Origin: an uncultured Dokdonia sp.
GTDB lineage: Bacteria; Bacteroidota; Bacteroidia; Flavobacteriales; Flavobacteriaceae
Length of the DNA: 64,000 bases
Assembly: GCF_947492535.1 (NCBI RefSeq)
Contig: NZ_CANLNH010000017.1
Coordinates: forward strand, 1 to 64,000
Direction of reading: 5' to 3'
Position 1 is the first letter of the stretch. Each line of letters begins with the position of its first letter. Shown piece after piece: positions 1 to 64,000 of this stretch. The notes under the pieces were generated by a model, which did no database searches, had not been told where the DNA came from, and was given only the letters and a program-made list of their open reading frames with translations. The position numbers and the translations under genes are program-made.

Positions 1-74
1 GGCGCGTAGCTCAGTTGGTTCAGAGCACTTGGTTTACACCCAAGGGGTCAGGGGTTCGAATCCCTTCGCGCCCA
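1..74 (+). tRNA. tRNA-Val (anticodon UAC), first copy, missing its first base
   Basis: Cloverleaf arms are visible: the D-arm region TAGCTCAGTTGGTTCAGAGC, anticodon stem CTTGG/CCAAG enclosing TTTACAC (anticodon TAC), and the T-arm GGGGTTCGAATCCC. The acceptor should be GGGCGCG/CGCGCCC, but the window starts at its second G, so the gene is cut by one base. The discriminator A is at 74 and no CCA is encoded. It is identical to the next tRNA over the shared length. Confidence 0.95.
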
Positions 75-117
75 CAATACTTTCTCCAATGCACAAGAAG
101 TTCGACTTGTAAAAATA

Positions 118-192
118 GGGCGCGTAGCTCAGTTGGTTCAGAGCACTTGGTTTACACCCAAGGGGTCAGGGGTTCGAATCCCTTCGCGCCCA
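118..192 (+). tRNA. tRNA-Val (anticodon UAC), second tandem copy
   Basis: Complete cloverleaf: acceptor GGGCGCG pairs with CGCGCCC, the anticodon loop TTTACAC reads TAC, and the T-arm is GGGGTTCGAATCCC. The discriminator A is at 192 and CCA is not encoded. It lies 43 bases after an identical copy and directly before a strong terminator, so the two are probably cotranscribed and processed. Confidence 0.97.
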
Positions 193-193
193 C

Positions 194-223
194 AAAGGCT
201 TTCAGAAATGAAAGCCTTTTTTT
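194..223 (+). terminator. Rho-independent terminator of the tRNA-Val pair
   Basis: A 10-bp perfect stem, AAAGGCTTTC/GAAAGCCTTT, with a 6-nt loop is followed by a run of T. It begins two bases after the second tRNA. Confidence 0.9.
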
Positions 224-333
224 ATGCTCTTTTTTTACTTCATACACTAAAATTACATGTGGTCAGGCTTAAAATTTCAATGAAGGTTAATGTTATATTT
301 TTTATATACTACTTCGACAGGTTCAGCATATCA

Positions 334-345
334 TTTCGCGAAAGC
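334..345. repeat. Partial iterated palindrome near the tRNA genes
   Basis: TTTCGCGAAAGC with flanking ATCA and ATATA, a shortened copy in the gap after the tRNA terminator. Confidence 0.6.
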
Positions 346-424
346 ATATAAAGAACCTTACAGATTCCGAACCTTATATTTTCACACATTTAAAATACTA
401 TTAGAGTCTCTTACGATATACATA

Positions 425-457
425 AAAAACGTTCTTCTTAGATTGAAGAACGTTTTT
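425..457 (+). terminator. Strong hairpin with T-tract, terminator-like
   Basis: AAAACGTTCTTC and GAAGAACGTTTT form a perfect stem around a 7-nt loop, with A- and T-rich flanks on both sides, so it could stop transcription in either direction. No clear gene lies between it and the tRNA terminator. Short reading frames in between look random. Confidence 0.6.
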
Positions 458-1416
458 ATTAGATTATGTATTTTTATGGTAATCGAGTTATAAGACCAGG
501 TCGTTAAGTGATGTTGTAGAATATGATCACTTAAAGCGTACACACAATAAAAATGCTTATCGATGATTGAAGTAGTATCGAAACTTCCTGGCCTTACTAA
601 CTCACCCCAAGTTATAGTTCTCTTTTATTTGTTAGTATTGAGATTTTCTTCTGAATCTTTATATAGCTATTCATAGTTCTTATTCTAAATTATTTCAAGT
701 GAGTAACTGTTATTTCTTCTTGTCAGTACCATATTAGGTAGTGCTATATAGCTATCATTAATTATGTTTCTTTATGATGATAAAATTAGATAAGTAGTAG
801 CGTAAAAAATAACTAAAGGCATCGCGTTTTCAATAGTTTCAGTAGAACTGTTGGTTTGCTGAAACTACTGATTTTATGGAGGTTAAAATGTATAAATACT
901 ACTCTTAGATTGTATTTTTGTATCCAGGTGTTGTCATGATATTGACAGAAAATGATACGAGATTATTGATGTTGAAAAAGAATGTTTATGCGGTTATTGA
1001 GACACATTGATACCTTTATTGTATATATAAGAATCTAAATAAAAGAGTGATTTTTTTATAGCTTCACAAAATACTGTCCCGGCCGAAGGAGGCGTTATTG
1101 GTATCTCTTTACCACTTCTGCCAATAATACTACTCCTTCGGTGTCCGCTGGAAGGTTGAAAAAATACGCGTTTGTTAATTGTTCTTTAGTTAGAATTTTA
1201 GTGAAACTATTGATATTCAAATCATTGTGTTATTGTAGGACGTGTGATCTATACTACTTTTACATTCTTTTAAAAATAGGATAGCTCTATAAAAAGTAAT
1301 ACAGAGTATCTCAATTTAAATCCCACATAATTATTATAAGGCATTATAATACGTACTGGTCTTTTAGACGAGTGCTAAGCTTGATTTATAAAATAAAATA
1401 CTAAACATAGATACGA
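458..1416. other. Gene-free AT-rich stretch with several inverted repeats
   Basis: I see no convincing coding sequence here. Visible structure: an inverted repeat TTAAGTGAT (504-512) with ATCACTTAA (526-534); TAGTTTCAG (834-842) with CTGAAACTA (859-867); and a large composite hairpin at 1083-1141. The word TGCTGAAACTAC seen near 858 recurs at 3781 in the next gene-free gap. The stretch probably contains the promoter and leader of the fibre gene at 1417, but I could not fix a promoter. Confidence 0.5.
1083..1141. other. Long composite hairpin
   Basis: CCGAAGGAG (1083-1091) pairs with CTCCTTCGG (1133-1141). Inside it, TTATTGG (1095-1101) pairs with CCAATAA (1121-1127), leaving a loop of about 19 nt. 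Two nested perfect stems in an otherwise unstructured AT-rich gap suggest a structured RNA or a repeat element. It has no T-tract, so it is not an obvious terminator. Confidence 0.55.
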
Positions 1417-3333
1417 ATGAAACAAACTAGAAGTACTTTAAAAACATATTTCGAAACTGGAGATAGACCTACTGAGTTAGAGTTTATAGATCTTATTGAT
1501 AGTATGGTTCTTGATGAGGATTTAGCAGGAGAATCTACTACAGAATACAGTTATTCAGATTTAAATACATTAATAGAAAACAATGCGTTGATAGTAGGGA
1601 AAAAGTATACGATTTCTGATTATCAAACACGTTATTATATTGAAGGGACAAATACTACTAATATAAATAGAACTGCATCTAGCTCAGGTACAATTTCTGG
1701 TTTTGCTTTTTTTGATCCACCACTCACAGAGATTAGTAATGGTACTCCTATTGAAGTTGTAAGCTTGCCTGATGACTATGCAGGAGATATCAAAGTAGGC
1801 GATACGGCAGAAGTTACTAGTTTGTTTTCTGCTTTTTTCATGAAATTCACAAATGGTTTACAAAATGTACCTGGAGCAGTATTTAGTTTTTCTATAAAAC
1901 GTTTTGATACTATAGATGAAGATGCCGTTGTTTTAGATGCTAATCTTAAAATAATGATGAAGCCTAATGGGGTTATTAATACAGAAGTACATGATGGTAC
2001 TCCCTATATGGAAATGACTGCCAACGAGAATAGGGCAGTGCCTACAGAGAAAATATTAGTAACCGCTATCTCTGGAAATACATTTTCATTACAAGCAGAG
2101 AGTGTTACGTTCCCTGGAGAATTACTGGAATACGATTTTACAGATGTAGATATTAAAAATGAAGATGATGTGGTTATTGGTAAGCGTAACGGAATCATTA
2201 AAAGAAGAATCTCTGCAAATAGACTTATAGATGTCAATAAAGATTGGCGTGTTCAACGTTACAGACGTTATAAACTTTCTAATGAAGATTGGATAAATTA
2301 TATTCTTAAAAATCCAGTGAACAGCTCATTATATGATGTGGGAAGTAACCATGCATTTTCTTTATCCAATATAAATACGACAGAAGCACATAGGTATATC
2401 TTACCTAGAGTTGAAAATCAAAATTTTTATCAAGATTTTACAGTAACTGGAACTATTGCTAACGAGTTTGAGACAGGAATTACTAACGGCTCATCAATAG
2501 TATATGGTCAGCGAATGGAAACTGTTGCAGATAATGTGTATAAGCTTGATGTAAATGCTGTTACTGTAGCAAATGGAAAAGATTTTTTTATTTTCCCTTT
2601 AGATGATAAGGGTAATCCTATAGATACAGTGGAGCGTTTTGTAGTAAAAAACTTAAACAATACAGTAGTAAGAAATAATGATGGACAATTTTCTGTAAAT
2701 CCCAAAATTGATTTTACAGTTTCTAATAGTATCACTGATTCTACTTTTATGGTAGGTGGTTTGGTAACATCTGACGGTGCTTTGTTTAATGTAGTTGCAA
2801 TTGATGCAGTTTCTCAATTATCTAATAAAGGTTCAGTATTTTACTTAACTCTGTTAAGTAATTGCGTGATTAATAATAGTGGCGATATACAGTATTTGAC
2901 AATAGGAGGAATGCTAGCAAATGCCACTCCTTTTGGAGTAACAAGTTTAAGCGTCTCATTTGATGAAAACTGTCGTATCAGAAATACAATAATAGGCGGG
3001 AAACGTGTAGATAGATTGTCATTTAGTAATACGCAAACTAATAAATGTCTATTTGGTTATAGTCGAGGACAGTACATTAAATACTCAGATAGCATCATGT
3101 TTTTAACCGCCTTTAAACATGCAGGAGATTTTTATACAAATAATATAAGTATAGATACTTCAGATCTAAACCCACCTAAAGGACGTTTCGGATTCTTATA
3201 TGAAGATATGCCTAACCTATTTGGTAAATATATTTTTACAAGTGAAGAGGGCGTATTAGTGTATAGAAAAGCAAATGTGACAGATACAGGAGGAAGATCG
3301 TTATCTACAGAAATACTTACAAGAGCAAAATAA
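1417..3333 (+). CDS. Tail-fibre-like protein (638 aa)
   Basis: The first about 30 residues carry the motif LKTYFETGDRPTELEFIDLID, which recurs in the proteins starting at 4204 and 7534 and marks them as one family. The segment around residues 45-75 (LIVGKKYTISDYQTRYYI) resembles fibre modules of Bacteroidetes phages. The rest is beta-rich, low in Cys, with many Asn, Thr and Ser, as expected for a trimeric fibre or adhesin shaft. There is no signal peptide, which fits a cytoplasmically assembled tail particle. The role as a receptor-binding or baseplate-attached fibre is inferred from the shared N-terminus and the neighbouring sheath and lysis genes. The exact target is unknown. Confidence 0.6.
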   Translation: MKQTRSTLKTYFETGDRPTELEFIDLIDSMVLDEDLAGESTTEYSYSDLNTLIENNALIVGKKYTISDYQTRYYIEGTNTTNINRTASSSGTISGFAFFDPPLTEISNGTPIEVVSLPDDYAGDIKVGDTAEVTSLFSAFFMKFTNGLQNVPGAVFSFSIKRFDTIDEDAVVLDANLKIMMKPNGVINTEVHDGTPYMEMTANENRAVPTEKILVTAISGNTFSLQAESVTFPGELLEYDFTDVDIKNEDDVVIGKRNGIIKRRISANRLIDVNKDWRVQRYRRYKLSNEDWINYILKNPVNSSLYDVGSNHAFSLSNINTTEAHRYILPRVENQNFYQDFTVTGTIANEFETGITNGSSIVYGQRMETVADNVYKLDVNAVTVANGKDFFIFPLDDKGNPIDTVERFVVKNLNNTVVRNNDGQFSVNPKIDFTVSNSITDSTFMVGGLVTSDGALFNVVAIDAVSQLSNKGSVFYLTLLSNCVINNSGDIQYLTIGGMLANATPFGVTSLSVSFDENCRIRNTIIGGKRVDRLSFSNTQTNKCLFGYSRGQYIKYSDSIMFLTAFKHAGDFYTNNISIDTSDLNPPKGRFGFLYEDMPNLFGKYIFTSEEGVLVYRKANVTDTGGRSLSTEILTRAK

Positions 3334-3339
3334 AAGAAT

Positions 3340-3483
3340 ATGACACCAGAAGAAATAACAAGATTACAAGAGATTAAGACAGCTATTCATAGTTGTCCAG
3401 ACGGATGTGCAATTCAAGTATTAGGAGTGCCTATGCTTGAGGAATTTTTAACGTTATCTATTAAGGAAAAAGACAACAAGTAG
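3340..3483 (+). CDS. Small protein of unknown function (47 aa)
   Basis: A short open frame starts 6 bases after the fibre gene stop, begins MTPEEITRLQEIKTAIH and ends in a charged Lys-rich tail. It contains one CPDGC motif (two Cys three residues apart). Tight spacing and a Glu/Lys-rich N-terminal helix make a real cotranscribed gene likely. Small ORFs after fibre genes are often chaperone-like or structural accessory proteins, but nothing in the sequence proves this. Confidence 0.5.
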   Translation: MTPEEITRLQEIKTAIHSCPDGCAIQVLGVPMLEEFLTLSIKEKDNK

Positions 3484-3521
3484 TCGAGTCATATTGAGTA
3501 TACTATTTTATGAGTAATATA

Positions 3522-3541
3522 TACGCTTTCGCGAAAGCGTA
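3522..3541. repeat. Iterated palindrome TACGCTTTCGCGAAAGCGTA
   Basis: Perfect 20-bp palindrome in a gap. The same core occurs at 26278-26297 and 52059-52078 with equal length, and as shorter or slightly changed copies at eight other places in the window. Confidence 0.9.
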
Positions 3542-3608
3542 TAAAAGTAAAATCAATACAAAATGACAGAAAGCAATTTCATTTTATTATAACATTGATG
3601 TGCTTTTC

Positions 3609-3651
3609 AAAACGCTGAAGGTTTATTTTTTAAATAAATCGTCAGCGTTTT
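3609..3651 (+). terminator. Terminator-like nested hairpin after the first fibre operon
   Basis: AAAACGCTGA (3609-3618) pairs with TCAGCGTTTT (3642-3651), and the interior contains a second stem of TTTATTT with AAATAAA. It ends in TTTTATAG. It lies about 130 bases after the small gene at 3340, consistent with ending that transcript. Confidence 0.6.
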
Positions 3652-4203
3652 ATAGTTTACTTAGTATACATCATAATAGGATTGTTGTTCGTTCTTTTTA
3701 ATTAATTAGGACTTAATAATTGAATGGTATTTGCGGTAATTTTTTTGTTATTTAAGAAACATACGTGCTCATGCGTATTGTGCTGAAACTACAGATATAC
3801 AGAGCATAAACCTTATTTTTTATCTAATTCTTACAGTATTTTTACACTGTAAATAAATAAAAGAATAAAGAGTGTTAAAGTGAGAAAACAATACTATTCT
3901 TGGTTGTGCCTACAGGAATAAAGTTTGTTACAGAGTACATTAATACGCTATATGAAAAATGAGATTTTGATTGTATAAATAAAAATATAGTATACACTAA
4001 AGGATAATAATAGTGACTATAGCCAATTTGATTCTTGTCAAAAAGGTTTTATAACAGTTGTAGAAAGCTTCTTAGCTTCTAAAGTGCTTTTAAGCACTAA
4101 ATAGGCTGTTATATGTTTTGAAAAATATATTAAAATACTGATAATATGCATTTTATAGATGTGTACAAGGGGAGATTATGTTAAAAAATAAAATGATGAT
4201 TAA

Positions 4204-5541
4204 ATGAAAGCAAGTATAACAACTTTAAAATCTTTATTTCAAAGAGGTGATAAGCCTACTGAGAAAGATTTTGAAGACCTTATTGATAGCTTCCTGCATA
4301 AAGATGAAGGAGTCGCTATTAAAAATGTAAATTTAGATGCAACTGGGAATCTTGTGTTTGATTTTTCTGACGGAACGACAGAAGTAATTAAACAAACTCC
4401 AGAAGAAATTCCAATTAGTGCTATTAAAGGGCTCCAAAATGAGCTTAATTCTAAAGTGTCTAATGATGTTGGAAGACAATTGTCTTCAGAAGATTTTACT
4501 AGTACCCTAAAGTTAAAATTAGAAAGACTAGAAAATTATGTTCACCCACCGACGCATCGTATAGATGAGATTGAAAACTTACAACCATCTCTAGATGATA
4601 AAGTTTCTGCAACAGCTAATGAAACTATTGAAGGGCAAAAAGTATTCAGTGAGATTGTAGAGCTTATTAATGGTTTAAAGATTTCAAGTTTTTCTGGATC
4701 AGGACTCCGTAATTTAGTTGTTCAAGCTGATGGTACTGTAGATGTTAAAGCAATTGCAACAGATCTTTTTGTTGGGAATACAACCTTTGATGATGCTACC
4801 AAAATATTAACATTAGAGCTTGTAAATGGCTCTACAATAGATGTTGATCTATCTAGTTTGGAAGAAGACTTAACGGGCTTAAGAGCTAATATAGCTACAC
4901 TAGAAGCAACGACAGCTCTTTTGCAGGATACCAAATTAGATAAAGGAGGATACACAGGAACGGCGCAAGATTTAGATACGATAAAAAGAGATAAAGCTGC
5001 TTTTGCAAAATCTATTACAGATGTCTCTGGAAATCTAGAATTACAAGGAGATCAGCAAACTCCAGGGCCAAGTCGTTATTACGGAACCAATGGAGAAGGC
5101 GTAAAAGGATATCATGAGATAGAGCCTATTTACTTTAATGTAACCAATGTTTTTCTAGGAGGATCTTCCAATAATACAGCTGATCAAGAATTTTTTGTAG
5201 ACCTCTCTTCTTATGGGGTCTTAAAACCAGGACATCAATTAGAGTTAAATAATATTGAGTTTAGAGGAGATTTTAGTGGTGCAAACGAATATGTAGATGT
5301 CGCTTTAAATAGTATTACTAGTGAAAAAATACGTATAGGAGAAGCTAATGGTAGAGATTCTAGTCAATGGCAAAGCGCACTAGGTGTAGGTGATGGAGGA
5401 GCTGTAGATATTGTACAATTGCCTACAGAAGAAGTTGGTTTTATTATTTATGTGTCTCCTAGTAGTGCAGTCAATTTTAGACCACGAGGAATGCGTAATT
5501 GGTGGGAGCTAAGAGCAGATGTGCAATTTAAAATTATATAA
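4204..5541 (+). CDS. Tail-fibre-like protein (445 aa)
   Basis: The N-terminal about 135 residues align closely with the protein at 7534: LKSLFQRGDKPTEKDFEDLID, then DGTTEVIKQ, then LSSEDFTSTLKLKLERLENY followed by VHPPTH. The EDFT..LK.KL.....NYVHP..H pattern is typical of phage tail-fibre neck regions. The middle (about 150-270) has heptad-like hydrophobic spacing and may form a trimeric coiled coil. The C-terminal about 120 residues look like a compact beta domain, probably the receptor-binding tip. No signal peptide is present. The next gene starts two bases after the stop, so the two are translated together. Confidence 0.65.
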   Translation: MKASITTLKSLFQRGDKPTEKDFEDLIDSFLHKDEGVAIKNVNLDATGNLVFDFSDGTTEVIKQTPEEIPISAIKGLQNELNSKVSNDVGRQLSSEDFTSTLKLKLERLENYVHPPTHRIDEIENLQPSLDDKVSATANETIEGQKVFSEIVELINGLKISSFSGSGLRNLVVQADGTVDVKAIATDLFVGNTTFDDATKILTLELVNGSTIDVDLSSLEEDLTGLRANIATLEATTALLQDTKLDKGGYTGTAQDLDTIKRDKAAFAKSITDVSGNLELQGDQQTPGPSRYYGTNGEGVKGYHEIEPIYFNVTNVFLGGSSNNTADQEFFVDLSSYGVLKPGHQLELNNIEFRGDFSGANEYVDVALNSITSEKIRIGEANGRDSSQWQSALGVGDGGAVDIVQLPTEEVGFIIYVSPSSAVNFRPRGMRNWWELRADVQFKII

Positions 5542-5543
5542 TC

Positions 5544-6425
5544 ATGAGTATTTGGATAGGAAAAGACACAAATAATAGCGTAAGAGCACAATTAGATTTT
5601 CAGCCAGAAAATGGACATTTAGGATTGACTTGGGAAGAAGTAGCAGTATATGAAAATCCAGACCCCAAACATCTTCTAAAAGCATTGGTAGTACCTTCTC
5701 AACATGATAAGGAGATCACCGCGGTAAACTATGTAACGGAACTACAATCAGGAGTTCGGCTTATTGAAGATGTTACATTGACAAATGATGGTTTGGTAAA
5801 AGAAACTATTTATCATTATAAAGATGGAGAAGAAATGAGACCTGTGGTTATGGTTTCTGAAAAATACGAATACAGAAATACAGATCTTGAATTTCATCCA
5901 GCAGAACGCGGAATGTATTCTCGCGAAAAGAAATGGCAATACTATTTTGAAAATGGAGTATTAGATACTAGCGAAGAAAACACGAAAGTAAGACTTAAGA
6001 TGTACGAAACGAATAGGCAAATTCTAGAAGTAGGTCTTAAAAGAAGAACAAATATTACTCGTGTATTGTCAGAAAAAGTAGGTGCTATTTTAGTGATTCT
6101 TGGAGTTTTGGTAGACGATGAAAATTCAACAGCAAAAAAGAAAGCATATGATGAATTAAGGAAACTTTCTAGAGAATTTTCTACAGATTTTACAGAGTAT
6201 AAGTCATACGCTACAACAGATCTTTATGGACTCATAGAGACAGAGTCTTCATTGCCTTGGTTGAACACTTTTGTGCCTACAAAAGAACAATTAATTGGAT
6301 CTGGAAAGACAGAGCAAGAAGCCACAATATTTCAATCATATATAGATGCGCTTGAATTGAATGATATGCAGGGTAATACCATACGATATTACTTTGTAGA
6401 GAAGCTAAAAGGAAATGTGAGTTAG
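5544..6425 (+). CDS. Unknown protein cotranscribed with a tail-fibre gene (293 aa)
   Basis: I do not recognise a family. The first about 125 residues are beta-rich and charged. The second half (from about 150) is helical with many Lys and Glu and a hydrophobic helix near VGAILVILGVLVDD. There is no signal peptide or clear membrane anchor. The start lies two bases after the fibre stop, which suggests a function linked to that fibre, for example a fibre-assembly or tip-attachment protein. That is only inference from position. Confidence 0.5.
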   Translation: MSIWIGKDTNNSVRAQLDFQPENGHLGLTWEEVAVYENPDPKHLLKALVVPSQHDKEITAVNYVTELQSGVRLIEDVTLTNDGLVKETIYHYKDGEEMRPVVMVSEKYEYRNTDLEFHPAERGMYSREKKWQYYFENGVLDTSEENTKVRLKMYETNRQILEVGLKRRTNITRVLSEKVGAILVILGVLVDDENSTAKKKAYDELRKLSREFSTDFTEYKSYATTDLYGLIETESSLPWLNTFVPTKEQLIGSGKTEQEATIFQSYIDALELNDMQGNTIRYYFVEKLKGNVS

Positions 6426-6555
6426 AAAAACGCATTTTCGCTTTAGAATTACACTACACTATATGCAAGTTTCTACTTGAAGAACTTACTGAATTGTAGT
6501 GTGAGATAAAGACATTCAAACTCCCCAAATCAGATTTAACCCTTAAAAAAATGTT

Positions 6556-7023
6556 ATGAAAACTGTAAAAGTTTTATTTACAACAATGGCATTGCTATGG
6601 CTCGTTGTTACTGTAAGTTTTATGATCCCTGTAAGTTTGGGATTAACCCCTTTTTTACTAATCTCAAAAAAGTACTATGGAGAATGGATCCTTTTCTTCT
6701 TTGCTATTATTAGTGCTGTAGGAATATATCCTCTTGGATTTTTGTACAGAATAGTAAAGTGGAAATCGTTTAAAAGTTATTTGCGAAAAGTAAGTCTTAA
6801 TATAGATATAGCTGGAAATATTGTAGTTGGAGAACTTTTAAACGACAACTTTATAACCGATACATCTGCACATAGATTTGGTGTTACTCAAGAAACTATC
6901 AGTGATAACCTAGGAGAAAATGAAAGAGATGAAACATTAACCTCATTTGGAAAGAGATTCTCAAATCTTTTAAGTGTCTTCGATTTTGATCATGCAAGAA
7001 AATCTATTGTTGAAGATAAATAA
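6556..7023 (+). CDS. Small membrane protein beside the holin gene (155 aa)
   Basis: Two hydrophobic segments (about residues 7-36 and 44-66) are followed by a basic stretch and a soluble C-terminal half of about 85 residues ending in charged sequence. It lies 11 bases before the holin gene, so it belongs to the same transcription unit. Proteins of this layout often sit next to holins in Bacteroidetes prophages. A role as antiholin or holin partner is possible but not shown. No enzyme motif is visible. Confidence 0.5.
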   Translation: MKTVKVLFTTMALLWLVVTVSFMIPVSLGLTPFLLISKKYYGEWILFFFAIISAVGIYPLGFLYRIVKWKSFKSYLRKVSLNIDIAGNIVVGELLNDNFITDTSAHRFGVTQETISDNLGENERDETLTSFGKRFSNLLSVFDFDHARKSIVEDK

Positions 7024-7034
7024 TTGATAGCCAG

Positions 7035-7502
7035 ATGTACGAAAAAATATTAGAATGCCCGAATGAATTGAAGATTCTGATTTATTCCTTCTTTGTATAT
7101 ATAGATATAGATGTAGAGTTGTTAAAAGTATTATTCTGTCTTATCCTGATAGATACATTTTTAGGAGTCGTCAAAGTCTTTGTTTTAGAGAAAGATTTTT
7201 CTTTTAAAAAATTAATACTCGGACTTGTATCAAAAATAGCCGTTTTGCTTATCCCTATGTCTTTAACACTTATGGGGAAAGGACTTAATTACGATTTTAA
7301 ATGGTTTGTAACACTTGTTATGGATTTACTTATTGTGAGTGATGGGATCTCCATTTTTAGTAATGTGATTGCTATTAGAACAAAAAATGAAGTGAAAAAC
7401 TTTGATGCATTAACCAAACTATTGAAGACTGTAAGGTGCTCATTGATAAAGCTCTTTAAGAGATTTTTAGATACCATAGACGAAAAAAATAACAGAATGT
7501 AA
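7035..7502 (+). CDS. Phage holin, holin-4 type (155 aa)
   Basis: The sequence has an N-terminal amphipathic part and then hydrophobic segments. The first contains LFCLILIDTFLGVVKVF, the Asp-Thr-x-x-Gly signature of the toxin-secretion/phage-lysis holin family, followed by a KKLILGLVSKIAVLLI segment and a third around LVMDLLIVSDG. Basic residues close the C-terminus. Length fits the family. Holins oligomerise in the inner membrane and release the endolysin at a set time. The endolysin encoded at 10694 has no signal peptide and would need such a pore. Confidence 0.75.
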   Translation: MYEKILECPNELKILIYSFFVYIDIDVELLKVLFCLILIDTFLGVVKVFVLEKDFSFKKLILGLVSKIAVLLIPMSLTLMGKGLNYDFKWFVTLVMDLLIVSDGISIFSNVIAIRTKNEVKNFDALTKLLKTVRCSLIKLFKRFLDTIDEKNNRM

Positions 7503-7533
7503 TAGTAAAGTATTACTACACAAAAAATAAACT

Positions 7534-10476
7534 ATGAAAAAAAGTATAGAAATACTTAAATCTTATTTTGAAAAAGGAGATAGGCCAACAGAAGGAGAGT
7601 TCGAAGATCTTATCGATAGCTTTTTGCATAAAGACGATGGGTCGGCAATTAAAGATATTTCTAAAGATAAAAATGGAGATTTTGTTTTTACGCTCTCTGA
7701 TGGTACAGAACAAGTAATTACGCAATCCTCTAGTGGACTTCCTAGTAATTTTTTAGAAGAACTTCAGAATAGCCTTTACGGAAAAGTAGATAAAGTAGCA
7801 GGGAAACAACTTTCTACAGAAGACTTTACATCTTCATTAAAAGCTAAGGTAGAACAATTAGAAAATTATGTACATCCAGATTTTCATCAAATTAATGAAG
7901 TTGAAAGCCTTCAAGAAACATTAGATACTAAAATTGGAACTACTGATGTTACAACGGCAGCTTTAAGTGGATTAGAGATTAGAGATGAAAAAGGAATTGT
8001 GCAGTTTACGGCAGATGAATATGTAGAGTTAGAAGGTGTTTCTTTTGATCCTACTACGAATAGAATCAAATTTATTGATGATGTTACTACTTATTATTAT
8101 GTGCATAGTGTTGTAGGAGATGATACAACAGGAGGAATTAATAATCCCTCAAAACCGTATAAAACAATTGATGGGGTATTTGCTAATTATGATAAGAATG
8201 TTCAATTAGATGGAGAATATCTAGTGATCATTTTAGTGAATCAAGCTACGCATCAAATAAACGAAACAGTACCTTATTTGAATGTTGAATTCCGATCTAA
8301 TTTAGCAGTTAATATAAGTTTTACAAATAACACTAATTCAGGAACTTTATTCTTTACAACTAATGGCACTCGTACTATACGTTGGTACTTTAATATTCCA
8401 AATGGACGAATTTTAGATAATAAAACAACCGGTTTTTCTTCTTTAAGTATGGAAGATCTTCTTTGCTATTTTAATGTGCATGAAATTAACATTACCTCAC
8501 CAGGAGGTACTGCTAGATATTTTGGACAGAGATATTACGTAGAGAATATTAATCGTTTGATTATGAGAGTTGCTATGGGGGCTTCTATAACAAGACGATT
8601 ACGTTTTGATTATATAGACGCTACAGGATATACAGCAAATGCAGCTTTATTAGCGCCAATTGATAGTTTAGGGTTTGAAGTGTCAACAAACCTACTTATC
8701 ACAGGGGATGTAGGCTTAATTAGAATTGTACGATCTGGAAAAATAGCTTTTGAAAACGTCTCAGGAAATTTGAGATTTCATTATTCAAACTCACCTATTG
8801 TTGTTGAGTTTTTAAATACACCAGAAGCCACAGTTTTATTAGCTCAAACAGTAACACAAGTGACATTTACAGGTCATGTGAAGCTACTTAATTTTACAGG
8901 AAATTCTACAAATGGGGCTATTGATTTTATAAACCTTGTTGTCGCTAATTCTACAGGCGTTCTTACCGTAGATGATGGTGACTTAAATTATAGAAATTGT
9001 AGTATAGTAACCGATACATATTTAATGACAAAGTCAAATATTGGCGCTGTTAGAATTGATAATACGACGGTACGTCAAAAGAACCCTACCCATTTAATTA
9101 ATTCAACAGGTTCAGGTATTACAATAGATGTTGGTGGATTTAGCACCAATGCTACAAGTCTTTCTAATAATGCAAATGACACTTTAATTCAAGACTTTAA
9201 AGAAGATACAGTATCTACTAGTTTTGAAGGAATAGAAGTAAGAGATGAAAGTGGAAATGTACAGTTTACTGCAGATGAATTTATAGAATTTGAAGGAGCT
9301 TCTTTTGATCCAATTAATAAAAGAGTACAATTCTCTTCATTATCGCCTTACACGATATATATAGATAGCGTTAATGGAGATGATACTACAGCACAATTGT
9401 TTAATAGTAGTAAGCCGTTCAAAACATTTTCGGCAGCAAAGGCAAAAGCATTATCAGGAGTTAGTACCTATTATTTTCTAAATAGTATTGTTTTGGATTC
9501 TCCACCAACGTCAAATACCTATTTTTATTCTGATAGAGCTATAACAATAGACTTTAGTAATATAACAGGAAGATTGTCAGGAGGAACTTGGTATTATTAT
9601 GCACCACTTTCAGAATTTAGACATATTAATACAGGAAGTGAAAATCCTATAACGTTCAATTTTTCAAATTGTCATATCGTCGCAGATAGAATTATTATGA
9701 ATAGTAATTCTTTTGATACAAATAATTTTCTTTTTGATTCATCTGTAAATGGTAATAGCACAGCATATGCAAATGAAATGATATTTGGAGATAGCGGTGG
9801 AGATAGAGTTAGAGGATGTTTTAAACATTATCAGGTGACTTGTAATGTTTTTGCATTTTCAAGACGTCAATATTTAACAGATTCAGCAGATACAGGGTTC
9901 TATAATATAGAAACATTATCTGTGTCTGGAACAATGGGAATATTTGGGACACCTATTCCTACTGCAAGACTACTTTCATTTAAGAAAATGAGAGGAGGAG
10001 CTATAGATTGGCATGGATTATATGATGACAGTAAAGTGGTTAGAGAAACTGCAAGGATCAACTTAAGAGGTAATGTTGACTTGACAGGGCATTCAAAGCC
10101 AGGAAATACAGGAGATATCATCATCTTTGATCCTAGCTTTGATACCCTAAATATTTTTTCTTTTTATGGTAAAATAGGTTCTAGGGCAGCAGGGAATTAT
10201 GCGATATATGCAGGTACAAAACTTAATGCGAAAATAAAGATATACGATTCTAGGATAGAGGCAGTTGATGATTTTATAAGACACAATCCTAATAGTGACA
10301 ATACGAATAAAGAGATCATTATTAAAAACTCTGAATTCATATTTGATGTGCCTGGTGAGAATATATTTAAAGATACAGGCACAGGTATTAATGTTACTAA
10401 AATTGGAACAATACTTTCAAATGGAGGATTAGGAGCTAATGTTACTATTAACACGACAAATCTAAACTCCTATTAA
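7534..10476 (+). CDS. Large tail-fibre-like protein with two beta-helix modules (980 aa)
   Basis: The N-terminal about 135 residues repeat the fibre-family head (GDRPTEGEFEDLID, then LSTEDFTSSLKAKVEQLENY). After that the protein contains an internal duplication. Residues around 147-230 and around 563-645 share the string QFTADE(Y/F)(V/I)E(L/F)EG.SFDP, then GDDTT and (S)KP(Y/F)KT. The latter is the usual entry motif of right-handed parallel beta-helix domains. Each copy is followed by some 300 Asn-rich beta-strand residues. The layout is an attachment head plus two tandem beta-helix shafts, like phage tailspikes. No catalytic residues could be assigned. No signal peptide. Confidence 0.65.
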   Translation: MKKSIEILKSYFEKGDRPTEGEFEDLIDSFLHKDDGSAIKDISKDKNGDFVFTLSDGTEQVITQSSSGLPSNFLEELQNSLYGKVDKVAGKQLSTEDFTSSLKAKVEQLENYVHPDFHQINEVESLQETLDTKIGTTDVTTAALSGLEIRDEKGIVQFTADEYVELEGVSFDPTTNRIKFIDDVTTYYYVHSVVGDDTTGGINNPSKPYKTIDGVFANYDKNVQLDGEYLVIILVNQATHQINETVPYLNVEFRSNLAVNISFTNNTNSGTLFFTTNGTRTIRWYFNIPNGRILDNKTTGFSSLSMEDLLCYFNVHEINITSPGGTARYFGQRYYVENINRLIMRVAMGASITRRLRFDYIDATGYTANAALLAPIDSLGFEVSTNLLITGDVGLIRIVRSGKIAFENVSGNLRFHYSNSPIVVEFLNTPEATVLLAQTVTQVTFTGHVKLLNFTGNSTNGAIDFINLVVANSTGVLTVDDGDLNYRNCSIVTDTYLMTKSNIGAVRIDNTTVRQKNPTHLINSTGSGITIDVGGFSTNATSLSNNANDTLIQDFKEDTVSTSFEGIEVRDESGNVQFTADEFIEFEGASFDPINKRVQFSSLSPYTIYIDSVNGDDTTAQLFNSSKPFKTFSAAKAKALSGVSTYYFLNSIVLDSPPTSNTYFYSDRAITIDFSNITGRLSGGTWYYYAPLSEFRHINTGSENPITFNFSNCHIVADRIIMNSNSFDTNNFLFDSSVNGNSTAYANEMIFGDSGGDRVRGCFKHYQVTCNVFAFSRRQYLTDSADTGFYNIETLSVSGTMGIFGTPIPTARLLSFKKMRGGAIDWHGLYDDSKVVRETARINLRGNVDLTGHSKPGNTGDIIIFDPSFDTLNIFSFYGKIGSRAAGNYAIYAGTKLNAKIKIYDSRIEAVDDFIRHNPNSDNTNKEIIIKNSEFIFDVPGENIFKDTGTGINVTKIGTILSNGGLGANVTINTTNLNSY

Positions 10477-10591
10477 TATATAAGAACAGTATTGCCTAGA
10501 GAGAACTTCAATAAATAGCTAGGGAATTATAATTTTTTAATAATGAAAATTATATCAGTGAGATTCCATCTTACTGTAGTAGGGAATGGTA

Positions 10592-10609
10592 TGCTTTCGC
10601 GAAAGCGTA
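10592..10609. repeat. Iterated palindrome, near-perfect copy
   Basis: TGCTTTCGCGAAAGCGTA, one base off the perfect palindrome, followed by CTCAG. It lies in the gap between the large fibre gene and the endolysin gene. Confidence 0.8.
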
Positions 10610-10693
10610 CTCAGTCAAAATTAACGAATAATAAAGTACTACATAAAATAAGATGGAGTATATCAATAGATACAATCTACAATAATATAAAGA

Positions 10694-11116
10694 ATGATAA
10701 AACATATGAAATATGCCTTTAGTCAGTATGGCATACAAGAAAAAATAGGGACTAAAAATAATCCAGAGGTAATTAAATATTTTAAAGAACTAGGATATAA
10801 AGGCAAACAACTAAAAGAAGAAACAGCCTGGTGTTCTGCTTTTGTTAATTGGGTGTTTAAAATGAGTGATGCTCCATATACTGGAAAATTAGATGCAAGA
10901 AGTTGGCTGGATTTAGGTATGGAAACTACAAGCCCTCAATTAGGAGATGTTGTTGTTTTCTGGAGAGAAGATAAAAAAAGTAGAAAAGGTCATGTGGGAT
11001 TTTATATAAATCAAGTAGATGATGAAATATTTGTATTAGGTGGAAATCAAAATAATCAAGTAAACATCTCTAGTTATCCTGCTTCTCAACTTTTAGGATA
11101 TCGAGTAATTATTTAA
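10694..11116 (+). CDS. Endolysin, NlpC/P60-CHAP-like cysteine peptidase (140 aa)
   Basis: The sequence TAWCSAFVNWVFK supplies the catalytic Cys47, and GDVVVFWRE followed by KGHVGFY supplies His100. This is the Cys/His layout of the compact TIGR02594-type NlpC/P60 family that cuts peptides of peptidoglycan. At 140 residues it is a single catalytic domain with no cell-wall-binding module and no signal peptide, so export must depend on the holin encoded upstream. An ATG five codons downstream (M5) is an alternative start. Confidence 0.8.
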   Translation: MIKHMKYAFSQYGIQEKIGTKNNPEVIKYFKELGYKGKQLKEETAWCSAFVNWVFKMSDAPYTGKLDARSWLDLGMETTSPQLGDVVVFWREDKKSRKGHVGFYINQVDDEIFVLGGNQNNQVNISSYPASQLLGYRVII

Positions 11117-11127
11117 AGATAAAGAAG

Positions 11128-11328
11128 ATGCTTAGGTTTAAAATGGAATATGTGTTTATAGGATGTGTATTGTTGTTTCTTCTTTTGAATGAACAATGTC
11201 AAACGGATTACAAAAGAAATACTCAAAATAAAGAAGATATTCGTATTAAACATAAGTTGGATAGCTTAGAACAATTAATAGAAAATTGTAATTCTATATC
11301 CCAAAAAGAAACCCAAGCATCTTATTAA
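11128..11328 (+). CDS. Spanin-like small membrane peptide (66 aa)
   Basis: One transmembrane helix near the N-terminus (about residues 6-22, VFIGCVLLFLLL) is followed by a charged, helical periplasmic tail with Leu and Ile at heptad positions (IRIKHKLDSLEQLIENC). This is the layout of an inner-membrane spanin subunit (Rz-like). It starts 11 bases after the endolysin stop, the usual place for a spanin gene. No lipoprotein outer-membrane partner (Rz1-like) is visible, so the assignment rests on layout and position only. Confidence 0.5.
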   Translation: MLRFKMEYVFIGCVLLFLLLNEQCQTDYKRNTQNKEDIRIKHKLDSLEQLIENCNSISQKETQASY

Positions 11329-11727
11329 GATTAAAATACTATTAATATAATTAACTATGGATCTTATAGCTATTATGTATTCTGTAATGTATTGCTACAG
11401 TGTATTTAAAAGAAAATCTCCGAAGATGAAGTCTTTCCTGTTGTTTATTTGCAAGCTTTCTTATTTTGGTTAAATATCGTTTTGTAATATAATTAATAAA
11501 ATAACTTGACTTATTTGATATATGTAATATGTTTAATACTTGTTTTAAATATAGTATTTTTATGTTAAGTATTTGTTTTTCATGTTTTTAAAATAAGTAT
11601 TTTTACTCTTCAAGAGGTTTTTGAATTTAGTAAAATATGTTAAAATTTGTATTTTGTAATATTTTTAAATAAAAATCATTGCTTAAAACAAACATATGTT
11701 GTATATTTGAATCATAGAAGCAAACAA
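11329..11727. other. Very AT-rich gap between lysis genes and sheath unit
   Basis: The stretch has long A/T runs and no clear coding frame. A reading frame opens at 11647 but its first 27 codons overlap a promoter-like sequence, so I treat them as non-coding. The promoter at 11679-11709 lies at its end. The composition suggests curved DNA or a binding region for nucleoid proteins. Confidence 0.4.
11679..11709 (+). promoter_or_regulatory. Candidate Bacteroidetes promoter for the gene at 11728
   Basis: TTG at 11679-11681 is followed after 20 bases by TATATTTG (11702-11709), matching the TTG / TAnnTTTG consensus. Transcription would begin near 11715, only about a dozen bases before the ATG at 11728. 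Confidence 0.55.
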
Positions 11728-12333
11728 ATGATTTTAAAGAAGTTTTATTTAGACAAAAAGGAACGTATTGAAACCGAGATGAGTTATAGCGGTTTCATGC
11801 CTACAATAGCACTTTATACCAAGACAGCTTTTAAGAATTCAGTAAAAACACCTACAGTATTGTTTAAGTACAATGCTGTAAACTGGAAAACTTCTTCAGA
11901 AGAAAACCATATTGCTGAGGTTTCTTTTTCTCTCTTTATCGTATTGCCAATAGAAGATAATAAGGCAAATTTAAAACAACATGAATGTGTATTTGATTTT
12001 TCTAAAAGTGTTGATAAAGCGATCCTTTCGAGTAATAAAAGATTAAGAGGGGTAGATGAAAGTAGTAGTGAGATGTTAACTTTTAAAGTAGAAGAAAAGC
12101 AATGTCCTAATCATATGCAAGATAGTGACAATAATGTAAATCACTTTGTATGGGAGTTAACGTATACTACCACACTTGTAGAAAACAATGATAAAAATTT
12201 CTATAGTTTGATTCATAAGATTCCAGTAGAAAATCAAAATCATACTCGTGTAGAACACTTTTCGGGTCCGTTTATTTCTTTAGAAGATCAAGAGATGTAT
12301 GAAATTATAAACACATCATTTAATAATAATTAA
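11728..12333 (+). CDS. Unknown protein upstream of the tail sheath unit (201 aa)
   Basis: I chose the ATG at 11728 (MILKKFYLDKKERIETEM) because the earlier in-frame start at 11647 lies upstream of a good promoter and encodes low-quality sequence. The protein is soluble, beta-rich, with no signal peptide. Its position shortly before sheath and tube genes is where contractile phages often encode a tail terminator or completion protein. Its size would fit, but I see no diagnostic motif, so this is speculation. Confidence 0.5.
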   Translation: MILKKFYLDKKERIETEMSYSGFMPTIALYTKTAFKNSVKTPTVLFKYNAVNWKTSSEENHIAEVSFSLFIVLPIEDNKANLKQHECVFDFSKSVDKAILSSNKRLRGVDESSSEMLTFKVEEKQCPNHMQDSDNNVNHFVWELTYTTTLVENNDKNFYSLIHKIPVENQNHTRVEHFSGPFISLEDQEMYEIINTSFNNN

Positions 12334-12354
12334 TAAAATAAATTATAATAAACT

Positions 12355-12531
12355 ATGAGACGCAGTAATAAGTTATTAGAAAAAAGAAGAGCTTTTGTAT
12401 TAGAATATATACAGGAGAATCAAGAGAAACAAATGAAGGTAATCGTGAGTGAACTTTCTGAAAAATTATTTGTAACTGAGCGTACAATTTATACAATAAT
12501 TAATGAAGGTACGCAGCTTAAAGCTTCTTAA
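12355..12531 (+). CDS. Small HTH DNA-binding protein (58 aa)
   Basis: The frame starts at an ATG 21 bases after the preceding stop and reads MRRSNKLLEKRRAFVLEYIQ at its N-terminus. Residues about 32-52 (ELSEKLFVTERTIYTIINEG) form a helix-turn-helix with the recognition helix in TERTIYTII. The N-terminus is strongly basic. Proteins of this size and type recur near DUF2586 sheath genes and in transposable Bacteroidetes phages. It is a candidate regulator of the sheath-tube unit that follows. Confidence 0.6.
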   Translation: MRRSNKLLEKRRAFVLEYIQENQEKQMKVIVSELSEKLFVTERTIYTIINEGTQLKAS

Positions 12532-12546
12532 TGTATGTGATGTAAT

Positions 12547-12676
12547 TACTGGTTTTTAAATGTACCAGTATTTACTACTTAATTTTCATTGTATGTGTGA
12601 TAAAACTAGGCGCAGATTACTATCTAAATACAATGATCGATCATAATTTTAAACGCTTCTTTCCTTCTTAAGAAGC
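12547..12676. promoter_or_regulatory. Leader between HTH gene and sheath gene: two hairpins and a 12-bp palindrome
   Basis: TACTGGT (12547-12553) pairs with ACCAGTA (12564-12570). ATGATCGATCAT (12633-12644) is a perfect palindrome suited to a dimeric repressor. GCTTCTT (12655-12661) pairs with AAGAAGC (12670-12676). Together they suggest termination after the HTH gene and control of the sheath gene, possibly by the HTH protein itself. No experiment or second operator copy supports this. Confidence 0.35.
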
Positions 12677-12780
12677 ATCCCACTTTAATTTTTGAATACT
12701 AAGACTTATGAGGATATATACTTCTTCATGCAGATCTCGTATGCACAAATTAGAATAAAATAATGTAATACGATTTGAAT

Positions 12781-13992
12781 ATGAGTGTATTAAAAGACAT
12801 AGTTGTAGAAGACGCTTCTGATATTTTAAGTAATAGAAACCCAAATCATGATATGATATCTGGACTACTCTTTAATGGTAGCATAACTCCAGAAGGCTTA
12901 AAATACCATACTATTTTTCGTTTAGCATCATCGGAAGATGCTGAAAAATTAGGAATTACAGAAGCATATGATAGTCATGAACAGTCTGCATATTATCAAA
13001 TCAAGCAATATTTTAGATTGAATCCAGTAGGTGATTTGTATATAATGGTTACTGATGAGACTTCTTTTGAAGGGGTCGCGCGTAATGCAAAAAAAATGCA
13101 AGAATTAGCTAGAGGAGAGATACGCCAAATGGCTTTAATATTTTCAGGTGAAGCCACTTTTGATGATACAAAATGTGCGATACAAGAAGCACAATTGCAA
13201 GCAGATAAAGCCTATGCAGATCATATGCCTTTTGAGGTATTAATAGAAGGAAAAGGATTTGCTGAGGTGTATTCAAAAGGAGTCCTTGAATTAGATGACC
13301 TTGCTGATTGTAATGCTAGTAATGTGTCTGTTGTTATTGCTATGGATGCAGATGCTACGTTAATATATTCAAACACAGCAGCAGTAGGAATGGCTTTAGG
13401 AGCTGTTTCTTATGCAAAAGTGTCTGAAAATATTGTATGGGCAGAACAATTCAATCTTTTAGGGAAAGGGTTTTTAAATCCAGGATTTATAGGTGGAGCA
13501 GAAATAACATCAAAGGAAGAACTTGAAGTTTTAAACCAAAGAAGGTATGTATTTGCAAGAAAACATATAGGCTTGCCAGGATTGTATTTTAATGATAGCC
13601 ATACGGCAACATCAGGGATTTCTGATGTTGCTTATATAGAAAATAATAGGACAATACATAAAGCTGTACGTTTAGTACACAAAGCGTTATTGCCAAAATT
13701 AAATGCTTCAATTTTAGTGAATACAAAGGGGATATTGGCATTGTCTATAATAAAAGGATTGGAAGGATTATGTAGAAAGGCATTACGACATATGGTTTCA
13801 AGTAGAGAGATTTCAACTTTTGACATTTTTATAGATCCATCTCAACATATTCTTGCGAATTCGAAATTGCAACTTAAAGTTGAAATAACACCTATAGGAA
13901 CGGCTCGTAAAATAGTTGTAGATGTGAACTTCAAAAATCCTTTTAGACTAAAAGAATTAGAGCTAGTTACTAATAAAATGCTACAATCATGA
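12781..13992 (+). CDS. Contractile tail sheath protein, DUF2586-like (403 aa)
   Basis: The C-terminal half carries features I associate with the Bacteroidetes sheath family: GLPGLYFNDSHTAT, then YIENNRTIHKAVR, ALLPKLNASI, and IDPSQHILANSKLQLKVEI followed by a strand ending in VDVNFKNPF. These form the conserved sheath core and the C-terminal extension that links subunits. The ATG at 12781 is preferred to an in-frame TTG two codons earlier. Length fits the family. The stop overlaps the tube-like gene's start by four bases (ATGA), so the two are translationally coupled. It is expected to polymerise around an inner tube and contract. Confidence 0.75.
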   Translation: MSVLKDIVVEDASDILSNRNPNHDMISGLLFNGSITPEGLKYHTIFRLASSEDAEKLGITEAYDSHEQSAYYQIKQYFRLNPVGDLYIMVTDETSFEGVARNAKKMQELARGEIRQMALIFSGEATFDDTKCAIQEAQLQADKAYADHMPFEVLIEGKGFAEVYSKGVLELDDLADCNASNVSVVIAMDADATLIYSNTAAVGMALGAVSYAKVSENIVWAEQFNLLGKGFLNPGFIGGAEITSKEELEVLNQRRYVFARKHIGLPGLYFNDSHTATSGISDVAYIENNRTIHKAVRLVHKALLPKLNASILVNTKGILALSIIKGLEGLCRKALRHMVSSREISTFDIFIDPSQHILANSKLQLKVEITPIGTARKIVVDVNFKNPFRLKELELVTNKMLQS

Positions 13993-14411
13993 GTAAATCA
14001 CCATTCATAAACGGCCAACAATATGACTGGTCTAGTATAGAAGTGTTTGTGCTAGATCAAATTATTACAGGAATTACTTCTGTTCGATATAGCGATTCTA
14101 TAGGAGAAGAAAGTCATTATGAAATAGATGGATTTCCAGTGTTTTCAAAAAGCAATGCTTATGAGGCAAAGGCCTCAATGACACTGAATCGAGATAGTAT
14201 AAATGTGATTCTTCAAGTGCTTTCTGAAGATGAAGAATTACAAAATATTCCAGCTTTTGATATTATTGTTAGTTATTTGAATGACGATGATATTGTTACT
14301 CAGGTAGTACGTAATTGTGAGTTTACTACCAATTCATTGCTGGTCAATCAAGAAAATAAAAAAAATGAGGTGGCTATAGACCTTATTTGTTCACATATTG
14401 AGTGGGACTAG
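13989..14411 (+). CDS. Tail tube-like protein (140 aa)
   Basis: The ATG overlaps the sheath stop. The protein is small, soluble and beta-rich with features usual for tube subunits: a strand pair around GITSVRYSDSIGEESHYEID, a short helix (DSINVILQVLSEDEEL), and a closing strand set ending EVAIDLICSHIEWD. Size (140 aa), gene order (sheath then tube) and coupling support the call. No sequence motif is strictly diagnostic. It would form the hollow inner tube of a contractile particle. Confidence 0.65.
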   Translation: MSKSPFINGQQYDWSSIEVFVLDQIITGITSVRYSDSIGEESHYEIDGFPVFSKSNAYEAKASMTLNRDSINVILQVLSEDEELQNIPAFDIIVSYLNDDDIVTQVVRNCEFTTNSLLVNQENKKNEVAIDLICSHIEWD

Positions 14412-14590
14412 GGAGTAATTTGAATGCCTAATTAGTGTATAAGACCGATGTTTTATACGAGCATCATACAGGTAGTTTTTTACTTTTTATATGTGATTCT
14501 CCACAAGACCCTAAACGGGCAAAACAAACAATAAGATGAGACGTTTGTAGTGTCTAGATGGACTTTCACATATGTATAGTACCACTTATT

Positions 14591-14645
14591 AAAGGCTGCT
14601 TTTAAGATTTTCTTGCCACACATCTTGAAGCAGTCTTTTATTTTT
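14591..14645 (+). terminator. Terminator after the sheath-tube unit
   Basis: AAAGGCTGCTT (14591-14601) pairs with AAGCAGTCTTTT (14628-14639), and an inner AAGAT/ATCTT pair extends the stem. It is followed by ATTTTTTATT. It lies 180 bases after the tube stop and shows that no further tail genes follow on this transcript. Confidence 0.75.
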
Positions 14646-14650
14646 TATTG

Positions 14651-14740
14651 GCACCGCCAAAAGGTTTAATACTCCGAGGCTTGCCTCGAAATTAAAATTC
14701 AGTTTCGTGTAAATACCTAGTGGACTGGCTCCGAGGTAGT
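14651..14740. repeat. CTCCGAGG-type degenerate repeat element
   Basis: CGAGGC/GCCTCG form a tight hairpin (14675-14688), and the word CTCCGAGG occurs twice, at about 14672 and 14730, about 58 bases apart. From memory, elements with a Cys-Gly-rich hairpin of this kind are scattered in flavobacterial intergenic regions. I could not verify the copy number from this window alone. Confidence 0.35.
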
Positions 14741-14785
14741 TTATTTCAAATTATAATAAAATGAGTGTATGCTTTTATTTCTGTT

Positions 14786-14896
14786 GCGTTAGGGATAGGA
14801 ATGGCATCCTTTTTTGAGTGGCATTTATGCTCAAAAAAGATATAATGAATAGCCCGACTTTTATTCTGAATGTGTTTCAGGATAAAGGGAGCGCCC
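14786..14896 (+). ncRNA. Probable structured RNA element of flavobacterial type
   Basis: The layout GCGTTAGGGAT, GGCATCC, a hairpin CTTTTTTGAG/CTCAAAAAAG (14809-14818 with 14830-14839), GATATAATGAATAGCCCGAC, a second hairpin TTATTCTGAA/TTTCAGGATAA, then AGGGAGCGCCC matches a pattern I recall from many flavobacterial intergenic regions: variable hairpin arms between fixed single-stranded words. It may correspond to the Flavo-1 RNA motif or another repeat family. I cannot confirm which. Strand is set by the remembered reading direction. Confidence 0.5.
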
Positions 14897-14923
14897 TTTA
14901 TAAGATGGAATACCTCAATAAAT

Positions 14924-14959
14924 AAATTCGGTCACTTTTGTTTATAAGTGACCGAATTT
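14924..14959. terminator. Bidirectional terminator before the minus-strand C2-like gene's end
   Basis: Perfect 14-bp stem AAATTCGGTCACTT/AAGTGACCGAATTT with an 8-nt loop and T-tracts on both strands. It lies 9 bases beyond the stop of the minus-strand gene at 14969. Confidence 0.85.
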
Positions 14960-14968
14960 TGACTTTAA

Positions 14969-16072
14969 TTAATTTTGCGCGTTTTGTGCGACAAGTTTTA
15001 CGTTGATGGTATATTCTATATTGTCAAGACCATGAGAATAATCTTTTGTACTATTAAAGGTTTTTGTTTCTCCTAGGACTAGATTAGAAAGATTAATAAC
15101 ATAATTGCCCATGAGATCATTATCACTATGAAGACCGTCATCATCATATATCTTTATGTTTATTGATTCATTAAACCAAATAGAGCGACCACAGGACCAG
15201 GTATCTCCTTCTTTCATAGAGTAATAATCATAGGTAGGATAGTAATACATTGTTTCGCTATCTGCTTGGAATGTAAAGTAAACTTCGTTTTCGTTTCCTG
15301 CTCCATCATTTGAAGGATGTTTACATTTAAGACTAGTAACGATAAGTAAATTGTTTTTTTGTGGTTGATATGCAGGTCTTAAATATCCATCGCTATTTCC
15401 TTCTTGGGAGCCAATGATAAATGTATAACTTTCTTCTTCCATAATCCCATCTTCTTCACCTCCACCTATAGTTAATGTTGCTCCTAAAATGCCACCAGAT
15501 ACACTATATGAAACTGCTGTAGATATTTCTGCTCCAAAGCCAAGATCAACTTCTGTACTCCAGGCATATCCTCCTAAGTCTGAAGGAGCATTATCCCAAA
15601 TGCCAAATTGTACACCTACTAAACCACCTTCGTCTATACCTTCAGTAATTCCTACGCTTAGAAACTCAGAGGTAGCTACTCCTTTAGAATCTCCAATACC
15701 AATAGCTACTCCTATAGTTGCTGCAAAACCAATGATAAACTCTACTTCTATATTTAATCCTATAGAAAAACTGCTTGCAGGAATGTTTAAAGTGTCTAGT
15801 GTTGCTTTTAAGTCTGCAAATTCAGGGCTATTGATAAGGTTGGCTACCATTGCTTGTGTGGTAGGTAAGTCTGTAGTTGTTACTGCTTTTAATTGTGCGG
15901 CACCATGAGTAGATGTACTATAATTTTCCCAGCATTGTTGCGCTTGTTTAAGTACTTTTTGTTTTGTGTCAGATATGGTTAACGTTTGCTTAGGTTTTGT
16001 AACGGCTGTGGTTCCTAAAGATTGATATTTTTCTGTATATGCCGAAATTTGTGTTTTTAATATCGTATTCAT
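14969..16072 (-). CDS. Unknown protein with Gly-rich core and C-terminal C2-like domain (367 aa)
   Basis: There is no signal peptide. Residues about 1-100 are helical. About 100-210 are a Gly- and Ala-rich hydrophobic beta region (FSIGLNIEVEFIIGFAATIG, then VDLGFGAEISTAVSYSVSGG) that could form amphipathic strands. About 245-367 form a domain that aligns with the whole neighbouring 126-aa protein: I/VTSLKC, DGD/NENEVYF, Q.D, MKEGDTW, then I.IYDDD. That domain resembles C2-like or calcium-dependent beta sandwiches. A pore-forming or membrane-acting protein is possible. Function is unknown. Confidence 0.5.
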   Translation of the reverse strand: MNTILKTQISAYTEKYQSLGTTAVTKPKQTLTISDTKQKVLKQAQQCWENYSTSTHGAAQLKAVTTTDLPTTQAMVANLINSPEFADLKATLDTLNIPASSFSIGLNIEVEFIIGFAATIGVAIGIGDSKGVATSEFLSVGITEGIDEGGLVGVQFGIWDNAPSDLGGYAWSTEVDLGFGAEISTAVSYSVSGGILGATLTIGGGEEDGIMEEESYTFIIGSQEGNSDGYLRPAYQPQKNNLLIVTSLKCKHPSNDGAGNENEVYFTFQADSETMYYYPTYDYYSMKEGDTWSCGRSIWFNESINIKIYDDDGLHSDNDLMGNYVINLSNLVLGETKTFNSTKDYSHGLDNIEYTINVKLVAQNAQN

Positions 16073-16196
16073 ATGAATGTTTTTTATAATTAAATTTAAA
16101 GAAGAATGATTAAGTCCAGATTATGTATTAAGGATTCGTTATGAGACTTTGAAGTAGTTCAAAAGATGTAATAGATTTTCTAATGCATAATCTGAG

Positions 16197-16577
16197 TTAA
16201 TCTATATAACTGTAATTAATCGTGTAATCTGCATCATTATAATTTTTGAGACGTATAGATCCCGAACCAGATCCTGGTTGAAAATCATGACTTTGTAAAT
16301 ACGTAGCTAAGTTAGGGTCGTCATTTAAATCATGATCCCAAAGAGTAACAAGAACTTCGTATTCAAAATTGAGAATGAGTGAGTCCCCGTCATTATTGGT
16401 GAGATTCCAAGTGTCGCCTTTTTCCATATTATGTGCCTCATTGATTCCGTATGGAATTCGAATGGGTATTCCTCCATCTGCTTGACAGACTAAGTATACT
16501 TCGTCTCCATCTGTAATATTGCTTTCAGAGGTGTGTGTGCAGTAAATAGAATTGATTTTTATTGAATGCTTACTCAT
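16197..16577 (-). CDS. Stand-alone C2-like domain protein (126 aa)
   Basis: The protein begins SIKINSIYCTHTSESNITDG and continues with EVYLVCQADGG, MEKGDTWNL, and VLVTLWDHDLNDDP. These blocks line up one by one with the C-terminal third of the protein encoded at 14969. Acidic Asp clusters (WDHDLNDD) could bind calcium. It has no signal peptide. It is the upstream member of a same-strand pair with about 125 bases between the two genes. A role as partner, antagonist or immunity protein of the longer one is conceivable but unproven. Confidence 0.5.
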   Translation of the reverse strand: MSKHSIKINSIYCTHTSESNITDGDEVYLVCQADGGIPIRIPYGINEAHNMEKGDTWNLTNNDGDSLILNFEYEVLVTLWDHDLNDDPNLATYLQSHDFQPGSGSGSIRLKNYNDADYTINYSYID

Positions 16578-16834
16578 AGTGTAAAGTTTTAAATTAATAA
16601 TGGTTGATGTAATTATTCTTCTTTAAACGCTATGGATCCAGAAACTTAGAAAGAGATAATTAGCTGGTAACAAAGTTGGTGGAAGTTTGTTTTTTATGAA
16701 AGAGTAAAACTTGTTGAATTTTACCACGGGAAAATACGTAGTGTATTTTGCAGATTTATACGTATAAATAGGTGTATATACCTATAGATTTGAGAAGAGA
16801 TTCTTTTAATATTGTTGCTCTATTATAATTTTTT

Positions 16835-17536
16835 ATGAAAGTGATTGGATTTAATAATAAATGGCGTGTAGTGTCTTCACAAGAGTCACAGCTGTATACA
16901 GAACGCTGGCAACGTATATATCCTCTAAGTGCATTTTTATTTCATCGCAATGAATTAGATTGTATTCAAAGTGAGTCAGGTGGTGATGGTATACGATTTT
17001 ATATGGCACTTAAAGAAGGGGCACAAGTTGATATGGTTGCTGTTGGAGTTTCTTCCAAAAGAGATCTTATAGGGGATGCTCAAAATAGTAAAGTGTATAA
17101 TTTCCCCATGCCGTGTCCTTCTACTTGTGATACGACAAGTGAATTATATCATGCCAATAGAGAAGAGACTTCGCATTGTGATGTGTTAAATTTAGAAGAA
17201 ACGTTTTCGAATTGTAGAGAACAACTTCAAGAAATTTCTATGAGAGATTCATTTATCTGGACATTAGCTTGGCAAAAGGAATATGACATCAAGTCTTTTT
17301 TGTTTGACATAGATCAACTATATAGTGCTATGAGAGATACAAATGCATCTAGAGTACGTATTTACTTTGGATTAAATACAAGTAATAGAGTTCTTGCTAT
17401 TATGGTTGGTGTCGATATTAATGGATATGATGTAAAAAAAGACGTGTACCAGATAAATGAAATCTCTCTTTGTAGTAAAGATGATAGAGGATCAAATATA
17501 TGTGATATGTTGAGTCCTTTATATCACGATGTGTAG
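16835..17536 (+). CDS. Internally duplicated protein of unknown function (233 aa)
   Basis: Residues about 25-110 and about 142-232 are two copies of one unit. Both have W...Y, a SFLF or SAFLF block, a (V/I)R(I/F)Y(M/F)(A/G)L block, a VGV block, then Cys followed by CD...S.LYH. Cys positions are conserved between copies, so each half may hold one disulfide or metal site. No signal peptide or membrane segment. I do not recognise a named family. It lies alone between the C2-like pair and the two-component genes and ends 33 bases before the membrane protein gene. Confidence 0.55.
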   Translation: MKVIGFNNKWRVVSSQESQLYTERWQRIYPLSAFLFHRNELDCIQSESGGDGIRFYMALKEGAQVDMVAVGVSSKRDLIGDAQNSKVYNFPMPCPSTCDTTSELYHANREETSHCDVLNLEETFSNCREQLQEISMRDSFIWTLAWQKEYDIKSFLFDIDQLYSAMRDTNASRVRIYFGLNTSNRVLAIMVGVDINGYDVKKDVYQINEISLCSKDDRGSNICDMLSPLYHDV

Positions 17537-17569
17537 TGTGAGTTTTTAATATTTTTTAAATATTGTTTT

Positions 17570-18214
17570 TTGGATTGGATTATTAAAATAGCTCAAGTAG
17601 TAATTGTTGTACCTATAGGCATAGCGTGTTGGCGTTTTAGACATTTAGGACGGATACAAAAATTACTTTTAGGACTGTTGATTCTCTCTGCTTTGACATC
17701 TACTGTGGCTAGGTATTTATGGAGTATTAAGGAGAATAACCTTTATTTATTACATTATTATACTGTCATAGAGTTTTGTGGTTGGGCTGCTATTTTTTAT
17801 TTGCTTTTTGAAAGTACGTTTATGAAACGTATGATTTTTTGGATTGGGATTGGATATGTTGCTTTCGCTATAATCAATAGTATTTTTTGGGAAGCATTAG
17901 AAACTTTTAATACTAATAGTAGATCTCTAGAGAGTGTGTTGCTAATTTTTTATTCTATAGCTTATTATGTTAAAATGTTTAGAGAGAAAAGAGTCTCTCG
18001 ATTGGAGTATAATGCTTCTTTTTGGATAAATGCAGCAGTACTTGTTTATTTTTCAAGTGCTTTTTTATTATTTGGGTTTAGTAATTTATTGCTTAATCTA
18101 AGTAGTTATAAAATACGAGAAGTATGGGGACTTCATGGTATTTTTCTTATCGTTCATTATATATTAATTACAGTAGGTGTATGGATAGTCTCCAGTCAGA
18201 AGATTTCTCATTAA
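17570..18214 (+). CDS. Polytopic membrane protein overlapping the sensor kinase gene (214 aa)
   Basis: Six to seven hydrophobic helices span almost the whole protein. The only usable in-frame start is TTG at 17570 (reading M-D-W-I-I-K). Upstream in frame is the previous gene's stop, and the next ATG is deep inside. The stop lies 34 bases beyond the start of the histidine kinase gene, so the two genes are coupled. A sensing or signalling role with the kinase is likely, since the kinase itself has only one membrane helix. This is inference from overlap. Confidence 0.6.
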   Translation: MDWIIKIAQVVIVVPIGIACWRFRHLGRIQKLLLGLLILSALTSTVARYLWSIKENNLYLLHYYTVIEFCGWAAIFYLLFESTFMKRMIFWIGIGYVAFAIINSIFWEALETFNTNSRSLESVLLIFYSIAYYVKMFREKRVSRLEYNASFWINAAVLVYFSSAFLLFGFSNLLLNLSSYKIREVWGLHGIFLIVHYILITVGVWIVSSQKISH

Positions 18215-18951
18215 TACTCATTGTAGGTATGACAGGAATGTTTGCTCTTGCCATTGCTATTATATTATTTGTATTAATCTATAAACGTAAAATTATAGAG
18301 GAGCAATTAGTCCATCAACAAGGTTTAATTCTAACAGCTGTAGCAATTCAGGAGGAAGAGCGTAAACGGTTTGCTGCTGATTTACATGATGAAATAGGAG
18401 GTGGGATTTCTACAATTTTATTATCAATTTCAGGATTAGAAAACCATTTTCAATCTCCAATTAAAGAGAAAGTTTCTATAAAAGTCGAAGGTGTCAGACA
18501 ACAATTGAATGAGTTGTTAGATAGTGTGCGGGAAATCTCTTATGATATTACTCCTAATGCGTTAGAAACTTATGGGTTAATAGCAACGCTAAGTGATTTG
18601 TGTTATCAGATACAAGAGAGTGGACAATTGGTTGTTCTTTTTGAATGTAAAGGGAAAGAAGAACGTTTAGATTTCTCGAAAGAATTAGCTATCTATAGAA
18701 TTTGTAAAGAATTATTAAGTAATACAATTAAACATGCAAAAGCATCCCAAATAAGCTTGTCAGTTTTATATAATATGGGAGTGTTTACCTTAAGTTATCA
18801 AGATAATGGGAGCGGATTTATATATGATGCTAGTAGTAAAGGAAGTGGTATGAGAAATATGATGAATCGTTCAAGAATACTCGATGCAATATTGGATATA
18901 AAAAGTGTAGAGACTCGAGGAATGGAAGCATATTTGACTTTAAAATTATAA
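18181..18951 (+). CDS. Sensor histidine kinase, NarL/LytS-like HisKA_3 type (256 aa)
   Basis: I chose ATG 18181 (MDSLQSEDFSLILIV): the longer frame from 18124 lies inside the previous gene. One membrane helix spans about residues 11-34. The phosphoacceptor His69 lies in ERKRFAADLHDEIGGGIST, the HisKA_3 signature. The ATPase part shows an N-box (ELLSNTIKHAKAS) and DNGSGF. No sensory domain is present, so input probably comes from the overlapping membrane protein. The response regulator gene starts two bases after the stop. Confidence 0.85.
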   Translation: MDSLQSEDFSLILIVGMTGMFALAIAIILFVLIYKRKIIEEQLVHQQGLILTAVAIQEEERKRFAADLHDEIGGGISTILLSISGLENHFQSPIKEKVSIKVEGVRQQLNELLDSVREISYDITPNALETYGLIATLSDLCYQIQESGQLVVLFECKGKEERLDFSKELAIYRICKELLSNTIKHAKASQISLSVLYNMGVFTLSYQDNGSGFIYDASSKGSGMRNMMNRSRILDAILDIKSVETRGMEAYLTLKL

Positions 18952-18953
18952 GT

Positions 18954-19628
18954 ATGAGTATAGAAGAAGATAGTATAAAAATTGCGATAGCGGATGATCA
19001 TGAATTGTTTAGAGCGGGTATTGTGAAAATTTTGCAAGGGTATTCACAATTTGAAGTCATTCTAGAAGCAAGTAATGGAAAGGTATTATTAGACAAAATA
19101 GAAACTTCTTTACATTTGCCAGATATTGTCTTGTTAGATATTAGGATGCCAGAGATGGATGGTTTTGATACAGCGACAGTGTTAATTAATAATTTTCCAT
19201 CTATTAAGGTTGTTGTATTAAGTATGCATGATAGTGCGAGGCATATTATTCGTATGATAGAGCTTGGTGCTCATGGCTACTTGTTTAAAAATGCGCATCC
19301 AGATGATGTAATAGAAAGCATAAATTTGGTTCTTGAAAATGATTATTATTTTAATGATAAAATAAATTCTCTATTACAAAAAGTTATTCGTTATAAAGGG
19401 AGGAACTCAGGAGATTTAGACATTCCAGTAGCTATTAGTCCTAGAGAATCACAAGTTTTAGAACTTATATGTAAGGAACATACAAATAATGAGATTGCAG
19501 AGTTACTTTTTTTAAGCGCGAGAACGGTAGAAGGGCACAGGAAAAACCTGGTGAGTAAATTAGGGGTTAGAAATATAGCAGGACTCGTTGTATATGCGTT
19601 TAAACATGAATTGGTTCAAATGGCATAG
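18954..19628 (+). CDS. Response regulator, NarL/FixJ family with LuxR-type HTH (224 aa)
   Basis: Receiver domain residues: Asp14/Asp15 (IADDHELFRAG), phosphoacceptor Asp62 in LLDIRMPEMDGFD, and Lys in FKNAHPDD. The C-terminal HTH starts at SPRESQVLELI and contains TNNEIAELLFLSARTVEGHR, the LuxR signature with its recognition helix. It forms a cognate pair with the preceding kinase. Target genes are not evident; no obvious operator was seen nearby. Confidence 0.9.
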   Translation: MSIEEDSIKIAIADDHELFRAGIVKILQGYSQFEVILEASNGKVLLDKIETSLHLPDIVLLDIRMPEMDGFDTATVLINNFPSIKVVVLSMHDSARHIIRMIELGAHGYLFKNAHPDDVIESINLVLENDYYFNDKINSLLQKVIRYKGRNSGDLDIPVAISPRESQVLELICKEHTNNEIAELLFLSARTVEGHRKNLVSKLGVRNIAGLVVYAFKHELVQMA

Positions 19629-19637
19629 AAGTACATG

Positions 19638-20159
19638 CTATAGCCAGTATTTCTCATATTCCTCTTGAAAACTAAGAGTTTCCATGGATTCCATTCTATA
19701 TATAAGAAGTGTCCCATTAAGATGGTCAAGTTCGTGCTGGGCAACAATAGCTGCAAAACCGTCTAGTTTTTCTTCGTAATGATTTCCATTGCGATCTGTG
19801 GCTTTTAATAAAACACGCTTGTAACGTTTAAGTTGGCCTCGAATATTAGGTATGGATAAACATCCTTCCCAACTATTTATAAGAGTATCATCTAGGATTT
19901 CTATTTCAGGATTGATAGCAACGTATAAAGGGAAAGGGGTTTTATTAGGATACCGAGGGTTTTCTTCCATTTCCATGGTGAATACTCGCTTTAAAATGCC
20001 TACTTGTGGTGCTGCGATACCTGCTCCATTTTGAAAACGCATGGTATCGATAAGGTCATCAATAGTTTGCTGAAACTCATTTGTTCTTATCTCATCTACA
20101 TGAATAGCTGTTTTACGTAACAGCGGATTTCCCATTTTTAATACATCAAGTAGTGCCAT
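19638..20159 (-). CDS. def: Peptide deformylase (173 aa)
   Basis: All three family motifs are present: motif 1 GAGIAAPQ at residues 45-52, motif 2 EGCLS with Cys100, and motif 3 QHELDH with His142, Glu143 and His146. Cys100, His142 and His146 bind the metal. The enzyme removes the formyl group from N-terminal methionine of new proteins in the cytoplasm. Length is normal for type I enzymes. The glyoxalase-fold gene ends 11 bases from its start on the same strand, so they may be cotranscribed. Confidence 0.95.
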   Translation of the reverse strand: MALLDVLKMGNPLLRKTAIHVDEIRTNEFQQTIDDLIDTMRFQNGAGIAAPQVGILKRVFTMEMEENPRYPNKTPFPLYVAINPEIEILDDTLINSWEGCLSIPNIRGQLKRYKRVLLKATDRNGNHYEEKLDGFAAIVAQHELDHLNGTLLIYRMESMETLSFQEEYEKYWL

Positions 20160-20170
20160 GTTGTTTATTG

Positions 20171-20806
20171 TTATATATGTATAATTCCATTTGGGGTTTC
20201 TAGAACGGCTTGAAGCGTTATTTGTTCTCCTTTTTCTATATGAAAATGATAACCTATTTCTTTTAAAAAGGGTTGTACTTTTTCTGGAGTAGGGTGTGTT
20301 GCGCGTATTTCTACTAATTTACAACCCATATTAGGCAATATATCATGTGGATGTGTATTACTTTTTGACCAATCTAACATAAAGGGGATAAGCTCTACTT
20401 CTGGTGTGGGTAGAGGCATGAGTAATTCCCATTGTAATACTAGGCCACTTGCTGTGTGGCGAGAGCCTTGTTTTTGTAATCCCATAGCGGGATGGTATTT
20501 TTTTAAAATACGACTGTCTTTTGCAAGATTTTTTGATTTTAAAGCTAATCGTGTAATTTGATTTTTGGTTAAAACATCTACACCCATCCATCTATTTTGG
20601 ATGCTATTTTTAGTATTGTGGTCTATTGCAATAAGTTCTAAATACATCCCATCTTGTAGATTGATAAGTGCATTTTTTGTGCCTTCAGTGGTATGATGTC
20701 CTCCAAATATAGGAGTAACGCCTAATTTCTTTTCAAATTCTTTACGTGCAAGATCAAGATCTGAAACTGCGTATACGATATGATCTATAGTTCGATTTGT
20801 GTTCAT
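20171..20806 (-). CDS. VOC/glyoxalase-fold protein (211 aa)
   Basis: The N-terminus (IDHIVYAVSDLDLARKEFEK) is the first beta-alpha-beta-beta-beta unit of a vicinal-oxygen-chelate protein with His at the metal position. The motif NLQDGMYLELIAI supplies the glutamate strand. The second half (LVLQWELLMPLPT) continues the fold. It matches the Glyoxalase_3-like group of uncharacterised proteins. Substrate is unknown. It is upstream of the deformylase gene with an 11-base gap. Confidence 0.75.
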   Translation of the reverse strand: MNTNRTIDHIVYAVSDLDLARKEFEKKLGVTPIFGGHHTTEGTKNALINLQDGMYLELIAIDHNTKNSIQNRWMGVDVLTKNQITRLALKSKNLAKDSRILKKYHPAMGLQKQGSRHTASGLVLQWELLMPLPTPEVELIPFMLDWSKSNTHPHDILPNMGCKLVEIRATHPTPEKVQPFLKEIGYHFHIEKGEQITLQAVLETPNGIIHI

Positions 20807-20818
20807 AGGTGGTTATAC

Positions 20819-20884
20819 TAAAAGAGACGCTCTAAAAAGATATCATTACATATGATGAATTTTCTTTTTAGAGAGTCTCTTTTA
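20819..20884. terminator. Long hairpin between the glyoxalase-fold gene and the next minus-strand gene
   Basis: A 22-bp stem with one mismatch: arms 20819-20840 and 20863-20884 (TAAAAGAGACGCTCTAAAAA against its complement), loop about 22 nt. Read on the minus strand it ends in a T-tract, so it can stop transcription leaving the gene at 20913. Confidence 0.75.
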
Positions 20885-20912
20885 ATATGTATACTTACAT
20901 GAAAAGTGTTAT

Positions 20913-22232
20913 TTAGGGTTTTTTACCTACAGAAGCTTCTGTTTTCCCTTCTTCTTTTTGCAAGCGTCTTTGTATTTTTCGAATTGCCGTTTCTATTGAT
21001 TTTTCAGGTTCTATGACATTGTACTCTCCCCAAAAAGTTGGATCAGAAAATCCTGAAGCTTCATCAGACATAATAATAGAAGAGCTTAAGGTATTTTTTG
21101 AAGTCCAGTCTTGAGTATTGTCAAAAAGCTCCCAATCTGTAACAGCCATTTCGCATGTTAATGAATATATAGATTTAAATAATCTCCTGCGTTTTTTGAC
21201 TTCAAAAGTCATATTTGCCTTACTATACCCATAATACCACTTTCCGTTCTTTTCTCGATAATCTACAGTGTATTCTATATTTTTTGCTTTGATACGTACA
21301 TTATCCGGCTTTCTTTTTACCAATAATTTAACGACTTCGCTTTGATTGGAAAGATTTAAATTAAATGTTGCTTTCACTAATGCGAGTGAATTTGTGTTTA
21401 TATATAGCTTCCCGTTGTAAAGAGGGTCTATTACATTGTCTTTTTGTTTAAAGTTAACAGTGTATACTGGTGCTCCATTAATTTCTGATGTTGGGCCAAA
21501 CTCAAAGTCATATCCTTCCATGGTATATGAAGTGAATACATATTCTGGATATTTCATCAAGTCAATATATAATGTGCTAAACGGTCCTCCTTGTAGTTTT
21601 AAAGCAATAGTATCAAGTTTGGAATAGTCTGTATTTTTTCGTGATTTTATTAATTTAATAACATCTTCTCTAGAATCTCCATAGGGTTGCTTATAGATAT
21701 TTAATACAGCTTCTGCCAATGAAGCGTTTTTATTTCTCTTCTTGATAGTTTCTCTATAAAACGATGTCATTAATGTTTTGTCTTCTAAATAGTTAGAACG
21801 TTTGTTTTCAAACACTTTATCTACAAGATCACGTGCATTCTTATATGCAGTAATGCTTACTTCTGTAAGCTCTATAGATGAGGTTTGTAATGTGAGACGA
21901 AGGTCTTTTACATTATCTTTACTTACATTGATAGTTTTTGGTTTAAAACCAAGAGCATCAATCTTTAAAACAATAGTTTCTGCATTGTTAATCTTTAATA
22001 AAAATGCTCCTTCAGTATTGGTGATGGTACTGGTATTACTGTTAACTTCCTGAATAGATGCTGCAATAATAGGTTCTCCTGTAGTAATGTTTACAACCTG
22101 ACCATTTATTTCTATAATGGTGTTTTCGGATTGTGCATTTAAGTTTGTGGCGTACGTGCCGAGGAAAATTAATAAGAAGATGGTTGACATTAATTTTCCT
22201 ATTTTTTCTGGTAATAAATAAGAAATTTTCAT
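20913..22232 (-). CDS. Carboxypeptidase-regulatory-like domain protein, DUF5686-like (439 aa)
   Basis: A signal peptide (hydrophobic core about 16-32, ending in NLNAQSEN) is followed by a carboxypeptidase-regulatory-like beta sandwich at about 38-118 (INGQVVNITTGEPIIAASI). A longer region follows with blocks typical of the Bacteroidetes DUF5686 group: YRETIKKR, then LKLQGGP and PVYTVNFKQKDN. The C-terminus is basic and Lys-rich. It probably sits in the periplasm or on the outer membrane. Function in the family is not established. It is monocistronic, between two hairpins. Confidence 0.65.
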   Translation of the reverse strand: MKISYLLPEKIGKLMSTIFLLIFLGTYATNLNAQSENTIIEINGQVVNITTGEPIIAASIQEVNSNTSTITNTEGAFLLKINNAETIVLKIDALGFKPKTINVSKDNVKDLRLTLQTSSIELTEVSITAYKNARDLVDKVFENKRSNYLEDKTLMTSFYRETIKKRNKNASLAEAVLNIYKQPYGDSREDVIKLIKSRKNTDYSKLDTIALKLQGGPFSTLYIDLMKYPEYVFTSYTMEGYDFEFGPTSEINGAPVYTVNFKQKDNVIDPLYNGKLYINTNSLALVKATFNLNLSNQSEVVKLLVKRKPDNVRIKAKNIEYTVDYREKNGKWYYGYSKANMTFEVKKRRRLFKSIYSLTCEMAVTDWELFDNTQDWTSKNTLSSSIIMSDEASGFSDPTFWGEYNVIEPEKSIETAIRKIQRRLQKEEGKTEASVGKKP

Positions 22233-22396
22233 AGTTGTGTCTTTTAAAGGTATTTATCAGAATAATACATACCTGACATTTAAGATACGATTTTTTTAAA
22301 TTTAATCCTATATAGAGTGTTTAACTGAGGAAGATTGGGATAGCTTTTTAACAACTTTAACAGTGTGTAGTGATTGTTTTGTGTGTTATAAAAAAA

Positions 22397-22428
22397 ATAA
22401 TCCCTTATGAAGCTTCATAAGGGATTAT
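22397..22428. terminator. Perfect 32-bp palindromic terminator
   Basis: Arms ATAATCCCTTATGAAG and CTTCATAAGGGATTAT meet without a loop. An A-tract on the plus strand gives a T-tract for minus-strand transcripts. It lies 20 bases beyond the stop of the gene at 22448. Confidence 0.85.
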
Positions 22429-22447
22429 CATCTAAATATTGTTAATA

Positions 22448-23143
22448 TTATAATTCATTATAATATTTCATGATTTTTAAGAGGTCTTTAGACTTTTTAA
22501 TCTTTAGCTTATTGCTTTTAATATATGCTTCTACTTTATCTGCTTTATCTCCCATAAGTTTTAGGAGTTTAGATTTTTTAAGTTGAAACTTTTCAAAATT
22601 TTCGCCTTGGCTTACGTAGTAATCATAACGTAAAAGATATTTGTCATTAGGAGATCCTCTTTGTGGATCAGGATTTCCATCTTTAATCTCTATGCGGTAA
22701 TCTTTATAAATAGAAAAATCTTTGTTTTCTATTAAAACTTCAAAAACTCTGCTTTTTTGATGGATAGGGGAGTATACATTTTTAAATGTTTTATCCTTAA
22801 TTACAACTTCTTTTAAATTTCTAAAGTTAAATGTAAATACAGAGTCTCTATTTATTTTAGATTGAAAAGCATTACGTTGTGCATTAAAATTTAAGTTGCT
22901 TAAACGTACTTTTGTTTCTTCTGAAGATACAGTCCCATTGTTGTCCCATTCATCATAGATATATACAGTACCATCAATGGGTTTTTTAGGATTTTTAATA
23001 AGAGATGGGGATCCAAAAGCGGCTCTATTTGCTCCTAAGTTTGTAAGTCCAATAAGTACATTGTTGTTTGGGTTTACGCCTTCGCTTTGTCCACACACTA
23101 CCGTAGAACATAATAATAGTGCGATGATAAGGGTTCTTAACAT
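22448..23143 (-). CDS. Secreted protein of unknown function (231 aa)
   Basis: The signal peptide (MLRTLIIALLLCSTVVCGQS) is cleaved near residue 18-20. The mature part is beta-rich to about residue 180 and ends in a Lys-rich helical tail (LKIKKSKDLLKIMKYYNEL). No membrane anchor, lipobox or enzyme motif is seen. It is flanked by a terminator downstream and no close same-strand gene upstream, so it is a single-gene unit. No named family is recognised. Confidence 0.6.
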   Translation of the reverse strand: MLRTLIIALLLCSTVVCGQSEGVNPNNNVLIGLTNLGANRAAFGSPSLIKNPKKPIDGTVYIYDEWDNNGTVSSEETKVRLSNLNFNAQRNAFQSKINRDSVFTFNFRNLKEVVIKDKTFKNVYSPIHQKSRVFEVLIENKDFSIYKDYRIEIKDGNPDPQRGSPNDKYLLRYDYYVSQGENFEKFQLKKSKLLKLMGDKADKVEAYIKSNKLKIKKSKDLLKIMKYYNEL

Positions 23144-23332
23144 ATTTGTAGTTTTTTAGGGCGCTAAAATAACAATTATCACTTATAGTGAAGGTAAACC
23201 CCGACACAAATTAACTTCTCTCTAACAGTTAAACTTAAAATTTAACATAATTAAGGGGGAGAGTTTTGTTAGAATGTATCCAATACTAGAGGAAAGTTTG
23301 CTATAAGTCACTATTTACTTAAATAGTATGCT

Positions 23333-24352
23333 TTATTTGCTACGTACTTTTTGTTCCCATGTCCATGCAGATGCCATTGCTTCGTCTAGGGTGCTTTTTG
23401 CTTTCCATCCAAGGTCTTCATTTGCTTTATGTGTATCTGCATAGGCTGCTATGACATCACCTTCTCGCTTATCAACAATTTTGTAATTGAGCGGTGTATT
23501 GGCTGCTTTTTCAAAAGAAGTAATGACTTCAAGTACAGAACTACCTACACCAGTTCCTACATTAAACACTTCGTAGTTATCTTTATTTTTCTCTTGAAGT
23601 AATCGTTCTAAGGCAACTACATGCGCCTTGGCTAGATCTACTACGTGAATATAATCTCGTATCGCAGTACCATCAGGAGTAGGGTAAGTGTCTCCAAATA
23701 CAGATAGCTGTTCTCTTAAACCTATAGCGGTTTGCGTAATAAAAGGAACTAAGTTTTGTGGAACACCTATAGGTAATTCTCCAATTTCTGCGGATGGATG
23801 TGCTCCAATAGGATTAAAATAACGTAGCGATATTGCTTTTACCTGTGAAGCTATTTTACACGTATCTCGTATAATTTCTTCTCCTATTTGTTTGGTGTTA
23901 CCATAAGGGGATTCTGCAGGTTTTACAGGTGCATTTTCTGTAATTGGTAATTCATCTGCTTGCCCATATACGGTACATGAAGAGCTGAAAATAAAACTAG
24001 CTTGATCCTTTTTTTGTAACTCCTGAAGTATATAAATTAACGTAGCAATATTATTTTCATAATAAAGCAATGGTTCTTTTACACTTTCTCCTACAGCTTT
24101 TGATGCTGCAAAGTGAATCACACCTGCAATATCTTGATGTCTATTGAAGAAGTCTTGAACTTTTGATTTTTCTCGTAAATCAAACTCTTCAAAAATAGGT
24201 GTAGTGCCAGTAATAGAAGTAATGCCTTTTAAGACCTCTTTTGATGAGTTTGAGCAGTTATCTATAATAACCACTTCGTGCCCATTGTTTTGTAATTCTA
24301 CAACGGTATGAGACCCTATAAATCCTAATCCTCCAGTAACGACTATCTTCAT
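23333..24352 (-). CDS. galE: UDP-glucose 4-epimerase (339 aa)
   Basis: NAD-binding motif GGLGFIG at residues 7-13, SSSCTVYG at 123-130, and catalytic Tyr150 and Lys154 in YGNTK place it in the extended SDR GalE family. The sequence MKIVVTGGLGFIGSHT at the N-terminus and the length are standard. It interconverts UDP-galactose and UDP-glucose, the last step of the Leloir pathway. It is the last gene of the minus-strand galactoside locus, with a 213-base gap containing repeats after the symporter gene. Confidence 0.95.
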   Translation of the reverse strand: MKIVVTGGLGFIGSHTVVELQNNGHEVVIIDNCSNSSKEVLKGITSITGTTPIFEEFDLREKSKVQDFFNRHQDIAGVIHFAASKAVGESVKEPLLYYENNIATLIYILQELQKKDQASFIFSSSCTVYGQADELPITENAPVKPAESPYGNTKQIGEEIIRDTCKIASQVKAISLRYFNPIGAHPSAEIGELPIGVPQNLVPFITQTAIGLREQLSVFGDTYPTPDGTAIRDYIHVVDLAKAHVVALERLLQEKNKDNYEVFNVGTGVGSSVLEVITSFEKAANTPLNYKIVDKREGDVIAAYADTHKANEDLGWKAKSTLDEAMASAWTWEQKVRSK

Positions 24353-24361
24353 TTTATTCTT

Positions 24362-24385
24362 GCGAATGCAGGAATCTCATCCTGC
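24362..24385. repeat. REP-like hairpin GCAGGA/TCCTGC
   Basis: GCAGGA (24368-24373) pairs with TCCTGC (24380-24385) after the word TGCGAAT. It lies 9 bases beyond the start codon side of galE, in a gap that also carries a composite repeat. Confidence 0.4.
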
Positions 24386-24516
24386 TATCTAAATTATTAT
24401 TTGATTAGATAAGTCTTTCAACTATCTATATATTCTATTTATTAATGTGTCTTGCCATTTAATATAGCATACGTTTTTACGTGTACCTTTATATACAAAT
24501 GACTATTGTTTTTATA

Positions 24517-24556
24517 CGCTCCTTCCTGCCGGCAGATAGGTTTGCGAAAGCGTATT
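24517..24556. repeat. Composite repeat: iterated palindrome interrupted by a second palindrome
   Basis: The outer parts ACGCT and TTTGCGAAAGCGT look like the two ends of the window's iterated palindrome. Between them lies CCTTCCTGCCGGCAGATAGG, centred on the palindrome CTGCCGGCAG. It may be one element inserted in another, or a separate repeat type. Confidence 0.45.
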
Positions 24557-24565
24557 CAGATTTAT

Positions 24566-26209
24566 TTAAAATATCAAGTACGTACTCAATACTAATAATG
24601 TAATAAGCCCACCTACGATATATGCATACTTCCAAGGGCTTGTATCTATTACTTCGGTGGTTTCAGGAACATAAATGTCTGTTTTTGGTTTTACCATTCC
24701 TATCACTAGCATAATAATAATGTTGACTACAAATAAAATTCCCATCACATGTAAAAAGTGAGGGAACGCTTCTGCTTTAATAATTGCCAGTTCAGCTATA
24801 TCTGTTATACCGTTTGTTTTTGCTTCAGCAAGAGCAGCTTCTTGGTATGATGGTCTCATAAATATTGTACACACATACATAATAACACCTACAATCATAA
24901 CGACTTTTGCGCCAAGAGCAGGTACTTTCTTTGTTAGTATTCCGATAATAACAACTGCTAAAATAGGCACACTTAAACTACCCAATGCTTGTTGGATATA
25001 ATCAAATAATCCTGCAGGTGCGTTTGCAATAAATGGGGCAATGGTCATAGAGACAATAGCCACAAGAAGTCCAAATAGTTTTCCAGCTTTTACAGTTTGA
25101 TGTTCAGAAGCATCTTTTTTGAAAAACTTCTTGTATAAATCAAATCCAAACAGGGTTGCACTACTATTTAATAAACTATTAAACGAACTTAAAACAGCGC
25201 CAAAAAGTACGGCTGCAAAAAATCCTAATAGGGCAGGAGGTAATACTTCTTTTACTAATTGTGGATATGCTTGATCTGCAGAACTAAGATCTCCATTAAA
25301 TACATTCCAAGCAATAATACCAGGAAGTACTACAATAACAGGAATAAGGAACTTGACAAAAGCGGCAAGCATCATTCCTTTCTGTCCTTCTTTTAAACTC
25401 TTAGCTCCAAATACACGTTGTAAAATCGACTGATTGGTTCCCCAATAATACATCTGAGCAATCATCATTCCTGTAAAAATAGTACCCACAGGTATTGATG
25501 AGGTCACATCTCCAGTAACATCAAATTTATCTTGATTTTCAGTCCATAAAGTACTAAGTCCAGCAAACATATCTCCATCGCCAATGAGTTTTAAACCAAA
25601 ATAAGGAATTAATAATCCTCCTATTAATAGTCCGATAGCATTGATCAAATCAGAAACTGCAACGGCTTTCAAGCCTCCAAAAATGGCATATATAATTCCA
25701 ATTGATCCAATACTCCATACACACAACCAGATCACAGAAGATTCTTCCCAGCCTAATAATGCAGGTAAATCAAACATGGTACTGAATGCAAGCGATCCAG
25801 AATAAAGAATGGTAGGTAATAATACAATGGCAAAGGCTATCAAGAATAATACAGATAATATAGCCTTTGTGTTTTCATCAAATCGTTTTTCTATAAATTC
25901 AGGAATTGTAGTAATTCCTCCTTTCATATATTTAGGGAGAAACCATACGGCAGTAATCACCATGGCAATAGCGGCTAGCGTTTCCCATGCCATTACTAAA
26001 ATACCTTCTGAAAATGCTTGCCCGTTGAGACCTACAATTTGCTCAGCAGATAGATTGGTGAGAAGTAAAGAACCTGCAATGGTAATAGCTCCAAGGCTTC
26101 TACCTCCTAGATAATATCCATCTGCTGATTTTTCGTCTGTTCCTCTTGTTTTCCACCAGGCAAAGCCTGCTACTAGTAGTGTAAATGCAATAAAAGAAAT
26201 GATTCCCAT
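24566..26209 (-). CDS. Sodium/solute symporter, SSS family, SGLT-like (547 aa)
   Basis: A polytopic inner-membrane protein with about 14 hydrophobic segments and the SSS layout: an early ADGYYLGGRSLGAITIAGSL helix-1 region, LSAEQIVGLNGQAF next to it, then YAIFGGLKAVAVSD in the middle and AAVLFGAVLSSFNSLLNSSA near the ion site. It matches the galactose/glucose-type branch more than proline or pantothenate carriers, so a sugar or sugar-glycoside substrate is likely. It lies between the fused kinase-dehydrogenase gene and galE. Confidence 0.85.
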   Translation of the reverse strand: MGIISFIAFTLLVAGFAWWKTRGTDEKSADGYYLGGRSLGAITIAGSLLLTNLSAEQIVGLNGQAFSEGILVMAWETLAAIAMVITAVWFLPKYMKGGITTIPEFIEKRFDENTKAILSVLFLIAFAIVLLPTILYSGSLAFSTMFDLPALLGWEESSVIWLCVWSIGSIGIIYAIFGGLKAVAVSDLINAIGLLIGGLLIPYFGLKLIGDGDMFAGLSTLWTENQDKFDVTGDVTSSIPVGTIFTGMMIAQMYYWGTNQSILQRVFGAKSLKEGQKGMMLAAFVKFLIPVIVVLPGIIAWNVFNGDLSSADQAYPQLVKEVLPPALLGFFAAVLFGAVLSSFNSLLNSSATLFGFDLYKKFFKKDASEHQTVKAGKLFGLLVAIVSMTIAPFIANAPAGLFDYIQQALGSLSVPILAVVIIGILTKKVPALGAKVVMIVGVIMYVCTIFMRPSYQEAALAEAKTNGITDIAELAIIKAEAFPHFLHVMGILFVVNIIIMLVIGMVKPKTDIYVPETTEVIDTSPWKYAYIVGGLITLLVLSTYLIF

Positions 26210-26277
26210 AGGTCGTTTAGTTTATAGTGTTGCAGTGAAAATATGAAATTTCATTGAATATTGGGTTGCTTTTTGAG

Positions 26278-26297
26278 TACGCTTTCGCGAAAGCGTA
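26278..26297. repeat. Iterated palindrome TACGCTTTCGCGAAAGCGTA
   Basis: Perfect 20-bp copy preceded by TGAG and followed by TAC, in the 128-base gap between the symporter and the fused glycerol gene. Confidence 0.9.
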
Positions 26298-26337
26298 TAC
26301 CTTTGTATTCACTACAACGTTATAGTTGTGTTTTTGG

Positions 26338-29300
26338 CTATGCTTCAATTTCTTGATCATAATAATGTGATGCATCTTTTACTAACATATCCAGCCATTT
26401 ATTTTCATTAATCACACGAGCTTCATCCCATCCTAAATACTTGATGAGGTCTTCCTGTACAAGTTGTCTGTATGTATGAACACTATGTATGTCAAAATAA
26501 AGTCTTCCCGTTCTTCGTACGAAAAAATCGGCTAAAGAGTTGGTCATTTCATGGTGCACGCTATACCATACTTCAGCACGTATTAAGCGTTCTTCTACAG
26601 ATTCATTTAAGAAATAATCTATTTTCTGTATGATGTCGCTTGCTTGTTTTCCATAGGTAGTTGCAAGGTATTCGCTTTGATAACTATCAGTGATGCCTAT
26701 AGTTTTGAGCTGAGATGCAATCTCTTTTTCATAGGTATTCACCTCTTTTGTATCATTCATGGGAGAAGACGTAAGTGGGATACGTTCTGTATACGATTTG
26801 ATAAGATGTTGTTTTTTCTTTTCAGGAACACTCTTCAATACGGTATCAATCACACGTTGCGCCATTTTACGGTATCCTGTGAGTTTTCCTCCTGCAATAG
26901 AGATAAGACCTGTTTTGGAAACAAAGATTTCATCTCTTCTAGAAAGTTCTGAAGGATCTTTTCCATCTTCATGAATAAGGGGTCTTAATCCAGCCCAATT
27001 AGATTCAATATCTTCTATAGTGAGTTGTACATCTGGAAACATATTGTTTACAGCATCTAATAAATAGGTGGCATCTTCTTTCGTTGCTACTACTCGATTA
27101 AGGTTTCCATTATAGTTGGTATCTGTTGTTCCCACATACGTAGATCTGCCTCTTGGAATGGCAAAAATCATACGACCGTCAGGGACATCAAAGTAAATAG
27201 ATTGTGTTAATGGGAAACGTTCTCTTGAAAATACAATATGTACACCCTTGGTTAGATGGAGGTGTTTGTTATTCATAGAGTGATCTTTCTCTCTCACTAA
27301 ATCTACCCAAGGTCCTGCCGCAGATACATAATTTGTTGCTTTTAACTTAAAGCTACTTTTGGTATTATAATCATAACAATGTAGGTTTTTGATTTTTCCA
27401 TCATCGTCATAATTAAATGATTTCATCTCACAATAATTGATGACACAGGCTCCAAATGAAGCTGCTTTTTTAAGAAGCTCAATAGTAAGTCTAGCATCAT
27501 CGGTACGATATTCTGCATAATAACCACCTCCTACAAGATGTTCTTTATTAAGTAATGGTTCTTTACTTGCTGTTTCTTCTACAGAAAGCATTTTACGTTT
27601 GTCTTCTCCTTCAACATTTGCGAGGAAGTCATATACTTTTAATCCAATGGCAGTCATCATCTTTCCATAGGTGCCTCCTTCAATAAGGGGTAATAACATT
27701 TTCTCTGGAACCACAAGATGAGGTGCTAATTTATGTACGGTTGCTCGTTCACTACCAGATTCCTTTACAAGTCCAATTTCCATTTGTTTGAGGTAACGTA
27801 GTCCTCCATGAATAAGTTTGGTGGATTTGTTACTGGTTCCTGAAGCAAAATCATTTTTTTCTATAAGACATACATTCATACCTCTGGAGGAAGCATCTAG
27901 TGCAATACCTGCTCCCGTAACACCACCGCCTATAATAATAAGATCAAAGCGTTCTTTTTTAGCTCTTCGTAATTGCGTGTCTCGATCTAGAATAGAAAAA
28001 CGTATAGGGCCTTCTTCTTTTACAGAAAGCATGTTTTGATTAGAAGACTTGGTACGTGCGACGGCTTGTTTCCAGCCAGTATATTTCTTGGTTCTGGTAT
28101 ATTCGGTTATTTCAGGAGTGAATAAGGTATCTACTTCTCGTAATTTTGCAATGTCTTTTTTGGTCCAAATACCTGCTTTTATACCTGCTAAGAATGCAGC
28201 TCCAAGGGCAGTGACTTCAAGCATTTTAGGACGATCTACTTCTACATTTAGAATATCTGATTGGAATTGCATTAGATAATTATTTGCAGTCGCACCTCCA
28301 TCTACTTTGAGGGATTTCATTTGCTTACCACTATCTTCTACCATAGCTTCTAATACATCTCTAGATTGGTAGGCAAGTGCATCTATGGTTGCTTTGATAA
28401 TTTCATTTTTACCAGAATCTAATGTAAGTCCGTAGATAGCACCTTTTGCTTTCATATCCCAGTGCGGCGCACCGAGTCCTGCAAAGGCAGGTACAACATA
28501 TAAGTCGTCTGCTGAGGTGGTTGCCTCACAAATGGCTTCTGTTTCTTTGGCATGGTCAATCACCTGAAGTTTATCTCGTAACCATTGTACAGAAGCTCCT
28601 GCAACAAATACACTTCCTTCTAGGGCATATTTTATGTTATCAGTTTCTAAGCTTGCACAGAGTGTCGTTAATAATCCGTTTTTAGATTGGTATGGTTTTT
28701 TACCTGTATTCATAAGCATAAAACAGCCAGTACCATAGGTGTTTTTAGCCATTCCAGATTTATACCCTCCTTGTCCAAATAATGACGCTTGTTGATCTCC
28801 AGCCACTCCATAAATAGGAATCTCATGCCCTTTATATGTAAAGTGCCCAAAATCTGATGAAGAATGCTGTACCTTAGGAAGCATCGCTTTGGGAATTTGT
28901 AATGCATTTAGCATTTTTGAATCCCAATCTAGTTCTAAAATATTATAGAGTAAGGTGCGTGATGCATTCGAATGATCAGTTACGTGATGCTTTCCTTGTG
29001 TAAATTTCCAAATCAACCAACTGTCTATGGTTCCAAATAAGAGTTCTCCTTTCTCAGCTTTTTCTTGAGCTCCTTCTACATGATCAAGAATCCATCGTGC
29101 TTTTGTTCCAGAAAAGTAAGAATCGATAACAAGTCCTGTATTTTTTGCAACATACTCTTCTAACCCTTGTGCTTTTAATTGCTCACAAATTCCTGATGTA
29201 CGTTTATCTAACCATACAATAGCATTGTGTATGGGTTTGCCAGTAGTTTTATCCCAGACAACAGTAGTTTCTCGTTGATTGGTAATACCAATAGCTGCAA

Positions 29301-29520
29301 TTTGATCTATTGATATAGAAGATTTTTCTATAACGTCTTCAAATACTTCTTGTTGGTGTGTTACAATTTCAATAGGATCATGCTCTACCCATCCAGGTTT
29401 TGGATACTGTTGGGTTAGTTCTTTTTGAGCGATGCCGCATATGTTGCCTTTTTTGTCAAAAATGATGGCACGTGTACTTGTTGTGCCTTGATCAAAAGCG
29501 ATAATATATTCTTTACTCAT
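26338..29520 (-). CDS. glpK-glpD: Fused glycerol kinase and glycerol-3-phosphate dehydrogenase (1060 aa)
   Basis: One uninterrupted frame holds two complete enzymes. Residues 1-496 are glycerol kinase (IIAFDQGTTSTRAIIFD at the N-terminus, GGATANNYLMQFQSDIL in the nucleotide domain). Residues 497-1060 are FAD-linked glycerol-3-phosphate dehydrogenase: FDLIIIGGGVTGAGIALDAS with GGG at 531-533, then LIHGGLRYLKQ and a GGKLTGYR block. Together they convert glycerol to dihydroxyacetone phosphate. The junction has an ATG at codon 497, where a separate glpD would start. In another frame a TAA lies 9 bases before that ATG, so an indel could have joined two genes. It follows the alpha-galactosidase gene by 26 bases. 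Confidence 0.85.
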   Translation of the reverse strand: MSKEYIIAFDQGTTSTRAIIFDKKGNICGIAQKELTQQYPKPGWVEHDPIEIVTHQQEVFEDVIEKSSISIDQIAAIGITNQRETTVVWDKTTGKPIHNAIVWLDKRTSGICEQLKAQGLEEYVAKNTGLVIDSYFSGTKARWILDHVEGAQEKAEKGELLFGTIDSWLIWKFTQGKHHVTDHSNASRTLLYNILELDWDSKMLNALQIPKAMLPKVQHSSSDFGHFTYKGHEIPIYGVAGDQQASLFGQGGYKSGMAKNTYGTGCFMLMNTGKKPYQSKNGLLTTLCASLETDNIKYALEGSVFVAGASVQWLRDKLQVIDHAKETEAICEATTSADDLYVVPAFAGLGAPHWDMKAKGAIYGLTLDSGKNEIIKATIDALAYQSRDVLEAMVEDSGKQMKSLKVDGGATANNYLMQFQSDILNVEVDRPKMLEVTALGAAFLAGIKAGIWTKKDIAKLREVDTLFTPEITEYTRTKKYTGWKQAVARTKSSNQNMLSVKEEGPIRFSILDRDTQLRRAKKERFDLIIIGGGVTGAGIALDASSRGMNVCLIEKNDFASGTSNKSTKLIHGGLRYLKQMEIGLVKESGSERATVHKLAPHLVVPEKMLLPLIEGGTYGKMMTAIGLKVYDFLANVEGEDKRKMLSVEETASKEPLLNKEHLVGGGYYAEYRTDDARLTIELLKKAASFGACVINYCEMKSFNYDDDGKIKNLHCYDYNTKSSFKLKATNYVSAAGPWVDLVREKDHSMNNKHLHLTKGVHIVFSRERFPLTQSIYFDVPDGRMIFAIPRGRSTYVGTTDTNYNGNLNRVVATKEDATYLLDAVNNMFPDVQLTIEDIESNWAGLRPLIHEDGKDPSELSRRDEIFVSKTGLISIAGGKLTGYRKMAQRVIDTVLKSVPEKKKQHLIKSYTERIPLTSSPMNDTKEVNTYEKEIASQLKTIGITDSYQSEYLATTYGKQASDIIQKIDYFLNESVEERLIRAEVWYSVHHEMTNSLADFFVRRTGRLYFDIHSVHTYRQLVQEDLIKYLGWDEARVINENKWLDMLVKDASHYYDQEIEA

Positions 29521-29546
29521 AGTGTATAAGACAGATTCTTTTGCTC

Positions 29547-31313
29547 TTAAAGATAAGTATTCTTAGATAGTTTTATTAACCCACTAGAAGGAACTTCAAT
29601 TTTCAAAATTCCTTTTTGTAATGATATAGATGATTCATGTGTTTTTTCTCCTGTACAGTTGTAAATGACGATATTATAATCCCCTAAATTATTTAAGCAA
29701 TCTATAATTACATGATCGTTTACTTGCCCATTTATGATATCAATTTTTGAAGCTTTCGATGTGATGGGAATGCTATAATTATCAAAAACACCAATAATAT
29801 GTTGATCATTCAAAAAAGATTCACATATAGGGTAATTTGCTAATGGTTTGTGAGGTGTAAATTCTCCTTTTAATAATGTCGTTGCATTCTGATTCCAGTA
29901 GTTTGTGTAAAATGCAATCATTTTTGCCTCATCTTGAGAGGTATCTTTTAATAAAACAGATAACTGAGGAACACCAAATAATGTATTGATAAGTTGTAAT
30001 GCCTTTATTTCAAGAGGTTCATCTTTATGATATGTAAACATATCACTATGAACAGCTGTATCTCCACAGATCATTTTTATATCGGCGATACGTACACGAT
30101 TCATGGCAGTATCACCAGGGCAATCAAATGCTCTAAACATATTTCCATATTTACGCATTGCTGGACCTGTATATTTTTGCCTAAACTCAATCACAACATC
30201 TTTCTTGATCGCTTTTAAAGAAGTGATAATGTCTGTTAATAATCTATCTACTGCTTCATTAATGGAAGAAAAATCTCTTCCATTTTCTTGTGTTAATATC
30301 GTGTCTGGATAGGCTCTAAATTCATCAATAAAATCCAGTTTAAAACCATCTAAATTCCAATTTGTAAGTGCTTTAGTATATAAACCAATAAGATATGCTC
30401 TCACTTCTGGGTATCTAGGATCAAATACAGGAGCCCATCGATGATTTTCAGTGAGAAACTTCCCTTTAAACTTTTGATACGCTTTACTGTATTTTCCACA
30501 AAAAGGAACAGAATACCATAAGGCTAATTTCATACCTGTATCATGAACTGCTTTTGTGAATTCAGCGAGATCAGGAATACGTTCTGGTTCCCAGTCTCCT
30601 GTATAGTCATAGCCTCTATTACTGTCTTTAGTTTGCCAACCGTCGTCCAATATCATGAGCTCATATCCTAATTTTGAAGCCAATTTACATTCTTGTAAAA
30701 GGAGTTCAGGTTCAAGATTTTGATGAAATTGATACCACGTTGAATACACTGGTGTTTGTGCGAGTGGTGGCGTAGTAATAGGTGTTAAATGTTCAAAACT
30801 TTCCCACCAAAGCCCTATGTCTTTTAATGCTTTAGAAAAATGACGATTGTTTTGATCTATTCGTAATTCTGTATAATATTCGGTAATCGCATGATGAGGT
30901 TCTGGAAATAATGTAATGTGGCAATAGATGCAATTATCTTCTTCTCTATACAATGCATTTAAAGATGTTGTATTGATCGCATCAGCACAAGCAAATGTAA
31001 GTGTGTTTGTGTCATCATGTCCATATAGAGATAGGACAGGTGCATCTACAGAAATACGAGATTCCATATGGTTTAATTCCCAGTCATCCATAATGCGTTT
31101 AGAAAAATCTGAAGTAGGTTTCCAAACTCCTTTTATGTTTATTGCAGGAATTTTCCAAGATATTGTTACAGGTACAGGAATGAACTCCTTATATGCTGAA
31201 AAGCGTATTGAATAAATATCTATATTTTTATCCTTCGTATGTGGCGTAATAGTAACATCAAAAGCATCTGAACTTTTGGTGATATTAAAACGATGTGTAA
31301 TTACTTCTTCCAT
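29547..31313 (-). CDS. Alpha-galactosidase, GH36 type, cytoplasmic (588 aa)
   Basis: The TIM-barrel core shows LILDDGWQ-type sequence (ELMILDDGWQTK), DPRYPEVRAYL, and LDGFKLDFIDEF with the nucleophile Asp327. FRAFDCPGDTAMNRVR contains Asp397, the best acid/base candidate. An N-terminal beta-sandwich and a C-terminal beta domain flank the barrel. No signal peptide or lipobox is present, so the enzyme acts in the cytoplasm, after uptake. GH36 enzymes release terminal alpha-galactose from oligosaccharides and galactosyl-glycerols. The start is 9 bases after the FG-GAP gene stop, so it is cotranscribed. Confidence 0.85.
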   Translation of the reverse strand: MEEVITHRFNITKSSDAFDVTITPHTKDKNIDIYSIRFSAYKEFIPVPVTISWKIPAINIKGVWKPTSDFSKRIMDDWELNHMESRISVDAPVLSLYGHDDTNTLTFACADAINTTSLNALYREEDNCIYCHITLFPEPHHAITEYYTELRIDQNNRHFSKALKDIGLWWESFEHLTPITTPPLAQTPVYSTWYQFHQNLEPELLLQECKLASKLGYELMILDDGWQTKDSNRGYDYTGDWEPERIPDLAEFTKAVHDTGMKLALWYSVPFCGKYSKAYQKFKGKFLTENHRWAPVFDPRYPEVRAYLIGLYTKALTNWNLDGFKLDFIDEFRAYPDTILTQENGRDFSSINEAVDRLLTDIITSLKAIKKDVVIEFRQKYTGPAMRKYGNMFRAFDCPGDTAMNRVRIADIKMICGDTAVHSDMFTYHKDEPLEIKALQLINTLFGVPQLSVLLKDTSQDEAKMIAFYTNYWNQNATTLLKGEFTPHKPLANYPICESFLNDQHIIGVFDNYSIPITSKASKIDIINGQVNDHVIIDCLNNLGDYNIVIYNCTGEKTHESSISLQKGILKIEVPSSGLIKLSKNTYL

Positions 31314-31322
31314 GTAAGCCTA

Positions 31323-34300
31323 TTATTCGTTTATAGTCGGGCTATCTCCTTGATTAATTTCAAATACGCATGCTTCTTCATTACTTTGAGAGGCAATAAC
31401 ACGTACTTGTTTTTTGTTACTAATTGCTGTAGTTATATAGTTTGATTGTTTCGGAACTATAAAGCCACTTTCTTGATTTTTAAGGACAGTAAATCCTTTA
31501 TCACTTCCTTTTAAAAACACACCTATAAGTGCGTCGTGTCTTCCGTAATTAGACTCGGCAGTATAATCGTTTCCTACAAGTAAGACGTCTTTATATCCAT
31601 CTCGGTCAATGTCCTGTATAAGGATGTCTTGTATTGGGGCACGCTGACATTCTTGAGGGAGCGCATGTATAATAAAGGTATCATCACCTATGTTTTCTGC
31701 ATAAACAGACTCAAAAGTAGTCGCATGAAATGTATCTGTATCTATATCTTGAATATTCAAAAGTGTTTTAAAATCTACTTTTGCAAATTCGCTATACGTT
31801 CCATACCTCTTTTTTAAAGAAACTATTTGCTTAAAAATATCATCTCTGGTATGGATAGGCTTTAGTGTAGATGTCTGTGCTTGCGTAAAGTATTGTGCTA
31901 GTACAGGATCAATACTCCCATTAGTATCAAAGTCTTTCGTATATACGTATATAGGTTGTTCTTGGCTAGGTTTTATAAATCCATTAGTTCCTTGGTTTCC
32001 TAGTAGTATATCTATATCACCATCATTATCAATATCTGCAGTTTCTATAGTGTTCCACCATCCTTGCATAGAGACAGACGCTCCGTTTTCATTTTTAAAC
32101 TGTAAAGGAATTTCCTCTAATTGATGTTCTTTTGTCGTGTATGCTGTTACACCATTCCAATGACCGATAGTAATAAGTTCTTTAGTTCCATCTGTCGTGA
32201 TATCGGCCCAAGTTGAACTCTTTAAAAAACCATTAGTATTAGATATCGTATCTACAATATGATATTTCTTATTTTTATTTTCTAATAAATAACTTTCCAT
32301 TCCAAGAGGGTAACTGCCTGCTAAAACACCTCCAGAAACAAATAGGTCATCATCTCCATCTTGGTCATAGTCTGTTTTAGTTACACTAGTCGTATTTATA
32401 TCCATTATTGGTACTAGTAATTCTTTAGGAACTACAAAATTACCTTTGCCCGTATTAAGCAATATTTCGTCTACTTTGTCACGTGCATCTGTACCGCCAT
32501 AACCAATAAACAGATCTAGGTCATTATCCTGATCGATATCTACAAAGAGTGCCGAAGTAACATCAGAGTTTTGCGTAAATGTTTGGATTACTTCATAGGT
32601 ACCTTGGTTATTTTCTTTTAATACCTGACTTGGTATTTTGCTATTACCACCTATAAATAATTCATCACCAAGTACACCATCGATATCACCAGCAATAATG
32701 ACAGGTCCATTTGCATTGAATTGTAGTGGGACTAATGATTGTTGTATAAAATCATTTGCAGGGTTTTCAGAATGCTTATAGGATAGAATATGATCTCTTT
32801 TTTGTAGAATAGTAGGAGGGGTGTTTTTTGATACTTTTTTTGTCGCAGTGTCTTGGTATGTTAACACAGTTACAGAATTTGCAGATACCTCGTTAGTGGT
32901 ATAAGATTTTCCATCTGGCCATATAACTTCTAGAGAATCTATAGGAGCAGCTTTGATTCCAAAATAAATGGCGGGTTCTACAGAAGATAGATACCCTTTT
33001 ACAACAGACTGATAATGTGTTTGCGATGTTCCTTGTTGCCACATAGTAACCTTAGCTCCTATGGCAGCTTTGTTTTTTGGAGCCCCTTTTAATTGAATGC
33101 GTACATAATCATTCGCGTTTTTGTCTACATGGTTTTCAAGTATAAAGGCAGGGGCATTAATATTATTTACAATAATATCTAAATCTCCATCTCCATCTAA
33201 ATCTGCATATGCTGCACCATTTGAAAATGAATTTTCAGGAGCGATCCATTGCTCAGATACATCTTCAAAAGAACTATCTCCTGTGTTTTTAAACATAAAA
33301 TTTGGGAGGTAAATACCAGGAAGATTCTGTACGAGTGTTTGTAATTTTTTAGCACGCGATTTTGGAGTTCCAAAAACATTATTTTGCCCAGAATAATTAA
33401 TAAAATCTAAATCAGTAATATCTTTTACATATCCATTTGTAATGTATAGGTCTTTTTGTCCGTCACCATCATAATCGGCGATAAGGGGTGCCCAACTCCA
33501 GTCGGTTTTTGCAATCCCTGCTTTATATCCTACTTCAGAAGCAGGTAAGGCAATGCCTTGGTGTATACCATTATGGATTTGTAGGGTGTTTTGAACATAC
33601 TGTGGTGTATATCCATTACGTTGGGAGAGTAAGAATTTGTCATAATTATTAAAGCCAAGCATCTTTTTTTGACGTTCATAATCATTAGGAAGCATATCTA
33701 CTACAGCGATATCTGGTAATGCGTCATTATTGATATCGGCAATATCTACACCCATAGCGTTGTATGTTTGTGTTGTAAGTATGTCGGTGTCCGCTTTCGC
33801 GAAAGCGTACTCAGCAGCACTCCCCTGATTTATATACAATACATCATTTGTAATGAAATCATTGGTAATATAGATGTCTGGCAATAAATCATTGTTATAA
33901 TCTGTGATGGCAATACCGAGTCCAAAACCTTTATGGGTAATGCCTTTTTCTTCAGAAACATCTTCAAAAACAGGGTGAGAACTCCCTTCTTTTGTCTTGT
34001 TTTCTAATAATACATCTTGTAAGTGATCTGGGAATTTATCTTTTGGTATTGGATTATTCCTGCCATATTTGGTATTCCCATTTCTCACAATGTAAGCATC
34101 TAGATCATGATCTGAATCATAGTCGAAAAAGAGTGTTTGTTGACTATACTGTGCATCATCTAGTCCATATGCTTTTGCGCTTTCTTCAAAAATTGGAATC
34201 CCATTTTCATTAAGTCCTTTGTTGATGTAGAGTAGGTTTGGGCAATCATTGTTACAATGTGCACCACCTACGTTTATATAGATGTCATCATATCCATCGG

Positions 34301-34658
34301 TATTAATATCTACAATGCTTACCCCTGTTGCCCAACGATCAGTAACTACCCCAGAAGGAATGGTAATATCTCTGAATTTCATATTTCCTGTGTTGAGGTA
34401 TATAGCGCTAGCAACTTGATTGCCTGTAAATACAATGTCAGATAACCCATCATTATTAAAATCACCAATGCCTACACCGCCTCCGTTATAACAATATTGA
34501 AAGTTGATGACATTTATAGTATCATTTTCTGTGATTGTATTTTCAAATGTTATTTGGGAATGTGATGGAGGTACATACGAAAACAGTTGAGTTTTTGTAT
34601 CTCTTCCTTGACATGAGAAGTATAGTGCGATAAGAAAAATATACAGGCTATTCTTCAA
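31323..34658 (-). CDS. Large FG-GAP/VCBS-repeat lipoprotein with ASPIC/UnbV domain (1111 aa)
   Basis: Signal peptide with lipobox Cys16 (LYFSCQG). Many calcium-binding-type FG-GAP repeats of the form DxNxDGxxD are spaced through the protein (for example FNNDGLSDIVFTGNQV, DIDNDGDIDILLGNQG). An ASPIC/UnbV domain lies near residues 540-600 (IGAKVTMWQQGT, then IWPDGKSY). Expected as a surface or periplasmic binding protein of the SusCD locus. The iterated palindrome at 33792 is translated here as AEYAFAKADTD. It follows susD after a terminator-like hairpin. Confidence 0.85.
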   Translation of the reverse strand: MKNSLYIFLIALYFSCQGRDTKTQLFSYVPPSHSQITFENTITENDTINVINFQYCYNGGGVGIGDFNNDGLSDIVFTGNQVASAIYLNTGNMKFRDITIPSGVVTDRWATGVSIVDINTDGYDDIYINVGGAHCNNDCPNLLYINKGLNENGIPIFEESAKAYGLDDAQYSQQTLFFDYDSDHDLDAYIVRNGNTKYGRNNPIPKDKFPDHLQDVLLENKTKEGSSHPVFEDVSEEKGITHKGFGLGIAITDYNNDLLPDIYITNDFITNDVLYINQGSAAEYAFAKADTDILTTQTYNAMGVDIADINNDALPDIAVVDMLPNDYERQKKMLGFNNYDKFLLSQRNGYTPQYVQNTLQIHNGIHQGIALPASEVGYKAGIAKTDWSWAPLIADYDGDGQKDLYITNGYVKDITDLDFINYSGQNNVFGTPKSRAKKLQTLVQNLPGIYLPNFMFKNTGDSSFEDVSEQWIAPENSFSNGAAYADLDGDGDLDIIVNNINAPAFILENHVDKNANDYVRIQLKGAPKNKAAIGAKVTMWQQGTSQTHYQSVVKGYLSSVEPAIYFGIKAAPIDSLEVIWPDGKSYTTNEVSANSVTVLTYQDTATKKVSKNTPPTILQKRDHILSYKHSENPANDFIQQSLVPLQFNANGPVIIAGDIDGVLGDELFIGGNSKIPSQVLKENNQGTYEVIQTFTQNSDVTSALFVDIDQDNDLDLFIGYGGTDARDKVDEILLNTGKGNFVVPKELLVPIMDINTTSVTKTDYDQDGDDDLFVSGGVLAGSYPLGMESYLLENKNKKYHIVDTISNTNGFLKSSTWADITTDGTKELITIGHWNGVTAYTTKEHQLEEIPLQFKNENGASVSMQGWWNTIETADIDNDGDIDILLGNQGTNGFIKPSQEQPIYVYTKDFDTNGSIDPVLAQYFTQAQTSTLKPIHTRDDIFKQIVSLKKRYGTYSEFAKVDFKTLLNIQDIDTDTFHATTFESVYAENIGDDTFIIHALPQECQRAPIQDILIQDIDRDGYKDVLLVGNDYTAESNYGRHDALIGVFLKGSDKGFTVLKNQESGFIVPKQSNYITTAISNKKQVRVIASQSNEEACVFEINQGDSPTINE
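33792..33807. repeat. Iterated palindrome inside the FG-GAP gene
   Basis: Exact CGCTTTCGCGAAAGCG in coding sequence. Read on the coding strand it gives Ala-Phe-Ala-Lys-Ala, in the string EYAFAKADT. Confidence 0.9.
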
Positions 34659-34689
34659 ATTGTATAGTGTTTAAGGGGTTATTTTTAAC

Positions 34690-34722
34690 GTCGAGCAGAC
34701 CACAAGATAAGATCTGCTCGAC
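34690..34722 (-). terminator. Attenuator-like hairpin after susD
   Basis: GTCGAGCAGA (34690-34699) and TCTGCTCGAC (34713-34722) form a perfect stem of 10 bp, followed on the minus strand by GTTAAAAATAACCCC. It lies in the 115-base gap between susD and the FG-GAP gene. It could reduce transcription of the downstream enzymes compared with the abundant SusCD proteins. Confidence 0.6.
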
Positions 34723-34773
34723 AAATTAAAAACAAACTAAATTCAAATATTATAATTTAAAAAAATACATCAT

Positions 34774-36363
34774 TTAATACCCTTGATTCTGAGTTAGATT
34801 AGGGTTTGCTTGTAATTCTGATAATGGAATCCATAAAACTTCGTCTTGACTAGGTGTGAAAAATGCAGCAGGTCCCGCGAGTGATTTTGGATGATTTCCA
34901 TCAGCAACGGTAGATCCTTGACCAAGAATTTCATCTGCAATCCCCCATCTTACAAGGTCAAAGAAACGGTGTCCTTCTCCTGTTAATTCCATTACACGTT
35001 CATCTCTAATTGCTTGTCGTAAATCTGCTTGTGATATGTTATTAGCTAATGTGCTGATTTGAGCTCTATCACGTACTTGATTTATAAAACCAACAGCTTG
35101 TCCAGTAGCACCACTTTCATTGAGTGCTTCTGCTAGCATTAGTAATACATCTGCATAACGTATGATACGCCAATTTGTTCCTAAATCATTTCCAAATCCA
35201 GAAATTGAAGAACTAGATAATCCTGATTCAATACCTGTGTATTTTACAGAAAAAATAGGCTCTACTCCTAGTGCATTTATAGTTTCTATACTAGGTGCAA
35301 AATCTTCTAAATAAGGTGCTCCTGCATACCCTTCTGCGCCTGGATAATCAAATACCATCGTAGCATTACGTCTCACAGTATCTCCATTTGCATCGAAAAT
35401 ATCACGAATATGTGGGTTTATAACATGACCTTGATCTAAACTTACATGAGGTGGCGAGTAATCAATATGCCAGTTTGATTGTGTTCCTGTAAGCGGAGTG
35501 TCTGATCCCCATACAAAGTTATCTTGTCCTACATATTGTAATTCGTAAATAGATTCACTGTTATTCTCAAGAGATGAGTCAGAAGAAAAATTATCCCCAT
35601 AGTTTGCACCTGAGAGTAATGAATATCCTAATGTTGTTACCGTAGTAAAATCTGCAGCCGCATTGGCCCAGTCTTGCATATATAAATAGGTTTTACCACG
35701 TAAAGCTAAAGCAGCTCCTCTTGTTGGACGTCCTAAATCTTCAGATCCCCATGTGTCTGGTAATCTATTAACTGCTTCAGTAAGATCTGCAATAATAGCT
35801 TCATTAAACATGGCAGGAGTAGCATTGGTTGGGAAAAATTCATCTGGGTTTTGAGGGTCTGGTGTTTGCATTACTAATGGTGCTGTTCCAAAAAGATTTA
35901 ATAAATACCAGTTGCAAAATGCACGTTGGAAATGTGCTTGTCCTAAAATTTCGTTTTGAACGTCTCCAGATAGGACTCCGTTTTCTGCATCTTCTTCAAT
36001 AATTCTGTTAGCTCTAGATATAGATTGATATAATTGTGGATACATATCTACAGCCCATCTTGAGATGCCAGGTTGTCCTTCTAATGTAGACATGGTCGTG
36101 TTTTGCTGGAATGGAATTACATTATAGGCATCAGAACGAAGCATAGCTCCAGTATGAATCACACGTCCCCAAAAGAAAACAGCAGTAATAGGATGATACA
36201 TACCATTTACAGCAAGTCTAAAATCACCTTCAGATTGGAAAAATTCAGGCTCTGCTACATTATTTGGATTTGAAATATCTAAGTCTTCTTCATCACAGCT
36301 ATAATAAAGTACTACAGCAAATAGCAGTATTATAACTGGGAATAGTTTTTTAATTGTTTTCAT
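34774..36363 (-). CDS. SusD/RagB-family outer-surface lipoprotein (529 aa)
   Basis: The signal peptide ends in a lipobox with Cys23 (YYSCDEEDLDISN). The acidic residues right after Cys are the usual surface export signal. The mature part has the helical SusD layout with RANRIIEEDAENG, an early AHFQRAFCNWYLLNLFG block and a C-terminal RWGIADEILG block. SusD lipoproteins lid the SusC channel and bind incoming oligosaccharides. The gene ends before the attenuator-like hairpin and starts 20 bases after the susC stop. Confidence 0.9.
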   Translation of the reverse strand: MKTIKKLFPVIILLFAVVLYYSCDEEDLDISNPNNVAEPEFFQSEGDFRLAVNGMYHPITAVFFWGRVIHTGAMLRSDAYNVIPFQQNTTMSTLEGQPGISRWAVDMYPQLYQSISRANRIIEEDAENGVLSGDVQNEILGQAHFQRAFCNWYLLNLFGTAPLVMQTPDPQNPDEFFPTNATPAMFNEAIIADLTEAVNRLPDTWGSEDLGRPTRGAALALRGKTYLYMQDWANAAADFTTVTTLGYSLLSGANYGDNFSSDSSLENNSESIYELQYVGQDNFVWGSDTPLTGTQSNWHIDYSPPHVSLDQGHVINPHIRDIFDANGDTVRRNATMVFDYPGAEGYAGAPYLEDFAPSIETINALGVEPIFSVKYTGIESGLSSSSISGFGNDLGTNWRIIRYADVLLMLAEALNESGATGQAVGFINQVRDRAQISTLANNISQADLRQAIRDERVMELTGEGHRFFDLVRWGIADEILGQGSTVADGNHPKSLAGPAAFFTPSQDEVLWIPLSELQANPNLTQNQGY

Positions 36364-36383
36364 ATCGTATTCTTTTTATTTTT

Positions 36384-39300
36384 TTAAAATGACATTTGTA
36401 TACCCATTATAAGAGTGCGAGGTCTAGGTTGTGCTCTAATATCTAATCCTCTATCAAAGACAGCGTCAGAAGCAAAAGTAGGATTAAATCCAAAAAAGCC
36501 TCTATTTGTACCTAATCCAGCATTATTAGATCCAACTTCAGGATCATAACCAGAGTAATTTGTAATTGTAAATAAGTTCTGAACATTTATAAAAGCACGT
36601 GCATTTGAAACCCACTCTTTTCCAATAAAATCAGTAAAATTATATCCTAGTTCAATTGTTTTTAAACGAAGGAAAGAACCATCTTCAACAAAGAAATCTG
36701 ACGGTAATTGATTTCCTGCAGGATCTTGTACAGACACTCTAGGTAAATTTGTATTCGGATTTTCAGGAGTAAATGCATTTCTAACAATACCTAGTTTATT
36801 ATCGTCTAAGAAGAAATATCCAAAAAACTTAGTGACATTGTAAATCTCATTTCCTTGTACTCCATTAAAAAATGCTGATAAATCCCACTTTTTATAATTT
36901 GCAGAAAAATTAATACCATATGTAAAATCTGGTGTAGGGTTTCCGATAGCTGTTTGATCTTCATCATTTATACGACCGTCTCCATTTACATCAACTCTTC
37001 TAAAATCTCCTGGTTGTAATAAAGCTCTTCTATCTGGGTCATTTGCAAGAAATGGATCATTGTCTATCTCTGCTTGATCGTTATAAATTCCATCTGTTTT
37101 AAATCCGAAGAAAAAACCTAATGGCTGTCCTACTTCAAAACGATTTGCTCTCAATCCTTCCTCATTATAAGAAGGACCTACAATTGGATTAGGAGAGCTA
37201 GTAAGTTCATTTCGAATAGCAGATAAATTGAAGCCTACGTCAAAAGTGAAATCTCCTCCTTTGTCATAATGGTATTGTGCCTCAAATTCAAATCCTTTAT
37301 TATTAATAGAAGAAGCGTTCTGAAATACAGGAGTTACAGATCCATTAGAATCTGGAATAGCTACTGCTTGTATAACATCATCATTGTCTCTATTAAAGTA
37401 ATCTAAACTTAATTTTAAATCATTATCAAGTAATGCTGCATCTACACCAATATTAATTGTTGTAGAGGTTTCAAAACTCAACGTTGGGTCAACAATAGAG
37501 GTAATGGCAAATCCTGGAATTTGCCCTGAAATACCTCCTACTGTAATTGGAGAGGTAGAACCTACAACAGATTGATTAGAGAATGGCGGAACATTTTGAG
37601 AACCTAATTCTCCATAACCAGCCCTCAACTTTAGACTATTAAAAAGACCATCTTTATTAAAGAAATCTTCATCGCTAATTACCCAACCTGCAGAGAATGA
37701 GGGAAATGTTCCTTCGTTGAAACCATCAGAAAAAAGCGAAGTCCTATCACGACGCACAATGGCTGTAAATAGATATTTCTTATTGTAATTATAATTAATA
37801 CGCCCAAAAACAGAGAAAAGCTTATTGTCAAAACGACCTCCTCCAGAGTTGATGATATTATCAGCAAATTGTGCAACATTCGTAATACTATTACTTGGTA
37901 ATCCTTCTGCGTAGATGGCAAGACTATTGTCTGTGATGTCTTGACGTGCGCCTCCTAATAATACATCAAAATTATGATCTCCAAGACTTCTTTTGTAATT
38001 GATAGTTGGTTCTACGTTTGTTGCATAACGTTCTCCTCTAACTTCTGTTAAGTCATTAAGTGCATTTAGGTTGAATACCTGATCAAATACTGGCGAATCT
38101 ACATTTGGTCCGCCTAAGTTAAAGATAGGCTGAAAGTTATTTCTGTAAATACTTGTGTATTCTGTACCAATGTTCAATTTAGCAGTAAGCCCTTCTATAA
38201 TTTCATAAGAAAAATTGATGTTTCCTAAGAAGTTACGCTCTGTATTTTGGTCATTTACGAGTTGTGCTTGCGCAAATTTATTAGCGCCTCCAACACCAAA
38301 GGTATTACCATCTACAGCTTCAAATCCTCCTAAATTTCCAGGAACAAAAGGTCTTATGATAGGAACAGTACCTCCTTGATTACCAAAAGCATTATTTCGT
38401 GTAAAACGATTTTCAGAAAAACCAAATGATTCTTGGATTTTTAATTTACCTAGTTTAAATTCACTATTCAAGCGTATATTTTTACGATTGAAATCTTCAC
38501 TAATTAGTAAACCTTCTTCATCATAATAGTTGGCACTAAAGAAATATCTTGCATTTTCACCGCCACCAGATACATTAAATCCATAATCTTGAATAATACC
38601 TGAATTAATAGTTAAGTCTTGAAAATCAGTATCGATTCCTGGGTTTTGAATATTTCCTTCAAGACCATCATTAATAAGTCGTTGGTTAAGGAAAGCAATA
38701 TATTCAGGACCATTCAGGAAATCAAGTGTTCTTCCCTGTGTATTTATACCACTTCTTATATCAATGTTTACAGTAGGAGCAGTGTCAGTTTTACCTCTAT
38801 TTGTAGTTACGATAACAACCCCATTAGCAGCACGCGATCCATAAATAGCGGCTGAAGTTGCATCTTTTAATACTTGGATGTTTACAATATCTTTTGCATT
38901 CAAATAATTAATATTGTCAGATATAGCTCCGTCTACTACATATAAAGGAGCAGAATTTGTTAAGGAACTTACCCCACGTACAAAAACATTTGCTGGGCTC
39001 CCAGGAGCACCCCCCGCAGTTTCAACCTGCACCCCAGCTAATTTCCCTTGTAATGCTGAAGTTGGGTTTGCAGTAACTACCTGTGCAATATCTTCCGTTT
39101 TTATCTGTGAGATAGCACCTGTGACATCTCGTTTAGATTGAGATCCAAATCCTACAACAATTACTTCATCTAATGCAGCTGCATCTACTTGCATTACTAC
39201 ATTAATAATGGTTTGTCCATCTACAGGGACTTCTTGTGTCGTAAAACCTGTATAAGAGAAAACGATTATGGCATCATCAGTAACATTTGAAAGTGTGTAA

Positions 39301-39506
39301 TTACCATCAAAATCAGTAGTTGTTCCATTTTGAGTACCCTTAACAAGAATATTTACACCAGGTAATGGTCCTAATTCTTCTGTTACGGTTCCAGTTATTG
39401 TTTGTTGTGCATATAAACAACTGGAAATAATGACCATTAGAAGCGTAACAATAGGTTTGAGTTTTGTTAGATTCATACAATTGGTTTTTATAAATTGATT
39501 AGACAT
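36384..39506 (-). CDS. SusC/RagA-family TonB-dependent outer-membrane transporter (1040 aa)
   Basis: A signal peptide (cleavage near LYAQQT) is followed by a carboxypeptidase-regulatory-like domain (ITGTVTEELGPLPGVNILVK), then the plug (VIVVGFGSQSKRDVTGAIS, then LYVVDGAISDNINYLNAKD), then a 22-strand barrel ending in RTLIMGIQMSF. The start may be M11 at 39476, just before LTKLKPIVTLLMVI. The 39506 ATG gives a longer N-region. A palindromic operator candidate covers the -7-like TACTTTTG sequence about 50 bases upstream. Uptake of a galactoside is inferred from neighbouring genes. Confidence 0.9.
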   Translation of the reverse strand: MSNQFIKTNCMNLTKLKPIVTLLMVIISSCLYAQQTITGTVTEELGPLPGVNILVKGTQNGTTTDFDGNYTLSNVTDDAIIVFSYTGFTTQEVPVDGQTIINVVMQVDAAALDEVIVVGFGSQSKRDVTGAISQIKTEDIAQVVTANPTSALQGKLAGVQVETAGGAPGSPANVFVRGVSSLTNSAPLYVVDGAISDNINYLNAKDIVNIQVLKDATSAAIYGSRAANGVVIVTTNRGKTDTAPTVNIDIRSGINTQGRTLDFLNGPEYIAFLNQRLINDGLEGNIQNPGIDTDFQDLTINSGIIQDYGFNVSGGGENARYFFSANYYDEEGLLISEDFNRKNIRLNSEFKLGKLKIQESFGFSENRFTRNNAFGNQGGTVPIIRPFVPGNLGGFEAVDGNTFGVGGANKFAQAQLVNDQNTERNFLGNINFSYEIIEGLTAKLNIGTEYTSIYRNNFQPIFNLGGPNVDSPVFDQVFNLNALNDLTEVRGERYATNVEPTINYKRSLGDHNFDVLLGGARQDITDNSLAIYAEGLPSNSITNVAQFADNIINSGGGRFDNKLFSVFGRINYNYNKKYLFTAIVRRDRTSLFSDGFNEGTFPSFSAGWVISDEDFFNKDGLFNSLKLRAGYGELGSQNVPPFSNQSVVGSTSPITVGGISGQIPGFAITSIVDPTLSFETSTTINIGVDAALLDNDLKLSLDYFNRDNDDVIQAVAIPDSNGSVTPVFQNASSINNKGFEFEAQYHYDKGGDFTFDVGFNLSAIRNELTSSPNPIVGPSYNEEGLRANRFEVGQPLGFFFGFKTDGIYNDQAEIDNDPFLANDPDRRALLQPGDFRRVDVNGDGRINDEDQTAIGNPTPDFTYGINFSANYKKWDLSAFFNGVQGNEIYNVTKFFGYFFLDDNKLGIVRNAFTPENPNTNLPRVSVQDPAGNQLPSDFFVEDGSFLRLKTIELGYNFTDFIGKEWVSNARAFINVQNLFTITNYSGYDPEVGSNNAGLGTNRGFFGFNPTFASDAVFDRGLDIRAQPRPRTLIMGIQMSF

Positions 39507-39549
39507 GCTTTGTGTTTTGTAGTTTAAATAATGCTATGATACACTATGC

Positions 39550-39564
39550 TACTTTTCAAAAGTA
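39550..39564. promoter_or_regulatory. Candidate operator at the susC promoter
   Basis: TACTTT-TCA-AAAGTA, a perfect inverted repeat. Read on the minus strand it contains TACTTTTG, matching the TAnnTTTG promoter element, so a bound regulator would cover the promoter. The same half-sites and 3-base spacer occur at 40734-40748 next to the GntR-type regulator gene. Confidence 0.5.
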
Positions 39565-39701
39565 CAGTATTTTTTCTGTTTTTTATAATTTTGTGTTAAA
39601 AAAAATGATAATATGACAATAATAATCCTATTTGAGTGTGGATGTAATAATTGTCTTTTGTAAGAAAAAAAGGATTCTTAGATGTGGAAACACCTTATTT
39701 A

Positions 39702-40718
39702 CTATAAAGAGTTTCGTTGTCTTAGATACGTAGGAATCGTTTCTTGGATAGGATTTCCATCTTTGACATAGGCAGCAGCTTTTTTGGCCATTAAGGTAAA
39801 GTCTGTAGAGATTGTGGAGATTCCGCCAAAGGCTATTTCCTTTACAATATTATCATCATGTGCTAATATGCCGATATCTTGTCCAATACGATATTCAAGC
39901 TTTCGAGCATCTTTTAAAATTTGCCATAGGCTCGAATCTGCAATCGTGAAAAAGACCGTTCTTTTTTTAAGTAGTTTAGAACGGTAATCAGGAAATACTT
40001 CCCCTTTGATGTTGTAGTCTGTTATAAATCGTTGAAAGGCTTTTAAAATCCCTTTTGGTAAGTCTGTATTTGCTTTAAAGAATAAAATCATTTTATCATA
40101 TTCTTTAAGACGTGGGGCAAGTTCTACAAGTTTATTATAGGTGATTTCTTCAAATTCTTGCGTTATATAAGAATATATAGAAGGGAGTTTTAAATGGCGG
40201 TCAACGATTAAAAGTCTATCTGGAGGTATTGTTTCCATAAGTGGAATAACTTCAGGGTCTTGTATAGGAGCAATCACATAGGCTCCATATTTTCTACTTA
40301 TGTTATCCATGATCGTTTTGAAAAGACTAAGGTTGTTGTGATGAAAAAAAATATCAATTTGAAATCTTTTCCCTAATTCTTTTCTAAACGTATTGTAAAA
40401 ATCTTCTTGAAAACTATGAAATGCAAATAAAATTAAGGCAACCTTTAATGTCGTATTTGTTTCTTGACTTATTATAAAATACCCCTTAAGGTTTTTAGAC
40501 TCTACAAGTCCTCGTTCTTTTAATTCTGTATATGCTTTTACTATAGTTTTACGGGCATATCCTATTTCGGCAACCATCACATTAATAGATGGTAGTTTGT
40601 CTCCAACACTTAATACACCTGCGTCAATGGCATTCATAATCCCATGAACGATTTGTTCATGTTTAGATATAGAAGGAATATGTTGTAAATCGTATATTTT
40701 TTCGAACAACGAAGACAT
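39702..40718 (-). CDS. GntR-family regulator with LacI-like sensor domain (338 aa)
   Basis: Residues about 12-80 are a winged helix of GntR type (GDKLPSINVMVAEIGYARKT is the recognition region). The remaining about 250 residues fold like a periplasmic-binding-protein/LacI sensor (YGAYVIAPIQDPEVIPLMET, DRLLIVDRHL, then RTVFFTIADSS), so it should bind a sugar effector. Bacteroidetes regulators of this type control sugar loci. The gene is divergent from galK and next to susC, and the palindrome at 40734 lies 16 bases upstream of its start, implying autoregulation. Confidence 0.85.
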   Translation of the reverse strand: MSSLFEKIYDLQHIPSISKHEQIVHGIMNAIDAGVLSVGDKLPSINVMVAEIGYARKTIVKAYTELKERGLVESKNLKGYFIISQETNTTLKVALILFAFHSFQEDFYNTFRKELGKRFQIDIFFHHNNLSLFKTIMDNISRKYGAYVIAPIQDPEVIPLMETIPPDRLLIVDRHLKLPSIYSYITQEFEEITYNKLVELAPRLKEYDKMILFFKANTDLPKGILKAFQRFITDYNIKGEVFPDYRSKLLKKRTVFFTIADSSLWQILKDARKLEYRIGQDIGILAHDDNIVKEIAFGGISTISTDFTLMAKKAAAYVKDGNPIQETIPTYLRQRNSL

Positions 40719-40733
40719 ATGATGTAATTAGGA

Positions 40734-40748
40734 TACTTTGCTAAAGTA
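40734..40748. promoter_or_regulatory. Candidate operator upstream of the GntR-type regulator gene
   Basis: TACTTT-GCT-AAAGTA, a perfect inverted repeat with one more matching base on each side (ATACTTT/AAAGTAT). It shares half-sites and spacer length with the site at 39550-39564. Located between the regulator and galK. Confidence 0.55.
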
Positions 40749-40777
40749 TTATTTTAATAAATATAACTCAAAATAAA

Positions 40778-40806
40778 TTGATTATTCTATAGGATTGTTA
40801 TTTTTG
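40778..40806 (+). promoter_or_regulatory. Candidate galK promoter
   Basis: TTG (40778-40780), 18 bases, TATTTTTG (40799-40806): a close match to the Bacteroidetes TTG/TAnnTTTG consensus. Expected start of transcription is near 40812, about 40 bases before the galK ATG. Confidence 0.6.
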
Positions 40807-40852
40807 CGAGTAGACTAGAGTAGCACAGATTTTAAATGTAGTATTTATAGCT

Positions 40853-41998
40853 ATGAATGAACAAATTACATCTTTTGTAAACTCGTTTAAGAGTGAATTA
40901 AAAGTAATATCACCTGGTAGAATCAATTTTATTGGAGAGCATACCGACTATAACAATGGTTTTGTGCTTCCTACCGCTATTGATAAGAAAATTACATTTT
41001 CTTTTAGAAAGGCTTCTTCTAAAACTCAGTGTACTATTTTAAGTACAACATATCAGAAGCTTTTTACTTTTGCTATTGATGAAATTACAATTAGAGAAGC
41101 TACTTGGGAGAATTACATCGTAGGGGTGATTGCAGAAATACAAAAGGTAACTAATGGTGTTGGTGCTTTTGATTGTATTATAGATAGTGACCTTCCGCTA
41201 GGGAGTGGTGTAAGTTCTTCGGCAGCCTTAGAATGTGGAATCGCTTATGGAGTGAATGCACTTTTTGAATTGGACATGTCTACATTGCAAATGATACAAT
41301 TATCACAGAACGCAGAGCATAATTATGTAGGGACAAAATGTGGTATTATGGATCAATATGCAGTAATGAAAAGTAAAGAGGGAACTGTATTGCTTTTAGA
41401 TTGCTTAGTGAATAAACATACATATATAGATGTAAATTTTGATCCGTATGTTGTATTGCTTTTAAATACAAATGTTTCTCATAATCTAGCGTCTAGTGAG
41501 TATAATACGCGTAGAGAAGAGTGTGAATTTGTAGTACAAATGATTCAAAAAGAGGATGCTAAAGTGTCTTCTTTAAGAGATATTACACTTTCAAAATTAG
41601 AAGAATATAAGAGTCGATTGTCAAGTGTTCATTATGAAAGAGCGGCATATGTTTTAGAAGAAAATGAGAGGGTTCTAGAGGCAGTTGCCTATTTAAGAAC
41701 TGGAGATTTAAAGCAATTTGGTTCTTTGATGTATGCTTCACATAGAGGACTACAGCATCAATATCATGTAAGTTGCCCTGAGTTAGACTTCTTAGTAGAT
41801 TTTTCAGAAACAAAAGAAGAAGTACTTGGAGCAAGAATGATGGGAGGTGGTTTTGGTGGTTGTACAATTAATTTAATTCATAGAGATATGGTAGATACTT
41901 TTATTAAAGAAGCATCAAAAGCATATAAAAAGACGTTTGATATAGATCTAACATCATTTGTAACCGTTCCGAGTCAAGGAACATCAATGTATTCATAG
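40853..41998 (+). CDS. galK: Galactokinase (381 aa)
   Basis: GHMP-kinase motifs are all present: PGRINFIGEHTDYNNG (residues 21-36), the ATP loop LPLGSGVSSSAALE near 114-127, and MMGGGFGGC from residue 329. The GEHTDY sequence is specific for galactokinases. The enzyme phosphorylates alpha-galactose to galactose 1-phosphate in the cytoplasm. It is the first gene of a galK-galT unit, three bases between stop and next start, divergent from the regulator. Confidence 0.95.
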   Translation: MNEQITSFVNSFKSELKVISPGRINFIGEHTDYNNGFVLPTAIDKKITFSFRKASSKTQCTILSTTYQKLFTFAIDEITIREATWENYIVGVIAEIQKVTNGVGAFDCIIDSDLPLGSGVSSSAALECGIAYGVNALFELDMSTLQMIQLSQNAEHNYVGTKCGIMDQYAVMKSKEGTVLLLDCLVNKHTYIDVNFDPYVVLLLNTNVSHNLASSEYNTRREECEFVVQMIQKEDAKVSSLRDITLSKLEEYKSRLSSVHYERAAYVLEENERVLEAVAYLRTGDLKQFGSLMYASHRGLQHQYHVSCPELDFLVDFSETKEEVLGARMMGGGFGGCTINLIHRDMVDTFIKEASKAYKKTFDIDLTSFVTVPSQGTSMYS

Positions 41999-42001
41999 TA
42001 T

Positions 42002-43039
42002 ATGGCATCTTTACAAGAACACCCGCATAGGAGATTTAATATCTTAACAGGAGAATGGATTCTTGTGTCTCCACATAGAACGAAACGACCTTGGCAAGGT
42101 AAAAGTGAAACTCCTGCTTTATTAGAATCAATCTCTTATGATTCAACCTGTTATTTGTGTCCAGGCAATGAACGAGCTGGGGGTGTTATAAATCCAAAGT
42201 ATAAAGCGCCTTATGCGTTTACCAATGATTTTGCAGCATTACTTTCAAATACATCGTCAGAAACAGTGCAAAATGGCTTACTACTTGCAAAAGGAGAACA
42301 AGGAGAATGTAGAGTTGTTTGCTTTTCTGAAAATCACTCTTTAACGTTACCACTTATGGAGGTTGAAGACATTGAGAAAGTAATTTCTTTATGGCAAGAA
42401 GAATATGCTACTTTGGGTGGGAAACAAGAGATTAATCATGTGCAAATATTTGAAAATAAAGGACCTATTATGGGGTGTAGTAATCCGCATCCGCATGGGC
42501 AAATATGGTCGCAAAGTACAATTCCTGAAGAAGTAGTTAAAAAAACAGATAGACAATCATCCTATTGGAAAGAGCATGGGCGTTCTCTTTTAGGAGATTA
42601 TATCAATCAAGAGCTCGAAACTAATGAACGTATCATTTTTGAGAATGAACATTTTGTTGTTTTAGTTCCTTATTGGGCAATATGGCCATATGAAACGATG
42701 ATTGTACCCAAAAGGAAAGTTGCTGCTATAACTGATTTAACAGCAGTAGAAAAAATGAGTTTTGCAGAAGCTATAAAGAGGCTTACGATTAAGTATGACA
42801 ATATTTTTAAAACTTCTTTTCCGTATTCTTCAGGGATACATCAAGCTCCAACAGATGGAGAAAAGCATCCTGAGTGGCATATGCACATGTCGTTTTATCC
42901 GCCATTGTTGAGGTCGGCTACGGTAAAGAAATTCATGGTAGGGTATGAGTTATTTGCCAATCCACAGCGTGATATTACGGCTGAACAAGCTGCGGCAACT
43001 ATAAAAGAACAAAATGAGGTGCACTATACACTTTTATAG
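42002..43039 (+). CDS. galT: Galactose-1-phosphate uridylyltransferase (345 aa)
   Basis: The catalytic motif NPHPHGQIW (residues 161-169) carries the uridylylated histidine pair His163/His165, a few residues before or after the usual numbering. Cys50 and Cys53 (CYLC) lie at the structural zinc site. GEWILVSPHRTKRPWQG near the N-terminus is a family signature. It transfers UMP from UDP-glucose to galactose 1-phosphate. With GalK and GalE it completes the Leloir pathway. Confidence 0.95.
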   Translation: MASLQEHPHRRFNILTGEWILVSPHRTKRPWQGKSETPALLESISYDSTCYLCPGNERAGGVINPKYKAPYAFTNDFAALLSNTSSETVQNGLLLAKGEQGECRVVCFSENHSLTLPLMEVEDIEKVISLWQEEYATLGGKQEINHVQIFENKGPIMGCSNPHPHGQIWSQSTIPEEVVKKTDRQSSYWKEHGRSLLGDYINQELETNERIIFENEHFVVLVPYWAIWPYETMIVPKRKVAAITDLTAVEKMSFAEAIKRLTIKYDNIFKTSFPYSSGIHQAPTDGEKHPEWHMHMSFYPPLLRSATVKKFMVGYELFANPQRDITAEQAAATIKEQNEVHYTLL

Positions 43040-43072
43040 TCTTAAGATGTTGTTTATATTTACTGTCAAAAA

Positions 43073-43147
43073 GGGTCATTAACTCAGTTGGTTCAGAGTG
43101 TTACCTTGACAGGGTAGAAGTCACTGGTTCGAATCCAGTATGACCCA
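43073..43147 (+). tRNA. tRNA-Val (anticodon GAC)
   Basis: Acceptor GGGTCAT pairs with ATGACCC. The D-arm AACTCAGTTGGTTCAGAG, the anticodon stem TTACC/GGTAG around TTGACAG (anticodon GAC), and the T-arm CTGGTTCGAATCCAG are clear. Discriminator A is at 43147 and no CCA is encoded. It lies right after galT and 3 bases before the end of the convergent murF gene. Confidence 0.95.
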
Positions 43148-43150
43148 CTA

Positions 43151-44431
43151 TTATTTTATTAAATCCAAAACACGTTCCATTGCCATACCGCGTGATCCTT
43201 TAATGAGGATGGTTGTATCGGGAGGAATGTCTCCTGTATACGCTTTCGCGAAAGCGTTATATGTCAGAAAAACAAGGTGATTGTTATTTTCAGGAGTTGA
43301 AACCCCAAAAGTAGGCCCCACCGCATAGACTTCGTCAATAGAACATGTATTTGCATAGCTAAGAATATGCTGATGCTCCTGAAGTGTGGTTTCGCCAACT
43401 TCAAACATATCTCCTAAGAAAGCAATTTTGTGTTGAGACGATTGCTTACTTAAGTTATCTAAAGCAGCTTCCATACTGGTAGGATTGGCATTATACGCAT
43501 CTAAAATAATAGTAATATTATTTTCTTTTTTAATAACTTGAGATCTGTTATTAGCTGGAATATACCCTTCGATGCCTTTTTTTATAACTTCTTTATCTAC
43601 AGAAAAATAGGCTCCCATGGCAATAGCTGCAGCAACATTTAATGCGTTGTATGCTCCTGTTAGTTGTGTTTTGATAGTAAGGTCATCAAAATCTATATGT
43701 ACATAAGGTGAGGCTCCTTTAAAAGTAATGGTGTAATCTGCATTATTTGGTGCAAATGTTTTGACCTGAATCCCTGTAGATTGCTTTATCTGTAATGGAT
43801 CTTCTTTATTGATAAAAGCGAGACCATTTGTTTTTTGTATGTATTTGTATAGTTCGCTTTTTCCTTTTATAACACCTTCCACACCGCCAAAACCTTCTAA
43901 ATGTGCTTTTCCAAAATTTGTGATATATCCAAAATTTGGTTTGGCAATTTCGCTTAAAGCTGCAATCTCTCCTTGATGATTTGCACCCATTTCGACGATG
44001 CCTATCTCAGTTTCTTTTGTCATAGACAAAAGCGTCAAAGGGACTCCTATGTGATTGTTGAGGTTACCAATGGTAGCAGTCGTATTATATTTTTGGGATA
44101 ATACAGAATTAATGAGTTCTTTTGTTGTTGTTTTTCCATTACTTCCTGTAAGCGCAATGATGGGAATATCTAAGTATTCTCTATGATAGGTAGACAGTTG
44201 TTGTAATGTCTGTAATACATCTTCTACTAGAATAGTATATTCAAGCTCTCCTTGTGTTTCATCAATGATGGCATAAGTAGCACCTTGTTCTATTGCTTTT
44301 TTTGCAAATAGATTTCCATTAAAATTAGCTCCTTTTAAGGCGAAATATAATTGTCCTTTTTCTAATTTTCTTGTATCAGTACATATGCCTGTACTTTTTA
44401 AAAAGAGATGATGTAATTGTTCTATATTCAT
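43151..44431 (-). CDS. murF: UDP-N-acetylmuramoyl-tripeptide--D-alanyl-D-alanine ligase (426 aa)
   Basis: The Mur-ligase P-loop TGSNGKTTTKELI lies at residues 95-107. NPTSMEAALDNLS and IVEMGANHQGEIAALSEIAK are family blocks. The enzyme adds D-Ala-D-Ala to UDP-MurNAc-tripeptide in the cytoplasm for peptidoglycan synthesis. Its position next to gldJ is common in flavobacteria. The iterated palindrome near the 3' end (43241) is translated as LTYNAFAKAYTG. Confidence 0.93.
   Translation of the reverse strand: MNIEQLHHLFLKSTGICTDTRKLEKGQLYFALKGANFNGNLFAKKAIEQGATYAIIDETQGELEYTILVEDVLQTLQQLSTYHREYLDIPIIALTGSNGKTTTKELINSVLSQKYNTTATIGNLNNHIGVPLTLLSMTKETEIGIVEMGANHQGEIAALSEIAKPNFGYITNFGKAHLEGFGGVEGVIKGKSELYKYIQKTNGLAFINKEDPLQIKQSTGIQVKTFAPNNADYTITFKGASPYVHIDFDDLTIKTQLTGAYNALNVAAAIAMGAYFSVDKEVIKKGIEGYIPANNRSQVIKKENNITIILDAYNANPTSMEAALDNLSKQSSQHKIAFLGDMFEVGETTLQEHQHILSYANTCSIDEVYAVGPTFGVSTPENNNHLVFLTYNAFAKAYTGDIPPDTTILIKGSRGMAMERVLDLIK
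43241..43256. repeat. Iterated palindrome inside murF
   Basis: Exact CGCTTTCGCGAAAGCG. In the murF frame it reads Ala-Phe-Ala-Lys-Ala, near the C-terminus. Confidence 0.9.
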
Positions 44432-44559
44432 AATTTATTAGTGAAACTCAATGTTTAAAAGCCTATAAGACATATCAACATTGTAAGTTAAGCTAATCCT
44501 GCTATTTTCTGAATTCGTTAGTATCTAGCGGGTTCTTGATTTATACTTTTTATGGTATT

Positions 44560-44586
44560 AAAAAAGCCCTACAAGAGGGCTTTTTT
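44560..44586. terminator. Terminator downstream of gldJ
   Basis: AAAAAAGCCCT pairs with AGGGCTTTTTT around a 5-nt loop. A-tract and T-tract on opposite sides make it act in both directions. It lies 20 bases beyond the gldJ stop. Confidence 0.85.
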
Positions 44587-44605
44587 ACTATGTGTATTGC
44601 TAAAA

Positions 44606-46264
44606 TTATCTAGCTCTTTTTCCACTTTTAGATTTTGAACCTACACGTGACATAGCACATCTAAATCCGATATCATCTGTAGCCATACCTTGTGGTAAGA
44701 AGCGACGTTGTGCAGGATCTAGCCAGTATGCTCTATCTCTCCAAGATCCTCCTTTGTATACTCTTACTTCGTCATTAATGAGTGTTGTTCTACTATTTGA
44801 TTCATCAAACTCACGACTTAATGTCCCTGTACTATCACTAGAAACTTTATGTCTAGGAGCATCATACATTGCTGGAGCTTCACTCTGATCTTCATCGTCA
44901 TCAAAAGATTCAAAGTAACGAGTAGATCTTCTATCGCCATCTCTAAAGTTACGGTTGTCACTTTGAGAGAATTGTGTACGTAAATATGTTTCATCTTCGT
45001 CTACTGGCACTTGAAGAATTTCTCCAGGTAAATCTCTAGCAACTACTTTTCCGTTAGCTAACGTGTCATATACAATAGAATCTACAGTTACAACTCTAAC
45101 TTTTCCTTCTTCATCAATTGCATTTTTAGTATATACGTTACCTCTATAGTAGTTAAAATCATTAAACTCATCATCTACTATTGGGCGGTATACATCGGCT
45201 ACCCATTCAGAAACATTTCCAGCCATATCATATAATCCAAAATCATTTGGTTCATATGTTTGTACTTCGGCAGTAATATCTGCATTATCATCAGACCAAC
45301 CTGCAATTCCTCCGTAATCTCCATCAGCTTGCTTAAAGTTTGCTAAATGATCACCACGTGTACGTCTAGAAGCAGATCTTGTATACGATCCATTCCAAGG
45401 ATATTTTTTACGACCTCTATATACATTATAACTTCTTAATTCAGAAAGTCCTAATGCAGCATATTCCCATTCAGCTTCCGTTGGTAATCTATATTTTGGT
45501 AAAAGAATACCGTCTTTACGCTGTACAAATATGTTAGTGCTATCATTTCTCTTCATTCTTGACTCACTAGCACGTCCTCCTCTTGCGAGACTATCACTTC
45601 CTCCATATGCTAACGTAGGAGAATTTAAATATGTTTCTGTGTCAAAAGTAGAAGTAGCTTCTACATCATTACGTGCTCCACGAGCAGTAAATCCTTGTTC
45701 TTCAAGAATTAATTCGTTAACACGGTTTGATCTCCAATCAGAAAATTCAACAGCTTGAAGCCAACTTACACCTACAACAGGGTAATTAGCAAAAGCTGGG
45801 TGACGTAAATAGTTTTCTGTCATCGTTTCGTTAAACCCTAAACGATTTCTCCAAACTAATGTGTCTGGTAATGCACCTAAGTAGATGTTACGGTAATTTT
45901 CGTCTGTAGGAGGGAATACTTTCTTGATCCAATCTAAGTATTCTAAATACATTACATTGGTAACCTCGGTTTCATCCATATAAAAAGACTGAACATGCTG
46001 TTGATTTGGAGAGTTATTCCAATCATGCATGACGTCATCTTGAACTTTTCCCATTGTAAAAGTTCCTCCTTCAACAAACACGAGTCCAGGACCAGTCGCT
46101 TGTTCGGTATAGTCGGTATTAGCTTTAAAGCCTCCGTCTTTACCATCAACTTTCCATCCAGTACCTCGGGAACTGTCTTTGTAGTTATTAGATTTGCTAC
46201 AGCTAGCAACTGTTAGGGCAACAGTGGCCACAGCAAAGATTTTTAGAGCAAGATTTAATTTCAT
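44606..46264 (-). CDS. gldJ: Gliding motility lipoprotein GldJ (552 aa)
   Basis: A lipobox with Cys22 (ALTVASCSK) follows the signal peptide. The body has the sulfatase-modifying/FGE fold typical of GldJ and GldK: PGLVFVEGGTFTMG, DETEVTNVMYLEYLDW, PVVGVSWLQAVEF, RLPTEAEWEYAA, and GGSWRDRAYWL near the end, with a long insertion. GldJ is an outer-membrane lipoprotein of the gliding and type IX secretion machinery. The conserved neighbours murF on one side and porU-porV on the other support the gene call. Confidence 0.92.
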   Translation of the reverse strand: MKLNLALKIFAVATVALTVASCSKSNNYKDSSRGTGWKVDGKDGGFKANTDYTEQATGPGLVFVEGGTFTMGKVQDDVMHDWNNSPNQQHVQSFYMDETEVTNVMYLEYLDWIKKVFPPTDENYRNIYLGALPDTLVWRNRLGFNETMTENYLRHPAFANYPVVGVSWLQAVEFSDWRSNRVNELILEEQGFTARGARNDVEATSTFDTETYLNSPTLAYGGSDSLARGGRASESRMKRNDSTNIFVQRKDGILLPKYRLPTEAEWEYAALGLSELRSYNVYRGRKKYPWNGSYTRSASRRTRGDHLANFKQADGDYGGIAGWSDDNADITAEVQTYEPNDFGLYDMAGNVSEWVADVYRPIVDDEFNDFNYYRGNVYTKNAIDEEGKVRVVTVDSIVYDTLANGKVVARDLPGEILQVPVDEDETYLRTQFSQSDNRNFRDGDRRSTRYFESFDDDEDQSEAPAMYDAPRHKVSSDSTGTLSREFDESNSRTTLINDEVRVYKGGSWRDRAYWLDPAQRRFLPQGMATDDIGFRCAMSRVGSKSKSGKRAR

Positions 46265-46481
46265 CGGTTTTTGCTTAAGTAGATTTGGGATCGCAATATA
46301 ACAATTAACACGAAAATGACAATATTAATTTATTAAAAGCAGTCATCAAATTTATTTTTTAGTGGTTTTAGTCAACCCATTAGTAACGTAGGTATTTATT
46401 CTTTATTATTGTAAACAAAAAAAATAATCAAAAAATATCATCTTTTTTGATACTATTGATTGGCATTTATCGTTACGATAT

Positions 46482-49400
46482 ATGATGAAAATACGCTACG
46501 CTATACTTTTGTTTTTTATTTCTTCCCTAGGTTTTTCTCAAGAAAAGCGATTGTCATTAGATTGGGAGAAAATGTTAGTGGATGTTAATACCCCTTTAAA
46601 TAGGTCATTACATTTTACTCAAAATGAAGACGCATCATGGAGCTATTTAACTCAATGGGAAGTAAATCAACCTATTTTAAGTTCCAGTGTGAGTATTAAT
46701 GATGTAGTTTATGAACCTATTCCAAGTTCTCAGTTGTCTATATTAGATAAGAGTAAAATTCAATCAGAGATATCATATACAATACAAACCTCAAAAGCTA
46801 GAAATACATATTATGCTAGTTTAAATGTGAGTCCTTTTATTATTACTAATGGACAGTATAAGCGTATTAAAAGTGCTAAGGTTATGTATGCTTTTACACG
46901 AGCAAGCAATACGATATCTTCTATTCCTCTTACAAATTCGATATTAGCAAGTGGTGATTATTATAAGTTTTATGTAGAAGAAACTGGAGTACATCAAATT
47001 ACGCGTAATTTTTTGCAAAGTATGGGGATGCCATTAGATGGAATAGATCCGCAAACAATTAAAGTATATGGGTTAGGTGGTTCACCGTTACCACTACGTA
47101 ATAGTGATAATGGAGATGAAGTGTTTGATCTAAGAGAAATTCCAATACAAGTAGTAGGTGGTGAGGATGGGACATTTAATGGAAATGATCATATTCTCTT
47201 TTTTGGAGAAAGTTCTCGGAAATTTCATGAAGAATTAAATACAAACATAAATCCATATTCAGATAGGTCGTATTATTATGTAACAGCAGGCGGAAGTGAA
47301 GGTTTACGTGTACAGCCCATGAGTCAGCCTTCAGGAACTCCAGATGCTACATTTACAACATTTGATGATTACCAGTTCCATGAAGAAGATACAGAAAATA
47401 TTGTCTTAGTAGGACGTAGATGGTTTGGAGAACAATTTAATATTGAAAACGAGCAAACTTTTGATTTTACATTTCCTAACATAGTTTCTAGCCAAACAGC
47501 TGCATTGAGAGTCCTTCTAGCAGCAGCTTCAGAATCTCAAACTTCTTTTGAAATTGCTGTAAATGGTTCTTCAGTAGGAACAGCAATACTAAACCCTATA
47601 AATGATATAAGCTTAGCTACTGGGAGAACGTTTGAAATAGATATTCCGATCTCAACTCCAGATGTAACAATAACAATAACGTATAACAATGGTGGTAATC
47701 CTTCTAGTTTAGGATACCTTGATTATATAAGTCTAGATGTCCCAAGAGCACTTCAAGGTACAGGAGAACAAATTAATTTTAAGAAAAATGAAGCAGCTAC
47801 GTTAAGTGGTTTAGGAGAATATGTTTTTAGTAATGCTAGCGATTATTCTCAAATTTGGGACGTAACTGATCAGACATCCATAACAACAACCCTTAATGAT
47901 GGAGGACAAGGGAATATTAGCTTTAGAAGTCAATTAGGGACATTACGTCGTTTTGTGGCAGTAACTCCTTCAGATTATTTTACTCCTTTTAGAGAGAGTA
48001 ATAATACAAGAGTTGCTAATCAAAATTTAAAAGGGACGATCTTTCAAAATAATAGCGGAGCGTTTCAAGATGTAGATTACTTGATGATTACTGGTGATTT
48101 ATTACGACCACAGGCAGAACGACTAGCAGAACATAATAGAACGTTTAGAGGACTGAATGTAAAAGTAGTCACGCTTAATGATATTTATGAAGAATTTGGA
48201 GGTGGTAGGCAAGATATCGGAGCGATACGCAATTTAGTAAAGTATGTCTATGATAATGCATCTTCAGAATCCAATAGAATTAAATATCTATGTTTGTTTG
48301 GAGATGGTTCTGTAGATTATAAAGATCGACTTTTTGGTAACAATAATATTATTCCTTCTTTTCAGACTGAACAGAGTTTTAGTCTCGCTAGTTCTATAGT
48401 GTCTGATGACTACTTTGGATTTATGGATCCCAATGAAGGCTTTGTTGAGCTTAATGGAGGAGGAAATGATCGATTAGATATCGCAGTAGGACGTATTGTA
48501 GCAGATACGCCATCGCTGGCTACGACGGTTGTAGATAAAATTATAAGTTATGATACAAGAGAGTCATTTGGCCGCTGGCGTAATAATTTAGTCATGATCT
48601 CTGATGATGCTGATGAACCAGGACAAGCTCATTATGAATTACAAGTAAATCTAGATGCGTTGAGTGATGAGATTGAAGAACAACGACCTTCTACAAATGT
48701 TATAAAAATATATAGTGATGCTTTTCAGCAACAATCTTCTGCAGGAGGAGATCGATATCCTCAAGTAAATGAAACGATTTCTAATGCTTTAGAATTAGGG
48801 TCTTTAGTAGTGACTTATTTAGGGCATGGCGGAGAAGAATTGTTAGCTTCTGAAGCCATTATTACACAGAATGAAGTAGATGAACTCGCAAATGATGAAC
48901 GTCTTCCTTTGCTCATTACTGTAACCTGTGAGTTTACAAAATTTGATAATCCACGTCGTCCTACAGGAGGAGAAGGTTTTATTTGGAGTCCAGATGGTGG
49001 GGCAGTAGCTATGATCGCAACAACTAGAGAGATATTTGTTGGTCTTGGTTTAGATTTTAATGATGACATTGCTGCAGAAATTTTTGGATTTAATAATAAC
49101 GAGCTTGTAAGTGTTGCAGAACATGTACGACGTGCAAAAAATCAAGAGGGAAATAGTCAACGTAGGGTAATTTTCTTTTTAGGAGATCCAGCGATGACAT
49201 TGGCATTTCCAAGGCCTGATATCCGATTGACCGCTGTAAATGATGTTCCTGTAGGACAAGAGTTACCTACATTAAGAGCCTTAGATCGTGTGAAAATAAA
49301 TGGTGCTGTTACCAGTGAATTAGGGCAGGTAATTTCTAATTATACAGGTACATTAGCAGTTACCTTATATGATAAAGATATACAACGTCAAACATTAGGT

Positions 49401-50312
49401 AATGATGGTACGATAGTAGATGGAGAATTAGGGATTTTAGATTTTAAAACGTTAGGAGCTGTATTGTACAGAGGACAAGCTTCGGTTACAAATGGACAAT
49501 TTGAATTTGAATTTATTATGCCGCGTGATACCGCCATCCCTTTAGGAGAAGGACGGTTAAATTTTTACTCAGAACGATTAGGTGTGCTAGAAGATCAAGC
49601 AGGTGTGAATAGAGATATTATTATAGGCGGACTTAATGAAGATGCACCACCCGATAATTTAGGACCTCGTATTCGATTGTTTATGAATGATGAAAGTTTT
49701 GTGAATGGAGGGATTACAGACGATTCTCCTATTATATTGGCAAAACTAGAAGATGAAAATGGAATTAATACCGCTGGAGGTATAGGGCATGATATTGTAG
49801 CAATTATAGATGGTGATGAAACAAATCCTCTTATTTTAAATGATTTCTATGAAACAGAAGTAGATGATTTTACAAGAGGAACAGCAAGCAGGAGACTTCG
49901 AGATTTAGAAGAAGGTCTTCATACACTTACGTTCATCGCGTGGGACGTATATAATAATTCTTCTAGAGCAGAATTACAGTTTGTTGTAGTTGGAGATGGA
50001 GAATTGCAGCTTGAAAATGTACTTAATTATCCAAACCCTTTTGTAAATTACACAGAGTTTTGGTTCAATCATAATAGACCTTTTGAGCCTCTTGATGTAC
50101 AAGTTCAGATATTTACAGTGAGTGGAAAAGTGGTAAAAACCATTAATCAAACAGTTGTGAATGAAGGGTTTTTGTCTAGAGACATCGTGTGGGATGGATT
50201 AGATGATTTTGGAGAGGCAATTGGAAAAGGAGTGTATGTATATAAGATAACCGTAAAATCTACGTTAACTAACAAGCAAGTCGAAAAGTTTGAAAAGCTT
50301 GTAATTCTATAA
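46482..50312 (+). CDS. porU: Type IX secretion C-terminal signal peptidase PorU (1276 aa)
   Basis: Signal peptide ends near LGFSQEKR. The gingipain-like peptidase domain shows the histidine motif VVTYLGHGGEELLAS and the catalytic cysteine in LLITVTCEFTKFDNP. The C-terminal about 90 residues are a T9SS-type sorting/beta-sandwich domain (NYPNPFVNYTEFWF to GKGVYVYKI). PorU sits at the cell surface, cuts C-terminal signals from cargo and attaches cargo to lipopolysaccharide. porV follows after 47 bases. Confidence 0.92.
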   Translation: MMKIRYAILLFFISSLGFSQEKRLSLDWEKMLVDVNTPLNRSLHFTQNEDASWSYLTQWEVNQPILSSSVSINDVVYEPIPSSQLSILDKSKIQSEISYTIQTSKARNTYYASLNVSPFIITNGQYKRIKSAKVMYAFTRASNTISSIPLTNSILASGDYYKFYVEETGVHQITRNFLQSMGMPLDGIDPQTIKVYGLGGSPLPLRNSDNGDEVFDLREIPIQVVGGEDGTFNGNDHILFFGESSRKFHEELNTNINPYSDRSYYYVTAGGSEGLRVQPMSQPSGTPDATFTTFDDYQFHEEDTENIVLVGRRWFGEQFNIENEQTFDFTFPNIVSSQTAALRVLLAAASESQTSFEIAVNGSSVGTAILNPINDISLATGRTFEIDIPISTPDVTITITYNNGGNPSSLGYLDYISLDVPRALQGTGEQINFKKNEAATLSGLGEYVFSNASDYSQIWDVTDQTSITTTLNDGGQGNISFRSQLGTLRRFVAVTPSDYFTPFRESNNTRVANQNLKGTIFQNNSGAFQDVDYLMITGDLLRPQAERLAEHNRTFRGLNVKVVTLNDIYEEFGGGRQDIGAIRNLVKYVYDNASSESNRIKYLCLFGDGSVDYKDRLFGNNNIIPSFQTEQSFSLASSIVSDDYFGFMDPNEGFVELNGGGNDRLDIAVGRIVADTPSLATTVVDKIISYDTRESFGRWRNNLVMISDDADEPGQAHYELQVNLDALSDEIEEQRPSTNVIKIYSDAFQQQSSAGGDRYPQVNETISNALELGSLVVTYLGHGGEELLASEAIITQNEVDELANDERLPLLITVTCEFTKFDNPRRPTGGEGFIWSPDGGAVAMIATTREIFVGLGLDFNDDIAAEIFGFNNNELVSVAEHVRRAKNQEGNSQRRVIFFLGDPAMTLAFPRPDIRLTAVNDVPVGQELPTLRALDRVKINGAVTSELGQVISNYTGTLAVTLYDKDIQRQTLGNDGTIVDGELGILDFKTLGAVLYRGQASVTNGQFEFEFIMPRDTAIPLGEGRLNFYSERLGVLEDQAGVNRDIIIGGLNEDAPPDNLGPRIRLFMNDESFVNGGITDDSPIILAKLEDENGINTAGGIGHDIVAIIDGDETNPLILNDFYETEVDDFTRGTASRRLRDLEEGLHTLTFIAWDVYNNSSRAELQFVVVGDGELQLENVLNYPNPFVNYTEFWFNHNRPFEPLDVQVQIFTVSGKVVKTINQTVVNEGFLSRDIVWDGLDDFGEAIGKGVYVYKITVKSTLTNKQVEKFEKLVIL

Positions 50313-50359
50313 AATATAAATCTATAAAAAGTCTATATTTGTTCAAATTTGAAATTTTT

Positions 50360-51508
50360 ATGAAGAAAATGATGATGCTGTGCTTAGGAGCATGTTTCGC
50401 TTTTAACGCAACGGTGCAAGCCCAAGACGAGCCTAATACAATTACAACGGCGGTCCCATTCTTAGTTATTGCTGCAGACGCACGTGCTGCAGGACTTGGA
50501 GAACAAGGAGTAGCAACGAGCCCAGATGTATATGGCGTACAGTGGAATCCTGCTAAACTAGCTTTTTTAGATACAAAGCATAATATAGGAGTTAATTATA
50601 CACCTTATTTAGGGAATTTAGTAAATGATATTGCTATTTTACAAGCTGCCTATGCAAATCGTATTGATGAAAAAAGTGCTTTTGGAGCAAGTCTTCGATA
50701 TTTTAGTTTAGGAACAATTACGACAACTACAGGACCTAATGATCCTGGATTGGATATTCGTCCTAATGAATTTACAATAGATGCAACCTACGCACTTAAA
50801 TTAAGTGAGCGTTTCTCTATGGCAGTGTCAGGACGTTATTTACGAAGTGATCTTAGAATCCAACAGTTAGATCCAGATGCTAGAGCAGCGAGTTCTTTTG
50901 GAGTAGATATCTCAGGATACTATCAATCTGAAGAAATCACCTATAATAGTTTCGATGGTCGTTGGAGAGGAGGATTTAATATCTCTAATATAGGACCAGA
51001 AGTATCGTATAGTGATGCCGATAATGATGATGATTTTATTCCTACTAACTTAAAGCTTGGTGGAGGATTTGATTTTATCTTAGATGGTTATAATAGAGTA
51101 TTTGTTGGATTAGAATTCAATAAATTATTAGTGCCTACTCCTCCTAGAAGAGATGGAGAAGGAAATATTATTGCTGGACAAGATGATAATGTAAGTTTCT
51201 TTCAGGGGATTTTCCAATCATTTGGAGATGCACCAGATGGATTTAGTGAAGAGCTTAAAGAATTTACATGGTCACTTGGAGCTGAGTATGTGTATGACAA
51301 TGCCTTTTCGCTTCGTGCAGGATACTTTAATGAAAGTGATATTAAAGGAGCACGTAAATTTGCAACCTTAGGCGCAGGATTTGAATTTAATGCTATTGAT
51401 ATAGATTTATCATATCTTTTCTCTACTGGGTCGGTACGTAGTCCGTTAGAAAATACCTTACGTTTTGGACTTACTTTCCATTTTGGAGATGAGTTTGATG
51501 AATACTAG
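50360..51508 (+). CDS. porV: Type IX secretion outer-membrane protein PorV (382 aa)
   Basis: I take ATG 50360 (MKKMMMLCLGACFAFNATVQ), which begins a standard signal peptide. The longer frame from 50339 adds seven residues in front. The mature part is an FadL-like beta-barrel with SPDVYGVQWNPAKLAFL near the start and closing strand FGLTFHFGDEFDEY. PorV is the shuttle that carries cargo from the translocon to PorU, which explains the adjacent genes. Confidence 0.9.
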   Translation: MKKMMMLCLGACFAFNATVQAQDEPNTITTAVPFLVIAADARAAGLGEQGVATSPDVYGVQWNPAKLAFLDTKHNIGVNYTPYLGNLVNDIAILQAAYANRIDEKSAFGASLRYFSLGTITTTTGPNDPGLDIRPNEFTIDATYALKLSERFSMAVSGRYLRSDLRIQQLDPDARAASSFGVDISGYYQSEEITYNSFDGRWRGGFNISNIGPEVSYSDADNDDDFIPTNLKLGGGFDFILDGYNRVFVGLEFNKLLVPTPPRRDGEGNIIAGQDDNVSFFQGIFQSFGDAPDGFSEELKEFTWSLGAEYVYDNAFSLRAGYFNESDIKGARKFATLGAGFEFNAIDIDLSYLFSTGSVRSPLENTLRFGLTFHFGDEFDEY

Positions 51509-51541
51509 GAAATATGATTTCCGTGTAAACGGAAAAGAAAT

Positions 51542-52024
51542 ATGAAAAAAATTAAGATAGAATCGTTTTTGGAAGTATACCCATCTATAGATGAGCTTCC
51601 AAAAACGATTTTTTCATTGATGCAAGAAGCTATACTTGCAAGAGATACTGCATATGCGCCTTATTCAAACTTTTTTGTAGGAGCCGCTGTTTTATTAGAA
51701 AACGGAAAAATAATACGAGGGAGTAATCAAGAGAATGCAGCATATCCATCTGGTTTATGTGCAGAACGTACTGCGATTTATTATGCTTCCGCGCAATATC
51801 CAAATACGGCTTTTAAAGCTATCGCTATAAGTGCAAAAGGGAAGGATAAAGCAACGTCGCAACCTATTCCACCTTGCGGATCTTGTAGACAAGCAATTGC
51901 AGAATATGAGATACGACAAGGAGAGGCGATTCCTATTTATTTTATGGGAGATCAAGGGGAGGTATGGAAAAGTGATTCTTTAGAAAACTTACTTCCATTA
52001 CTTTTTACCTCAAAATACCTTTAA
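51542..52024 (+). CDS. cdd: Cytidine deaminase (160 aa)
   Basis: Zinc and catalytic residues are visible: Cys73-Ala-Glu75 (SGLCAERTAIYYA), and Cys112 and Cys115 in PPCGSCRQAIAEYE. YAPYSNFFVGAAV precedes them, as usual. It deaminates cytidine and deoxycytidine in pyrimidine salvage. The start lies 33 bases after the porV stop, so it may be read with porU-porV. Confidence 0.95.
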   Translation: MKKIKIESFLEVYPSIDELPKTIFSLMQEAILARDTAYAPYSNFFVGAAVLLENGKIIRGSNQENAAYPSGLCAERTAIYYASAQYPNTAFKAIAISAKGKDKATSQPIPPCGSCRQAIAEYEIRQGEAIPIYFMGDQGEVWKSDSLENLLPLLFTSKYL

Positions 52025-52058
52025 AAAACATTCTTTTATTATTGAGATTATTAATGAG

Positions 52059-52078
52059 TACGCTTTCGCGAAAGCGTA
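52059..52078. repeat. Iterated palindrome TACGCTTTCGCGAAAGCGTA
   Basis: Perfect copy preceded by ATGAG, followed by TACTTG, in the gap between cdd and pdhA. Confidence 0.9.
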
Positions 52079-52166
52079 TACTTGAAGCATTACAGTTTTC
52101 TTAACAAAATAATCAGAATAAAGCGCATTACTATTTCGTTTTCGTAACTTTTATGCAAAACCCTTT

Positions 52167-52196
52167 TTGCGGTATCTATCTAATACCTTATTTTTG
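52167..52196 (+). promoter_or_regulatory. Candidate pdhA promoter
   Basis: TTG (52167-52169, within TTTTTG), 19 bases, TATTTTTG (52189-52196), an almost ideal Bacteroidetes promoter. The pdhA ATG lies 40 bases downstream. Confidence 0.65.
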
Positions 52197-52236
52197 TTAG
52201 TGGCTTTTAGTAAAGTCATTTTTATACTCGTTATAG

Positions 52237-53235
52237 ATGAAGAAAATCACTAAAGAAACGTATCTTAATTGGTACGAAGAAATGCTCTTCTGGCGTAAGT
52301 TTGAAGACAAGTTAGCTCAAGTATACATTCAGCAAAAAGTTAGAGGGTTCTTACACCTTTATAATGGCCAAGAAGCTATATTGGCAGGGTCATTACATGC
52401 GATGGACTTAAGCAAAGACAAAATGATTACTGCCTATCGTAATCACGTACAACCTATAGGTATGGGCGTAGACCCTAAACGTGTGATGGCAGAATTGTAT
52501 GGGAAAGCAACAGGAACCTCACAAGGACTTGGAGGATCTATGCATATATTTTCAAAAGAAAAAGGTTTTTATGGAGGTCACGGTATTGTAGGTGGTCAGA
52601 TTCCATTAGGAGCTGGAATGGCTTTTGGAGATAAATATCATAAAAGAGAAGCGGTTACATTATGTTTCTTTGGAGATGGAGCAGCACGTCAAGGTTCTTT
52701 ACATGAAACCTTTAATATGGCGATGAACTGGAAGTTACCTGTCGTATTCTGTGTGGAAAATAATGGATACGCCATGGGAACATCAGTGGCTCGTACTGCA
52801 AATCATGAAGATATTTGGAAATTAGGTCTTGGGTATGAAATGCCATGTGGCCCTGTAGATGCTATGAATCCTGTAGCTGTAGCAGAAGCTATGGATGAAG
52901 CCATTGATAGAGCAAGAAGAGGTGATGGTCCTACATTCTTAGAATTGAAGACATATCGCTATAGAGGACACTCTATGAGTGATGCACAGCATTATAGAAC
53001 AAAAGAAGAAGTAGCAGAATACCAGAAAATAGATCCTATTACGCAAGTAAAAGATATTCTGTTAAAAGAAGGATATGCTACTGAAGATGAAATTAAAGTA
53101 ATGGACAAACGTGTAAAAGAACGTGTTGCAGAATGCGAAAAATTTGCAGAAGAAAGTCCATTCCCTGAGAAGAATGTGATGTACGATGTCGTATACGAAC
53201 AAGAAGATTATCCATTTTTACCTCATAAACTATAA
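52237..53235 (+). CDS. pdhA: Pyruvate dehydrogenase E1 alpha subunit (332 aa)
   Basis: The thiamine-diphosphate motif is seen as FFGDGAARQGSLHETFNMAM, and YRGHSMSDAQHYRTKEE holds the regulatory loop histidine. KGFYGGHGIVGGQIPLGAG is another family block. It decarboxylates pyruvate together with an E1 beta subunit, which is not encoded in this window. The E2 gene starts three bases after the stop, so both are one unit. Confidence 0.95.
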   Translation: MKKITKETYLNWYEEMLFWRKFEDKLAQVYIQQKVRGFLHLYNGQEAILAGSLHAMDLSKDKMITAYRNHVQPIGMGVDPKRVMAELYGKATGTSQGLGGSMHIFSKEKGFYGGHGIVGGQIPLGAGMAFGDKYHKREAVTLCFFGDGAARQGSLHETFNMAMNWKLPVVFCVENNGYAMGTSVARTANHEDIWKLGLGYEMPCGPVDAMNPVAVAEAMDEAIDRARRGDGPTFLELKTYRYRGHSMSDAQHYRTKEEVAEYQKIDPITQVKDILLKEGYATEDEIKVMDKRVKERVAECEKFAEESPFPEKNVMYDVVYEQEDYPFLPHKL

Positions 53236-53238
53236 GCT

Positions 53239-54870
53239 ATGGCACAAGTAATAAATATGCCGCGACTTAGCGACACGATGGAAGAAGGTACTGTTGCTAC
53301 TTGGCTCAAAAAAGTAGGTGATACTATCGCTGAAGGGGATATCCTAGCAGAAATAGAAACTGATAAAGCAACAATGGAGTTTGAGTCATTTTATGATGGA
53401 ACATTACTTCATATAGGAATTCAAGAAGGAGAAACGGCGCAAGTAGATAAATTGCTAGCCATTATAGGTGATGAGGGAGAAGATATTTCTGCATTATTAA
53501 ATGGAACAGCTGAAGCTCCTGTAAAAGAAGAAACAGTAGAAACTCTTGCTGAAGCTACAATAGAAGAAACGACTACAGAAGCAGTAGCAATTCCTGATGG
53601 AGTTGTCGTAGTAACCATGCCAAGACTTTCTGATACGATGGAAGAAGGTACGGTAGCGACATGGCTTAAAGGAGTTGGTGACACTGTAGAAGAAGGAGAT
53701 ATCCTAGCAGAAATAGAGACTGATAAAGCAACAATGGAGTTTGAGTCTTTTAATGAAGGAACTTTATTATACATAGGACTTGAAGAAGGTGCTACTGCAA
53801 AAGTAGATGCCCTTCTAGCAGTATTAGGACCAAAAGGAACAGATGTTTCTGGAGTAGTTGCCAATTTTAAATCTGGATCAACAACACCAAAAGCAGTTGC
53901 TGAAACTCCTAAAAAAGAAGCTCCTAAAAAAGAGGAACCTAAGAAGGAAACTCCAAAAGTAGAAGCCCCAAAAGCAAGCTCTTCAACAAATACAACAGCT
54001 ACTTCAAATGGTGGACGCATATTTGCTTCCCCACTTGCAAAGAAAATAGCAGAAGAGAAAGGAATCAATTTAGCACACGTAAATGGTTCTGGAGAGAATG
54101 GTCGTATTGTAAAAGCAGATGTAGAAAACTATACGCCAAGCACAGCGAGCGCAGGAGCTAGTGTACAACCATTTGTTGCAACAGGAGAGGAAAGTTTTGA
54201 AGAAGTGCCAAACTCACAAATGCGTAAAGCCATTGCAAGAGCACTTTCAAATTCTAAATTCTCTGCACCACATTATTACTTAAATGTGGAATTCAATATG
54301 GAAAATGCAATCGCATTTAGAAAGCAGTTTAATCAATTGCCAGATACAAAAATATCATATAATGATATGATTGTAAAGGCAACAGCTATCGCTTTAAAGA
54401 AACACCCTCAAGTAAATTCTCAATGGTTTGATGATAAGATGAAACTAAATCATCATGTGCATATTGGTGTTGCAGTTGCAGTTCCTGATGGGTTAGTAGT
54501 ACCTGTAGTTAATTTTGCAAATGAAAAGTCATTACCGCAAATTAACGCTGAGGTAAAAGAACTTGCAGGAAAATCTCGTAATAAAAAGTTAACCATGCAA
54601 GAAATGGAAGGAAGTACATTTACAATTTCAAATCTTGGAATGTTTGGTATTACCGATTTTACATCTATAATCAATCAGCCTAATTCAGCGATCTTATCTG
54701 TAGGTGCTATCGTAGAAAAACCAGTGGTGAAAGATGGACATGTTGTTCCTGGTCATACTATGAAGCTTACCATGGCATGTGATCACCGTACCGTAGATGG
54801 TGCGACGGGCGCACAATTCTTACAAACACTAAAAATGTATATTGAAAATCCAGTATTAATGCTTGCATAA
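53239..54870 (+). CDS. pdhC: Dihydrolipoamide acetyltransferase E2 with two lipoyl domains (543 aa)
   Basis: Two near-identical lipoyl domains lie at about residues 1-80 and 125-205, each with the lipoylated lysine in ETDKATMEFES. A Lys/Pro/Glu-rich linker with KKEAPKKEEPKKETPK repeats follows, then the E3-binding domain (ASPLAKKIAEEKGINLAHV, about 255-295), then the catalytic domain ending with DHRTVDGATGAQFLQTL. It passes the acetyl group to CoA. The DNA of the two lipoyl parts is also very similar, implying recent duplication or gene conversion. Confidence 0.95.
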   Translation: MAQVINMPRLSDTMEEGTVATWLKKVGDTIAEGDILAEIETDKATMEFESFYDGTLLHIGIQEGETAQVDKLLAIIGDEGEDISALLNGTAEAPVKEETVETLAEATIEETTTEAVAIPDGVVVVTMPRLSDTMEEGTVATWLKGVGDTVEEGDILAEIETDKATMEFESFNEGTLLYIGLEEGATAKVDALLAVLGPKGTDVSGVVANFKSGSTTPKAVAETPKKEAPKKEEPKKETPKVEAPKASSSTNTTATSNGGRIFASPLAKKIAEEKGINLAHVNGSGENGRIVKADVENYTPSTASAGASVQPFVATGEESFEEVPNSQMRKAIARALSNSKFSAPHYYLNVEFNMENAIAFRKQFNQLPDTKISYNDMIVKATAIALKKHPQVNSQWFDDKMKLNHHVHIGVAVAVPDGLVVPVVNFANEKSLPQINAEVKELAGKSRNKKLTMQEMEGSTFTISNLGMFGITDFTSIINQPNSAILSVGAIVEKPVVKDGHVVPGHTMKLTMACDHRTVDGATGAQFLQTLKMYIENPVLMLA

Positions 54871-54895
54871 TGCTTTTAATATACTTTTACCATAT

Positions 54896-54925
54896 AAAAC
54901 CCGTCTTTAAAGATGGGTTTTTTTA
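54896..54925 (+). terminator. Terminator after pdhC
   Basis: AAAACCCGTCTTT pairs with AAAGATGGGTTTT (one G-T pair), followed by seven T. The upstream in-frame start of the next gene lies inside it, so that start is not used. Confidence 0.85.
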
Positions 54926-54936
54926 TCTTTAAACCT

Positions 54937-55977
54937 ATGAGGAAACTATTTTTTTATCTAGTATTAGGAAGCTTAATTATTTCATGCGGAACTGCATTAC
55001 AACCCGTAAATGAATCTAATGTTCCTCCGCCACCGCCACCGCCACCAGTATCAATACCAGATACGCCTAAGCCAGATCCTACAAAAGATCAGGTGACTAT
55101 GGTTTTTCCTAACATTAGTAACATGACTTCTGTAAAGAAATCTATTGAGTTTCTTGCAGCAGATGAATTACAGGGAAGAAATACAGGAAGTCCGGGCATA
55201 GAAATCGCTGCTCAATTTATAGAAGCACGCTTTAAAAATGCGGGTGTTGCTCCTTATTTTGATACCTATAGAGATAATTTTTCAGCAAAAGGAGAAGATG
55301 CTTTTAATATCGTAGGAGTAGTAGAAGGAAATGATCCAACCCTTAAAAATGAAATTATTATCATAGGAGCACATTACGATCATATAGGAAATGGAAAACC
55401 TGTAGGTGATGATGTGATTGCAAATGGAGCTAATGATAATGCAGCAGGTACTACAGCTGTGTTGACACTTGCGGATCATTTCGCGAAAGCGAAAACCAAT
55501 AAAAGAACCATCATTTTCACATTATATTCTGCTGAAGAAAAAGGATTGTTAGGGTCAAAGCATCTAGCAAAAAAACTTAAAAAACAGAATATCACGCCGT
55601 ATGTGATGTTTAATATAGAAATGATTGGAGTTCCTATGAAAGACAAAGATCACTTAGTGTATATTTCTGGGTATGATCTTTCAAATATGCCTGCAAAGTT
55701 TAATGAATATGCAGGAGAAAAAGTGATAGGTTTCTTACCTAAAGCTAAAGAGTTTAATCTTTTTAGACGTAGTGATAATTACCCATTCTATCAAGAGTTT
55801 GGGATACCAGCACACACGATTTCTTCGTTTGATTTCACCAACTTTGATCATTATCATGGCGTAGGTGATGAGGCAGATAAAATGGATATTTCGTTTATGG
55901 AAAATGTGATACAAAAACTGATTCCGGGTCTAGAACGTATGGCAAATACGGCAGCACAGGAGATTAAAATGAATTAA
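54937..55977 (+). CDS. M28-family zinc aminopeptidase, lipoprotein (346 aa)
   Basis: I chose ATG 54937 because it gives a lipobox with Cys17 (IISCGTALQ). The earlier frame start lies in the terminator hairpin. A proline run (PPPPPPPP) precedes the peptidase domain. Zinc ligands appear in IIGAHYDHIG and GANDNAAGTTAVL, with YSAEEKGLLGS carrying the catalytic Glu pair and a later NFDHYHGVGDEAD block. An exported di-zinc peptidase anchored in the outer layer. The sequence ADHFAKAKT overlaps a partial copy of the iterated palindrome. Confidence 0.9.
   Translation: MRKLFFYLVLGSLIISCGTALQPVNESNVPPPPPPPPVSIPDTPKPDPTKDQVTMVFPNISNMTSVKKSIEFLAADELQGRNTGSPGIEIAAQFIEARFKNAGVAPYFDTYRDNFSAKGEDAFNIVGVVEGNDPTLKNEIIIIGAHYDHIGNGKPVGDDVIANGANDNAAGTTAVLTLADHFAKAKTNKRTIIFTLYSAEEKGLLGSKHLAKKLKKQNITPYVMFNIEMIGVPMKDKDHLVYISGYDLSNMPAKFNEYAGEKVIGFLPKAKEFNLFRRSDNYPFYQEFGIPAHTISSFDFTNFDHYHGVGDEADKMDISFMENVIQKLIPGLERMANTAAQEIKMN
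55479..55491. repeat. Partial iterated palindrome inside the M28 peptidase gene
   Basis: TTTCGCGAAAGCG, one arm shorter than the full element, translated as Phe-Ala-Lys-Ala. Confidence 0.7.
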
Positions 55978-56023
55978 TGGACATTTATAGATATAACGGA
56001 TTGAGATATCCGTCTACACGGAT

Positions 56024-56704
56024 ATGAAAAGAATTATAGTTACAGGAACCAGTAGGGGAATAGGATATGAATTAGTTCAAATATTAGCCAATCAAGGGCA
56101 TCAGGTTCTTGCGCTTTCGCGAAATGAGACTCCGTGTAAACTCCTAAATAAACAGAATATTACAGCATTCTCTTTTGACATCACACAAGCGAGTCATTTT
56201 GAAAAAGTCATTGATTTTATAGAAAGTGATTGGGAAGGCGTTGATATATTGATTAATAATGCAGGTGCATTGCTTAATAAACCTTTTGCCGAAACGACTA
56301 TGGAAGCGTTTGAAGCGGTCTATAAAGTAAATGTATTTGGTGTGGCAGAATTGACGCGTGTGGTACTTCCATATATGAAAGAAGGAGCTCATGTAGTGAC
56401 GGTGAGTAGTATGGGAGGTGTGCAAGGAAGTATGAAGTTTCCTGGACTTTCAGCTTATAGTTCTAGTAAAGGGGCTGTTATTACATGGAGCGAACTCCTC
56501 GCTGAAGAATATAAGGAGCAACAAATAGCATTTAATGTAGTGGCTTTAGGTGCTGTGCAAACTGAAATGCTAGAAGAAGCATTTCCCGGCTATCAAGCGC
56601 CACTTACGGCTGAAGAAATGGCTGAATACCTAGCTGATTTTTCTTTGACAGGAAATAAATTTTATAACGGAAAGTTATTACAAGTTTCTGCAAGTACGCC
56701 GTAA
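56024..56704 (+). CDS. Short-chain dehydrogenase/reductase (226 aa)
   Basis: Classic SDR signatures: cofactor loop TGTSRGIG at residues 7-14, NNAG at 78-81, and catalytic Tyr145 and Lys149 in AYSSSKG, with a Ser near VVTVSSMGG. Cytoplasmic. Substrate cannot be predicted. It contains part of the iterated palindrome (56112-56124) in a different frame, read as ALSRN. Confidence 0.88.
   Translation: MKRIIVTGTSRGIGYELVQILANQGHQVLALSRNETPCKLLNKQNITAFSFDITQASHFEKVIDFIESDWEGVDILINNAGALLNKPFAETTMEAFEAVYKVNVFGVAELTRVVLPYMKEGAHVVTVSSMGGVQGSMKFPGLSAYSSSKGAVITWSELLAEEYKEQQIAFNVVALGAVQTEMLEEAFPGYQAPLTAEEMAEYLADFSLTGNKFYNGKLLQVSASTP
56112..56124. repeat. Partial iterated palindrome inside the SDR gene
   Basis: CGCTTTCGCGAAA, missing the last arm bases. 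Read in a different frame than the other genic copies (Leu-Ser-Arg). Confidence 0.6.
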
Positions 56705-56717
56705 AACTCTTGTTAAT

Positions 56718-57485
56718 ATGGGACAAGAGTTATATATGATTGCATTAGACACGAAGAAAATTCAAGAAAACTTGGCTCCTTTTATTGATAAAAAGATCGA
56801 GTCGCATCTTAAAAGATTTTTGAAAGAGTATTGGTATAAGGTGTCTAAAGAGGTATTGCTTGATAAAGTAATTGATAATCCAAATGCATTTACAATTCTT
56901 GAAGTAGAATGTCTATATTTTTGGTTAGATGATTTACATGATACATTATATAGAAGCTATCAGAATAGAATACGTAAAATTCGAAAAACGGGTAGTATTA
57001 GGGCAGATGTTTTAAAAATGAATAAATTAAAGTTTTTAAAGCATTATGGTGTTAATTTATTTTTTGAAATACCTTCAAAAACGCCTGTCAGAGCTTTTTT
57101 AGAAATCTTCCACGATTATTTCTGGAACTATGAAAAGAAAATATTTTTTTTTGAAGACATAGATGATTTAAATAAAATGGAAATCTGTTTGATAAAAGAC
57201 TTACATCATTTTTCTAATTATTTTCTAGCTTATTGCGGTCAGATAGTTATTCATTTTGGGGATGATGAAGATGATAAGAAAGAAGCGAAAAACATTTTAG
57301 AGGACATAAAACTAATAGATCTATATACTTATAAACGTGCTGTAGAGGATACTAGTCATTTGATGAATACCACAGATGAAGGGTTCAAATATTCATTAAT
57401 ACAACTGTTTTATTATGCGCAAGGTTTTGAAAAAGAAATTGTGAACTTGCCAATAAATACAAGGGTTTGGAATTTCCATACCTAG
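56718..57485 (+). CDS. Unknown soluble protein (255 aa)
   Basis: No signal peptide or membrane segment. It is mostly helical and charged, with many Tyr and Phe and an acidic DDEDDKKEAKN stretch near residue 195. No motif or family is recognised. An alternative start is the ATG at 56736 (MIALDTKKI). It lies 13 bases after the SDR gene, so cotranscription is possible. Confidence 0.5.
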   Translation: MGQELYMIALDTKKIQENLAPFIDKKIESHLKRFLKEYWYKVSKEVLLDKVIDNPNAFTILEVECLYFWLDDLHDTLYRSYQNRIRKIRKTGSIRADVLKMNKLKFLKHYGVNLFFEIPSKTPVRAFLEIFHDYFWNYEKKIFFFEDIDDLNKMEICLIKDLHHFSNYFLAYCGQIVIHFGDDEDDKKEAKNILEDIKLIDLYTYKRAVEDTSHLMNTTDEGFKYSLIQLFYYAQGFEKEIVNLPINTRVWNFHT

Positions 57486-57522
57486 AAATGGATATAAAAG
57501 AACATAATATATTAAGATATAT

Positions 57523-58020
57523 ATGAAGAAAGAAACGATTATTATCCTAGCAAGTTCCCGTTCTAATGGAGATACCTCAAAAGTAGTAAATCAATTACAA
57601 CAAGTTGTAGATTGTGATGTTGTAGATCTTAATGACTATGAGATTAGTTATTATGATTATGGGCATGCCAATAAAGACGATGATTTCCTGCCTTTAATGA
57701 AACGTATCATTAGTGATTACCAAAACATCATTTTTGCAACACCTGTGTATTGGTATACGATGAGCGGAATCCTAAAAGTGTTTTTTGATAGAATCTCTGA
57801 TCTATTAACCATAGAAAAAGACTTAGGTAGGCAGCTTCGCGGGAAAGGTTTTGGAGCTCTTAGTTGTTGTATGAATGGAAGTGTAGATGAGGAGTTTTGG
57901 CATCCTTTTAAAAAAACAGCTGGTTATTTAGGAATGAATTATATCGGAAACATTCATGTTGATTCTTTAGAAAACATAGATGTACTTAAAGATTTTGGAA
58001 ATAAGATTACTACGCTTTAA
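57523..58020 (+). CDS. NADPH-dependent FMN reductase / flavodoxin-fold protein (165 aa)
   Basis: Rossmann-like flavodoxin layout: IIILASSRSNGDTSKVV forms the phosphate loop, IIFATPVYWYTMSGILKVFF is the family second block, and FDRISDL follows. It probably reduces FMN or a quinone or nitro substrate with NAD(P)H. Cytoplasmic and monocistronic; a bidirectional hairpin follows. Confidence 0.85.
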   Translation: MKKETIIILASSRSNGDTSKVVNQLQQVVDCDVVDLNDYEISYYDYGHANKDDDFLPLMKRIISDYQNIIFATPVYWYTMSGILKVFFDRISDLLTIEKDLGRQLRGKGFGALSCCMNGSVDEEFWHPFKKTAGYLGMNYIGNIHVDSLENIDVLKDFGNKITTL

Positions 58021-58027
58021 AATATAA

Positions 58028-58061
58028 AAAGTCATCTAGAAACTTATTTCTAGATGACTTT
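58028..58061. terminator. Bidirectional terminator between reductase gene and peptide genes
   Basis: AAAGTCATCTAGAAA and TTTCTAGATGACTTT form a perfect 15-bp stem around CTTA, with T-tracts on both strands. It ends both the plus-strand reductase gene and the minus-strand peptide gene at 58083. Confidence 0.85.
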
Positions 58062-58082
58062 AAATTTCAAAAAATATTTTTA

Positions 58083-58292
58083 TTAGAATCTACAGAAATT
58101 TTCTAAAAATACTTGTCCGTTTACTTCAAAAGAAATACCGCACCCTGAACTACAGAATGGGCAATCACTATCGCTGGAACAATCTATAAGTTGGGCTTGA
58201 CAGCCGCCTCCCCAGAATCCTCCTTTAATTTCTTTTTGTTCGGTGTTTGAAAGTGTTCTAACACCTTTTAGATTTAATGTTTTCTTTAGCAT
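58083..58292 (-). CDS. Double-glycine leader, six-cysteine peptide (69 aa)
   Basis: The leader MLKKTLNLKGVRTLSNTEQK ends EIKGG, a bacteriocin-type double-glycine leader of the Bacteroidetes natural-product precursor type. The remaining about 44 residues hold six cysteines in the pattern C-x6-C-x5-C-x2-C-x3-C-x15-C, consistent with a disulfide-knotted core. The peptide is encoded beside a close paralogue with the same cysteine count. No transporter or modification gene is visible nearby. Role as bacteriocin or signal is inferred. Confidence 0.75.
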   Translation of the reverse strand: MLKKTLNLKGVRTLSNTEQKEIKGGFWGGGCQAQLIDCSSDSDCPFCSSGCGISFEVNGQVFLENFCRF

Positions 58293-58320
58293 GAGATATG
58301 TTTAAATGATTAGAACATGT

Positions 58321-58530
58321 TTAATTAAATTGACATACATCAAAAAACTCTATAGGCCCTTGTGGGGTGTTTACTGTAATTCCACAACTACGACCACAAG
58401 GACAGTCATTGTCATCATAGCATTGAACAAGTTGAGGTTGACAACCTCCCCAATATCCTCCTTTAATTTCTTTTTGTTCGGCGTTTGATAATGTTCTAAC
58501 ACCTTTTAAATCTAATGTTTTCTTCAGCAT
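58321..58530 (-). CDS. Double-glycine leader, six-cysteine peptide, paralogue (69 aa)
   Basis: I chose ATG 58530 (MLKKTLDLKGVRTLSNAEQK), which aligns exactly with the neighbouring precursor. An earlier start at 58569 adds 13 residues that do not match it. The leader ends EIKGG. The core has six Cys in the pattern C-x6-C-x5-C-x1-C-x3-C-x16-C. Leader identity is far higher than core identity, typical of exported peptide families. It is 28 bases upstream of the other copy, so the pair is probably cotranscribed. Confidence 0.75.
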   Translation of the reverse strand: MLKKTLDLKGVRTLSNAEQKEIKGGYWGGCQPQLVQCYDDNDCPCGRSCGITVNTPQGPIEFFDVCQFN

Positions 58531-58615
58531 AATAAGATTTTTATAAGTTACTATTAATATCCCTTTCAAGATACATTCTTTTTGTTTGTAAAACTCTTAT
58601 TTGTAAATAGTTAAA

Positions 58616-58639
58616 TCCCTATTTTGTTTAAAATAGGGA
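58616..58639. terminator. Terminator-like hairpin
   Basis: TCCCTATTTT and AAAATAGGGA pair around GTTT. It lies 20 bases beyond the stop of the minus-strand lipoprotein gene at 58659. Confidence 0.65.
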
Positions 58640-58658
58640 AGTGGTTTTTAAGAGAAAA

Positions 58659-59102
58659 TTATTCTTTATATTCCTTTAAAACTATTTTAGAAGTAGTGAT
58701 TTCTTCTCCATCTAACAGCACTTTAGTACGCTTTATAGTTACAATGATGGTATCCTGTTTATTACCGTCATATGTGATAACCGTTTGTATGTCTGTAGAA
58801 TTTTCATTTTCAAAAATAATGGCGTCTAATAAGGTAATGTCTTGTATAGTTTCTTGATAGTTTAATTTTAATGATGTAGTCGTGTCAATAAGTTGCTTAA
58901 AATTAGGGTATTGCAGCTGAAGTTTCTGAGTGTCAATATGATCTTGTATTTTTTCTTCAATTAAGATTTTGTAAGCATTTTCTAAAGAAATAGTAGTAGG
59001 TGCTTTTTCTATAGTAATACTATCGTTAGATGGTGCAAACTCTTTTCTATTAGAACACCCTAACACCACGCACATACATATAAAGAGAAGTACTTTATTC
59101 AT
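58659..59102 (-). CDS. Small lipoprotein of unknown function (147 aa)
   Basis: Signal peptide with lipobox Cys16 (VVLGCSNRK). The mature part has a helical charged stretch (YKILIEEKIQDHID) and a beta-rich C-terminus. No recognised domain. The stop of the upstream same-strand gene overlaps its start by 8 bases, so the two are cotranscribed and probably function together. Confidence 0.55.
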   Translation of the reverse strand: MNKVLLFICMCVVLGCSNRKEFAPSNDSITIEKAPTTISLENAYKILIEEKIQDHIDTQKLQLQYPNFKQLIDTTTSLKLNYQETIQDITLLDAIIFENENSTDIQTVITYDGNKQDTIIVTIKRTKVLLDGEEITTSKIVLKEYKE

Positions 59103-59892
59103 AGTTAGTTCTAAATTTAAGTTTTACAATTTTGCCCCCTTGTCGCTTTGATTCTATAATTTCAAAACCTTGTAAGCTTTGAGTAGGTGTAGTGAGCTTG
59201 TTTATAAGCTCTTCCTTGGTATACATCTCAATACCTACATCATAGGGAAGTACTTTTATGAGAATGGCGTTTTCTGCAATCAACTGTTGTAATTGTTGTT
59301 TCCGTTTTTTCCAATCATTTAGGTTATTATTTGCATAAAAATGTAACATCAAACTATAGTCATCAGTATGTAAAGGAATATCTTCAGAAATGGAGGTGTC
59401 TATATACCTTTTGATCGTATCTGTTTTATGATATGGAGATTGCACTACAAATTGTATATAGTCAGCTTTTGTTTTCCAAGAGAAACAGCCTAGGCTATCA
59501 CTTTTTATATAGGTGGGTGATTGATCATTATTTAAAATGGTAATATCTAAAGGAATAGTATTGATATAAGCACCTCTATCTGTATCTATAAAACAGAAAT
59601 GAAACGTGTTCTCTGATTTGAAATAGGCGCTCATCAACACTAGAATAGTAATGAAAAGTGTGAGTCCAATACCTATATATTTATATAAAGATGTAGTTTT
59701 CTTTTTCTCTTGAGTAGCTATTTTCTGTTCGTTACAGAACACAGACCAAGAGGTAGCTCCTGTATAACGTGATAATAGGTCGAGAACATCGACTCTTGGA
59801 AGTTTTTTGGGTTCATTTTTAAAATACGTATAAAATGATTTTTCACTAATGCTTCCTTTTACGTGAGTGACTAAGTCTTCCTGAAACAGCAC
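59095..59892 (-). CDS. Membrane-anchored protein of unknown function with HTH-like N-terminus (265 aa or longer)
   Basis: One membrane helix near residues 72-90 (GIGLTLFITILVLMSAY) separates a short cytoplasmic part from an exported domain. The called start is GTG at 59892. In frame upstream, back to a stop at 60073-60075, the sequence still reads like protein (KEYILFTALTHAVLTTFRK) and resembles the N-terminus of a Bacteroidetes family, but I see no ATG, GTG or TTG in it. So the true start may be unusual, or the 5' end may be damaged. Confidence 0.5.
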   Translation of the reverse strand: MLFQEDLVTHVKGSISEKSFYTYFKNEPKKLPRVDVLDLLSRYTGATSWSVFCNEQKIATQEKKKTTSLYKYIGIGLTLFITILVLMSAYFKSENTFHFCFIDTDRGAYINTIPLDITILNNDQSPTYIKSDSLGCFSWKTKADYIQFVVQSPYHKTDTIKRYIDTSISEDIPLHTDDYSLMLHFYANNNLNDWKKRKQQLQQLIAENAILIKVLPYDVGIEMYTKEELINKLTTPTQSLQGFEIIESKRQGGKIVKLKFRTNYE

Positions 59893-60133
59893 TATATCCT
59901 GTCCTTTCCAAGAAGCAATAGGGGTGTCTATAGCAGGATGATGTTTCCTAAAAGTGGTTAGAACTGCATGCGTTAATGCAGTAAATAATATGTATTCTTT
60001 TTTGGTGATAAAATTCTTATTTACAGTTATTTGTGTGTTTGTAAAACGATTTACAAACCTTTTACAAGCGTCTTACAATGCATGGCTTGATTTAGATTTT
60101 ATGTTTGACTTCAGTAATCAATAATTAAAAAAT

Positions 60134-60994
60134 ATGAAGACACAAACATCAATTTTAAAGGTACTATTTCTTTTTATAGTTTCATCATTTTTATATACTT
60201 CGTGTAGCAAGCATAAAAGTGATGCTGCTTTTGAAGCTATAGCTGTAGAGCGCACTGGGGAAACTGAAATGTTCAAATCTGTTGGGACAAATGAAGTGGA
60301 AAGTTCTAAATCAAAAGCTGCAACATCAACAGTAAAAATTATCAAAAATGCGACGCTTAGAATGGAAGTAGACGATGTTCTATTAGCTACTCGTATAGCA
60401 CGTGACTATGCAAGATATTATGAAGGCTATGTTTCTGATGAACGAATGAATACAAATGCATATCGTAAAGAAAACAGATTTACCATACGAATACCACAAT
60501 CTTATTTTGATGATCTATTAGATAGTATAAGTACGCTTTCAAAAACAATAGAAACAAAAAGTATTACCACGGTAGATGTTACTGAAGAATACGTAGATAT
60601 TCAAAGTAGATTAAAAACGAAAAAAGAGGTGAAAGATCGATATGAATCTATATTGAGAGGAAAAGCTAAAACCGTAGAAGAAGTACTTCAGGCTGAAGAA
60701 AAAATACGAATTCTTCAAGAAGAGATAGAATCAGCAGAAGGGAGATTGCGTTATATGTCTAATAAGATAAGTTATAGTACGATACAAGTTGATGTGTATC
60801 AGGAACTCCCTGCTGTAGAGCTCCCCGCAGATAACGGACCATCATTTTTAAGTGAGATAAAAGAGAGTTTACGTTTTGGACTTTCAATATTGGAAGTGCT
60901 TGTTTTAGTGTTGTTTCGTATCTGGCCTTTGATACTTATTTGTATAGGGATTTTTATAGTATATCGCATAAGAAAAAACAAAGATTTAAAATAA
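60134..60994 (+). CDS. DUF4349 lipoprotein (286 aa)
   Basis: Lipobox Cys24 (SSFLYTSCSKHK). The DUF4349 domain spans about 70-230 and shows VSDERMNTNAYRKENRFTIR and a coiled-coil stretch rich in Glu and Lys around 150-190 (KTKKEVKDRYESILRG). A C-terminal membrane helix (LVLVLFRIWPLILICIGIFI) is followed by a basic tail. An envelope protein, function not established for the family. Confidence 0.75.
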   Translation: MKTQTSILKVLFLFIVSSFLYTSCSKHKSDAAFEAIAVERTGETEMFKSVGTNEVESSKSKAATSTVKIIKNATLRMEVDDVLLATRIARDYARYYEGYVSDERMNTNAYRKENRFTIRIPQSYFDDLLDSISTLSKTIETKSITTVDVTEEYVDIQSRLKTKKEVKDRYESILRGKAKTVEEVLQAEEKIRILQEEIESAEGRLRYMSNKISYSTIQVDVYQELPAVELPADNGPSFLSEIKESLRFGLSILEVLVLVLFRIWPLILICIGIFIVYRIRKNKDLK

Positions 60995-61047
60995 AAGAGC
61001 TAAATGTTGAAATTAGAAATCTTAATAATTACAGTATGAAATTCTAG

Positions 61048-61068
61048 ATCCCGCTTAAAAAGCGGGAT
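61048..61068. terminator. Terminator after the DUF4349 gene
   Basis: ATCCCGCTT pairs with AAGCGGGAT around AAA, followed by TTG and TTT-rich sequence. Confidence 0.7.
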
Positions 61069-61190
61069 TTGTTTAACTACTTATTTTGAATTCATCCTTA
61101 ACTTTTTAAAATAGAATTTCACTAATAAAATGAAACACTTTTAGTACTTGTCAGACATATAGAATATTCTTACTTTAGAAGAAGATTCCT

Positions 61191-61787
61191 ATGGTAGAAA
61201 TACTTACTAAATATATTCCAGAACGTGCCGTACAACCTGCTTTTGAGCTTATCAAAACACATGGGGTGTATTTGAAAATTGTAAATGAACGTATTACACG
61301 ACATGGAGATTATAGGAGAATGCCCGACGGCCAACATCAAATTACAGTAAATGTAAGTCTTAATAAATATCGATTTTTAATGACACTTATTCATGAGATA
61401 GCTCATTTGGTAGCTTTTGAAAAGTATGGACGTTTTATAAAGCCACATGGTAAGGAGTGGAAACAAACCTTTCAATTATTGATGTTACCATTTATTAGGC
61501 CTGATGTTTTTCCACAAGAAGTGTTGCCATATATAGCGCGTCATTTTAAAAACCCTAAAGCGAGTAGTGATACAGATGCACACTTGTCTGTAGCACTTAA
61601 AAAGTATGATCCGCCCACTGATAAAAATTATATCTTTGAGATTCCACCAGGGTCTAGGTTTAGAATTTATAATGGTAAAATTTTTAGAAAAGGGAATAAG
61701 CGTGTAAAACGCTATGAATGTGTAGAATTAGCTACGGGAAAGGTGTACTTATTTCAGCCTAATGCTGAGATTGAACAATTGGATTAA
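61191..61787 (+). CDS. SprT-like zinc metalloprotease domain protein (198 aa)
   Basis: HEIAH at residues 68-72 in LIHEIAHLVAFEKYG gives the HExxH zinc motif, followed by a second His-containing block (HGKEWKQTFQLLM) typical of SprT. The C-terminal third (PPGSRFRIYNGKIFRKG) has a KRVKRYECVELATGKVYLF strand region without the usual CxxC zinc pair. Cytoplasmic. The next gene starts 8 bases after its stop. Confidence 0.85.
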   Translation: MVEILTKYIPERAVQPAFELIKTHGVYLKIVNERITRHGDYRRMPDGQHQITVNVSLNKYRFLMTLIHEIAHLVAFEKYGRFIKPHGKEWKQTFQLLMLPFIRPDVFPQEVLPYIARHFKNPKASSDTDAHLSVALKKYDPPTDKNYIFEIPPGSRFRIYNGKIFRKGNKRVKRYECVELATGKVYLFQPNAEIEQLD

Positions 61788-61794
61788 GAGAAGT

Positions 61795-62883
61795 ATGAGT
61801 GAAAAGAATAAAAATTATTATGCATTATTAATGGCAGGCGGTGTCGGTTCACGATTTTGGCCTGTAAGTGTTGAATCCTATCCTAAACAATTTCACGATA
61901 TGTTGGGTACTGGTGAAACTTTATTACAGAAAACCTTTCATAGATTAGCCAAACTTGTACCTGAAGATCAAATATTAGTGCTTACAAATAGCAAGTATAA
62001 TGCGCTTGTTAAAGAGCAAATCCCGCAGATAGCACAGAAAAATATTGTATTAGAATCTGCTATGCGTAATACGGCACCTTGTATTTTATTATCAGCGTTA
62101 AAGGTGGAAAAAGAAAATCCTGATGCAGTAATGATTGTGGCGCCAAGTGATGCTTGGATAGAAGATGAAGATGCTTTTGTATGTGATTTACAAATTGCAT
62201 TTGACGCATCACAAGAAGAAGATGTAATTACGACATTAGGCATTAAACCTACGTTTCCTAATACTGGATACGGTTATATAAATTATGATCAATCTGATTC
62301 CGCTTTCGCGAAAGCGGTTAAACGTTTTACAGAAAAACCAGATTATCCTACAGCCAAACAATTTGTTGAAAGCGGCGACTATTTATGGAATGCAGGAATG
62401 TTTATCTGGAGCGCACAAACCGTTCTTAATGGGTTTAAAGCCCATCTTCCAGAAATGTATACACTATTTGCAAATGGTATTCCTGTGTATAATACTCCCG
62501 ACGAACAAGCATTTATTAATCAATATTATCCAGATGCCGAAAATATAAGTATTGATTATGGGATCATGGAAAAACACAAGCAAGTAAAAGTAGTGCCTGC
62601 TACTTTTGATTGGAATGACCTAGGTACTTGGGGTTCTTTATATGAAAAAATGGATAAAGATCAAGATGAAAATGCCATTATAAACGCAAAGGTGATTACT
62701 TCAAATACTTCAGGAACTATTATTAGAACTGAACGTGATAAAGTGGTAGTGGTAGATGGTCTTAAGGATTATATTATCGTTGAAAAGGAAGATGTTCTCG
62801 TTATAGTGCCAAAATCTAAAGAGCAAGATATTAAAGAAATACGTAATGCTGTACAATCAAAATTTGGTAGTAACTTAGGGTAG
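61795..62883 (+). CDS. manC: Mannose-1-phosphate guanylyltransferase (362 aa)
   Basis: I take ATG 61795 (MSEKNKNYYALLMAGGVGSR), since the frame start at 61762 lies inside the previous gene. LMAGGVGSRFWPVSVESYPK is the nucleotidyl-transfer signature. Sugar-binding and metal-site blocks (FTEKPDYPTAKQF, LWNAGMFIWSA, ATFDWNDLGTWGSLYEK) follow. It makes GDP-mannose for polysaccharides or glycolipids. It is a single-domain enzyme without the isomerase extension. The palindrome at 62301 reads SAFAKAVKR. Confidence 0.9.
   Translation: MSEKNKNYYALLMAGGVGSRFWPVSVESYPKQFHDMLGTGETLLQKTFHRLAKLVPEDQILVLTNSKYNALVKEQIPQIAQKNIVLESAMRNTAPCILLSALKVEKENPDAVMIVAPSDAWIEDEDAFVCDLQIAFDASQEEDVITTLGIKPTFPNTGYGYINYDQSDSAFAKAVKRFTEKPDYPTAKQFVESGDYLWNAGMFIWSAQTVLNGFKAHLPEMYTLFANGIPVYNTPDEQAFINQYYPDAENISIDYGIMEKHKQVKVVPATFDWNDLGTWGSLYEKMDKDQDENAIINAKVITSNTSGTIIRTERDKVVVVDGLKDYIIVEKEDVLVIVPKSKEQDIKEIRNAVQSKFGSNLG
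62301..62316. repeat. Iterated palindrome inside manC
   Basis: Exact CGCTTTCGCGAAAGCG, translated as Ala-Phe-Ala-Lys-Ala in the manC frame. Confidence 0.9.
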
Positions 62884-62912
62884 ATTAAAATCAAGTTTAT
62901 AGTTTGAAGAAT

Positions 62913-64000
62913 ATGGACGAAGCAGATAAAGAAATCCAACAAAACAAAAATAAAGAAGCTGTAAAACAAGATGCAAAAGGACTTTGGGAAAGTTTGAAAT
63001 CTTTTGTGGTGGAACTTCTTGACTTTAGAGCAGATACAGATCGTGAAGTCACTATAGAGCACATTAAAAGTGATATTCCTTTTAAAGGAGCAACCGCTTG
63101 GATTTTGATATGTTCTATTTTTGTGGCTTCCATAGGGTTAAATGCAAATTCTACAGCAGTTGTTATTGGAGCCATGCTTATTTCTCCATTAATGGGACCT
63201 ATTTTAGGAATAGGAATGTCTATTGCAATTAATGATATTTTCACACTTAAAAAATCATTTATCAATTTTGGTGTAATGATTCTTCTAAGTGTACTTACTG
63301 CGTTTTTATTCTTTTGGTTATTTCCTTTACGCGAAGAATCTTCAGAGTTATTAGCACGTACTAAGCCAGATATAAGAGATGTATTGATTGCCTTTTTTGG
63401 AGGATTAGCTTTAATCATTGCTCGTACTAAAAAAGGAACCATTGCCAGTGTGATTTTTGGAGTAGCTATTGCCACTGCCTTGATGCCTCCTTTATGTACT
63501 GTAGGATATGGGCTAGCTGAAGCTTTTATTGGTAATGAAAAAGGGCTTGGTTTTGCAGGTGGAGCCATGTATTTGTTTTTAATAAATACTGTATTTATTG
63601 CCCTGGCTACATTTATTGTACTTAAAGTATTACGATTCCCAATGATTCGTTATGCAAATTCTAAACGAAGAAAGAATATTGCAAGACTAACATCTATTGT
63701 CGCTTTTTTGGTAATGATTTTTCCAGCGTGGACATTCTGGAGTGTTTATAAAGAAAGTACTTTTAAAAATGATGCAAAACGATTTATAGAAAAAGAATTT
63801 GATGCCTTGCCTAACGCTGGTTTTATTAAAAAATATGCTAGCTACACCTATAATAAGAGTGATATTTCTAGTATCGATATTACTCCATTTGGAAATGATA
63901 AGATATCTGAGGAGACTATGAATGTTCTCAGAGCAAGGCTTCAAGATTACAGTGCGTTACAAGGAGTTAGATTAACACTGCCTTTTCAAAGAAATGATGA
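62913..64000 (+). CDS. DUF389-family membrane protein, cut by the window end
   Basis: Starts at ATG 62913 (MDEADKEIQQNKNKEAVKQD). About five to six hydrophobic segments follow, with the DUF389 block STAVVIGAMLISPLMGPILG and GFAGGAMYLFLINTVFIALA. A soluble C-terminal part begins after about residue 285 and continues beyond the window. The role in the family is unknown; inner-membrane location is likely. The frame stays open to the last base. Confidence 0.8.
   Translation, partial: MDEADKEIQQNKNKEAVKQDAKGLWESLKSFVVELLDFRADTDREVTIEHIKSDIPFKGATAWILICSIFVASIGLNANSTAVVIGAMLISPLMGPILGIGMSIAINDIFTLKKSFINFGVMILLSVLTAFLFFWLFPLREESSELLARTKPDIRDVLIAFFGGLALIIARTKKGTIASVIFGVAIATALMPPLCTVGYGLAEAFIGNEKGLGFAGGAMYLFLINTVFIALATFIVLKVLRFPMIRYANSKRRKNIARLTSIVAFLVMIFPAWTFWSVYKESTFKNDAKRFIEKEFDALPNAGFIKKYASYTYNKSDISSIDITPFGNDKISEETMNVLRARLQDYSALQGVRLTLPFQRND

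Follow-up and report, generated by a model that had tools for sequence, protein, structure and literature searches.

The locus between positions 23333 and 43039 of the window (the whole 64,000 nt stretch of DNA from an uncultured Dokdonia sp.) is probably a polysaccharide utilization locus (PUL)-type operon whose substrate would be a small alpha-galactosyl-glycerol. We infer that floridoside or isofloridoside is the likeliest member of this class. In red algae, alpha-galactosyl-glycerol is described as a main osmolyte and product of photosynthesis (PMC8509150, PMC10972271). One indication is a candidate operator common to the hydrolase loci and to some unlinked glycerol genes.

The genes of the locus

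The preliminary description listed genes for SusC/SusD, a GH36 enzyme, GalK/GalT/GalE, a GlpK-GlpD protein and an SGLT-like symporter, and profile searches find every one of these in the locus. The SusC-like TonB-dependent transporter (36384..39506, minus strand; TIGR04056, 792.5 bits) and the SusD-like lipoprotein (34774..36363, minus strand; PF07980 and PF14322) are encoded side by side, and with the regulator and glycoside hydrolase they make up the gene set of a SusCD-type PUL. On the same strand are the genes for a GH36-fold, putative cytoplasmic alpha-galactosidase of 588 aa (hereafter GH36L; 29547..31313; Pfam Melibiase and fold), a GlpK-GlpD fusion of 1060 aa (26338..29520; profile matches for both halves), an SSS (SGLT-type) Na+/solute symporter (24566..26209; NF007790, 714.9 bits) and the UDP-glucose 4-epimerase GalE (23333..24352; TIGR01179, 398.6 bits against a cut-off of 262.3). 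The galactokinase GalK (40853..41998, plus strand; TIGR00131, 310.2 bits, cut-off 226.65) and the galactose-1-phosphate uridylyltransferase GalT (42002..43039, plus strand; PF01087 and PF02744) form a pair divergent from the rest.

We note two further genes that were absent from the earlier list. One encodes a GntR-type winged-helix regulator with a PBP-like effector domain (39702..40718, minus strand; PF00392, 41.1 bits). The other, with a TTG start, encodes an FG-GAP/ASPIC-UnbV protein (31323..34658, minus strand; profile match) whose N terminus is lipoprotein-like by eye, and which is probably located at the cell surface. A 231-aa ORF downstream has no PHROGs match.

The locus was compared with 80 GH36L loci, i.e. 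the best 80 of 166 confirmed, a sample biased toward near relatives, in which six loci have less than 6 kb on one side. Several of the loci L064-L086 repeat others, and this group was therefore omitted from the GlpK tree, the GlpD tree and the symporter alignment. An ASPIC relative lies within 9.5 kb of GH36L in 59 of these best 80 of 166.

The GH36-fold enzyme

The earlier assignment of the hydrolase to GH36 is weak by sequence and is upheld by its fold. Pfam Melibiase (PF02065) matches residues 193-336 only, at 33.1 bits against a cut-off of 27, and there is no match to the Pfam GH36 N-terminal domain. Fold comparison gives GH36L a GH36 fold, the leading matches being GH36 alpha-galactosidases and a related galactosaminidase. 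D327 aligns with the column that we take to hold the catalytic nucleophile aspartate of GH36, and all 24 of the 24 sequences compared have an aspartate there. D397 is also invariant in this comparison, and at a guess could be the acid/base residue. The GH36L tree was built by a quick method. No GH27-type alpha-galactosidase (PF16499) is found elsewhere in the genome. By reverse hydrolysis, a GH36 alpha-galactosidase is reported to join galactose and glycerol into isofloridoside (PMC8509150). GH36L would be a cytoplasmic alpha-galactosidase that splits galactosyl-glycerol.

The leading fold matches bear on the nature of the sugar. Glucosyl-glycerol is made by many cyanobacteria (PMC10873239), and a Maribacter copy of the locus (L177) has a gene for an MGH1-like hydrolase after glpK-glpD; yet glucosyl-glycerol or another non-galactoside heteroside is a very improbable substrate given these matches and the distribution of the Leloir genes, as judged by galK. 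The latter lies in or beside the locus in 7 of the 17 genomes with a close GH36L, and GalK is present in all 17, compared with 166 of 299 genomes overall. The p-values for co-occurrence with GH36L (3.1e-5 for GalK and 3.8e-5 for GlpKD) are uncorrected for kinship or genome size, so we place weight on the operator and tree tests described below.

No signal peptide is visible by eye on GH36L of the window, and none is evident by eye on 16 of its close relatives. This argues against the idea that the locus serves galactose and glycerol freed outside the cell, with the symporter carrying a monosaccharide or other solute. Nor does a secreted galactosidase recur on the same strand, though the L113 operon has a classic GH36 gene. 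In favour of that idea are the likeness of the symporter to vSGLT, most of whose sugar-site positions are kept, and the existence of related gene sets lacking GH36L, i.e. SSS-GlpKD-GalE in a genome of the same genus (G206) and SSS-GlpKD near GalK-GalT in another (G218). On balance we regard it as unlikely.

Linkage of the glycerol genes

The fusion protein comprises a glycerol kinase (residues ~2-495) and an FAD glycerol-3-phosphate dehydrogenase (residues ~521-1035). The genome encodes no other convincing GlpK/GlpD; one further protein matches the kinase half, at 23% identity. Among the best 80 of 166 loci, glpK and/or glpD lie within 9.5 kb of GH36L in 39, so that the pairing is not peculiar to this genome, the case which the preliminary description had named as refuting its reading; the other 41 have no linked glp gene. 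The co-occurrence is frequent rather than fixed.

The in-locus GlpK sequences fall into two clades. The larger has 35 rows (the window and 34 loci), together with nine relatives from loci lacking GH36L, and the smaller has four. A single clade is rejected (AU p 4e-5) in a tree made by a careful method that gave a long-branch warning for L199; the GlpD tree, made by a quick method, concurs.

Galactose and glycerol would also be obtained from a galactolipid-derived galactosyl-glycerol (e.g. a digalactosyl-glycerol headgroup) if other enzymes removed the acyl chains and the beta-galactose. A GH2 beta-galactosidase relative is divergently encoded beside the locus in four of the best 80 of 166 (L145, L148, L160 and L163; the Pfam scan covered L145 only). 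However, the operator matches listed for these four all precede SusC and none precedes the GH2 gene. In the window block, profile searches reveal neither a beta-galactosidase nor a lipase, and by eye there is none among the same-strand neighbour clusters of at least four loci. A galactolipid source is therefore improbable, and an alpha-galactosyl-glycerol osmolyte is the reading that we prefer.

The operator and the regulator

A candidate operator lies upstream of susC (39531..39553, minus strand). It is a direct repeat, GTAKCATAGN x2, immediately downstream of a TACTTTTG box. It scores 39.4 bits with a matrix whose training set excluded the window and included its close relatives, and the maximum in ten shuffled windows is 12.2 bits. 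Sites above 14 bits are found in 68 of the 80 GH36L loci (best 80 of 166; 52 of the 68 trained the matrix) and in none of 16 glp loci lacking an adjacent GH36L. The strict pattern occurs in 12 of 299 genomes, and 11 of these 12 have GH36L; the reversed control occurs in none. Allowing three mismatches made the search unspecific, since all 17 of 17 genomes matched and the reversed control was similar in many; from this search we took as leads only those matches that had few mismatches.

The operator is also present at unlinked glpK or glpD in five of ten GH36L genomes and in none of ten controls (Fisher p 0.016). The controls were hand-picked, and none has a full-length GH36L match while some have short weak ones. 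The other five unlinked glp regions of GH36L genomes have no operator; in four of the ten regions only glpD fell within the stretch scanned. One positive (G018) is weak at 14.6 bits, because chance sites of 15-16 bits occur elsewhere, and omitting it leaves a split of four versus none. The connection between the GH36 enzyme and the glycerol genes, noticed earlier from their position, therefore extends beyond position. The glycerol genes appear to belong to the regulon of the enzyme, so that an alpha-galactosyl-glycerol is the best reading of its substrate, in support of the preliminary description.

These results bear on a more general role, in which the locus would serve alpha-galactosides such as melibiose, the raffinose family or algal galacto-oligosaccharides, and the glycerol genes would be co-regulated since glycerol or glycerides accompany the galactoside. 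It could account for the 41 loci without linked glp. Distant GH36L homologues have signal-like N termini and lie near a GH97 gene (L082) and, by eye, sulfatase-like genes, and in one genome without GH36L (G222) the operator and a regulator relative precede a SusC/SusD/ASPIC set. But it leaves unexplained both the glp genes of two clades beside the enzyme and the operator at unlinked glp, and fructosidase, inositol and mannan genes are found neither in the window block nor, by eye, among the recurrent same-strand neighbours. We consider it quite unlikely, and return to galactosyl-glycerol as the probable substrate.

A possible second, weaker copy of the operator (40809..40831, plus strand; 15.6 bits) lies ~22 bp upstream of galK. 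A site of equal score is present at galK of Dokdonia pacifica (L103), and the galK site is common to the window and this close relative only. Chance sites of 15.2 and 16.1 bits occur away from gene starts in L253 and L190, so lone sites of such scores, including the galK copy, prove little. No operator site is found at the divergent galK of L111, L154 and G177. Membership of galK in the regulon in trans was also considered and rejected, there being no site above 9 bits at unlinked galK in ten genomes (L240-L249).

A GntR relative is encoded immediately before SusC in 53 loci (best 80 of 166), and adjoins the operator in G222 and G032. The match of the regulator to PF13377 is 23.4 bits, below the cut-off of 26.5. 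We infer that the GntR-type protein binds the direct-repeat operator.

The symporter and glycerol channels

An SSS symporter is encoded within the 9.5-kb neighbourhood of GH36L in 76 of the best 80 of 166 loci. Its closest relative in the PDB is vSGLT (2xq2; E 7e-72). Positions 69, 88, 263, 294 and 428 of vSGLT, which with 91 and 260 we take to be sugar-binding, are kept in all 71 of the 71 close symporters of GH36L loci, including that of the window, and positions 91 and 260 are altered (S to A and N to Q) in all 71. By kinship and by retention of most sugar-site residues the protein is classed as SGLT-type. An SSS symporter with GlpK/GlpD is found in four genomes without GH36L or a PF02065 match (G206, G218, G148 and G034; only G218 has a GalK match), and thus the symporter and glycerol genes can serve another purpose.

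The preliminary description drew attention to the lack of a glycerol facilitator gene. The locus indeed has none, but two MIP channels are encoded elsewhere in the genome, both scoring nearer the aquaporin Z model than the aquaglyceroporin model, and the local absence says little. Among 20 unlinked glpK/glpD stretches, 19 likewise have no adjacent MIP, in a survey by BLAST to two aquaporin-like references that may miss divergent channels, and the absence is therefore uninformative. The glpK of G215, in a further stretch, has an adjacent MIP nearer the aquaglyceroporin model than aquaporin Z.

Probable function of the locus

In the proposed mechanism SusC/SusD, with the FG-GAP protein, would carry the heteroside through the outer membrane. 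It would then pass intact through the inner membrane by way of the SGLT-type symporter. In the cytoplasm the GH36-fold enzyme would cleave it. Galactose would be handled by GalK, GalT and GalE, and glycerol converted to dihydroxyacetone phosphate by the GlpK-GlpD fusion. The GntR-type regulator would act at the operator over the presumed susC transcription start and might also act at galK. It is probably a repressor, which the substrate or one of its products would release from the DNA.

Many related marine bacteria have a similar gene set under apparently one shared genetic switch. We would give about an even chance to the broader proposal that marine Bacteroidota widely possess a regulon dedicated to floridoside, in which one GntR-type regulator and one operator govern hydrolase, importers and glycerol catabolism, with glpK/glpD of two lineages in cis and elsewhere in trans. 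If correct, no earlier bacterial route for the main soluble product of red-algal photosynthesis would have been defined within the literature searched. The locus would provide a marker operon and operator for a carbon flux between red algae and bacteria, and would mean that PUL machinery is employed for a solute of ~254 Da.

Comparison with known systems

No bacterial system for uptake and degradation of floridoside or galactosyl-glycerol was found among the matches listed in the open-access full-text literature, judged by title and the start of the abstract; bacterial use of glucosylglycerol was included in these searches. Searches on the GlpK-GlpD fusion and on Zobellia with GH36 gave no report of such a system among the open-access matches listed, and the word floridoside is absent from the partial text of a Zobellia transcriptome paper (PMC5613140).

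GH36L has its fold and the presumed nucleophile-aspartate column in common with TmGalA of Thermotoga maritima (1zy9) and AgaA of Geobacillus stearothermophilus (4fnr). It differs from GH36-type structures in its low identity (12-16% over structural alignments) and in having no hit to the Pfam N-terminal domain. Floridoside turnover by alpha-galactosidase in red algae, as described in part of PMC10972271, is the same reaction as that proposed here, but occurs inside the alga itself with no bacterial uptake system. The glucosylglycerol phosphorylase route of Marinobacter (PMC10873239, PMC11787520) is likewise a bacterial use of a glycosyl-glycerol osmolyte; in the portions of these papers available it involves a different enzyme family (GH13_18) and a different sugar, with no PUL mentioned, and a term search of PMC10873239 did not find 'glycerol kinase'. 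Bacteroidota PULs, including the GH36-containing beta-mannan PUL of Bacteroides ovatus as described in part of PMC5094572, share the set of SusC/SusD, regulator and glycoside hydrolase. By contrast with these PULs, the locus described here apparently targets a small heteroside that serves as an osmolyte, and a putative cytoplasmic hydrolase, an SGLT-type symporter, and glycerol and Leloir catabolism are brought together in one locus.

Organization of the locus

The genes lie in a single coherent block at 23333-43039. On the minus strand the order of transcription is a GntR-type regulator (39702-40718), SusC, SusD, an FG-GAP/ASPIC protein whose N terminus looks like that of a lipoprotein, the putative alpha-galactosidase of GH36 fold (GH36L; 29547-31313, 588 aa, with no visible signal peptide), a GlpK-GlpD fusion of 1060 aa, an SSS symporter and finally GalE. 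GalK and GalT are divergent from these, and are followed by tRNA-Val. The gene set listed in the preliminary description is thus all present as one block, to which the FG-GAP/ASPIC protein and the GntR-type regulator, both left unlisted there, must be added. No convincing glpK/glpD other than the fusion occurs in the genome. Two MIP channels are encoded, both outside the locus; one is above the aquaporin Z cut-off, and the other falls below it, though aquaporin Z still fits it better than the aquaglyceroporin model does.

We note some other features of the window. GldJ, a C25 peptidase and PorV lie in succession at 44606-51508 and form a gliding/type IX secretion cluster adjoining the locus. 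A Flavo-1 sRNA (58.7 bits) lies at 14773-14863. The sequence CGCTTTCGCGAAAGCG is an iterated genomic palindrome, with seven copies (one with a mismatch; 0 expected in the 64 kb) at 3524, 10592, 26280, 33792, 43241, 52061 and 62301, i.e. spaced by about 7-16 kb; one copy sits within the ASPIC gene.

Distribution and neighborhood of GH36L

Full-length GH36L homologues were found in 23 of 299 family genomes. Seventeen have a close form (at least 54% identity), one of them with a second, distant copy, while six have only the distant form (41-47%). All seven distant proteins have signal-like N-terminal stretches and some of their genes have GH97 or (by eye) sulfatase-like genes nearby, so that these proteins are probably active outside the cytoplasm. 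All 17 close-form genomes have GlpK/GlpD and GalK matches, compared with 168 and 166 of the 299 overall; glpK/glpD are linked to GH36L in seven of the 17, and galK likewise in seven.

A contig scan gave 166 confirmed relatives, the best 80 of which were analyzed as loci. These span Dokdonia, Aquimarina, Maribacter, Zobellia, Algibacter, Flavivirga, Tenacibaculum, Kordia, Polaribacter and others, including two Saprospiraceae. Of these best 80, 76 have an SSS gene within 9.5 kb of GH36L (of close type in 70); the same distance takes in SusD in 62, SusC in 61, ASPIC in 59, GntR in 48, GalE in 16, GalK in five and GalT in one. In 18 of the 80, GH36L is followed on the same strand by a gene of one protein cluster, the median gap being 11 bp; the single member scanned against profiles is a Mac/LacA-like acetyltransferase.

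Individual loci (L numbers) carry further genes. In Maribacter L177, where no operator (see below) above 14 bits was found, an MGH1-like hydrolase gene (16595-18520), whose family name points to glyceryl glycosides, lies 3′ of glpK-glpD. In Aquimarina L113 a classic three-domain GH36 gene (10725-12959) lies between GH36L and the GlpK-GlpD fusion. An HAD-type phosphatase gene (~261 aa) recurs in Aquimarina loci L108, L111, L123, L113 and L092, and a similar gene lies between GlpKD and GalE in genome G144.

The symporter is a relative of vSGLT. Of the vSGLT positions that we take to be sugar-binding, 69, 88, 263, 294 and 428 are unchanged in all 71 close symporters of GH36L loci, while S91 is replaced by A and N260 by Q in all 71. 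Eight additional SSS proteins in the loci are of a distant type. A pyranose-type substrate with an altered pocket is compatible with, though no proof of, an intact galactoside as cargo.

The operator

Upstream of susC, AGTAGCATAGTGTATCATAGCAT is a direct repeat adjoining a TACTTTTG box; TAnnTTTG is the Bacteroidota -7 consensus. A matrix for this operator, trained on 52 of 53 GntR-SusC loci with the window left out, scored 39.4 bits at 39531-39553 and 15.6 bits at 40809-40831, directly 5′ of galK; the top score in ten shuffled windows was 12.2 bits. Scores above 14 bits were found in 68 of the 80 GH36L loci (52 of the 68 being training loci) and in none of 16 glp loci without adjacent GH36L. 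The sites stand 5′ of SusC or GH36L, or in L179 of the regulator.

The strict pattern occurred in 12 of the 299 genomes (reversed control, 0), 11 of which have GH36L (ten close, one distant); it was not found in seven of the 17 close-form genomes. In the twelfth genome, G222, the site adjoins a GntR relative (54% identity) and a SusC/SusD/ASPIC set, and in G032, which has the distant form, a GntR relative (56%) adjoins a strict site. A strong copy (35.0 bits) in G236 lies far from the locus, 68 bp 5′ of a TetR-type regulator gene (L251:7097).

Ten close-form genomes with glp genes elsewhere in the genome were compared with ten controls lacking full-length GH36L. The operator was present at the start of unlinked glpK in G236 and G001 (both 32.4 bits) and G018 (14.6 bits, no stronger than chance sites of 15-16 bits in L190 and L253), and of unlinked glpD in G211 (20.3 bits) and G086 (21.4 bits); for G120, G211, G215 and G086 the stretch held glpD only. 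None of 200 shuffles reached any of these five scores, and the best score at glp in the controls was -2.8. The difference (5/10 versus 0/10; Fisher p = 0.016) involves four genera, G001 and G236 belonging to one; leaving out G018 gives 4 versus 0 (p ~0.04 by our own arithmetic). In ten genomes with unlinked galK, no operator was found at that gene.

Linkage and origin of the glycerol genes

The fixed co-occurrence of GH36 with glpK/glpD considered in the preliminary description proves to be frequent (GlpK in 38 and GlpD in 39 of the 80 loci, fused in 22) but not fixed, no linked glp being found within 9.5 kb in 41. Genomes G206, G218, G148 and G034 have SSS and GlpK/GlpD without GH36L; no PF02065 match was found in them, and only G218 has a GalK match. 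Since 41 loci lack linked glp, and SSS with GlpK/GlpD also occurs without GH36L, the glycerol genes are a frequent, apparently co-regulated partner of GH36L and not a universal one.

Six changes in glp presence are needed on the GH36L tree, four of them forced by well supported branches. In the GlpK tree (66 rows; the tree tool gave a long-branch warning for L199) 35 in-locus proteins (the window and 34 loci) group with nine relatives from loci without GH36L. The other four (L124, L127 and L168 of Maribacter, L172 of Cellulophaga) are separated from these by a 100/100 branch, on whose far side are also 16 unlinked GlpKs of housekeeping type and two more. The GlpD tree has the same two-way split. 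A single clade of all in-locus GlpKs was rejected (AU p = 4e-5). The two lineages may reflect recruitment on separate occasions or in situ replacement; on both readings the association with GH36L was re-made.

Comparison with known systems

Red algae contain floridoside and isofloridoside, both alpha-galactosyl-glycerols, and isofloridoside can be formed from galactose and glycerol by a GH36 enzyme (PMC8509150). Floridoside breakdown in red algae themselves is ascribed to alpha-galactosidase (PMC10972271). A bacterial floridoside locus was not found in the literature searched (most subscription papers lying outside its coverage). We therefore regard the window locus as a variant on known PULs, a putative operon of PUL type whose substrate would be a small osmolyte heteroside. 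The gene for the Mac/LacA-like acetyltransferase after GH36L is a likeness to lacZYA.
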